Of a DNA stretch of 27,295 bases, positions 1 to 27,295 are shown piece by piece. Below the pieces are notes generated by a model. The model worked only from the letters and a program-made list of their open reading frames with translations. It did not search any database and was not told the origin of the DNA. Location: the IMG/VR virus record IMGVR_UViG_3300028883_000118, positions 1-27,295 of that record; one strand, 5' to 3'. The position numbers were made by a program, and so were the translations under genes. Position 1 is the first letter of the stretch; each line of letters opens with the position of its first letter. The DNA comes from a virus.

Positions 1-1429
1 ATGGACCCAATGCAACAACGGCAAGAGTCTTGAAAACTGCCAGAAGTCCAGCCGCAGCCGAGAGTGCTCCGAGTGCAGCGACAGCATATCCGACATTTTT
101 AACAAGCGTCTTGTTCGCACTGACCCATTCGTTGATTGCTACAACGAAGTCTCGAATTGACAGGGTTGCGTTCTTCAGGTCACCGAGGAAGACAGAGCCA
201 ATGTTGATGGCGAGTTCCTGCAAGGCCGAAAGTAATTGCTTCCCGGCACCCACAAGGTTATTCCCCATCACACGGGCAATCTCTGCTGTTCGTCCGGTGG
301 CCTCATCCATCAACTTATTGAATCGGCGCATCTCAGATGAGCCTTGGTTCAACAAAGCAATGAAGGCGGGTCCAGCACGGAGGCCGAATATCTCCATGGC
401 CTCGGCAGCGGAAATGTTGGCAGCGGCAAATTGGTCAATGAGTCCTGCGAATCCTACAAAGCCTCCCTCAGCATTACGAAGTTCGATGTGCGTCTGTCCG
501 ATACGTTCTGCAAGCGATTGCATTATCTTCTCAGATTTTGCAGTCGGCTTGAACAACTTGACAAGCATACCTCTCAGGGCAGTACCAGCCATGGACCCTT
601 TCAGTCCAGCATTGGCGAGTGCTGACATTGCAGAGACAAGATCGTTGAACTCTACACCCATCCCGGCAGCGACAGGGGCAACGTAGGCCATGGCAAAGCC
701 GAGTTCGGTCAAGTTAGTATTACTGTTCGTGAAGGCTTGGGTCAGCACGTCCATCAGACCCGGAAGTTCGGATACCGAAGCACCGAAACCTGTCATGATG
801 TTGGTGGCTATATCAGCAGCTTGTCCAAGTTCGATATTACCGGCAAGGGCAAGGTTCAGGGCGGGTTCGAGAGCGGCGAGTTGTTGTTCTACATTAAGAC
901 CGGCCATCGCCAAGAATCGGAGACCGTCCGCAGCTTGGGTGGCAGAGAACTCAGTCTTCTCGCCCATCTCCCGTGCTTTCATGGTCAACGAATCAAGGTC
1001 TTTTCCGGTGGCACCCGATACAGCACCGACAGTTGCCATGGCCCTCTCGAACTGAGCAGCCTTGGCAATCGGGAAAGCAATAGTGCCTATAGTCGCAGCG
1101 GCAGTGGTAAACTTGGAGATAAGACTTCCGATACCGGCACCGGCAGACTTGGCAGCAGTACCCATAGCAGTGACTTCTCTCCGGGCCTTCTGGGAAGACG
1201 ATCCGAAAAGACGTAAGGCACCTGCTCCCTTCTTGACTTGGGCTCCCTGCTTTCGGACAGCATCAGTGGCCTTCTCCGTGCCTTTTCTGAGACCGTCCTG
1301 ATCTTTACCTGTCTTCTTAGCCTGATCGCCGAGTTTGCCAAGACCACCGGCAACTGACTTGACTATTCCCCCGGTCTGGTCAATCGCCTTGATAATAACT
1401 CGAATTGTTTTCGTCAGTACGTCAGCCAC
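1..1429 (-). CDS. Phage tail tape measure protein, N-terminal part (runs off the left edge)
   Basis: Translating the minus strand leftward from a GTG at 1427-1429 gives at least 476 uninterrupted residues to the window edge, so the C-terminus is missing. The start follows AGGAG by about 8 bases and overlaps the end of the frameshifted chaperone reading frame. The sequence opens ADVLTKTIRVIIKAIDQTG and then matches the TP901-type tape measure core: an Ala/Gly-rich helical stretch, FERAMATVGAVSGATG, KAREMGEKTEFSATQAADGL and FGLRAGPAFIALL. The family sets tail length, is packed inside the tail tube and helps DNA entry at infection. Its position after two overlapping chaperone products is the usual tail order. 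The gene contains an in-frame copy of the dispersed 14-bp motif at 509-522, read as MQSLA. Confidence 0.93.
   Translation of the reverse strand, partial: MADVLTKTIRVIIKAIDQTGGIVKSVAGGLGKLGDQAKKTGKDQDGLRKGTEKATDAVRKQGAQVKKGAGALRLFGSSSQKARREVTAMGTAAKSAGAGIGSLISKFTTAAATIGTIAFPIAKAAQFERAMATVGAVSGATGKDLDSLTMKAREMGEKTEFSATQAADGLRFLAMAGLNVEQQLAALEPALNLALAGNIELGQAADIATNIMTGFGASVSELPGLMDVLTQAFTNSNTNLTELGFAMAYVAPVAAGMGVEFNDLVSAMSALANAGLKGSMAGTALRGMLVKLFKPTAKSEKIMQSLAERIGQTHIELRNAEGGFVGFAGLIDQFAAANISAAEAMEIFGLRAGPAFIALLNQGSSEMRRFNKLMDEATGRTAEIARVMGNNLVGAGKQLLSALQELAINIGSVFLGDLKNATLSIRDFVVAINEWVSANKTLVKNVGYAVAALGALSAAAGLLAVFKTLAVVALGP
509..522. promoter_or_regulatory. Dispersed 14-bp operator-like motif, copy 1
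   Basis: An exact TGCAAGCGATTGCA lies within the tape measure coding sequence, read as MQSLA on the minus strand, far from any promoter. Confidence 0.68.
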
Positions 1430-2137
1430 GCTTTATGCTCCTATTGAAAGCGGCCAATCTCATCCACTCGTTCTGGACCGCCTTCGGATCTTTTGCGATT
1501 GCTTTAGCCCTACGTACTTTATGGGGTTCTAAAACTATCTTATTGATTCCCTTTTGGGATGCGTGTGTGCCAATCCAATTTGCCATTAGCATCCGGCTAT
1601 ACTCTTGATCGTCCGCTTCCCTCGATGCCCGGATAAATACCCCGATCTCTCCGAGCGAGTACTTCTTTATTTCTTGCCACCCATGTCCTGATCTGACGAG
1701 GAACTGGACGACGTTCCCAAGCCCGTATCCGTCAGCTTCCCGATCTTCCCCGCCAAGTCCAGCAAGTTTTTTTCCAAACCCTCGTGGGAGTCGATGTTAG
1801 CGTCCAGTACAACGCCTAACACATGAACCGCAGCATTTAACGGGAGTCGCTTCAGGTCATCGACGTGAATCCCAGACGCTTTCTGCATTGCTTCCGGTAT
1901 TCGGTCAAGAACCGCAGAAGTCATAGCAATCAACTTATCGATATCTGAGTAGTTCTGGAGAGTGATACCAGCCTCGGTGAGTTCACCTTGGATGCTTTTG
2001 ACATCACGGATGACAGAGGCCAGCGTTTCGAGTCCCATCGGTTTAATCGGAATCTCCGTGGAACCAAGTTTAGCAACTTTCTCTGGTAGAAGTAAATCCC
2101 AATCTGCGTCTGTTAGACGTTTCGCATCGTCACTCAT
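1422..2137 (-). CDS. Tail assembly chaperone, long frameshift form (gpGT-like)
   Basis: The predicted -1 frameshift product has 124 residues in frame 0 (2137 to 1766) and 114 residues in the -1 frame (1766 to 1422), 238 in total. The -1 frame has no stop from the slippery site onward and carries a normal-looking domain: WQEIKKYSLGEIGVFIRAS, then READDQEYSRMLMANWIGTH, ending NRSIKRG. Its stop TGA lies just inside the tape measure gene, whose GTG start it overlaps. No ribosome binding site or ATG would let the second domain be made independently near the junction. Lambda G/GT and most siphoviruses and myoviruses use the same device, with the extension contacting the tape measure protein. Confidence 0.85.
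1667..2137 (-). CDS. Tail assembly chaperone, short form (lambda gpG-like)
   Basis: This 156-residue protein starts MSDDAKRLTDADWDLLLPEK. AAGGAG sits 10 bases before the ATG, which favours this start over an upstream in-frame ATG inside the 14-bp motif. It is small, acidic and helical, and ends in a serine run (SSSSSSDQDMGGKK). It lies between the tail tube and tape measure genes, the conserved place for tail assembly chaperones, which bind the tape measure and recruit tube subunits. A slippery heptamer A AAA AAC is in frame at Glu-Lys-Asn near residue 124, so some ribosomes should shift to -1 and make the long form. Function is inferred mainly from position and frameshift architecture. Confidence 0.85.
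   Translation of the reverse strand: MSDDAKRLTDADWDLLLPEKVAKLGSTEIPIKPMGLETLASVIRDVKSIQGELTEAGITLQNYSDIDKLIAMTSAVLDRIPEAMQKASGIHVDDLKRLPLNAAVHVLGVVLDANIDSHEGLEKNLLDLAGKIGKLTDTGLGTSSSSSSDQDMGGKK
1766..1772 (-). promoter_or_regulatory. Programmed -1 ribosomal frameshift slippery heptamer
   Basis: On the minus strand the chaperone gene reads GAA AAA AAC, giving the canonical heptamer A AAA AAC in the correct phase. After a -1 slip the frame stays open for 114 codons to the tape measure start. The zero frame stops 33 codons after the slip. No downstream pseudoknot was modelled. Confidence 0.88.
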
Positions 2138-2155
2138 TCTGGTATCTCCTTTTGG

Positions 2156-2193
2156 AAAAAGGGGCCGTGCAAGCGATTGCATCCGGCCCCTTT
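2156..2193 (-). terminator. Intrinsic terminator between tail tube and chaperone genes, containing the 14-bp motif
   Basis: On the minus strand the arms AAAGGGGCCG and CGGCCCCTTT (2184-2193 and 2158-2167) form a 10-bp stem and are followed by a T run (complement of the A run at 2156-2160). The segment between the arms is the near-palindrome TGCAATCGCTTGCA, which can extend the stem by about five pairs. A terminator here would reduce chaperone and tape measure expression relative to the abundant tube protein. Confidence 0.85.
2168..2181. promoter_or_regulatory. Dispersed 14-bp operator-like motif, copy 2
   Basis: The plus strand reads TGCAAGCGATTGCA, an exact copy of the asymmetric consensus. 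It is unusual in sitting in the apical part of the tail-tube terminator hairpin, so it could act as DNA operator, RNA stem or both. Confidence 0.8.
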
Positions 2194-2227
2194 CCGATTA
2201 AAGAAAAATTAACGGTTAGGGCAACCC

Positions 2228-3205
2228 CTACGTCATAAGAATATTGAAGTACGGGCTGTCGGGATGGCCAGTTTCATCTTTGAGGACTTCCCCCTCAAAA
2301 CCAAGAGTACTCCAGTCCTCACCGATCATAGCCGTATCACCGGCAGGGGTCAGAGAAGCACGGTGTATCTGAAGCTCCATATTGTTACCAACAGGATTGT
2401 CAGATACAAAACGCAGAGCACCTTCCAACTCGGAGACCGCAATAGCCTTGATCTTCTTGTAGGTGGACGCCTCACACGAACCCTTAATCTTGACATCAGA
2501 GTCCGCAGCGATGGAACCGGTATCCAGCAGTTTAACACGGCCTACGGCAGCATCGACGGTGTAGTCGGTCCCGGCCACATACTGCGTGGTCTCGGTATCG
2601 TCCGTAACGGCCAGCACACCGGAAGTAATGGCACCAACCCCGGTGGTATCAGCGGTTGCAGAACTGGTCCCGCCTGTAATTTCTTCTGCGGCTTGGAAAG
2701 TTCCGACCACAGTAACAAGCTTCAGAGAATCAGCAGATTGCTCGGCAACAACAGCGGTTGCAGCACTGGTCCCACCGGTTACGGTTTCCCCGATCTCGAA
2801 AGGGCCACCGACTGTGTTTTCAATGGGAAGGACGAAGATCCCAACGGCCCGTTTGGACAGCTCCACAAAGCGGTCAAGGGTGACTTCTGTGAAGTCATCC
2901 GTAAAATCCGCAATGGCCTGTACTACGGACTCAACCTCGCCCATTGTGAGCAACGCAAGGTTTTCGTCGGTAATCTCATCCAGCGTGAAGGCAACTCCCG
3001 GAGTGATCTCGTTAATCACCTTCTTATCCTTGGCCCGGAGTCCACCCCGGCTGGAGTAGTGCTCCAGAGCCGCCAGTTCAATATTGAACGTAAATTCGGG
3101 GGCGTTCCCCAGATCACGTTCACCCTTGTAAGAGCCATCAGTTTCCTTCTTATTGAAGTAAACAATGCCCTTCCCAAGAGTATAATTGTCAGTACTCGGA
3201 GTCAT
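2228..3205 (-). CDS. Major tail tube protein with a duplicated inserted motif
   Basis: The 325-residue protein starts MTPSTDNYTLGKGIVYFNKK; GGAGG lies 8 bases before the ATG. The N-terminus (GKGIVYF, then FTFNIELAALEHYSSRGGLR) and the segment DYTVDAAVGRVKLLDTGSIA resemble tail tube proteins of long-tailed phages, and the gene sits just before the chaperones. Residues about 136-185 contain two copies of a motif of the form GPFEIGETVTGGTSAATA and GTFQAAEEITGGTSSATA. They are also similar at DNA level (near 2651 and 2753, 102 bp apart). This looks like an inserted, duplicated beta-rich module that may decorate the tube surface. An intrinsic terminator follows the gene. Confidence 0.82.
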   Translation of the reverse strand: MTPSTDNYTLGKGIVYFNKKETDGSYKGERDLGNAPEFTFNIELAALEHYSSRGGLRAKDKKVINEITPGVAFTLDEITDENLALLTMGEVESVVQAIADFTDDFTEVTLDRFVELSKRAVGIFVLPIENTVGGPFEIGETVTGGTSAATAVVAEQSADSLKLVTVVGTFQAAEEITGGTSSATADTTGVGAITSGVLAVTDDTETTQYVAGTDYTVDAAVGRVKLLDTGSIAADSDVKIKGSCEASTYKKIKAIAVSELEGALRFVSDNPVGNNMELQIHRASLTPAGDTAMIGEDWSTLGFEGEVLKDETGHPDSPYFNILMT

Positions 3206-3222
3206 AGCGTTTTCCTCCCATG

Positions 3223-3675
3223 TTATATGTTCTTACCTGTATCCTCAAGGTAGGTTATTGCGATTGCGATACCAATTCCAGCAACTTTCGGTCCAGTTGC
3301 CGGTCTCAGCACACGGCTTTTTGCGGTCTCGACAAACGAGCAAAGACCACCGAGCGAGTTAGGCGCATTACTTCCGACTTTCTCATACAACTTGATATAC
3401 AACTTTCGACAAAAGGCTTGAAGCTCCTTGGTCTCGGAGCCCCGTTCCTCACCTTGTATGAAAGGCTCTATCACAACATTCAGCACACGAGTATAAACGG
3501 GATACCCTCCTCTTTGGCTGGATTTTACTACGTTATCGTCCAGCTCATAGAAGTTAATCACGGGCATGGATGAAGCGTCTGGTGGAGACTCAGGATTACG
3601 GTCTGCTGCATTGTTACCCTCAACAGAAGCGAGTCGCTTTTGCAATTCAACGATTATAGCTTCTCGTTCTTCCAA
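3223..3675 (-). CDS. Putative tail completion (terminator) protein
   Basis: This 150-residue protein begins at a TTG codon preceded by GGAGG at 8 bases, and almost touches the previous gene. The N-terminal 30 residues look like a short coiled coil (MEEREAIIVELQKRLASVE). The core contains SMPVINFYELDDNVVKSSQRGGYPVYTRVLNVVIEPF and a C-terminal beta pattern (AGIGIAIAITYLED). The position, between the gp10-like connector and the tail tube gene, is where tail terminator (gpU-like) proteins lie in HK97/lambda-type phages. The sequence itself gives no diagnostic motif, so the function is mainly positional. Confidence 0.62.
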   Translation of the reverse strand: MEEREAIIVELQKRLASVEGNNAADRNPESPPDASSMPVINFYELDDNVVKSSQRGGYPVYTRVLNVVIEPFIQGEERGSETKELQAFCRKLYIKLYEKVGSNAPNSLGGLCSFVETAKSRVLRPATGPKVAGIGIAIAITYLEDTGKNI

Positions 3676-3678
3676 TTT

Positions 3679-4092
3679 TTATCCCTCCAAAGCTCTCGTT
3701 ATTCGCTCCAGCACGAACAGAATACTTCTATTAATAGCCGCATCGTCACTCAATACGGGACCGGTCATTCCTTTTGGTGCTTGTCTTGAAAAGATCCCGT
3801 CTCCTGTTCGTACGGTTCTCGGACCAACCCCTCTAAATTTGCCTTCCTCAATAACGTAGGCATACGGGGTTCGATTCTCAAATGAGTATCCACCGGCAAC
3901 CTGAGAAATGGACGACCATCCGCTTTTCAGATCTCCAGTTTCCCCAACAGGCGTTTCCTCCTGTACCAGATTTTTTATGGTGGTCAGTACGTCACTCAGC
4001 GCCCCTTCCGCAACTTCTGGCATGTCACGCAATGCAGTAGTAAAACGTTCGAGCACTTCTAATGACTCTTTTGGTATTTCAAAATGGATCAT
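3679..4092 (-). CDS. HK97 gp10-like head-tail connector / tail component
   Basis: The 137-residue product has the pattern of the HK97-gp10_like family: an N-terminal helix, then TPVGETGDLKSGW, a variable stretch, and ENRTPYAYVIEEGKFRG. The TPVxTGxLKxxW and YAxxxExG signatures are both visible. These proteins act at the head-tail joint or early in tail tube assembly. The ATG directly follows the stop of the upstream gene (TAAATG), suggesting coupled translation. Neighbours on both sides are connector genes, which supports the assignment. Confidence 0.8.
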   Translation of the reverse strand: MIHFEIPKESLEVLERFTTALRDMPEVAEGALSDVLTTIKNLVQEETPVGETGDLKSGWSSISQVAGGYSFENRTPYAYVIEEGKFRGVGPRTVRTGDGIFSRQAPKGMTGPVLSDDAAINRSILFVLERITRALEG

Positions 4093-4473
4093 TTACTTCC
4101 ACCCATCAACTGTTATAGAAACGGCAATGCCGAAGATATTATCAATACCCTTCAGCCGAAATTTCATACCGTCTTCGTCAACGATCTGGTCCTTTAGGGT
4201 CATGCCGTCCGGCGAGTCATCCCCACGGATCAAGAAAAGTGAATCACCTACCTCGACCTTTGAGTTCGACACTTCAACCGTGCGCTGGTTATGTAATAGT
4301 TTAGTTGCTGGCATGGGAAACGAATCCCATGTTGTGACGTTATGTCCCTTCGTTTCATCAAAAGTCGTCTTTTTGTGACGCTTGTAGGTAACTGGGCGAG
4401 ACAGGTCTTTATCAGCCATGAGCTGATTCAGAAAGGCTTTAGTCGGTCCCGCAACTTGTGTATAGAGGCTCAT
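4093..4473 (-). CDS. Putative head closure / head-tail joining protein
   Basis: The 126-residue protein begins MSLYTQVAGPTKAFLNQLMAD and has a largely beta C-terminal half (VEVGDSLFLIRGDD, KFRLKGIDNIFGIAVSITV). The pattern of an adenylate-like small beta barrel in this position fits head closure proteins (SPP1 gp16-like or lambda FII-like). Its start overlaps the last base of the preceding connector gene. No motif is diagnostic, so the call rests on size, beta-rich composition and gene order between the DnaT-like connector and the gp10-like protein. Confidence 0.6.
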   Translation of the reverse strand: MSLYTQVAGPTKAFLNQLMADKDLSRPVTYKRHKKTTFDETKGHNVTTWDSFPMPATKLLHNQRTVEVSNSKVEVGDSLFLIRGDDSPDGMTLKDQIVDEDGMKFRLKGIDNIFGIAVSITVDGWK

Positions 4474-5048
4474 TAGGCAAGCTCCCTACATGGTTCGTTA
4501 TAGCCTTCGTCCTCGACGATTCCACCACGTACCTGTGACAAAAATTTCTTTATTGACAGATAACTTTGGTAGTTTACGGATCGAGTAATCCTATCCAGTA
4601 TAGTCCCTGACGTTTCGTTGTCGCCTGAAAAGGAGACCATTAAGAGACCTCCTCCGAGAGAAACCTGAGTTACCCGTGAGCCTGATACAGCACCATCCTC
4701 AACAGCAGCGTTAGAGAGGGAGGCCCGGAATAACACGTTAAATGCTATCTGGGCTTGACACTCTTTTATACCGTCTGGGATGCTGTCATACACAGCGTCA
4801 TCAGGGTCTCTCCTAAGCATACGTGGGAAGTGCAACGCTTGGTCACAATATACTTTCCTCCCACGCAGCGGTAGATACCCCATCAATTCGGCAGAACCTC
4901 GCAAGAGAACTTCTCGCTCCTCGTCCGTTTCGATGTCTACCCATTGTTCGTATTGCTCTGGGTAGAACTTTTTAAGGGTAGCTTCCGCTTCAACCAGTGT
5001 CACATAACTGTCGGAGTCTGCGCCCCCAACTGTAGTAATCAAAGCCAT
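4473..5048 (-). CDS. Head-tail connector adaptor (DnaT-like domain, gp6/gp15 type)
   Basis: The 191-residue protein starts MALITTVGGADSDSYVTLVEAEATL. The phrase DSYVTLVEAEATLKKF, the mid-protein ALHFPRM and the helix following IPDGIKECQAQIAFNVL match the pattern of phage adaptor proteins annotated as DnaT-like (sYvtleeA, LxwPR, iPdxvkxAq). These bind below the portal and provide the platform for tail attachment. The start overlaps the end of the small gene upstream by 10 bases. Despite the DnaT-like label of the family, a role in DNA replication is not implied here. Confidence 0.78.
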   Translation of the reverse strand: MALITTVGGADSDSYVTLVEAEATLKKFYPEQYEQWVDIETDEEREVLLRGSAELMGYLPLRGRKVYCDQALHFPRMLRRDPDDAVYDSIPDGIKECQAQIAFNVLFRASLSNAAVEDGAVSGSRVTQVSLGGGLLMVSFSGDNETSGTILDRITRSVNYQSYLSIKKFLSQVRGGIVEDEGYNEPCRELA

Positions 5049-5335
5049 GTCTCAAACCTCAAATTCGTCAGCTTCCGATCTACATTCTGCCCGGAACTCG
5101 CAAGGATAGCTTCCTCCGGTACAACCGGTGGGTCGTCATCCTTAATACCAACGATATTAGGCAAGTCTGAAACCTCAAACATCGGCTCATCTTTCGCCTT
5201 TCGTTTTTTCTGGGCTTCGAGAGCAACTGACACAGGGACATCCTGCGGAACACCAGCCTCAAAGAAGTACTCCTTGACGCCTTGAAACAGGGTGTATGTG
5301 TTACCCTCGTTGCCGAGCAGTGTAACTTGTGGCAT
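5039..5335 (-). CDS. Small protein of the head operon, unknown function
   Basis: This 98-residue protein begins MPQVTLLGNEGNTYTLFQG. AAGGAG is 8 bases before the ATG at 5333-5335, better than a GTG three codons upstream. The middle is charged (EAQKKRKAKDEP) and the C-terminal part is acidic and Pro-rich (NIVGIKDDDPPVVPEE). Small proteins of this size between the capsid gene and the first connector are common in this type of head module. The family was not recognised. Confidence 0.7.
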   Translation of the reverse strand: MPQVTLLGNEGNTYTLFQGVKEYFFEAGVPQDVPVSVALEAQKKRKAKDEPMFEVSDLPNIVGIKDDDPPVVPEEAILASSGQNVDRKLTNLRFETWL

Positions 5336-5368
5336 ATCTCTCACTCCTTATCGATAACCGATTGGATT

Positions 5369-6295
5369 TTATAAGTCAGGGTCAAGGCCGTCAACTTTGA
5401 CCACAGCGTCTTCCTCCTCGAACTTCATATCGAGGCGCATGGTCAAAACAACCACCAGCACACGAGCACGAATATCCCGGTCGGTCTCTATCATGATCTG
5501 GCGTTGAACACCCATGATGAGGTTTTTCGGGTACGTGAAGATGCCCTTGGCGTTCGGCATCAAAGCCGCAGGTCTGACGGGGATACCGTAAGCATAATTC
5601 GGCATCCATCCAACAACTTTCCGATCACCCAACGGGGTTTCCCGGTTAGACAGGCTGTCTGCATACTCAATTTCCGCATGCGGGGAAACATAGTGACGCA
5701 TCGCAGCACGGTTTCGCAGGTACTTGTTGGGCATGGCCCGAAGCATCTGCTTAAAGACTGTCTTCTCAACGGCGACCGGTGTGGCGGTGTGATCAACGAC
5801 ATGGGAAGTGGCCTGTACCAGAATCCCGTCCAGCAGATTGAGGTAGGTATCAACGGAGCCGGTGTCACCCAGAATCAACAACTCCTCCAGATCGAGCGCA
5901 GCCCGTTCGGTGATGAGGGTCATGATCGTGGACTCCAAAGATCCACGTTCGATGTTGTCTTCCAGCACATCGTACGGAATCTGGACTTCGGCAATGACTT
6001 CCTTGGTGGCAAGCTCTACCTTGTCAGTGGTCGGTTTCGTGCGGTCGGCAGCGGCTAAAGCTTGGCCCGAAGCAGGGGCTCTCCGCATGATTCGATCTGC
6101 GAACCCGATTTTATTGATCTCCATGGTGGGCGAGTTCATCGGCACCACACGGATCTCATTCAAAAGAGTTGGCTGTTCGATCAGCATACGGATAAACGTA
6201 TTGGCCTGAATCGGATTTAGGTAACCGCCATTGGAGATGAGATCACCGACCGCAATGTCGGCTTTTTCAACAATGGATCGATTGCTTTCTTTCAT
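5369..6295 (-). CDS. Major capsid protein, HK97 fold
   Basis: The 308-residue protein starts MKESNRSIVEKADIAVGDL, with AGGAGG 10 bases before the ATG. Visible capsid features include an N-arm leading to GGYLNPIQANTFIRMLIEQ, an E-loop-like VPMNSPTMEINKIGFADRI, the helix LEDNIERGSLESTIMTLITERAALDLEELLILGD, and a C-terminal GIFTYPKNLIMGVQRQIMIETDRDIRARVLVVVLTMRLDMKFEEEDAVV. The last element, a beta strand pair with RDIRA followed by an EEEDAVV-type end, is typical of HK97-fold capsids. The protein follows the protease and scaffold genes and precedes the connectors. One copy of the 14-bp motif lies about 50 bases upstream of the start codon. Confidence 0.85.
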   Translation of the reverse strand: MKESNRSIVEKADIAVGDLISNGGYLNPIQANTFIRMLIEQPTLLNEIRVVPMNSPTMEINKIGFADRIMRRAPASGQALAAADRTKPTTDKVELATKEVIAEVQIPYDVLEDNIERGSLESTIMTLITERAALDLEELLILGDTGSVDTYLNLLDGILVQATSHVVDHTATPVAVEKTVFKQMLRAMPNKYLRNRAAMRHYVSPHAEIEYADSLSNRETPLGDRKVVGWMPNYAYGIPVRPAALMPNAKGIFTYPKNLIMGVQRQIMIETDRDIRARVLVVVLTMRLDMKFEEEDAVVKVDGLDPDL

Positions 6296-6344
6296 TGTAA
6301 TAAAACCTCCTGTTTAAGAATTTGCCTTGACTTCAATTCAGAAG

Positions 6345-6358
6345 TGCAAGCGATTGCA
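6345..6358. promoter_or_regulatory. Dispersed 14-bp operator-like motif, copy 3 (upstream of capsid gene)
   Basis: TGCAAGCGATTGCA on the plus strand, an exact copy, lies in the 74-base gap between the scaffold gene end and the capsid gene start. No convincing promoter is visible in the same gap, so a block to elongating polymerase or a processing site is as likely as promoter control. Confidence 0.78.
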
Positions 6359-6369
6359 GAGCAGCCAAA

Positions 6370-6741
6370 TTAAGCCTTTGCGGTCAGCAGCCCCGAAAAG
6401 ACACTCATGTCAACGCCGGAGGTTTTGGCCGGGGTCTCTTTGGTGTCACCGTCTTTGGTGTCCGCAGTATCCGACTTTTTAGCATCGGCGTCCGCAGTGT
6501 CACCGTCCTTGGCGGCGGCGTCCGTGTCACTTTCACCATCCAGCTTCTCCGTCTTCTTGACCAGAGTGTTGACGGTTTCGGCCATTTTCTGCACCGTATC
6601 CGTCAGGGTGGCGAAGTCCTCGTCACGTTTTTTGGCCGCAGCCTCCTGTGCCTTGGTGTCCTCGGTTTCCCGCTTTCTTGCATCACGGGCATCGAGAATA
6701 GTCACCACAGCGTTCGTGAACTCGTCTTTCGTTTTAAACAT
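6370..6741 (-). CDS. Possible internally initiated scaffold fragment (same frame)
   Basis: Inside the scaffold gene, AAAGGAG lies 8 bases before an in-frame ATG at 6739-6741. Initiation there would yield 123 residues consisting only of the coiled-coil, acidic and C-terminal parts. Lambda C/Nu3 is the classic example of a scaffold made from an internal start in the protease-scaffold region. The spacing and strength are as good as at annotated starts in this genome, but the purine-rich stretch also encodes Asp-Lys-Gly-Glu and could be coincidental. Confidence 0.4.
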   Translation of the reverse strand: MFKTKDEFTNAVVTILDARDARKRETEDTKAQEAAAKKRDEDFATLTDTVQKMAETVNTLVKKTEKLDGESDTDAAAKDGDTADADAKKSDTADTKDGDTKETPAKTSGVDMSVFSGLLTAKA

Positions 6742-7497
6742 TTCAACTTCTCCTTTGTCAGTTAGTTGGTTTTGATCCTCTGCCGGTTTGGTAAACTTGT
6801 CGGGTTTGCCGTCGAGCTTGGCAGCGTTCTTATCCAACGCATCAAGACCCATGGAAATGAATGACTTGTATCCGTCGATTGCCGCCAGAACCGCAGACTT
6901 GCGTTTCTTTGAATCGGTGGCAGATTGACGGAGCAGACCATGGACTACATCCAGCATCGAATAAGTCTCACGGTCAAACAGATCAGCAAACTTCTGGGCA
7001 AGGACAGCGTTAGCATCAGGATTCCCCACAATAGCATCCATGGGGGCGGTCGGGAGGTCCGCTGCCTTAGCTGTATCTTCCTCACCCAAGGTGATAACGT
7101 TCTCCACCCCAGAGTCAGGAATTAATTGACCCGCAAGAGCAAACGCCCCGGAGCCATCCAGCTTAACCAGTTTAATAGACCCTTCATCGAACTTCTCGAC
7201 CGAAACCTGTGTAAGCTTGGTGAAGCTATCAAAGGATTCAGACTTTTCAGCCGATACCTCAGACAGCCAATTCATTCCACTCTTTGAAGACAGATCCCCG
7301 ATGGTCGTACCGTTCGGCAGCAGGATACTCTGGACGACCATACTTTTCACAGTTTTGTTACCTCCTTTCTCAGCTTTTACAACCCGGAAGGGTTGCCGGG
7401 ACGCAGCATGCTTCACCAGCGAAACAAAGTTAGCCCGTGGGTTAGTTAGTAAAGTAATACTCTTTTTGACTTCTTCCGTCTCGGTATTCAAGCCCAT
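6370..7497 (-). CDS. Putative scaffold protein with XkdF-like N-terminal segment
   Basis: The 375-residue protein starts MGLNTETEEVKKSITLLTNPR after AAGGAG. The N-terminal ~45 residues (TNPRANFVSLVKHAASRQPFRVVKAEKG) resemble the SLVKxGAxxxPFxxvK segment that often accompanies XkdF-type phage proteases. The rest is acidic and helical: residues about 253-345 (MFKTKDEFTNAVVTIL, RKRETEDTKAQEAAAKKRDE, TLVKKTEKLDGESDTDAA) look like a coiled-coil scaffold with a low-complexity Asp/Ala/Lys linker. A conserved-looking tail (SGVDMSVFSGLLTAKA) ends it. Its place between protease and capsid genes fits a scaffold. A strong internal ribosome binding site suggests a second shorter product. Confidence 0.7.
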   Translation of the reverse strand: MGLNTETEEVKKSITLLTNPRANFVSLVKHAASRQPFRVVKAEKGGNKTVKSMVVQSILLPNGTTIGDLSSKSGMNWLSEVSAEKSESFDSFTKLTQVSVEKFDEGSIKLVKLDGSGAFALAGQLIPDSGVENVITLGEEDTAKAADLPTAPMDAIVGNPDANAVLAQKFADLFDRETYSMLDVVHGLLRQSATDSKKRKSAVLAAIDGYKSFISMGLDALDKNAAKLDGKPDKFTKPAEDQNQLTDKGEVEMFKTKDEFTNAVVTILDARDARKRETEDTKAQEAAAKKRDEDFATLTDTVQKMAETVNTLVKKTEKLDGESDTDAAAKDGDTADADAKKSDTADTKDGDTKETPAKTSGVDMSVFSGLLTAKA

Positions 7498-7516
7498 AAC
7501 AGTAACTCCTTAATCA

Positions 7517-8125
7517 TCAAATGAGGACCAACCGGTGTCCGTGGTCGATCTCGGAGCCGGTAGCAGTCGCTTTCTCTATGGGGTGCTGGTGGTCCAAAGA
7601 CCAATCGGTAAATTGCCCCGGCAGCACTCGACCATTCCCATCGAATGAAATATCGCATTTATGAATGTGCGGTGGCAACGGTCCATCTTCAGACTTCTCC
7701 GTATCGCCGTATGCCCTGACAACCATTTGAACAACGGCTTCGGCAGGTACTCGGTCAACAGAACCAGAAAAGGAGAACCCATTAAGTTCTCCCTTCATAA
7801 CTTTTTCCCACAGCGGGTCAGGATGTACTTTCACTCCTAATACCCATGATCCGGCGACAAATCCATCTGGGTCATTTTTCATTGCTATAAATGATCGGAT
7901 GACTTCTGCTCCAGATTCCACCTCGTCATGCTCAACGTCAATCTTACTAACGAGGTGATCCTCCATGAATCGTTGAGCCATGATGCCGATGTCCTCCTGC
8001 GTCATGGTCTCACCGTCTGTATCCAGACGAAACGGGGAGTATACCTCCCCGTAAACGATTCGTTGTTTCTCATCCTTAACTACCATTTTTCCAGTTGCAA
8101 GCGATTGCATATTTTCAGCCCTCAT
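7517..8125 (-). CDS. Prohead protease, XkdF type (peptidase S78_2-like)
   Basis: The core reads KIDVEHDEVESGAEVIRSFI, then GSWVLGVKVHPDPLWEKVMKGELNGFSFSG. This is the pattern of the phage serine protease XkdF family, with the His of DVEH and the Ser of GFSFSG as likely catalytic residues. The enzyme cleaves scaffold and capsid precursor inside the prohead. It directly precedes the scaffold and capsid genes. Up to 202 residues are possible. The start is uncertain: an ATG at 8123-8125 has only a weak purine-rich site, while an ATG near 8086 (MVVKDEKQ) lies just downstream of the 14-bp motif. With the longer start the motif encodes MQSLA near the N-terminus. Confidence 0.85.
   Translation of the reverse strand: MRAENMQSLATGKMVVKDEKQRIVYGEVYSPFRLDTDGETMTQEDIGIMAQRFMEDHLVSKIDVEHDEVESGAEVIRSFIAMKNDPDGFVAGSWVLGVKVHPDPLWEKVMKGELNGFSFSGSVDRVPAEAVVQMVVRAYGDTEKSEDGPLPPHIHKCDISFDGNGRVLPGQFTDWSLDHQHPIEKATATGSEIDHGHRLVLI
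8096..8109. promoter_or_regulatory. Dispersed 14-bp operator-like motif, copy 4 (start of protease gene)
   Basis: An exact TGCAAGCGATTGCA lies at the 5' end of the protease gene, either within its first codons or just before its start, depending on which ATG is used. Confidence 0.78.
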
Positions 8126-8140
8126 AGAATTGCTTTTCTC

Positions 8141-8623
8141 TTACTGCACCTCCGGCTGGACTGCCGACAGAGGTACTTCATCAGGGTCCACCCACAACTT
8201 AACTTCTGCGGGTGGCGAGAATTGCGGGACAGTGAACGGTTCGCTGAGAGTTGCCGGAACACTCTGTCCCGTACTGTTATAGGCGGTTACTGCAAAATTA
8301 ACGTCTTGGCCTCTCGGTAGGTTTAATGTCGTTTCAATGTCAGCAACCATATAAGTTGCCTGACCAGACACAAACGGCACAGGCGGCATTACTCCCAAAC
8401 CAGCAGGAACCGGAGTTTTCAAGTCGTCCGCAGTAAAACGGTCTATGGCTCCCTCCCAGTAGTAGACAATATAACCATCTGGGTCATCACCTGATGCGGC
8501 AGGATTCCATTGTAGACTTGAGGCATGGGCCATTGAAACAAGAAGTGACAGGGCGAGGGCGGTGGTGAGCAAAACAAGCAAAGCTTTGTAAAATGACGAA
8601 CATGATCTATTTCTCAATGTCAT
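8141..8623 (-). CDS. Secreted fibronectin-III-like protein
   Basis: The 160-residue protein begins MTLRNRSCSSFYKALLVLLT, with GGAGG before the ATG. A basic n-region, a hydrophobic stretch to about residue 33 and MAHASS form a clear signal peptide, probably cleaved after AHA. The mature part looks like one FN3 domain: LQWNPAASGDDPDGYIVYYWE near the start and VNFAVTAYNSTGQSVPATLSEPF near the end. Such domains bind polymers or proteins outside the cell. It has its own promoter (8687-8715) and follows a terminator, so it is separately expressed although it lies next to the protease gene. It is not an obvious virion protein. A moron acting on the infected cell surface is possible. Confidence 0.75.
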   Translation of the reverse strand: MTLRNRSCSSFYKALLVLLTTALALSLLVSMAHASSLQWNPAASGDDPDGYIVYYWEGAIDRFTADDLKTPVPAGLGVMPPVPFVSGQATYMVADIETTLNLPRGQDVNFAVTAYNSTGQSVPATLSEPFTVPQFSPPAEVKLWVDPDEVPLSAVQPEVQ

Positions 8624-8686
8624 TGTGTACCTCCTTACTATTGTTTAGTAACTCGTTTACAGCATGCGGATATCTCATCACTCTAT

Positions 8687-8715
8687 AGCATATACAGACG
8701 CACAACCAAGGTCAA
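8687..8715 (-). promoter_or_regulatory. Sigma-70-like promoter for the FN3 gene and structural operon
   Basis: On the minus strand TTGACC (8710-8715) is followed after 17 bases by TATGCT (8687-8692). It lies about 65 bases upstream of the FN3 gene start and downstream of an intrinsic terminator, so it is well placed to start the leftward late operon. It lacks the extended homology shared by the other promoters. Confidence 0.65.
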
Positions 8716-8732
8716 GAACTTTCTTTTATAAT

Positions 8733-8989
8733 AGGTCAAAAAAATTTTGGGAGAGCTGAATATTCCTTGCCAAATCAGCCACTTACAAAACTCAGGTTAC
8801 TTCTGTTTTTCAGGCGATGTAGGTCAGGGTGTATTATAGGAGAAAAGCCAAATTTGACTATAGTAGGAGATCCCAGAAACGGCGGGCTTTTACGGAAGTT
8901 TTTAACGAAAAAAGATGTACCCCAAATGGACACGTATGGCACAAATGGGGTACGAGGTGGGATTGGTATTTACAAACGGTTAGACCGGT
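8733..8989. other. Gene-free region between two operons
   Basis: About 257 bases hold no convincing gene. Overlapping plus-strand open frames here have no ribosome binding site and run antisense into the next gene. The region contains the terminator at 8908-8953 and a perfect 12-bp palindrome, TAGACCGGTCTA, at 8980-8991 overlapping the end of the next gene. Nothing else was recognised. Confidence 0.6.
8908..8953 (-). terminator. Intrinsic terminator of the 9.0-12.8 kb operon
   Basis: On the minus strand GTACCCCA (8946-8953) and TGGGGTAC (8917-8924) form a perfect 8-bp stem with a 21-base loop, followed by ATCTTTTTT. It lies 37 bases after the stop of the last gene of the nucleic-acid module. 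Confidence 0.7.
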
Positions 8990-9517
8990 CTACTTACCCT
9001 TCTTTCTGGCGATTGAAAAACGGCCCATGGAGTCCGACTTCTTCTTCGTAACAGGTGCTATTGCAGCTTCTCCAAGGTACTTCTTGGCATCACCCAACCG
9101 AATTGAAAGGATGTCATCGGCCAGCTTGAGTTTACCTTCTTTTTTGAGGAGAGCAACAAACTGTGTGACCGTACAGGTGAACTCAGTAGATGACCCTGCC
9201 ATGGCTTTTGCCTCAGAGACATCACCCTCCTTCTTCTTCCACTTCTGCTCCCGTGCTGACAAGTGAAGAAGCGGTTTGATCCACGATATCCCCTTGTTAA
9301 TCTCCGCAGACTTTTCTGTGTCACGCAAATGCTGATCCGCCAACAGACCTATCTCGGTGTCTGTCAGGCTCCCGGCCAATTCCTTCAATTTTGACTCAGT
9401 TTTCCCGGCCTGTTCAATAGCAGTATGAATCTGGGCAACTGTCCGAGACCTTGATTTCTGGCTCTTGGTTTGGGTCGGCTTCGTCTTCCTCTTAGTTCTA
9501 ATTTGCCGTGTATCCAT
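8990..9517 (-). CDS. Basic helical protein of unknown function
   Basis: The 175-residue protein starts MDTRQIRTKRKTKPTQTKSQ with AAGGAGG 5 bases before the ATG. The N-terminal 30 residues are very basic and Thr/Ser/Lys rich, like a disordered nucleic-acid-binding tail. The rest is mainly helical with TESKLKELAGSLTDTEIGLLADQHL and SIRLGDAKKYLGEAAIAP, and the C-terminus (GRFSIARKKGK) is again basic. It is the last gene before the terminator of the ligase/PolX-like operon, hinting at a DNA-related role. No family recognised. Confidence 0.72.
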   Translation of the reverse strand: MDTRQIRTKRKTKPTQTKSQKSRSRTVAQIHTAIEQAGKTESKLKELAGSLTDTEIGLLADQHLRDTEKSAEINKGISWIKPLLHLSAREQKWKKKEGDVSEAKAMAGSSTEFTCTVTQFVALLKKEGKLKLADDILSIRLGDAKKYLGEAAIAPVTKKKSDSMGRFSIARKKGK

Positions 9518-9526
9518 CTTACCTCC

Positions 9527-10063
9527 TTATAAGATTATAGGGAGCCTATCTCCCTTCCTGAAGTTTCGGTACTTTGGAGCAACATGCGATACTCCCAGAG
9601 CGAAGAAAATCTGCCTCTCATCCTTGCCAGCGATTTGATCATCTCCGAGCCAAAGTCCGTATCCGTTAAGCGTGTACTCCAAAGACGCAGCATGTTGCTG
9701 CATCAATCGAGTAAATAATAAGTTGCCGGTATGTAGTAACGTAGCAGCACCCCACTCGTTATCATCCGAGTCGTACAAGTACACCGGAAGCCCATTTGCC
9801 AAGAAGCCCCTCCCAACAGTAGCTCCTCTGGAAACGGGAAGTTTACTTATGCTTAATCCTCGCCTCCGTAGCGCCCGTGCAACGGACCTCCTATTTAATG
9901 ATGTCCTATCACATATAATCGGAATAGAGCCCACATTCGCCAAATCAGACCGCCTCATAGATCCACAAACGGTGTATCGGCAAGACGATTTTTCCAGTGT
10001 AGCAGTGACGTGAGAGGCAATCACGGTTGCAACTTCGAGTTCTACTGTCCTAACCTGTCTCAT
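9527..10063 (-). CDS. DNA polymerase X-like protein lacking catalytic carboxylates
   Basis: The 178-residue protein starts MRQVRTVELEVATVIASHV after GGGAGGGG and overlaps the gene upstream by 14 bases. Residues 30-52 (YTVCGSMRRSDLANVGSIPI) align with the Pol X palm signature GSxRRGxxxxGDIDIL. Residues 91-120 (LPVYLYD then WGAATLLHTGNLLFTRLM) match the later xDLFxxxxxxWGxxLxxxTGxxxFN region. The end (LNGYGLWLGDDQIAGKDERQIFFALGVSHVAPKYRN) matches the thumb/C-terminal pattern. In active enzymes Asp/Glu stand where this protein has Ser46, Pro48 and Tyr95, so polymerase chemistry is unlikely. It may bind DNA ends or gaps, perhaps aiding the ligase encoded in the same operon. The fold call is by motif reading only. 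Confidence 0.72.
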   Translation of the reverse strand: MRQVRTVELEVATVIASHVTATLEKSSCRYTVCGSMRRSDLANVGSIPIICDRTSLNRRSVARALRRRGLSISKLPVSRGATVGRGFLANGLPVYLYDSDDNEWGAATLLHTGNLLFTRLMQQHAASLEYTLNGYGLWLGDDQIAGKDERQIFFALGVSHVAPKYRNFRKGDRLPIIL

Positions 10064-10526
10064 CACCCCTCCCACAATTAGGGCATTTACCGGTCCCGGT
10101 AAAATCAACGGTTTGCTTACCGTAGCGTTCCCGGTATTCTATTGTAAATTCACTTTCCCGGCTCAATGCTCCAAAAGCCATGCACTCGCCACAAGCCCAT
10201 CGCAAGCCCCCGGCAGCAACTTCCTTCTCAATATCTCTCTCAATTCCTAAGCAACTTTCACATAGAAAAGGAGACGGAACACTCATACTAGCCATCGACT
10301 TTTCGCCCCTATTCTTAAACTTGTTACAGCCGCAGTGGTGACACCGGATAGGTAGTGCTGCCCCCGGTGGCATGAAGAACTCCATCTCACAGTGCTCACA
10401 TGCAAAGCGCAGCACAGCGCCAACAGCTTCCTCAAACCCATTCTTCTCACCACAAATAGGGCAGCACATCGGCAAAGGGTTTAGTCCGTACTTTTTTGAA
10501 ACGACGATATGAAGTCCGATACCCAT
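10050..10526 (-). CDS. Multiple zinc-ribbon protein (six CxxC pairs)
   Basis: The 158-residue protein starts MGIGLHIVVSKKYGLNPLPM with GAGGAGG 4-5 bases before the ATG. CxxC pairs occur at residues 22/25, 43/46, 62/65, 89/92, 112/115 and 148/151, enough for three four-cysteine zinc sites. The pairs are spaced 17-33 residues apart, typical of rubredoxin-like or transcription-factor zinc ribbons. A nucleic-acid-binding or protein-scaffolding role is likely. It is encoded between the PolX-like gene and a helical protein, in the same operon as a DNA ligase. The specific function is not known. Confidence 0.75.
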   Translation of the reverse strand: MGIGLHIVVSKKYGLNPLPMCCPICGEKNGFEEAVGAVLRFACEHCEMEFFMPPGAALPIRCHHCGCNKFKNRGEKSMASMSVPSPFLCESCLGIERDIEKEVAAGGLRWACGECMAFGALSRESEFTIEYRERYGKQTVDFTGTGKCPNCGRGDETG

Positions 10527-10840
10527 TGTGCCTCCTCTCGATCAAATATTATTTTACGGAGGCCTTTGATGTGCTCTCGCAGTCTACGTTTCTGTCCCTT
10601 TTTCAAAATTCGAGACTTGATATGCAACTCAAGGAGTTGGGTCTTGGCGAGTCCATACCCGTGAACATACTTCAATCTCTCTGCGTCCTCGTGCCCAGAA
10701 GTGATGTGATTTAAAATGGCACGGTTCATATTCGCAGCCCATTTCTGATAAGCTATGTCTTGCCGGGGATGGATACGATCTCGTTTAGCCTCACGATACC
10801 TAATGTCAATTTCTTCAACGTATGTCGTTACTAAGTCCAT
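10481..10840 (-). CDS. Basic helical protein, unknown, possibly leaderless
   Basis: The 119-residue protein (MDLVTTYVEEIDIRYREAKR) is helical and basic, with KSRILKKGQKRRLREHIKGL in the C-terminal half. A promoter with perfect 17-base spacing (10846-10874) ends only five bases before the ATG, so the transcript is predicted to start at the A of the ATG and lack a leader. No Shine-Dalgarno sequence can be on that mRNA, although read-through from upstream genes could also express it. It overlaps the zinc-ribbon gene downstream by 46 bases. Family not recognised. Confidence 0.7.
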   Translation of the reverse strand: MDLVTTYVEEIDIRYREAKRDRIHPRQDIAYQKWAANMNRAILNHITSGHEDAERLKYVHGYGLAKTQLLELHIKSRILKKGQKRRLREHIKGLRKIIFDREEAQWVSDFISSFQKSTD

Positions 10841-10845
10841 AATCT

Positions 10846-10874
10846 CTTATAACAAAGTCAACTGGTTTTGTCAA
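10846..10874 (-). promoter_or_regulatory. Promoter B (TTGACA-17-TATAAG), motif adjacent
   Basis: On the minus strand TTGACA (10869-10874), a 17-base spacer and TATAAG (10846-10851) form a near-consensus sigma-70 promoter. The predicted start falls on the ATG of the gene at 10840. A copy of the 14-bp motif ends 4 bases upstream of the -35. Confidence 0.75.
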
Positions 10875-10878
10875 GTGG

Positions 10879-10892
10879 TGAAAGCGATTGCA
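10879..10892. promoter_or_regulatory. Dispersed 14-bp operator-like motif, copy 5
   Basis: TGAAAGCGATTGCA on the plus strand, one mismatch to the asymmetric consensus. It lies 4 bases upstream of promoter B's -35 element and abuts the end of the gene at 10893. Confidence 0.72.
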
Positions 10893-11222
10893 CTAACCTC
10901 GCTTTTTGCCTGAAATAGCAGCGTGATAGGGTTTCTCCTCGTTGCAGTACCAGTGTCCCTGACGAAGTTGTTTTTTCCATTCGGCATCTGTCAACCGCAG
11001 GGCTTTTTTACTGATCAGCCATAACACTTTTTCCGTCCGCTCCTCTACCAAAGCCATCAAACATTTTTCGCATGGTTCAACTGATATCGTCTTACTAGTA
11101 TCGTCAAATCGTACCTTGACGTGTCCGGTTATCTCACACTCGATACCCTCAACCTTCAGCTTGTTTCCCTCACGTTTGAGTTCACCGAGCTTGCGTTCGC
11201 ACATAGAACATTTAACGATCAT
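10893..11222 (-). CDS. Small zinc-finger-like protein
   Basis: The 109-residue protein starts MIVKCSMCERKLGELKREGN, with GAGGAAG formed by the last codons of the ligase gene 7-8 bases before the ATG. Two Cys pairs, CSMC (residues 5-8) and CEKC (about 52-55), with intervening beta-like segments suggest a single zinc ribbon. The C-terminal half is helical (TDAEWKKQLRQGHWYCNEEK). Its translation is probably coupled to the ligase gene. Function unknown. Confidence 0.72.
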   Translation of the reverse strand: MIVKCSMCERKLGELKREGNKLKVEGIECEITGHVKVRFDDTSKTISVEPCEKCLMALVEERTEKVLWLISKKALRLTDAEWKKQLRQGHWYCNEEKPYHAAISGKKRG

Positions 11223-11226
11223 CGTA

Positions 11227-12786
11227 TTACTTCCTCTTTTTAGACTTTTTGGTTACACGTCCGATCTGCTCCAGTACGGTGCAGTCTGCCGGTGTCTTGT
11301 CTTCTCTCCACCGGTAGAATCGAGGCCACCGGAAGCGAATCCCGTCCCATCCAGAGACTTTCATCTCGACAACACAGTCCTTAAACCTGTGAAATTCACG
11401 GTATCCGTTGTCTACCATATCGTCGGTCAAGTTCCCTTTCATCTTGCAAACTTCCAGTGGCTCGCCATTGATATCCAACATGCAGATCGTAAACGATGCA
11501 GCCTTACCGGTCGGTTTCGGCTTAATCCCCTTAACTCCTGATCCTCCACCGAGAGCTTCTTGAACTCCGGTTATAAACCCGTCAACTGTCCGCTTGTCGT
11601 CTCCTTTCAATTTCCAGTACCCTGAATGAACTTTGTGATCCACAGGTATCGTATGAAACACGTTCTTGGCGATAGCTCCTTCCTTCCCACGGTCAAATAT
11701 AGCTTGCATGTTATCTTCCGTTGCCTCGACCTGTAAAATGATACGGATTCTGGGATCACCGATTTTCTCAATTACGTGCTCGGCAGCCTTTCGTCGTTTC
11801 CAGAGAGGGCGGTCCCGTATGTCAACACCCTTATAAAATAGGCAATCCCACACTACGTACCCTATATGGTCTCCAATAGCAGCTCTCTCCACCGTATACT
11901 TGTCATGCTCCATTACTCCAAGCTTCGTATCGATACCCTTCCCGGCGAGGAGGGTTTTCTTGGTTACTTTCTTAAACGTCTCTGTCAACTCCCCATCGAG
12001 AATGGTCCCGTCAAACTCTTTGGATTTGACTTCAAAAGCCAGTACCGGATTTTTATGATCTAATGACATGAACGATCCGGCTTTTTCAACACCCTTCAGA
12101 AAGTCCTTTCTGTTTCGGCCCACAAGCAATGACCGTTCGGGACCGAGCTGCATAGTACACCGCATGGCGTCTTCCTTGTCTTCCAAAACCCACCCCGCAT
12201 CATTCCAGATCACGTCTGGAGCGTCCTCCAGATAGGCACCTTTTGCCCTCGGTGCCTCTATATCCAATTCGTTACGTAAGTCTCGCATAGTTGTTTTCCT
12301 TTCCAACGCCCTTTTCCGCTTTTTTGAGCCCGATATTCTTATAATCCTATGGTTATGTATGGGTTTTTTAATTGCGGCTGAATTTGCGCCGTTCCTTGCT
12401 CCCAGTGCTGCCAATTCCCTGAGACTTTCCTCGTCAACTGTCGGATGAGGGTCAACACCTCGCTCAAATGATAGGTCATCAGCCCTTGCATTTAAACGGT
12501 GTCCGTCATCCGTCACGTGGGTAACTCCGTCCGACAACTCCTCAGCAGATCCCAGGCCAGTAGTCCTAAGATCGAGGCTCGCATCACGAGTGATGGTAAC
12601 TCCGACACCAAACTCCTCCATTCGCTGCAAGCATCCGGTATATAGATAAGCATTACGGGCATTACGAGCACACGCCAAAAAGTTGTTAAATTTCAGCGGG
12701 TCTCGTATTCTATTCAACCGAGTAGCTAATTGTGCAGCAGTCATAGAATCCCACCGCATTTGCTCGTGTTCTAACGTGTTCGGCAT
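11227..12786 (-). CDS. ATP-dependent DNA ligase with unusual N-terminal extension
   Basis: The 519-residue protein starts MPNTLEHEQMRWDSMTAAQL after AGGAGGG. The nucleotidyltransferase motifs are in order: motif I KEDAMR (204-209, Lys204 the predicted AMP-accepting residue, Ala in place of the usual Gly), motif III LDGEL (263-267), motif IIIa VVWDCLFYKG (311-320), motif IV EGAIAK (369-374), motif V WKLK (391-394). The C-terminal RFRWPRFYRWREDK (484-497) is the usual OB-fold end. It should seal nicks using ATP. The first ~170 residues are not a recognised ligase domain and may be a DNA-binding or regulatory extension. The operon also encodes a PolX-like protein and zinc-ribbon proteins. Confidence 0.93.
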   Translation of the reverse strand: MPNTLEHEQMRWDSMTAAQLATRLNRIRDPLKFNNFLACARNARNAYLYTGCLQRMEEFGVGVTITRDASLDLRTTGLGSAEELSDGVTHVTDDGHRLNARADDLSFERGVDPHPTVDEESLRELAALGARNGANSAAIKKPIHNHRIIRISGSKKRKRALERKTTMRDLRNELDIEAPRAKGAYLEDAPDVIWNDAGWVLEDKEDAMRCTMQLGPERSLLVGRNRKDFLKGVEKAGSFMSLDHKNPVLAFEVKSKEFDGTILDGELTETFKKVTKKTLLAGKGIDTKLGVMEHDKYTVERAAIGDHIGYVVWDCLFYKGVDIRDRPLWKRRKAAEHVIEKIGDPRIRIILQVEATEDNMQAIFDRGKEGAIAKNVFHTIPVDHKVHSGYWKLKGDDKRTVDGFITGVQEALGGGSGVKGIKPKPTGKAASFTICMLDINGEPLEVCKMKGNLTDDMVDNGYREFHRFKDCVVEMKVSGWDGIRFRWPRFYRWREDKTPADCTVLEQIGRVTKKSKKRK

Positions 12787-12815
12787 AGCTCACACCCTCC
12801 TACTAAATAACAGTA

Positions 12816-12843
12816 CCTCCCCCACTATCGGCAGTGAGGGAGG
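12816..12843 (-). other. Strong hairpin upstream of ligase gene
   Basis: The arms CCTCCCcCACT and AGTGaGGGAGG form a stem with one internal mismatch and a six-base loop. On the minus strand no T run follows, so it is not a classical terminator. It could attenuate or stabilise mRNA between the small gene at 12863 and the ligase. An 11-base direct repeat (TGGTTAGCACT, twice within 24 bases) flanks it at about 12848-12871. Confidence 0.55.
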
Positions 12844-12862
12844 CCTTTGGTTAGCACTATGG

Positions 12863-13048
12863 TTAGCACTTCCGATAAACATTGAGGCCGATAATCTCAT
12901 CCCTTCCTTCACCCGGAACCGGTTTGTTACCCTTCGTGGAAGCTATAACAATCGACTTCCCAGACTTACTCTGACCACAATCGCTATTAAGGTCAACTCT
13001 AATCGTCAAGATACCCTTTTTAGATACTGTCATTTCAACGTTTTCCAT
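12863..13048 (-). CDS. Small conserved beta-rich phage protein
   Basis: The 61-residue protein (MENVEMTVSKKGILTIRVDL) follows AGGAGG. Its core SKSGKSIVIASTKGNKPVPG and end IGLNVYRK form a pattern that I recall from many small hypothetical proteins in phages and bacteria (DLSxxxGxSxSGKSxxIASTxGN). The biochemical function of that family is not known to me. The beta-strand alternation suggests a small barrel. It is encoded directly before the ligase gene. Confidence 0.72.
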   Translation of the reverse strand: MENVEMTVSKKGILTIRVDLNSDCGQSKSGKSIVIASTKGNKPVPGEGRDEIIGLNVYRKC

Positions 13049-13076
13049 GATTTAATTGCCTCCTGTTATGGTTAAA

Positions 13077-13919
13077 TTACAATTTTGCCCGTAAAATCCG
13101 CTCGATCTGACGTGCATATTTGGGCAATTTCTTAAAAACGTATTTCATCTGCTTCGGAGAGAGCGTCTCACTCTTAATATGCTGTTCGGTAAACGATGTC
13201 AGCAGTTCAGCATCCACGCCAGAAAACCCAACACGATTCTTTTCGACGGTTGTACCGGTAGCTTGCTCGGAAAAGGTTTGGTGGTCATATAGGAAGTGCA
13301 TGCCAAACAGGGCAACGTCCTCATCTTCTGCCAACGTCTCCCGTAGCAGTTCAACACGTTCCTTGACTAACGTACACTCCCGGAGCATAGCAATGATAAC
13401 GTCTTCGCTGGCGGCTTCCATTTTCTTTCGTTCGGAAGCCTTCCAAGTCCGCTCCGGTACGCCATTTTCATCCATCCAAGTGAAGAAACCGTGATCCCAA
13501 CACTTCATGAAAAGGCGACCCTTGTTTTTGCCTTCCTTTTTAACTTGAAAGACGCCCATCGGATTGTTACATTTCGGGCAGTCCATAATATTCTGCCCTC
13601 GTCGCCACAATTCCTGCAAAACAGCCTTCATTCTCAACTCCCATCCGGGCATCCTTGTCGTGTAACTCAGGATTTTCGACCCCAGAGGACTGAGATCTGA
13701 GCTGACAAGCCATGCTCGTATGCTGTCCTTACCAGTATCGGCAGCGATCCCGGTCGGTTTGACACTGGATCGTACCATGATTTCAACCCCTTCTCGAATC
13801 GGCAGTCGATAAGTATACTCCGCATCGACAATTCCGGCCTCCATCCATAACGCTTCGCCTGTTTCCTTATGCCGGGGAAGCGCATTTTCAAACTGTTCCT
13901 TTGAATATCGTTCGATCAT
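13077..13919 (-). CDS. GRF-type zinc-finger protein, unknown function
   Basis: The 280-residue protein starts MIERYSKEQFENALPRHKET with GGAGG 4-5 bases before the ATG, preferred over an upstream in-frame ATG. The N-terminal half (residues about 25-100) is beta-rich and reads like a small fold of unknown type (YRLPIREGVEIMVRSSVKPT). It is followed by a GRF/topoisomerase-type zinc finger: CPKC, then KNKGRLFMKCWDHGFFTW. The usual last Cys appears replaced by His. The C-terminal half is helical and ends LSPKQMKYVFKKLPKYARQI. GRF fingers bind single-stranded or structured DNA. The gene precedes the ligase, so a repair or replication role is plausible. Confidence 0.7.
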   Translation of the reverse strand: MIERYSKEQFENALPRHKETGEALWMEAGIVDAEYTYRLPIREGVEIMVRSSVKPTGIAADTGKDSIRAWLVSSDLSPLGSKILSYTTRMPGWELRMKAVLQELWRRGQNIMDCPKCNNPMGVFQVKKEGKNKGRLFMKCWDHGFFTWMDENGVPERTWKASERKKMEAASEDVIIAMLRECTLVKERVELLRETLAEDEDVALFGMHFLYDHQTFSEQATGTTVEKNRVGFSGVDAELLTSFTEQHIKSETLSPKQMKYVFKKLPKYARQIERILRAKL

Positions 13920-13933
13920 GTGACCTCCATTAC

Positions 13934-14218
13934 CTATGATATCCGCTCGTTGCATTTTGGGCAGTAGAATCCAGTAGCCGAAAATATACTATCGACACCG
14001 CATTTGGAACATTCAATCCGCTCCCGAACCGCAAGCACAGACTCGATGGTGGCTGCTATCTCGCCCGAATACCCGGAAATCCGCTGATTCCCCTCCATGT
14101 CTTTTTCAGAGTGAATGGCAGCAACTTCCGCAGCCTCCGAAGCGGTCAGTCCGTACTTTGAAATCAACTTTCTCTCGGCTACATTTCTCAGTCTGCCTTT
14201 AATTCCGACTATTTCCAT
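13934..14218 (-). CDS. Small protein with C-terminal zinc ribbon
   Basis: The 94-residue protein begins MEIVGIKGRLRNVAERKLIS after GGGAGG and is the first gene after promoter C. An N-terminal helical part (YGLTASEAAEVAAIHSEKDM) is joined to a C-terminal zinc ribbon, CSKCGVDSIFSATGFYCPKC. The arrangement suggests a DNA- or RNA-binding adaptor. No family recognised. Confidence 0.72.
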   Translation of the reverse strand: MEIVGIKGRLRNVAERKLISKYGLTASEAAEVAAIHSEKDMEGNQRISGYSGEIAATIESVLAVRERIECSKCGVDSIFSATGFYCPKCNERIS

Positions 14219-14265
14219 TTTGTGTCCTCCCGTTTTATGGTGGTTTTTAATAAGATCCAATCTAA

Positions 14266-14294
14266 AACTTATAATAGGTAGCAAGTTTTGTCAA
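14266..14294 (-). promoter_or_regulatory. Promoter C, conserved phage promoter family
   Basis: On the minus strand TTGACA (14289-14294) is followed by a spacer containing ACTTGCTACCTATTA and a -10 of TAAGTT at 17 bases (or TATAAG at 15). AAAACTT and AAGTTTT also form an inverted repeat across it. About 35 bases are nearly identical to promoters D and E. It leads to the gene at 14218. Confidence 0.75.
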
Positions 14295-14328
14295 GTATAA
14301 AAACTGGCGCAGGACCAAAGTTTTATCA

Positions 14329-14541
14329 TCACTCCTTCTCATCACTCTCCATGCCGGGAAGCTGACCGTTCCCTCCGATCCGGGCCAGTGCAATCGATTG
14401 CAACTTAATCCGCAAGGAATACTCGAATTTTAGACTATGTGAGCAGTACGGCTGATCCGTACACCTATACAAACAGACTAATGAGTGCTTAAATTGCTCA
14501 TCCCGGTCGCACCAATATGAATCAGATACGTAGTGTTTCAC
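14329..14541 (-). CDS. Small hypothetical protein with GTG start
   Basis: The 70-residue frame starts at a GTG overlapping the stop of the upstream gene (the last codons AGG AGG AAA CCG TGA supply the AGGAGG). The protein (MKHYVSDSYWCDRDEQFKHS) has four cysteines and no recognised motif. It contains the palindromic 14-bp motif in frame, read as LQSIA. Translational coupling and a strong site support it as a real gene. Confidence 0.62.
   Translation of the reverse strand: MKHYVSDSYWCDRDEQFKHSLVCLYRCTDQPYCSHSLKFEYSLRIKLQSIALARIGGNGQLPGMESDEKE
14389..14402. promoter_or_regulatory. Dispersed 14-bp operator-like motif, copy 6 (perfect palindrome)
   Basis: TGCAATCGATTGCA, a perfect 14-bp palindrome, lies inside the small gene at 14329 and 94 bases upstream of promoter C's -35. 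Confidence 0.78.
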
Positions 14542-14876
14542 GGTTTCCTCCTAATTCTAATCATTCGCACCTCTCTATTCTCACGAAGTTTTTTTCGTTT
14601 GGTTTGTTTAACTTTTTCTTCCAGCTCCTTCCGTCTCTTTACAAAGCAAGGATGCTTGGCAACTTCCGGTCGCAGACGATCTATGATCTCCGCCTCGAAT
14701 TTCTCAACGTTGAAACCGAGAGAAAACTCTGAAATCTCAGCGAGTAATCCGCCACACTCCAAGCAAGAATAGATCATGACCCGTTTATACACGTCTTGAT
14801 CTACCTCGATACCTGCAAACCTTAGTCCGTCAACGAAAGAAGAACCCCTAAATCTCAACACGTCATCTAATATCAT
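14538..14876 (-). CDS. Small basic protein, unknown function
   Basis: The frame is open from 14942, but the first 22 codons (MAPAAAPGLTWPLPPIP) coincide with a GC-rich hairpin and have no ribosome binding site. The ATG at 14874-14876 follows a GAAGGGAAGGA purine run, so it is preferred, giving 112 residues (MILDDVLRFRGSSFVDGLRF). The protein has a CLEC pair, an acidic middle and a very basic helical end (KRRKELEEKVKQTKRKKLRE). If the upstream ATG is used it overlaps the previous stop as TAATG. Function unknown. Confidence 0.62.
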   Translation of the reverse strand: MILDDVLRFRGSSFVDGLRFAGIEVDQDVYKRVMIYSCLECGGLLAEISEFSLGFNVEKFEAEIIDRLRPEVAKHPCFVKRRKELEEKVKQTKRKKLRENREVRMIRIRRKP

Positions 14877-14898
14877 TCCTTCCCTTCTAATAGGTATG

Positions 14899-14931
14899 GG
14901 CGGCAGGGGCCAAGTCAGCCCCGGAGCCGCC
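14899..14931 (-). other. GC-rich hairpin before the 14538-14876 gene
   Basis: GGCGGC and GGGGC on the left pair with GCCCC and GCCGCC on the right around a seven-base loop (CAAGTCA), with a small asymmetric bulge. No T run follows on either strand. It separates the end of the GHKL ATPase gene from the next gene, and may stabilise the 3' end of its mRNA or attenuate read-through. Confidence 0.55.
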
Positions 14932-14941
14932 GCAGGAGCCA

Positions 14942-16486
14942 TTATTTTATGTTTTGAATAGTCTGGTATGCAAAATAGCTGTCGTAAGTTGTCAGCCGTA
15001 TCCGAGCCATCTGAGCCACAAAACCTTCGTCGTGATATTCATAACGAATGTGCGAGATTTCGTGTATGGCCTTATCTTTTAAGTCTTCTACCAGTATCCG
15101 TCGCTTTTTGAAAATGGCTTTTTGGTAAGGCGTTCCATTTAATACGAGTTCGGGATTCAAGTAAAAGTAGTACGTTCCATCCAACTGTTCTATCTGGGCC
15201 TCCACATCAGACTCTAAGGTAAAACCACATGTGAAGGATACAAAATTTCCGCTTGAGAGCAACACTTCCTTAACTACTTCCGTCCACATAAGCGCAAGAA
15301 CATTAGCTTTTCGGGACCGCATGAATTTCTTGCATTTGGCGTCATCCTGAGACTCACATTTGGTGACGAAATCTGGCCGGTATCCGATCAAAGCCATTCT
15401 ATCCTTATAATCGTAAGACCAGTCCTCGGCATAATCAGAGTTCTTGGCGGCAGCACCGATCTGTGCGAGTCGATGCTCCAGCAGTGTACTCTCATGGCCC
15501 TCTAAATTCAATCGGGCAATCATTTCCTTTGAAAGATCACGAATAGAATCGTTAATAGCTCCAGCATCATATCTGACAACGTTCTGGAGCGACTCGTCCA
15601 GCGCCTCTCTTGCCGCAGCAAGCTCGATCACGCCGGTTCCTTCATATTTCCGGCGAATTATCTGCTTCTCCGGTTTCAAGGCCTGTGTAGTATCAGCGAT
15701 CAATCGCTTCAAAAACTCGTCAAGCTCTGTTTGGTAACGTTCCTGCAAACCATCCCGATTGGAAGTCAAACATTCCAGACTATTTTTCGTAATCTCGATT
15801 GTCACAGCCCCGATATCCGACCCGATAAATTTGGAAAACATCCAAACACCGTTGATTCTAACTTGCAGGGAGCGGGCGTCCGTGTCATCTTTAGTATGAA
15901 ATATTTGACACCACCCCAGATCCCGAACAAAACTGCCCCGATGCCATGTGGTTTCAACGGGATGTCCATCAAAGCTGATGTTACATGGCGTTTCCATCAG
16001 ACCAGCGACAAATTTACCGTGTGATATCAGCGTCTCGATTGTAGTAGATTCCAGAGATTGCTCGGAAAGCTCGATGGTACAACGAGTCCCGTTGACATTC
16101 TTCTCGGATTCCTTTATAGTGTACTCGTTGTGCTCCCCGGTTACGTCCAGAGACTTCGTTTTAATACGATAGTTCGGCCAAGAGAAAAATAAAAGCTCCT
16201 TAGCCTTTCCAAATGCACCAACAGAACCAGATGCTTTCTCGGTCCCGCCCAGACAAAACAACTTGTTCTGGAGGATATCCAGCGTCATACCGGTCCCGTT
16301 ATCAGAAATGGTAACTTTCCCGGCCTTGATGTCGGTGGCAACCTTTATTTCCGTAGCTCCCGCATCGATGCTATTCTGGAAAAACTCTCTCCACAACGCT
16401 TTCTGCCAATCTCGGTAATCCTTCGTTGCCATCGTAAAGAAGTAATCACGAGGAATTTCAACTGTTCCGCTAATGGGCTGATTCAT
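14942..16486 (-). CDS. GHKL-type ATPase fused to an HExxH metallopeptidase-like C-terminus
   Basis: The 514-residue protein starts MNQPISGTVEIPRDYFFTMA with GGAGG 6-7 bases before the ATG. GHKL (Hsp90/MutL/MORC-like) motifs are clear: N-box EFFQNSIDAGA (Glu34, Asn38), G1 box DNGTGM (62-67), and the ATP lid GGTEKASGSVGAFGKAKELL (80-99). A middle helical region of about 200 residues follows. Near the C-terminus HEISH at 475-479 with His485 (HExxH-x5-H, then DE) matches a zinc metallopeptidase active site. An ATP-driven clamp joined to a peptidase suggests nucleotide-controlled proteolysis or a host-takeover or anti-defence function, but no substrate can be inferred. It is the first gene after promoter D, apparently expressed early. 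Confidence 0.85.
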   Translation of the reverse strand: MNQPISGTVEIPRDYFFTMATKDYRDWQKALWREFFQNSIDAGATEIKVATDIKAGKVTISDNGTGMTLDILQNKLFCLGGTEKASGSVGAFGKAKELLFFSWPNYRIKTKSLDVTGEHNEYTIKESEKNVNGTRCTIELSEQSLESTTIETLISHGKFVAGLMETPCNISFDGHPVETTWHRGSFVRDLGWCQIFHTKDDTDARSLQVRINGVWMFSKFIGSDIGAVTIEITKNSLECLTSNRDGLQERYQTELDEFLKRLIADTTQALKPEKQIIRRKYEGTGVIELAAAREALDESLQNVVRYDAGAINDSIRDLSKEMIARLNLEGHESTLLEHRLAQIGAAAKNSDYAEDWSYDYKDRMALIGYRPDFVTKCESQDDAKCKKFMRSRKANVLALMWTEVVKEVLLSSGNFVSFTCGFTLESDVEAQIEQLDGTYYFYLNPELVLNGTPYQKAIFKKRRILVEDLKDKAIHEISHIRYEYHDEGFVAQMARIRLTTYDSYFAYQTIQNIK

Positions 16487-16582
16487 AATGTGACCTCCGT
16501 TTTGCTTATGATTTTCGCTATTTTGGTGGTTTTTAGTCAATTTCTGCCATCCTTTTAAATGAATTTTTTGTATCCAGACTTA

Positions 16583-16611
16583 AACTTATAATAGGTATGA
16601 AGTTTTGTCAA
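16583..16611 (-). promoter_or_regulatory. Promoter D, conserved phage promoter family
   Basis: TTGACA (16606-16611) with TAAGTT at 17 bases or TATAAG at 15 on the minus strand. The spacer (AAACTTCATACCTATTA) matches promoter C except for two bases. A leader of about 90 bases runs to the GHKL ATPase start. The 14-bp motif lies 33 bases upstream of the -35. The 154-base gap 16487-16640 holds no gene. Confidence 0.75.
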
Positions 16612-16640
16612 GGATAAAAGCTCACGGACGGGCCATATTC

Positions 16641-16904
16641 TCATTGCAAGCGATTGCACCGGTCCTCACTTCTATTGGCAACGTATATCATAATACCGAA
16701 AATACCAAGCCCTACATAGTTCACCCATGGGAACCAGCCCCCGTCTGACCATGCAAGCAATATGCCAAGAAGCCCAATGCTACATCCAACCAGTTTCCTA
16801 ATAAGCCTAATCATAATGACTTCCCCAATGCCGGACTCGTAATCACCTGAAGGTGACCCGATCCCGTATTCTTTAATATAGTGGATAGCATAAAACCTAT
16901 GCAT
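16641..16904 (-). CDS. Small membrane protein
   Basis: The longest frame is 87 residues (MHRFYAIHYIKEYGIGSPSG). An internal ATG at 16812-16814 has the better site (GGGGAAG, 5 bases) and would give 57 residues starting MIRLIRKLVGCSIGLLGILL. Two hydrophobic spans (CSIGLLGILLAW and WVNYVGLGIFGIMIYVA) separated by a DGGW turn make a hairpin inner-membrane protein. The last codons coincide with a copy of the 14-bp motif (encoding CNRLQ), and the stop follows immediately. It could be a holin-like or exclusion protein. The sequence does not decide. Confidence 0.62.
   Translation of the reverse strand: MHRFYAIHYIKEYGIGSPSGDYESGIGEVIMIRLIRKLVGCSIGLLGILLAWSDGGWFPWVNYVGLGIFGIMIYVANRSEDRCNRLQ
16645..16658. 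promoter_or_regulatory. Dispersed 14-bp operator-like motif, copy 7
   Basis: An exact TGCAAGCGATTGCA overlaps the last codons of the membrane protein gene, 33 bases upstream of promoter D's -35. Confidence 0.78.
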
Positions 16905-16917
16905 CCATTCTGACCGC

Positions 16918-17658
16918 TCAGATTGCCTCAGAACACCATTTTTCGATTAGATTCGGTTTGAAGTCGGAAACGGCGCAGAATTGATTTTCGGGGTTACGTT
17001 GACTCTCATACGAGAAGTCACAACCCTTTATGACCATACCCTCACAGTTGACATAGAGTTGTCCACCCGATACATAGATCACCTCATCGTCTCCTCCGTA
17101 GGACTCACATTCATAACTGTCTGGAGACTGCTGGCGTCCTCCCCACTCGATTGCATTACCCTCTGCAATGACCCCAGACCCACCATAAAGATTTTGAGAT
17201 TTCAAGTCGTGATATTTCGGATGGGCGAAGCTCAGAACCTCAAGCATCTTAACGTTCTCCGGCGGGGCTTTCAAGTGGTAAACGTCATTAGACCATGCAA
17301 GTCCGCTGATCTCGTTGTCCGTACAATAGCACCATAACTCCATCACCGCAAAGATAAACTCCTTAGTAACCTCTACGGCATTAGTGGCAATGTAAAAACT
17401 TCCGATCTCAACGTTCTCATCCCTAAACAGTTGGGTAACCTCACGAATGAAAGCCGGTCTCAGTGACGGTTCCCCACCACTAAACGTGATATTACGAATC
17501 TCCGTTACGTTTCCATTACGAAGGAACGTGCGGACTATTTCAATGTCCATATCTACAGGCTCCGAAGAACCCCGCAAGCAGTGCTGGCAGGTAAGCTGGC
17601 ACCGCCTCGTAACTTCAATAATAACGTCGTCAAGCTTAACTGTTTTTTCGTTTCGCAT
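16918..17658 (-). CDS. Radical SAM enzyme
   Basis: The 246-residue protein starts MRNEKTVKLDDVIIEVTRRC; GGAGG is 6 bases before the ATG, so an upstream in-frame ATG is rejected. CxxxCxxC at Cys20, Cys24 and Cys27 binds the 4Fe-4S cluster that cleaves S-adenosylmethionine. SGGEP at 60-64 is the SAM amino-group motif. Later cysteines (NCEGMVIKGCDFSYESQ and a Cys near residue 225) hint at a second metal site or a degenerate SPASM/twitch-type end. It lacks a recognised partner peptide or base-modification gene nearby, so the substrate (peptide, nucleotide or tRNA) is unknown. Its end precedes the small membrane protein gene. Confidence 0.88.
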   Translation of the reverse strand: MRNEKTVKLDDVIIEVTRRCQLTCQHCLRGSSEPVDMDIEIVRTFLRNGNVTEIRNITFSGGEPSLRPAFIREVTQLFRDENVEIGSFYIATNAVEVTKEFIFAVMELWCYCTDNEISGLAWSNDVYHLKAPPENVKMLEVLSFAHPKYHDLKSQNLYGGSGVIAEGNAIEWGGRQQSPDSYECESYGGDDEVIYVSGGQLYVNCEGMVIKGCDFSYESQRNPENQFCAVSDFKPNLIEKWCSEAI

Positions 17659-17965
17659 GCATGTCCTCCGCAAGATAATATAGCTGACCGGCAGCTTTTT
17701 GAATAACACTATCCTCGTCGGCTTCCTTATAAATCGCAATAAGCAACAACTGGATATCGGGATCACCATAGTCAAGTCGCTGTGAAATCAACTCCCGAAT
17801 GGCTGCGAGGTCTTCATATAGCTCCTCGGCAGACTTTTTCTCACTGGCCTTCATTAGTCCAGCAGTTACCATAGCTTCGTGCGACCCTGCCATGTCCTGA
17901 CAGGCACTTGAAATCCAACTGATTATCTCGCTTGCCTCTTGTTCGATGCGTTCGATATCACTCAT
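17636..17965 (-). CDS. Acidic helical protein, unknown function
   Basis: The 109-residue protein starts MSDIERIEQEASEIISWISS after ATAGGAGGTCACA. It is almost entirely helical and acidic, with KKSAEELYEDLAAIRELISQ in the middle. It overlaps the radical SAM gene start by 23 bases, indicating coupled translation. No family recognised, although an accessory role to the radical SAM protein is conceivable from the overlap. Confidence 0.7.
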   Translation of the reverse strand: MSDIERIEQEASEIISWISSACQDMAGSHEAMVTAGLMKASEKKSAEELYEDLAAIRELISQRLDYGDPDIQLLLIAIYKEADEDSVIQKAAGQLYYLAEDMHAKRKNS

Positions 17966-17974
17966 TGTGACCTC

Positions 17975-18145
17975 CTATTGATTGCACGGACAGGTATCGA
18001 TTATGGCCTTGGCCCCCAGAAGCGTAGGGTAGTCAACGTTTCCGACACGGAACACCCGCTCAGGCTTCTCCCCTCGACGAATCTTGCGAACGATCAAAAT
18101 CTGCATGTGTTTGTAGGGAAACTGGTGCTCGATTTTTTCTTTCAT
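17975..18145 (-). CDS. 56-residue basic protein
   Basis: A short gene fills the gap between its neighbours. The ATG at 18143-18145 follows GGAGG by 7 bases, and the product reads MKEKIEHQFPYKHMQILIVR, ending DTCPCNQ. It is basic, with a likely beta strand (MQILIVRKI), a second strand (RVFRVGNVDYPTLLGAKAII) and a C-terminal CPC pair. The stop is followed directly by the AGGAGG of the next gene. Function unknown. Confidence 0.68.
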   Translation of the reverse strand: MKEKIEHQFPYKHMQILIVRKIRRGEKPERVFRVGNVDYPTLLGAKAIIDTCPCNQ

Positions 18146-18171
18146 TTCAGCGTCCTCCGTATATTAATAGA

Positions 18172-18558
18172 TTAATCGTCATTATTACCCCTGAAAATTT
18201 CGGGGTCGTCGTACTTCAAACCGGTGATAGTTGACTCCTCCGACTCGAACTCAAACTCATCTCGGTCTCGTTTCCACTCCTCATACAAGGCATCGTCAAC
18301 CTTTTGATCGGCCTCGATCTGATCAGCCAATAGCTGACGACCTTCTAATTGCTTGGTGGTAAACTCCATCCCGTGATCTTCTTTAAAGTACCCCTTGTAA
18401 CACCCCGGATTCCCATACTCTCCGCAAGTTGGGCACTCCTCACAGATACAATCGTCAACGGTTAAGCCGCAACACTCACAGGGCTCATGCAGCCCCATCG
18501 ACTCATCAATCATCCTATGAGTAACGCCCGGTGGTAAACTCCATCCGAATTTTCCCAT
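18172..18558 (-). CDS. Cys-rich acidic protein
   Basis: The 128-residue protein starts MGKFGWSLPPGVTHRMIDES; GGGAG lies 8 bases before this ATG, which is favoured over one five codons upstream. Residues 28-53 hold a cluster of Cys (CECCGLTVDDCICEECPTCG, then GCYKG), likely binding one or two zinc ions. The C-terminal half is acidic (EEWKRDRDEFEFESEEST). No family recognised. It belongs to the promoter E operon. Confidence 0.7.
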   Translation of the reverse strand: MGKFGWSLPPGVTHRMIDESMGLHEPCECCGLTVDDCICEECPTCGEYGNPGCYKGYFKEDHGMEFTTKQLEGRQLLADQIEADQKVDDALYEEWKRDRDEFEFESEESTITGLKYDDPEIFRGNNDD

Positions 18559-18581
18559 GATTAAATCTCCCATAGTTAAGG

Positions 18582-18827
18582 TTAGCCAAGCTCACATTCA
18601 AGATATTCATAGCATAAATTACTAATGGTATCGACGGTTAAGAACCCAATGGCTTCGGGTGCCTGCAACTCGATTGCCGCAAAAGCCGCATCAGCAAGCG
18701 GGTGCAGGATGGGCGGCTTGTCTTTTTTGAATATTTCCAGCGCAGTATGACCAGTTGGCCGGGTCAGAAAGTCAAGACTACCATTCTCAAACGCTTGTTT
18801 TAATTTGGTTTTCGTCGTTTCGTCCAT
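18582..18827 (-). CDS. Small helical protein
   Basis: The 81-residue protein starts MDETTKTKLKQAFENGSLDF with AAAGGAG 8-9 bases before the ATG. It is predicted helical, with the central segment LHPLADAAFAAIELQAPEAI and two Cys near the C-terminus (NLCYEYLECELG). No motif recognised. It lies in the promoter E operon between two other unknown genes. Confidence 0.68.
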   Translation of the reverse strand: MDETTKTKLKQAFENGSLDFLTRPTGHTALEIFKKDKPPILHPLADAAFAAIELQAPEAIGFLTVDTISNLCYEYLECELG

Positions 18828-18847
18828 TTTTTAATCTCCTTTAATTT

Positions 18848-19309
18848 TTATTTGTCTATAGAAACTCCCTCATCAACGAGGAAGTCACGACAAGCCTTCA
18901 GAAGCTCCGGGGAGAAACCAATGGTGGTATCGAGTGCAGCTCGAATTTCGACCATGGTAACCGAATCCCGATTTAAAAATCGTTCCATAGCGTACTCAAT
19001 CGGATTTTCTCCTTTAAATTTAGCGAGTTGTTGCTCCTCCCGAATTTTTCGGGCCGTTTCCGAATCCTTATGGTACGCCTCATAACCGTCATCGTAAACG
19101 ATCACAACCCAATCGGGATCGTCCTGATACCGTTTGAGCTTTCGGTGGTAACTCGCAACCCGTTGGGCATGGGTGCGAACACGCCGTCGAGCCGTTCTGA
19201 CAAACTGATTGATGAAAGGATTGCCGATCTCATTCATTCGAGCACACTCCTCATCGACCATTTTGACCAAATCACGAGCATTTTCAATATCTTGTTTCTC
19301 GTCTCCCAT
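18848..19309 (-). CDS. Helical protein, first gene of the promoter E operon
   Basis: The 153-residue protein starts MGDEKQDIENARDLVKMVDE with GGAGG 8 bases before the ATG. The N-terminal half is a long basic helix (FVRTARRRVRTHAQRVASYHRKLKRY). A short strand-turn segment (DWVVIVYDDGYEAYH) and a helical C-terminus (TTIGFSPELLKACRDFLVDE) follow. It could bind nucleic acid. No family was recognised. Promoter E lies about 38 bases upstream. Confidence 0.7.
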   Translation of the reverse strand: MGDEKQDIENARDLVKMVDEECARMNEIGNPFINQFVRTARRRVRTHAQRVASYHRKLKRYQDDPDWVVIVYDDGYEAYHKDSETARKIREEQQLAKFKGENPIEYAMERFLNRDSVTMVEIRAALDTTIGFSPELLKACRDFLVDEGVSIDK

Positions 19310-19346
19310 AGTAGTGACCTCCGGTTAAAAATCAAATCCAGATTAA

Positions 19347-19375
19347 ATACTATAATAGGTAGCAAGTTTTGTCAA
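19347..19375 (-). promoter_or_regulatory. Promoter E, conserved phage promoter family
   Basis: TTGACA (19370-19375) and TAGTAT at 17 bases (19347-19352) on the minus strand, with the same ACTTGCTACCTATTA spacer as promoter C. The 14-bp motif lies 34 bases upstream. Confidence 0.77.
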
Positions 19376-19409
19376 GTATATAAAACGGGCGATACCAATT
19401 AAGCCAGAG

Positions 19410-19423
19410 TGCAAGCGATTGCA
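19410..19423. promoter_or_regulatory. Dispersed 14-bp operator-like motif, copy 8
   Basis: An exact TGCAAGCGATTGCA in intergenic DNA, 34 bases upstream of promoter E's -35. Confidence 0.8.
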
Positions 19424-19550
19424 AAGCTGAGAACCAAGGAGAGCCGTTTCCTGACGACCACAATTAAAAGCATGTTGCAGTATTCGGTGCCAGACGATCT
19501 ACCCGGATATCGCCGTACAAACCGCCAGATCTCAGCAGGTGACCTCACAT

Positions 19551-19590
19551 AAAATAGGGGAGCTGACATTAATTCCATCAACTCCCCTAT
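19551..19590 (-). terminator. Probable intrinsic terminator after the acidic protein gene
   Basis: ATAGGGGAG..TGA pairs with TCA..CTCCCCTAT (12 pairs, one mismatch, 11-base loop). On the minus strand the stem is followed by TTTTAT. It lies 26 bases beyond the stop of the gene at 19616. The short T run makes it a moderate terminator. Confidence 0.65.
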
Positions 19591-19615
19591 AGGGACAATC
19601 GGTATGAAGCCTACA

Positions 19616-20707
19616 TTAGATACGCATCTCGTCCAGTGCATCTTCCTTTCCAAATACAGCCTTGGAGATCAGACGAATCCAGCCATTGTTCTCCGGTCGA
19701 AGCAAGAAAACATCACTGGAATCCTGCCGTTTGTTTTCGAGGCTCTTGATATACTCCGTGATATTAACGAGTTCGCCATCCTCGGATCTGGCAAAGATAT
19801 GGCATTTGGCGTTAAACTTAGATTTGGTCACGGTTCGGACAACGGTGATAACCGAGTCACCCTCTTTCAGCAACTTTCCAAGTTCGGCAACAGCCCGTTC
19901 TGTCAGTTTCTTCAGCTCCGCAGCCGACATGCTGCCAAACAATTTCTTATGGGTCGGCTTATAGTCGGGCACATCCACCATATCCTTCCCGGCAACATAC
20001 TTCTTTTCAGGTTCGGAGTCAATCTTGACTTCGGTTTCCGGCTCCTCATCAGGTTTCTTCGCATCCTTAGCCTTGGTGTCCGACTTCTTGGCATCGACTT
20101 TCTTCTTCTGGGCCTTGGCATCCGGCTTTTCATCGGCTTCCTTTTTATCGGGGGTGGCCGATTCGTCCTCCAACAGCTCCATAATAACATCGGGATCATC
20201 TTCCTCACCTTTAGCATCAGCTTTTTCCGGCTTGGTTTCCTTCTCGGAAGCTTTGTCATCAGCGGTCTTCTTGGCTGGAGCAGCATCCGGCTCAGTCAGG
20301 AGGGCGAGAATAGCATCGATTCCCTTGCCAGCCCACTCCCTCTGCTTGGTAGTCGTACGAATGGCACTCACTGGATCAGTACCCGGAGTCAGGTCGGCCT
20401 GTTTCAGCAACTTCACAGCACGACCTCTGGCGATACCCAAGGAAGTTCCGGTGCCGAGATAGAAGTCTTTGTCATTGATAGTCACGTAAGATCGAATGTG
20501 AGCCTTTGGTTTACTTTGTCTTTTACTCATGGTGGTGTCCTCCGTTTGTCGTTCTATTATAATTGACGGTTCAGGTTCGAGGTCATCAAACTCCGTCATG
20601 TCTGAAGCCTCGTTACACAACGAATTTACTGTATTGGAAATTGTGTCATCGTCGGTAGGCCATTCCCCTCGGCGATTCGCCGCCAACAAGTCTACCAAAT
20701 CCCGCAT
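19616..20707 (-). CDS. Lys/Asp-rich linker protein with two flanking domains
   Basis: The 363-residue frame starts MRDLVDLLAANRRGEWPTDD after AAGGAGG. A second in-frame ATG at 20528-20530 also has a strong GGAGG and would give 304 residues starting MSKRQSKPKAHIRSYVTIND. The N-terminal domain after this second start looks compact (KDFYLGTGTSLGIARGRAVKLL). Residues about 150-240 are low-complexity Lys/Asp/Ala/Glu repeats. The C-terminal domain (YKPTHKKLFGSMSAAELKKL, SVITVVRTVTKSKFNAKCHIF, GWIRLISKAVF) looks folded. The dual starts may make two isoforms. The highly charged linker recalls proteins that bind nucleic acid or scaffold complexes. No family recognised. Confidence 0.72.
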   Translation of the reverse strand: MRDLVDLLAANRRGEWPTDDDTISNTVNSLCNEASDMTEFDDLEPEPSIIIERQTEDTTMSKRQSKPKAHIRSYVTINDKDFYLGTGTSLGIARGRAVKLLKQADLTPGTDPVSAIRTTTKQREWAGKGIDAILALLTEPDAAPAKKTADDKASEKETKPEKADAKGEEDDPDVIMELLEDESATPDKKEADEKPDAKAQKKKVDAKKSDTKAKDAKKPDEEPETEVKIDSEPEKKYVAGKDMVDVPDYKPTHKKLFGSMSAAELKKLTERAVAELGKLLKEGDSVITVVRTVTKSKFNAKCHIFARSEDGELVNITEYIKSLENKRQDSSDVFLLRPENNGWIRLISKAVFGKEDALDEMRI

Positions 20708-20771
20708 CAGTCAGCGTCCTCCTTTCTGTTAAAGGTTTTCAGTGCCAGTTTTCGATAAATATCCAGAGTCA

Positions 20772-20800
20772 AAACTATAATAGATAGAAAGTTTTGTCAA
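20772..20800 (-). promoter_or_regulatory. Promoter F, conserved phage promoter family
   Basis: TTGACA (20795-20800) with TAGTTT at 17 bases, and the related spacer AAACTTTCTATCTATTA, on the minus strand. It leads to the gene starting at 20707. No exact 14-bp motif is upstream, only a weak resemblance (GGGGATTGCG) near 20817. Confidence 0.72.
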
Positions 20801-20878
20801 GGATAAAAATGGCACGAGGGGATTGCGTAGGAAAGCAGCTACATAAATAAAGGTATAACGACAGAGCCAACATCGGGG

Positions 20879-20910
20879 AGGCTATGCCTTATAATAAGGT
20901 AGCCTTTTTT
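20879..20910 (+). terminator. Terminator-like hairpin facing rightward
   Basis: On the plus strand AGGCTA(TG)CCTT pairs with AAGGTAGCCT and is followed by TTTTT. The T run is on the plus strand although all genes here are on the minus strand, so it would stop antisense transcription. The minus strand of the same hairpin contains CTACCTTATTATAAG, very close to the promoter-family sequence, with TTGCAA upstream, so it might instead be a relic or weak promoter. Confidence 0.5.
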
Positions 20911-20953
20911 CTTGCAAGACTATAGGTAGGCCATCAGATACAACTTCTCCGGG

Positions 20954-21247
20954 TCAGTCAGGCTCCTCTGTCTTCCTGATCTCAACGACATAACCGTTTG
21001 ATTCCAAAATCCCTATCAAGGCCTCTCTACTCGCCTCCCGCATTTTAAAGATCACGTCCTCATCCACACTCATTCCGTGAGCCCTGTATATCCTAACTAT
21101 CTCATCCACAGCCTTATCGGAAGCATCCAATACCTCAGCCCGATAGACTACTCGCTGGTCACTGGTAAAAAATGACTGATGAACTGCAATGCCCAATACT
21201 ATAGTAATCCCGATCACTATATAATGGTACGGGAACTTAAAATTCAT
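20954..21247 (-). CDS. Single-span membrane protein
   Basis: The 97-residue protein starts MNFKFPYHYIVIGITIVLGI with GAGG upstream. An N-terminal membrane anchor (residues about 8-26) is followed by a soluble helical domain (DASDKAVDEIVRIYRAHGMS, KMREASREALIGILESNGYV). It is probably anchored in the inner membrane with the C-terminus in the periplasm. The start overlaps the gene upstream by 11 bases. It is the last gene of the accessory operon before a noncoding gap of about 245 bases. Function unknown. Confidence 0.7.
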   Translation of the reverse strand: MNFKFPYHYIVIGITIVLGIAVHQSFFTSDQRVVYRAEVLDASDKAVDEIVRIYRAHGMSVDEDVIFKMREASREALIGILESNGYVVEIRKTEEPD

Positions 21248-21689
21248 GTGTCTGTCCTCTATCCATATACTCTCTGGCACTGATCCTTTTTAATTCCGGC
21301 TCGTCGAGCAGATCCATCAACTCGGCAAACTTCAGTAGCGTAAGCGTAAGTCCGTCACAATACTGCCTACCGTTAGAACTAGCGTCAAGTCGCATAACGC
21401 AATTTAGAAGGCTAACCGTAAGTGCTCCAGTGTAAGCTATCGGGTCTCCTCGCAGCCTAGCATAAATTCTGGCAAAGGTCTTAGCCAAGCATGGTAGGCA
21501 CTCAAGGACTTTTATCCTGTCACCATCCTCTCTACTTCCACTACTTCTGGCGATCTCCTCCACCAGATCCAACAACTCCCTCTTGTTGCCTACCGATATG
21601 ATTCCGCCAAATTTTACGTCATCACCCAGTTCTTTACTTTTCTCCTCAAGAAACTTCTTTAAAGATTCCTTTATTTGCTTCTCATCCAT
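21237..21689 (-). CDS. Helical protein, unknown function
   Basis: The 150-residue protein starts MDEKQIKESLKKFLEEKSKE. GAGGAGG before the ATG at 21687-21689 decides against an upstream in-frame start. The central segment has the hydrophobic helical stretch GDRIKVLECLPCLAKTFARI and several Cys/Leu residues (TGALTVSLLNCVMRL). It overlaps both neighbours by 8-11 bases. No motif recognised. Confidence 0.68.
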   Translation of the reverse strand: MDEKQIKESLKKFLEEKSKELGDDVKFGGIISVGNKRELLDLVEEIARSSGSREDGDRIKVLECLPCLAKTFARIYARLRGDPIAYTGALTVSLLNCVMRLDASSNGRQYCDGLTLTLLKFAELMDLLDEPELKRISAREYMDRGQTHEF

Positions 21690-21894
21690 CGTCTCGGCCT
21701 CCTCGTTTAGACTCCATTTGACTCCAATAGTACTCAAACATAGCATCGACAGAACTGCGTCGAATCCAATAGTAAAAGGGGTGGGCTACTAATCCAGCAA
21801 CGGTTAAGGCTTCCCCTACCGGCCAATCCGTTATAGTCTCCAGCCAAAATGCATACTCTATTCTAAAAGTGATATGGATATCTCTGCTTGACAT
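21682..21894 (-). CDS. Small aromatic-rich protein
   Basis: The 70-residue protein starts MSSRDIHITFRIEYAFWLET at an ATG one base downstream of a TTG that would also be in frame. The ribosome binding site is weak, and its ATG overlaps the stop of the 43-residue gene upstream (TGATG), so translation is probably coupled. It is rich in aromatic residues (AHPFYYWIRRSS, MFEYYWSQ) with a hydrophobic centre. Function unknown. Confidence 0.58.
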   Translation of the reverse strand: MSSRDIHITFRIEYAFWLETITDWPVGEALTVAGLVAHPFYYWIRRSSVDAMFEYYWSQMESKRGGRDDG

Positions 21895-22025
21895 CAACTT
21901 TTATTTCCACTATTATGTCTTCTTATCATCCACGTCCTAAGTATGATAGACGCCACCAAACCAGAGAATAGCAACCCTCCAGACGTATACAATTTGTTGA
22001 ATATGACTTCCAGAATTTCTATCAT
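21894..22025 (-). CDS. 43-residue single-span membrane peptide
   Basis: A short gene translated as MIEILEVIFNKLYTSGGLLF, continuing SGLVASIILRTWMIRRH. An amphipathic N-terminal helix is followed by a hydrophobic span and a positively charged end. Its ATG overlaps the upstream stop (ATGA), and its own stop overlaps the next ATG (TGATG), so it sits in a chain of coupled genes. The shape would fit a small toxin, pinholin-like or membrane-regulatory peptide, with no further evidence. Confidence 0.6.
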   Translation of the reverse strand: MIEILEVIFNKLYTSGGLLFSGLVASIILRTWMIRRHNSGNKS

Positions 22026-22489
22026 TTACTCTTAATTCCAACTTCTATAACCTCTGTAATGTCTAATAAAGTAGTAGTCTCGTTGAAATGCTCCAAATTC
22101 GACTCATCTGTAAAGAAAGCAAGTACGTTTTCGAGACCATCCGTAAGCTTGTATAGCATACTCTTTCGTGGTTCAGAGACTTTAAAAGCTAAGTCCGAAA
22201 CGAGTCCGATCATAGCTCCTATCATATCTTGCACTAAAAGGTTACTTTCATATCTAACTACAAGCTCCCCCTCTATGGCTCTCATCCGCTTATCGATCAA
22301 CTTGTGAAGCTGATTCGTCCAGCGTTGTTGATCCATATAAATCCTCAAAATACTTTGAGTATCAACGTACAAGGCATCGCATGTCTCCTCTACACCGGCC
22401 ATATCAGGATTCAAATCTTTGATCATCGCCGTGCAAGCTGAGACAAGACCAAGGATTGACACTGTTTCGATCCATGCTCTACTCGCCAC
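22022..22489 (-). CDS. Helical protein with GTG start
   Basis: A GTG at 22487-22489 with AAGGGA six bases upstream is chosen; the frame is open to 22561, but that would need an 83-base overlap with the upstream gene. The 155-residue product (MASRAWIETVSILGLVSACT) has a hydrophobic N-terminal helix, then long helices (ALYVDTQSILRIYMDQQRWT, LAFKVSEPRKSMLYKLTDGL). It is likely a membrane-associated helical protein. Function unknown. Confidence 0.6.
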   Translation of the reverse strand: MASRAWIETVSILGLVSACTAMIKDLNPDMAGVEETCDALYVDTQSILRIYMDQQRWTNQLHKLIDKRMRAIEGELVVRYESNLLVQDMIGAMIGLVSDLAFKVSEPRKSMLYKLTDGLENVLAFFTDESNLEHFNETTTLLDITEVIEVGIKSK

Positions 22490-22676
22490 GACACTTCCCT
22501 TGCAGATATTTAAGCCATGGTACACACTTAGGATTGCATCGGCTGTAGGTTCCATTCTCACAACGAATCCGGTCCAGCCTTATTACTTCGTTTTGTCGGT
22601 CAACTGCAACAGTAGCAACCCATAGGACTATCGCCAGTGTACCTATAATTAGCAACGTCTCGATATGGTCTCTCAC
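22479..22676 (-). CDS. Small membrane-anchored Cys-rich protein
   Basis: The 65-residue protein starts at a GTG with GGAGG 10 bases upstream (MRDHIETLLIIGTLAIVLWV). One membrane span (residues about 7-25) is followed by a Cys-rich tail with four Cys (RCENGTYSRCNPKCVPWLKY), likely exposed and possibly disulfide-bonded. The size and topology recall phage lysis accessory proteins such as spanin subunits, but no Rz/Rz1 signature is present. Confidence 0.58.
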   Translation of the reverse strand: MRDHIETLLIIGTLAIVLWVATVAVDRQNEVIRLDRIRCENGTYSRCNPKCVPWLKYLQGKCRGE

Positions 22677-22681
22677 AGCAC

Positions 22682-22894
22682 CTAACCCTCCAGCCTCCGT
22701 GGTTTTCCCATGTTGTCTATGCCTCTCTGGACAGCTTTCTTGGAAGCCTCGATGTCCTCAACCCATATCCAATCACTCTCCCCTTGCTCCCAACAATGTC
22801 GGCTGAAGCCACAGTCCTCGCAAACCTCGACATATCCACCATCGGGCCAATCCATCCCTTTCTTATTTTTATGTTCACACGTTCGATCACCCAT
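22682..22894 (-). CDS. Small zinc-binding protein
   Basis: The 70-residue protein starts MGDRTCEHKNKKGMDWPDGG after GGAGGGTAGGG. CEH, then CEDCGFSRHC gives a likely Cys/His zinc site. The C-terminal part is helical and basic (ASKKAVQRGIDNMGKPRRLE). Similar tiny Cys-rich proteins occur across phage genomes with unknown roles. Confidence 0.62.
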   Translation of the reverse strand: MGDRTCEHKNKKGMDWPDGGYVEVCEDCGFSRHCWEQGESDWIWVEDIEASKKAVQRGIDNMGKPRRLEG

Positions 22895-22896
22895 CC

Positions 22897-23181
22897 CTAC
22901 CCTCCTAACAGATCCTTGGCCGGTAGTCGTTTTACTCGTCTTTTCAACACCTTATAGTTTTTCTCATCCATGCGACCACTGATATGAAACACAACTTCTT
23001 TTCCTGATTTGAGTACGAGTGTGATAACCGAGTCAATCGGGTTAAATATACGATCATGGTAGGCACGATAAGAACAAGTAAGGGCAGCGAGAAAGCCTCC
23101 TTTAGTACGAACCCTCATCCTTTGCGTGTGACTACTATCCTCTGTAAACCGCAGGTTAGTCCACTTCTCCGGCATCTTCAC
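22897..23181 (-). CDS. Small basic beta-rich protein
   Basis: The 94-residue frame begins at a GTG overlapping the upstream stop (GTGA), with GGAGGG 8-10 bases before it. The sequence (MKMPEKWTNLRFTEDSSHTQ) is basic with several beta-like stretches (SVITLVLKSGKEVVFHISGR) and a very basic end (KVLKRRVKRLPAKDLLGG). It may bind nucleic acid. No family recognised. Confidence 0.63.
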   Translation of the reverse strand: MKMPEKWTNLRFTEDSSHTQRMRVRTKGGFLAALTCSYRAYHDRIFNPIDSVITLVLKSGKEVVFHISGRMDEKNYKVLKRRVKRLPAKDLLGG

Positions 23182-23747
23182 GTAGCTATCCCTCCCATCT
23201 CAATTAAAGGAGCAACGGTTACCTTACGTGTCTCCTCATTTACCTTCAATCCGGCTGGAATCCATCCACGGTCCCCTACATGATCCCAGATCTCAACCTC
23301 ATTCAGCAGCTCGAATAGAGTAACTTCCCGGTAAATGACAAGCCAATCCTTCGGGTCTGCCTTCCATAATTTAGCAGTATCCGCAAGAGCCTTGGCATGG
23401 GCGGCATGACCAACCTTAAAAAGTTTCTTGCGATAGTTGTTCCACCCGCAAAGCTGGTTAGGGAAACGTCTGCAATCGATTGCAAATCTTATGGCCCGGA
23501 ATCCGGTCGCTTCATAAAATTCATCACGAGCAAGCGGCTCGGTCGAGAGTACAGATTCGCCAGTTACCTTATCCACAATAACGGTCTTCTTGCGGACGGT
23601 CTCCTCCCAGACAGGATTCTTTGAAAACCAAACACCTTGAGGCTCTCCCGGCAACGGTTCTACTGGAGTAAGCCTCAGATGTCCGTCCGTTAAAATAGGT
23701 GTAGCCTTGTATTCATACGTGTAGTGCCATGCGATCTTATCAGGCAT
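23178..23747 (-). CDS. WHYT/VWFS protein, possibly ADP-ribosyltransferase-like
   Basis: The 189-residue protein starts MPDKIAWHYTYEYKATPILT with GGAGG 7 bases before the ATG, which decides the start. The order WHYT...IL..GHLRLTPVEPL, then GVWFSKNPVWEETVRK and RFAIDCRRF, resembles a recurrent phage hypothetical family. The HYT...LxxGxL...WFS layout loosely recalls ADP-ribosyltransferase folds such as DarT. That link is inference only. The gene contains a perfect copy of the 14-bp palindrome in frame (residues FAIDC). A role in modifying host targets is possible. Confidence 0.62.
   Translation of the reverse strand: MPDKIAWHYTYEYKATPILTDGHLRLTPVEPLPGEPQGVWFSKNPVWEETVRKKTVIVDKVTGESVLSTEPLARDEFYEATGFRAIRFAIDCRRFPNQLCGWNNYRKKLFKVGHAAHAKALADTAKLWKADPKDWLVIYREVTLFELLNEVEIWDHVGDRGWIPAGLKVNEETRKVTVAPLIEMGGIAT
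23471..23484. promoter_or_regulatory. Dispersed 14-bp operator-like motif, copy 9 (perfect palindrome)
   Basis: TGCAATCGATTGCA lies within the coding region of the WHYT/VWFS gene, with no promoter of the conserved family close by. Confidence 0.68.
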
Positions 23748-23943
23748 GCTGATACCTCCCAATTCTAATCTTCCTGATACCTCGTTCATAACGATCCTCA
23801 TCGACACAGGCTCCACGAATACCGGCATCCCTACGGATCGTAGCAAGCACCGTATCTACCTGATATCCCGCAGCTAACATCGTCTTCCCTTTCCTAATAA
23901 GGTCAGCTCTCCCGCCAGCAGCTTTTATGAGTCTTGCGTCCAT
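23740..23943 (-). CDS. Small basic protein
   Basis: The 67-residue protein starts MDARLIKAAGGRADLIRKGK after AGGAGG and overlaps the next gene by 8 bases. It is basic and helical, with ATIRRDAGIRGACVDEDRYE in the second half. No family recognised. Confidence 0.63.
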   Translation of the reverse strand: MDARLIKAAGGRADLIRKGKTMLAAGYQVDTVLATIRRDAGIRGACVDEDRYERGIRKIRIGRYQHA

Positions 23944-23955
23944 GGTACACCTCCT

Positions 23956-24231
23956 TTAGCCAGTTAGCTCTGTTCTCCGTGCTGTCAATTTTCCAATTAC
24001 CGCAGTGAGCCTTTCTACATCACCTTCGAGTGCAGCACGGTCATTCTCAATACCGGTATATCGAAGTTTTCCAAGCTCGTCAAGTAACTTTTCGTTTTCA
24101 TACAACTTTTGGCCCAGTAACATAATGCAATGTTCAATACTCCCGGCATCCATACTCTCGGCCCACCAATCACAAAAGTCCAATAAATACAGTGGGTTAT
24201 CACTCCTCGACGTATTCAGCTCTTTGGTCAC
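23956..24231 (-). CDS. Helical coiled-coil-like protein, start uncertain
   Basis: The frame is open from 24306 to 23956. A GTG at 24229-24231 gives 91 residues (VTKELNTSRSDNPLYLLDFC) and overlaps the upstream gene by 32 bases. No candidate start has a convincing ribosome binding site, though AGGAG occurs at the end of the upstream gene. The C-terminal half is an acidic coiled coil (NDRAALEGDVERLTAVIGKL). Function unknown. Confidence 0.52.
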   Translation of the reverse strand: MTKELNTSRSDNPLYLLDFCDWWAESMDAGSIEHCIMLLGQKLYENEKLLDELGKLRYTGIENDRAALEGDVERLTAVIGKLTARRTELTG

Positions 24232-24514
24232 CTTGTCTGGTAAACTCACAGATTGATCCTCCCGCTCTAATCCCAACGATAAGCTCCAGTTGCTCACAAT
24301 CCTCAACGATCCATTCAGCCTGACCTATCGTAATTTTAAATTTTTTACCGATCTCCCTGAGCGTTGGCAATCGACTCCATTCACAAGGCCCACGAGATTT
24401 CACATATTCGGTCACTTTATCCATCAATTCCATATACTTATCGTGTTTTTCAATAGAAGCAGCGATCATGGCTTCTTTTATAATAGGAAACGTCAAATTC
24501 TTACAATCACTCAT
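24200..24514 (-). CDS. Putative winged helix-turn-helix protein
   Basis: The 104-residue protein starts MSDCKNLTFPIIKEAMIAAS; its ATG overlaps the upstream stop. Residues about 48-75 (LPTLREIGKKFKITIGQAEW, then IVEDCEQLELIVGIRAGG) have the helix-turn-helix plus beta-wing layout of a DNA-binding domain. It is the only clear DNA-binding regulator candidate in the window. It is not of the LacI type, so it is not an obvious match to the dispersed 14-bp motif. It could act as an early phage repressor or activator. Confidence 0.6.
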   Translation of the reverse strand: MSDCKNLTFPIIKEAMIAASIEKHDKYMELMDKVTEYVKSRGPCEWSRLPTLREIGKKFKITIGQAEWIVEDCEQLELIVGIRAGGSICEFTRQGDQRAEYVEE

Positions 24515-24722
24515 CGCCCTGACCTACCTCTCGGTATCCCACCGCCTTTACTACTCTATCTAATAATTGGGAGAACAACTCTCGTCGCTCCTCCCGAGTC
24601 ACCGCCATAGTAAAGGCTCCTTTATACTCCAACGTATCAATAAAATCTCGGACCCAGGCCAGGCACGTTTCAAGTTCCTCATTCCTTCGCTCCAGTTCCT
24701 TGATTCTTGCGTCCTTATCCAT
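24507..24722 (-). CDS. Small coiled-coil protein
   Basis: The 71-residue protein starts MDKDARIKELERRNEELETC after GGAGG. The N-terminus is a clear coiled coil (heptads in RIKELERRNEELETCLAWV), followed by a helical MAVTREERRELFSQLLDRVV. It overlaps the HTH gene by 8 bases. Function unknown. Confidence 0.65.
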   Translation of the reverse strand: MDKDARIKELERRNEELETCLAWVRDFIDTLEYKGAFTMAVTREERRELFSQLLDRVVKAVGYREVGQGDE

Positions 24723-24730
24723 CAAGCCTC

Positions 24731-25000
24731 CTATTCGTACGTTCCAAAGAAGTAGGTTACTCGCTGCATGAACTCATACTCGGCAATCGTGCAGCGGTGT
24801 TCACTCGGCATCATCTTGCCGTACCACCAGCAGTAAAGTTTATAGACTTTCTTGACCTTCTCGATCTCATCCGCCGTAAACGCAGCCGCAAGCTTCCGCT
24901 TTCCCGTACCGGTAGACATGACTCTCCGCCAAGACTCCACAACTACACCCGGTTGTAAGGCTTCCAGTTCTTTCGCCTCGAATATTATTGCGAGTTTCAT
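24731..25000 (-). CDS. Hypothetical protein
   Basis: The 89-residue protein starts MKLAIIFEAKELEALQPGVV with GGAGAAG close before the ATG. It has a hydrophobic N-terminal strand, a basic middle (VMSTGTGKRKLAAAF) and an aromatic-rich helix (VYKLYCWWYGKMMPS). Its start overlaps the stop of the upstream zinc-ribbon gene. No family recognised. Confidence 0.63.
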   Translation of the reverse strand: MKLAIIFEAKELEALQPGVVVESWRRVMSTGTGKRKLAAAFTADEIEKVKKVYKLYCWWYGKMMPSEHRCTIAEYEFMQRVTYFFGTYE

Positions 25001-25305
25001 GACTTCTCCATATCCTCAAATCCCATCACCAAACGATACATTGCCATTGTCTGTGCTCTATCCGCCTCACCCATCCGAGACCATCCTATTCTCGCTCTTT
25101 CCTCGCTCTCCTCGATACCTCCAACAGCTTGAAGTTTAACGATTGCTTTGATCCCTTCTTCTTCTGTAAGCTCATCACCCGGATCAAAGTCCTCAGCCTC
25201 GTCGTTCCTTTCGATACAACCACAGACAGAGCACTCCCAAGCACCACTCGGATAGTCGTCCACACTCTGATCCATCAGGCTACTGCAAACCGGACATTTT
25301 CTCAT
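24997..25305 (-). CDS. Zinc-ribbon protein
   Basis: The 102-residue protein starts MRKCPVCSSLMDQSVDDYPS after GGAGG. A zinc ribbon is formed by CPVC (residues 4-7) and CSVCGC (about 25-30). The rest is acidic and helical (EEEGIKAIVKLQAVGGIEES). Such small ribbons often bind nucleic acid or RNA polymerase. No direct evidence for either. Confidence 0.7.
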   Translation of the reverse strand: MRKCPVCSSLMDQSVDDYPSGAWECSVCGCIERNDEAEDFDPGDELTEEEGIKAIVKLQAVGGIEESEERARIGWSRMGEADRAQTMAMYRLVMGFEDMEKS

Positions 25306-25308
25306 TGC

Positions 25309-25611
25309 CTACCTCCGTCTAAAACCCTCTGGAGCAGTGACTTCTCCGGGGGCGGATTTAAAAGGTATTCCCTTCCAAGCTCCCCACGGCTGCTCGCTCG
25401 TAATATTCGGCACGTATTCATAGGCTCCGATATCCACCTTATCTCCCGGCCACTTACCACAGATCGGCACACAGTTAAACGCAGGAACTCTACACTCCAC
25501 CGGCACCAATGACCAATCCCATTCGGGACAATCGATCCACGTGGGTTTACCGTCAATCGTGGCGAGAGTAGACAACTTCGACAGCATAATGATAATCACT
25601 AACAGCTTCAT
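25309..25611 (-). CDS. Small secreted protein with DIGAYEY motif
   Basis: The 100-residue protein starts MKLLVIIIMLSKLSTLATID with GGGAG 9 bases before the ATG; the ATG overlaps the upstream stop (TAATG). Residues 1-18 look like a signal peptide. The mature part has three or four Cys (WIDCPEWDW, VECRVPAFNCVPICGKWPGD) and the motif VDIGAYEYVP. That motif is typical of the C-terminal end of secreted right-handed beta-helix proteins. Here it stands alone, so the protein may be a remnant or a compact secreted domain. Confidence 0.63.
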   Translation of the reverse strand: MKLLVIIIMLSKLSTLATIDGKPTWIDCPEWDWSLVPVECRVPAFNCVPICGKWPGDKVDIGAYEYVPNITSEQPWGAWKGIPFKSAPGEVTAPEGFRRR

Positions 25612-25916
25612 TAGTATAAACTCCCATTCCTCAACGGGCAAAAGATCGGAAACTTATCGTCGGTATCCACATACTCATCCACAATACGATTTTTCCAGTG
25701 GTAGCATTGCTTCTCCAATCGTTCCAGCTCCTTCCCCGTAGGCTTTGATGGAAAACCGTTCGCATCGTCACACAGCATATCAGGTACAGTATTATACACC
25801 ACATCCGAAACTTCAGGATGGGCGCATATCTGTTTGGGACCACCCGGCGTGAAAGAGCCCGAATGATCCCTATGCCGACAACCTCCACAGTTCTTCAAAT
25901 TAACTACAATCAGCAT
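25611..25916 (-). CDS. Cys-rich phage protein
   Basis: The 101-residue protein starts MLIVVNLKNCGGCRHRDHSG. It has CGGC, an ICAHPE motif, a CYHWKNR motif and FCP near the end, likely zinc-binding. Small Cys-rich proteins of this layout are common in phages and their function is unknown. The ATG overlaps the upstream stop as TAATG. Confidence 0.67.
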   Translation of the reverse strand: MLIVVNLKNCGGCRHRDHSGSFTPGGPKQICAHPEVSDVVYNTVPDMLCDDANGFPSKPTGKELERLEKQCYHWKNRIVDEYVDTDDKFPIFCPLRNGSLY

Positions 25917-26284
25917 TACTCATCCTTCCTTCGCTCACCACGCAGGTAGATGTGCAGATCGGTCCCTTCTACGTAATACTTGTAAGCCACATCTGAGAAC
26001 TCCGATTTCAAGAGCCTCAGCAACTTTTGCATCTGAAACTGTGATACATAGAGCTGTCGGAAGCTTATCCGCATCACCCTCCGTCCTATATAAAAGGTAC
26101 TGGTATCGTAAGCACCCTTCGGGTAACGGTTCCGCATCCGCAGAGTACTCACAAGTCTCTGCACCGTTGCTCTATAAGCGTCAAACTCAAGAAAGTCAAC
26201 GATTACAAGTTCCTCTTTCTTTTCCTTCTTTTCCTTCTTACGTTTGTGGGCACCTAAACTCACAACCTCTGCTTGTTCAGCCAT
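25916..26284 (-). CDS. Basic small protein with Lys-rich N-terminus
   Basis: The 122-residue protein starts MAEQAEVVSLGAHKRKKEKK after AAGGAGG. The N-terminal 25 residues are Lys/Glu-rich. The rest has alternating strands and helices (LVIVDFLEFDAYRATVQRLV, TSTFYIGRRVMRISFRQLYV, AYKYYVEGTDLHIYLRGERR). No family recognised. Confidence 0.67.
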   Translation of the reverse strand: MAEQAEVVSLGAHKRKKEKKEKKEELVIVDFLEFDAYRATVQRLVSTLRMRNRYPKGAYDTSTFYIGRRVMRISFRQLYVSQFQMQKLLRLLKSEFSDVAYKYYVEGTDLHIYLRGERRKDE

Positions 26285-26321
26285 AGTAAATTACCTCCTT
26301 GCTCGTCTAAACGTTACCCGA

Positions 26322-26561
26322 TCAGGCTTCCCCTATCGGTCTCGGAATATCCGCCTTCTTTTTCAACCTGTCAACCGTTTCCTCCAGAGCTAAAATCATC
26401 ATATCTCTTTCGCAGTTACTCAAATAATTAGAAACACCGGGCTTGCCGGGAGGAAACACCAACAGCACAAAGCCCATCTTCCCCACGGTCTCACGAAGGG
26501 CACGATCGATCCCCAAACCCAACTGTTCCATCACGTCTTCCGTCCACTGATAATCTACCAT
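26322..26561 (-). CDS. Conserved small phage protein
   Basis: The 79-residue protein starts MVDYQWTEDVMEQLGLGIDR; AAAGGA 8 bases before this ATG favours it over a longer frame. The pattern KMGFVLLVFPPGKPGVSNYL, then SNCERDMMILALEETVDRLK is one I recognise from a widespread family of small phage and bacterial hypothetical proteins, function unknown. It is in the promoter G operon. Confidence 0.72.
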   Translation of the reverse strand: MVDYQWTEDVMEQLGLGIDRALRETVGKMGFVLLVFPPGKPGVSNYLSNCERDMMILALEETVDRLKKKADIPRPIGEA

Positions 26562-26562
26562 A

Positions 26563-26757
26563 TCACAATTCCTTTCTGTAAAGATCCCTGAGCCGGTTCG
26601 CAACCTCCACCCGCATCCATAAAGGACCATCAATTCCAGCAACCTGTACCTCGGTCACACCTTTCGCATACAACTCGAAAGCCGCAATATCTCTGGGCCT
26701 CAATCGGTACGCCGATCTGATAATATCCATAATCTCTTTTTTGGTCAATTCACCCAT
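26563..26757 (-). CDS. Small basic protein
   Basis: The 64-residue protein starts MGELTKKEIMDIIRSAYRLR and overlaps the upstream gene by 13 bases. It has a helix followed by beta-like IAAFELYAKGVTEVQVAGID and a basic end (LWMRVEVANRLRDLYRKEL). No family recognised. Confidence 0.65.
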   Translation of the reverse strand: MGELTKKEIMDIIRSAYRLRPRDIAAFELYAKGVTEVQVAGIDGPLWMRVEVANRLRDLYRKEL

Positions 26758-27104
26758 CTTTCAGCAGCCCTAATCCTTTCCCGGCAGTCTGGGCAACGTT
26801 CGCACAGATCGATCTTGCTCAGTTCCACATCGACCAGCCGGTTCCAATATTGCGGGTATATCGTCTCGAAGTCAGGAACATCAACGAGTGGACTGTTGTG
26901 TTTCCCTCCCCGCCTCTCTATCTCACGGGCAAGCAGATCATGCCTCTCGACGTATCCCTGAAATTGAATCTGGACCGTGGGGTGGAATCGTCCCGACACC
27001 TTGTATCCCTTACGGAACACCCACAGGTGCTTGTGCATCTCGTAGTGCTCCCCACCCAGATGCTTCTTGCATAACAGAACAGGATCAACCATCCACATCC
27101 TCAT
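26745..27104 (-). CDS. Pyrimidine-dimer DNA glycosylase-like protein (endonuclease V family)
   Basis: The 119-residue protein starts MRMWMVDPVLLCKKHLGGEH and continues EMHKHLWVFRKGY. This matches the MRMWxVDPxxLCxxHLxGEHxExH pattern of phage and bacterial proteins of the T4 endonuclease V (Pyr_excise) family, with RHDLLAREIERRGGKHNSPL following. T4 DenV removes UV-induced pyrimidine dimers and nicks the DNA. Whether this divergent subfamily keeps that activity is not shown. The C-terminus adds a CxxC pair (CERCPDC) not found in T4 DenV. It is the first gene after promoter G and so may be expressed early. Confidence 0.78.
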   Translation of the reverse strand: MRMWMVDPVLLCKKHLGGEHYEMHKHLWVFRKGYKVSGRFHPTVQIQFQGYVERHDLLAREIERRGGKHNSPLVDVPDFETIYPQYWNRLVDVELSKIDLCERCPDCRERIRAAERWVN

Positions 27105-27153
27105 GCCCGTTTCGCCCCTTCCCGAAATTCACCCATCTTTCAACTCCCCAAAT

Positions 27154-27167
27154 TGCAATCGATTTCA
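27154..27167. promoter_or_regulatory. Dispersed 14-bp operator-like motif, copy 10
   Basis: TGCAATCGATTTCA, one mismatch to the palindrome. Unlike copies 5-8 it lies downstream of its promoter, 9 bases beyond the predicted -10 of promoter G, where a bound protein would block initiation. Confidence 0.68.
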
Positions 27168-27176
27168 ATATCCCTC

Positions 27177-27205
27177 CACCTATCATATCTAAAAGGTTTT
27201 GTCAA
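27177..27205 (-). promoter_or_regulatory. Promoter G, conserved phage promoter family
   Basis: TTGACA (27200-27205) preceded by TTTTATAC on the minus strand, as in promoters C-E. The -10 is less clear: TAGGTG at 17 bases or TATGAT at 12. It would transcribe the accessory operon from the DNA glycosylase gene onward. Confidence 0.6.
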
Positions 27206-27295
27206 GTATAAAACCCAAAGTATTAACCCTATATTTTCAATCCCTTATTGTCTATACCGGATTGTTAAAGCTTCCGCCAACCCCACCCCCACTTT

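Follow-up and report, generated by a model that had tools for sequence, protein, structure and literature searches.

The question raised by this locus is which protein reads a short palindrome that recurs along a phage genome. The window, i.e., the whole stretch of DNA that was analysed, comprises 27,295 nt of the IMG/VR record IMGVR_UViG_3300028883_000118 (G000). The 14-bp sequence TGCAANCGNTTGCA occurs there eight times exactly (starting at 509, 2168, 6345, 8096, 14389, 16645, 19410 and 23471) and twice with one mismatch (10879 and 27154), so that all ten copies listed in the sequence-only reading were located. Its claim that this number exceeds chance was also borne out: when up to two mismatches were allowed, 11 matches were found versus 0.91 expected, and the maximum among 100 dinucleotide shuffles was 4. 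The eleventh match (18693, two mismatches) is probably due to chance. No flank conservation was seen around the copies in the window, and an Rfam search of the window gave no match. The ten copies are as follows.

509–522, minus strand: copy 1, exact, reading TGCAATCGCTTGCA on the gene strand; within the tape-measure gene (2–1429)
2168–2181, minus strand: copy 2, exact; in a terminator hairpin loop, downstream of the major tail protein gene (2228–3205)
6345–6358, minus strand: copy 3, exact; flanked by an ORF (6370–7497) and the major capsid gene (5369–6295)
8096–8109, minus strand: copy 4, exact; at the 5′ end of the prohead protease ORF (7517–8125), the start codon of which is uncertain
10879–10892, minus strand: copy 5, one mismatch; in the gap between two ORFs, with the promoter-like CTTGACAAAA 3 bp downstream
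14389–14402, no strand assigned: copy 6, exact; full symmetry, TGCAATCGATTGCA
16645–16658, minus strand: copy 7, exact; about 32 bp upstream of the promoter-like CTTGACAAAA
19410–19423, minus strand: copy 8, exact; about 33 bp upstream of the promoter-like CTTGACAAAA
23471–23484, no strand assigned: copy 9, exact; full symmetry, within an ORF (23178–23846)
27154–27167, no strand assigned: copy 10, one mismatch; about 29 bp downstream of CTTGACAAAA and about 50 bp upstream of an ORF (26745–27104)

The copy at 2168 thus agrees with the earlier statement that one of them lies within a terminator. The window corresponds, at 99.5% identity, to nucleotides 320–27586 of a 61,141-bp record (G001), which carries 20 copies, 18 of them exact and two with a single mismatch, or roughly one per 3 kb, at a spacing far more even than chance. 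The uniform orientation that had been noted for the asymmetric copies was confirmed inside the window, but it does not extend beyond it: the 15 exact asymmetric copies of the 61,141-bp record are split 11 versus 4, and those of another record (G002), which shares the window's site, 9 versus 3.

The capsid relatives of the window's phage include phages of 79–102 kb, such as Stenotrophomonas DLP3 and DLP5, Vibrio VHS1 and SIO-2, and Rhodobacter RcZahn. A dispersed palindrome was found in 43 of 50 whole records, and its sequence differs between phages; these counts are not independent, because G000 is contained in G001 and several of the records are closely related. The 50 records consist of sets of 31, 11 and 8. 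In the first set, a single palindrome occurs at 4–46 copies in 30 records versus at most two in 93 Markov shuffles. The 11 further records were chosen because a conserved phage protein without an assigned function, referred to as A2 hereafter, was present (the search behind this choice gave an A2 match in 16 of 31 records); arrays were found in six of the 11, G035 and G047 being just modestly above one shuffle. Eight of the 15 records with no A2 match were fetched whole, the remaining seven lying outside the whole-record counts; RecA is missing in all eight fetched records. Seven of the eight additional records carry arrays, as counted without a shuffle control. No convincing array was found in six A2-bearing records (W06, G018, G043, G044, G045 and G046), and none in the capsid-related G021 (56 kb). 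Multiple dispersed copies whose sequence varies by phage are what is found in stoperators, and the proposal of dispersed operator- or stoperator-like sites for a phage DNA-binding protein, present also in relatives, is supported by these arrays. In the literature searched, no description was found of a genome-wide palindrome signal in DLP3/DLP5, V-YDF132, RcZahn, L338C or HJ05.

The placement of the sites was examined with crude gene calls, by which 344 of 830 sites are intergenic versus 92 expected (a 3.7-fold enrichment), and the majority (486) are genic. Among the 33 records with at least six sites, which were used for the spacing statistics, 25 showed over-regular spacing (p < 0.05). The 250 bp upstream of the A2 gene contain a site in 12 of 30 records, and those upstream of an AAA gene in 15 of 28, the figure for all genes being 425 of 3092; in a ranking of 33 gene families by upstream site, A2 was fifth, and the families above it include a tail-protein family (8 of 11), AAA (14 of 25) and a protease (11 of 22). 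A strict sigma-70 promoter scan revealed no clear link to the palindrome sites. The element CTTGACAAAA, which is phage-specific, was found near palindrome sites.

The best candidate for the binder is A2. The PHROG 17202 profile matched all 22 A2 members scanned, and A2 was found in every one of the 30 records with both RecA and at least six sites. Across 42 records, A2 and RecA co-occur in exactly the same 36, and eight further records are without both; since 11 of these 42 records were selected for A2 presence, the independent part of this distribution is smaller. That part amounts to 24 of 24 array-bearing records with A2's neighbourhood, and to all five tested of the 11 capsid-found bacterial loci. 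The A2 gene adjoins RuvC in several records and an AAA ATPase in others. Neither A2 nor RecA was found in the window or in its 61,141-bp record; because RecA is also absent there, the replication module is considered to be missing from both, and A2 is presumably present in the window's phage, judging from its relatives. Among 25 RecA-found loci (at most 21 kb) with A2, 18 have fewer than three copies by strict count, and therefore arrays are mostly absent with distant A2 homologues.

The A2 model has a mean pLDDT of 87–95 over residues 31–150 and values below 50 for residues 1–24. Its best structural alignment was with Spo0J-parS (4umk; Z 11.3, 115 residues, rmsd 3.7), and those with Noc-NBS (6y93; Z 10.3, 112 residues, rmsd 3.0) and ParB-parS (6t1f; Z 9.8, 108 residues, rmsd 2.6) were similar, but chance alone can give helical models a Z of about 13, and Raf1, which is unrelated, scores 9.7. 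ParB, Spo0J and Noc account for 11 of the top 13 entries aligned with VIA-align (Z 8.5–11.3), this being a re-alignment of Foldseek's own list; the Foldseek search with the A2 model gave a best E of 0.42, which is not significant. Among the 22 A2 members, no Pfam match to ParB or HTH_ParB, and none to the ParB_N (CTPase) domain, was obtained at E ≤ 0.5, and the A2 profile retrieved nothing relevant, and no ParB, from the sequences of solved structures in the PDB. Among the structural families on that list, the predicted fold of A2 best resembles a ParB/Spo0J/Noc-type helix-turn-helix DNA-binding domain.

Co-variation between A2 and the sites was analysed in the 30 of 36 A2-bearing records with at least six sites. 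After correction for RecA distance, residues 84–97, which fall on a predicted helix (84–99) of the model, ranked first of 220 A2 windows in predicting site divergence, and, of 1893 windows taken from six other proteins (AAA in 28 of the 30 genomes, TerL in 29, MCP in 27, MerR in 24, ParB_N in 20 and RecA in 30), none reached the value of this window, which was fixed after scans of the 10-column kind had been viewed. When windows of 10 columns were scanned, an AAA window came out slightly above the best A2 window (0.489 versus 0.486). A plain mutual-information test of site bases against protein columns was confounded, as RecA columns score as high. The plasmid relative p7, whose site is TGCAAC, does not have exactly the 'IYT' of two other TGCAAC phages; it has 'IYE' instead, and the following F is kept. 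Overall, A2 very probably binds the palindromes directly.

Several relatives are maintained outside the chromosome. One is the circular plasmid p7, which carries 42 sites; DLP5 is described as having been isolated as a phagemid, and phagemid lysogeny was proposed for DLP3 by its authors on the basis of ParB domains (PMC7326821). The VHS1 genome is described as extra-chromosomal in the lysogen (PMC3148565), but some family members, such as R21Y, are reported as lytic (PMC10671443). A search for tyrosine integrases found one in just 1 of 13 records, and on this basis an integrated-prophage lifestyle was set aside. We consider it probable that the palindromes are the sites of a phage-encoded, dimeric ParB/Noc-type A2, and that the resulting lattice silences or organises an extrachromosomal phage genome. 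Each phage would possess a private pair of an A2 variant and a matching palindrome, and A2 dimers (the dimeric state being assumed) bound every few kb would cover the phage chromosome inside the cell with a genome-wide lattice. Like stoperators or the KorB sites of plasmids, this lattice would repress transcription in the vicinity of the sites as well as the gene or operon of A2 itself. Since the sites are evenly spaced and not confined to promoters, the lattice probably has the further role of organising or protecting the extrachromosomal DNA. Taken separately, a role of the lattice in silencing and immunity has about an even chance of being correct, and a role in genome organisation a somewhat lower one.

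Other readers of the palindromes have to be weighed against A2. The sequence-only reading had suggested LacI/GalR-type operators, and thus a host catabolic regulator or a sponge for it. The window palindrome, which is symmetric with a central CG, fits this suggestion; however, the site sequence is phage-specific, many relatives' centres have no CG step (e.g., TGCAATTAATTGCA), and the LacI HTH (PF00356) was found in none of 20 phage records, with the control positive in 9 of 14 genomes. For two relatives, bacterial genomes of 4.8 and 4.5 Mb were searched with the pattern TGCAMYYRRKTGCA: 18 of 20 matches in one genome fell within a single 95-kb prophage stretch and the remaining two elsewhere on its contig; all 29 in the second were on the phage-bearing contig. 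On these grounds a LacI/GalR regulator was rejected and is very improbable, a host regulator or sponge being unsupported for these two relatives. Partition sites had also been suggested, and a classical ParABS system, in which the sites form a dispersed centromere with a ParA-like motor, would agree with the predicted fold of the candidate binder and with the phagemid lysogeny proposed for DLP3 (PMC7326821); the AAA+ ATPase beside A2 could be an unusual motor. Yet AAA_31/ParA was detected in none of 24 records versus 14 of 14 control genomes, and the sites are genome-wide rather than clustered. Hence the fold speaks for partition, the lack of a ParA ATPase speaks against it, and ParABS with ParA, being unsupported, is improbable.

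It is quite improbable, too, that the sites are stoperators of another phage repressor and that A2 is not the binder. The copy number is stoperator-like and the placement partly intergenic, HTH_3 proteins exceed the cut-off in 4 of 23 records, and distant A2 homologues lack arrays; against this, the remaining tested candidate families are missing from several array-bearing records, and, of the two families compared, neither the MerR-like nor the ParB_N windows co-vary as strongly as the A2 helix. These two, a conserved MerR-like small protein and a ParB_N-domain protein near the terminase, were themselves considered as binders. Both are conserved in many of these phages, and RacA, a MerR-type protein, binds dispersed palindromes. 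Nevertheless, the MerR-like protein is missing from six and the ParB_N protein from five of the 24 array-bearing records, and their best windows stay below the A2 helix (0.247 versus 0.495 and 0.327 versus 0.411, respectively); with this patchy distribution and weaker co-variation they are disfavoured, and the chance that either is the binder is very small. A larger but still doubtful chance is given to a purely architectural lattice, in which the role of A2 would be to organise, compact, anchor or segregate the phage chromosome and the promoter-proximal sites would be incidental. The over-regular spacing, the ParB/Noc-like predicted fold, the extrachromosomal maintenance of relatives and the proximity of A2 to RuvC or the AAA ATPase argue for it, but the intergenic enrichment and the recurrent sites ahead of A2 or AAA argue against it, as do the lack of ParA in the 24 records and the absence of a CTPase domain from A2.

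The proposed A2 lattice offers a likely role for phrog_17202, a conserved phage protein without an assigned function, and for the palindrome arrays of the cultured phages named above; it would also mean that a ParB-type DNA-binding domain can work without a CTPase clamp or ParA. Such a lattice would further provide a mechanism of immunity and maintenance for phages in which the classical HTH_3 repressor was detected in few records. More tentatively, and at present rather unlikely in its entirety, this CTPase-less, ParA-independent lattice may be a viral nucleoid or centromere that acts as silencer, immunity system and maintenance system at once, with a heteroimmune-like divergence of specificity. 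With about 30 protein/site pairs, the protein–DNA code is directly testable.

The comparison with known systems shows likenesses and differences in each case. Noc and its NBS sites in Bacillus subtilis are similar to the extent that Noc-NBS is among the best structural matches of the A2 model, and the specificity of ParB and Noc is described as diverging via residues in the HTH and in the helix next to it (PMC7383237). ParB/Noc proteins bind palindromes of 14–16 bp, a shape that the present sites share; unlike Noc, A2 is phage-encoded and has no N-terminal CTPase (ParB_N), and its putative sites lie about 3 kb apart over the whole replicon. SPbeta MrpR is described as a master repressor that binds a repeated 15-bp element, SPBRE, in many promoter regions (PMC10516654). 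There, as may be the case here with the candidate A2, a phage protein reads a repeated short element, but MrpR resembles a recombinase and has its sites in promoter regions, whereas more than half of the present sites are in genes. L5 and Bxb1 have 24–34 dispersed, phage-specific repressor sites, the stoperators, with HTH/site correlations (PMC3029335), and the present arrays share with them the phage-wide dispersal, the difference in sequence between phages and the correlation of a helix with the site. The L5 sites are, however, 13 bp long, asymmetric and one-directional, whereas here 14-bp palindromes are evenly spaced and occur in both orientations (11 versus 4 in G001 and 3 versus 9 in G002), and the candidate binder has a ParB-like predicted fold. 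Finally, KorB, a ParB-type protein, is described as silencing RK2 plasmid genes via repeated short O_B operators near to and far from promoters (PMC11790492); although KorB is a CTP clamp acting with KorA and A2 has no CTPase domain, the two resemble each other in the ParB-type fold (predicted for A2) and in repeated short sites (putative for A2), some near promoters and some far from them.

The ten dispersed 14-bp palindrome copies described in the sequence-only reading were found to be real and far above chance: 11 matches with up to two mismatches occur in the window against 0.91 expected, and conservation among the window copies is confined to the 14 bp, with variable flanks. The window, itself part of an IMG/VR virus record, is contained at 99.5% identity in the longer record IMGVR_UViG_3300028920_000076 (61,141 bp; G001), whose capsid protein is identical; G001 carries 18 exact and 2 one-mismatch copies. 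The window genes include those for a tape measure, a major tail protein, a major capsid protein and an XkdF-type prohead protease. No DNA similarity to named phages was found at the megablast level. The capsid protein is matched by 216 named phages, every one below 60% identity, including those of Vibrio (32), Pseudomonas (12), Rhizobium (6), Rhodobacter (5) and Stenotrophomonas (4); the matches also include 127 Streptomyces phages, outside the examined set, and phage L338C was found via RecA, not via the capsid. A related capsid protein is encoded by the Bacillus plasmids NZ_CP120624.1 and NZ_CP155622.1 (51-54 kb). Other features of the window are as follows.

9527-10108 (-): ORF matching the DNA polymerase beta thumb domain only
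11227-12786: ATP-dependent DNA ligase, near the preceding ORF
14942-16540 (-): large ORF encoding an HSP90/GHKL-type ATPase domain at the N-terminus and a zinc-protease-like HEISH motif (read by eye) at the C-terminus
16918-17775 (-): phage-carried radical SAM protein
26745-27104 (-): phage-carried pyrimidine-dimer glycosylase
10866, 14286, 16603, 19367, 20792, 27197 (-): six copies of a promoter-like element, CTTGACAAAAC then TATTATA or similar, possibly a phage-specific promoter class

Such arrays are widespread among these phages and private to each. By de novo counting of near-palindromic 14-mers per record, one palindrome occurs at 4-46 copies in 30 of 31 records (the exception being Tunturi_4), against at most 2 in 93 Markov shuffles (3 per record). 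Arrays were also found in 6 of 11 further records, the other five giving none or an unclear one (G035 and G047 are only modestly above a single shuffle), and in 7 of 8 additional records (4-17 copies; none in G021). The total is thus 43 of 50 records, some of them not independent. The usual half-site is TGCAA plus two variable bases, and deviating half-sites include TGACCAC, TGAAATT, CGCAAAC, TACAATT, GCGCCGC and TGCACAC. Among the named phages, exact counts of TGCAANNNNTTGCA are 47 in L338C, 31 each in DLP3 and DLP5, 25 in V-YDF132, 17 in RHph_TM16, 16 in HJ05, 15 in RHph_Y1_11, 9 in RcZahn, 3 in SIO-2, 2 in KarBoss, 1 in LV6, and 0 in VHS1 and Tunturi_4; the arrays of SIO-2, KarBoss, LV6 and VHS1 are more degenerate, with 26-43 sites each by weight matrix.

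The earlier attribution of the sites to a LacI/GalR-type reader was not supported, a LacI domain being found in 0 of 20 records; classical HTH_3 domains were above cut-off in just 4 of 23. Three conserved phage families were weighed as candidate binders, here located in the compared record G009.

16476-17300: ORF of the A2 family (PHROG 17202)
L226:5868-6761: separate ParB_N-domain protein, with homologues; in many of these phages it lies near the 679-aa ORF taken as TerL
L227:2345-2779: small conserved MerR-like HTH protein (HTH read by eye) whose N-terminus is basic, with homologues; replication module

A2 is found in all 24 array-bearing records that include its neighbourhood, among which the MerR-like family is absent from six and ParB_N from five. 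All 22 A2 members scanned matched PHROG 17202 (function unknown), and A2 was found in 5 of 5 tested bacterial records that had been found by capsid. The A2 and RecA sets coincide among 42 records (36 with both), and 8 further records have neither; absence of A2 therefore accompanies absence of the replication module. De novo 14-mer counts gave no convincing array in six A2-bearing records, four of which (W06, G043, G045, G046) are also without this capsid family. By strict count, fewer than three copies were present in 18 of 25 RecA-found loci with A2, versus 50 of 52 loci without it; because of those 18 loci, distant A2 homologues may have another role, or sites not visible to this analysis.

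The AlphaFold2 model of A2, built from 20 phage sequences, has a mean pLDDT of 87-95 over residues 31-150, a whole-model pTM of 0.47 and a helix at 84-99. It gave no significant Foldseek match. Re-ranking of Foldseek's own list by VIA-align placed Spo0J-parS (Z 11.3), Noc-NBS (10.3) and Caulobacter ParB-parS (9.8) at the top, and ParB, Spo0J and Noc made up 11 of the top 13 entries, the remainder being Raf1; the tool's caution for helical models applies to these scores, and with that caution A2 is read as a ParB-type DNA-binding domain. ParB/Noc specificity is set by the HTH and an adjacent helix (PMC7383237). In our hand alignment, R85 and K86 of A2 lie opposite ParB positions 173 and 174.

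Inspected by eye, the YRKAMY helix deviates together with the half-site: for example, TGAAA pairs with YRTGKH and TGACC with YRPAMY, the exceptions being W02 and G047. A plain mutual information test of site versus protein was confounded. Site distance was compared with protein-window distance by partial rank correlation across 30 genomes, with RecA distance controlled and without a formal phylogenetic model. In the 10-column scan, the five best A2 windows all lie within residues 83-98, and the value of residues 82-93 is reached by 1 of 325 RecA windows; one AAA window (0.489; AAA being the AAA+ ATPase gene near A2) is slightly above the best A2 window (0.486). In the 14-column scan, the best of the 220 A2 windows is that at residues 84-97 (r 0.526), a value reached by 0 of 1893 windows of RecA, AAA, TerL, MCP, MerR and ParB_N in matching genome subsets. 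That A2 binds the palindromes is well supported but unproven; the ParB_N-domain protein might act in trans with it.

In 25 of 33 records the sites are spaced more evenly than at random (p<0.05; CV 0.28 in G001), and 344 of 830 sites are intergenic against 92 expected on crude ORF-based gene calls. Since this share is just 41%, silencing alone does not account for the even spacing. A site in the 250 bp upstream is seen for 12 of the 30 A2 genes and for 15 of the 28 AAA genes, versus 425 of 3092 genes overall; A2 ranks fifth of 33 gene families, below AAA, a tail-protein family (8/11) and the protease (11/22) among others. AAA directly precedes A2 in five records (G002, G007, G009, G014, G022), where the site precedes AAA. 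Four of the six CTTGACAAAA elements in the window lie no more than 80 bp from a site, where 0.34 would be expected (p 0.0006). We infer that A2 may serve in both silencing and genome organisation: its dimers would sit on the palindromes, repressing the A2 gene or operon and blocking or dampening transcription genome-wide, and the even spacing would let A2 organise extrachromosomal phage DNA.

Relatives exist in plasmid-like form. Of 13 records searched for a tyrosine integrase, one gave a match; none of 24 did so for ParA. The circular 109-kb Rhizobium plasmid p7 carries 42 sites, with A2 after RuvC and a site lying between them; of the 20 matches in a Roseococcus genome, 18 fall within a single 95-kb stretch that also holds the phage capsid and A2 genes, and the other two are on the same contig; and in a Hyphomicrobium metagenome bin the phage contig carries 29 of 29. 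In the record G053, the 309-kb contig C4 shows two site clusters (113-170 and 229-264 kb), as well as additional A2-like matches at 160.9 and 244.5 kb; in G054, too, there is a second A2-like match.

In the open-licence PMC literature, we found no description of phages that combine dispersed palindromes with ParB-like proteins, nor of TGCAATTAATTGCA. A survey of ParB-CTPase proteins, in its excerpted text, covers the CTPase fold and not orphan DNA-binding domains (PMC12704722). In the DLP3 paper (PMC7326821), two proteins with ParB domains are mentioned, and "palindrom" has 0 occurrences in the main text. According to the same paper, DLP3 forms stable lysogens and DLP5 was isolated as a phagemid (PMC7326821). 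VHS1 is described as extra-chromosomal (PMC3148565), but elsewhere as able to integrate and as forming unstable lysogens (PMC10671443).
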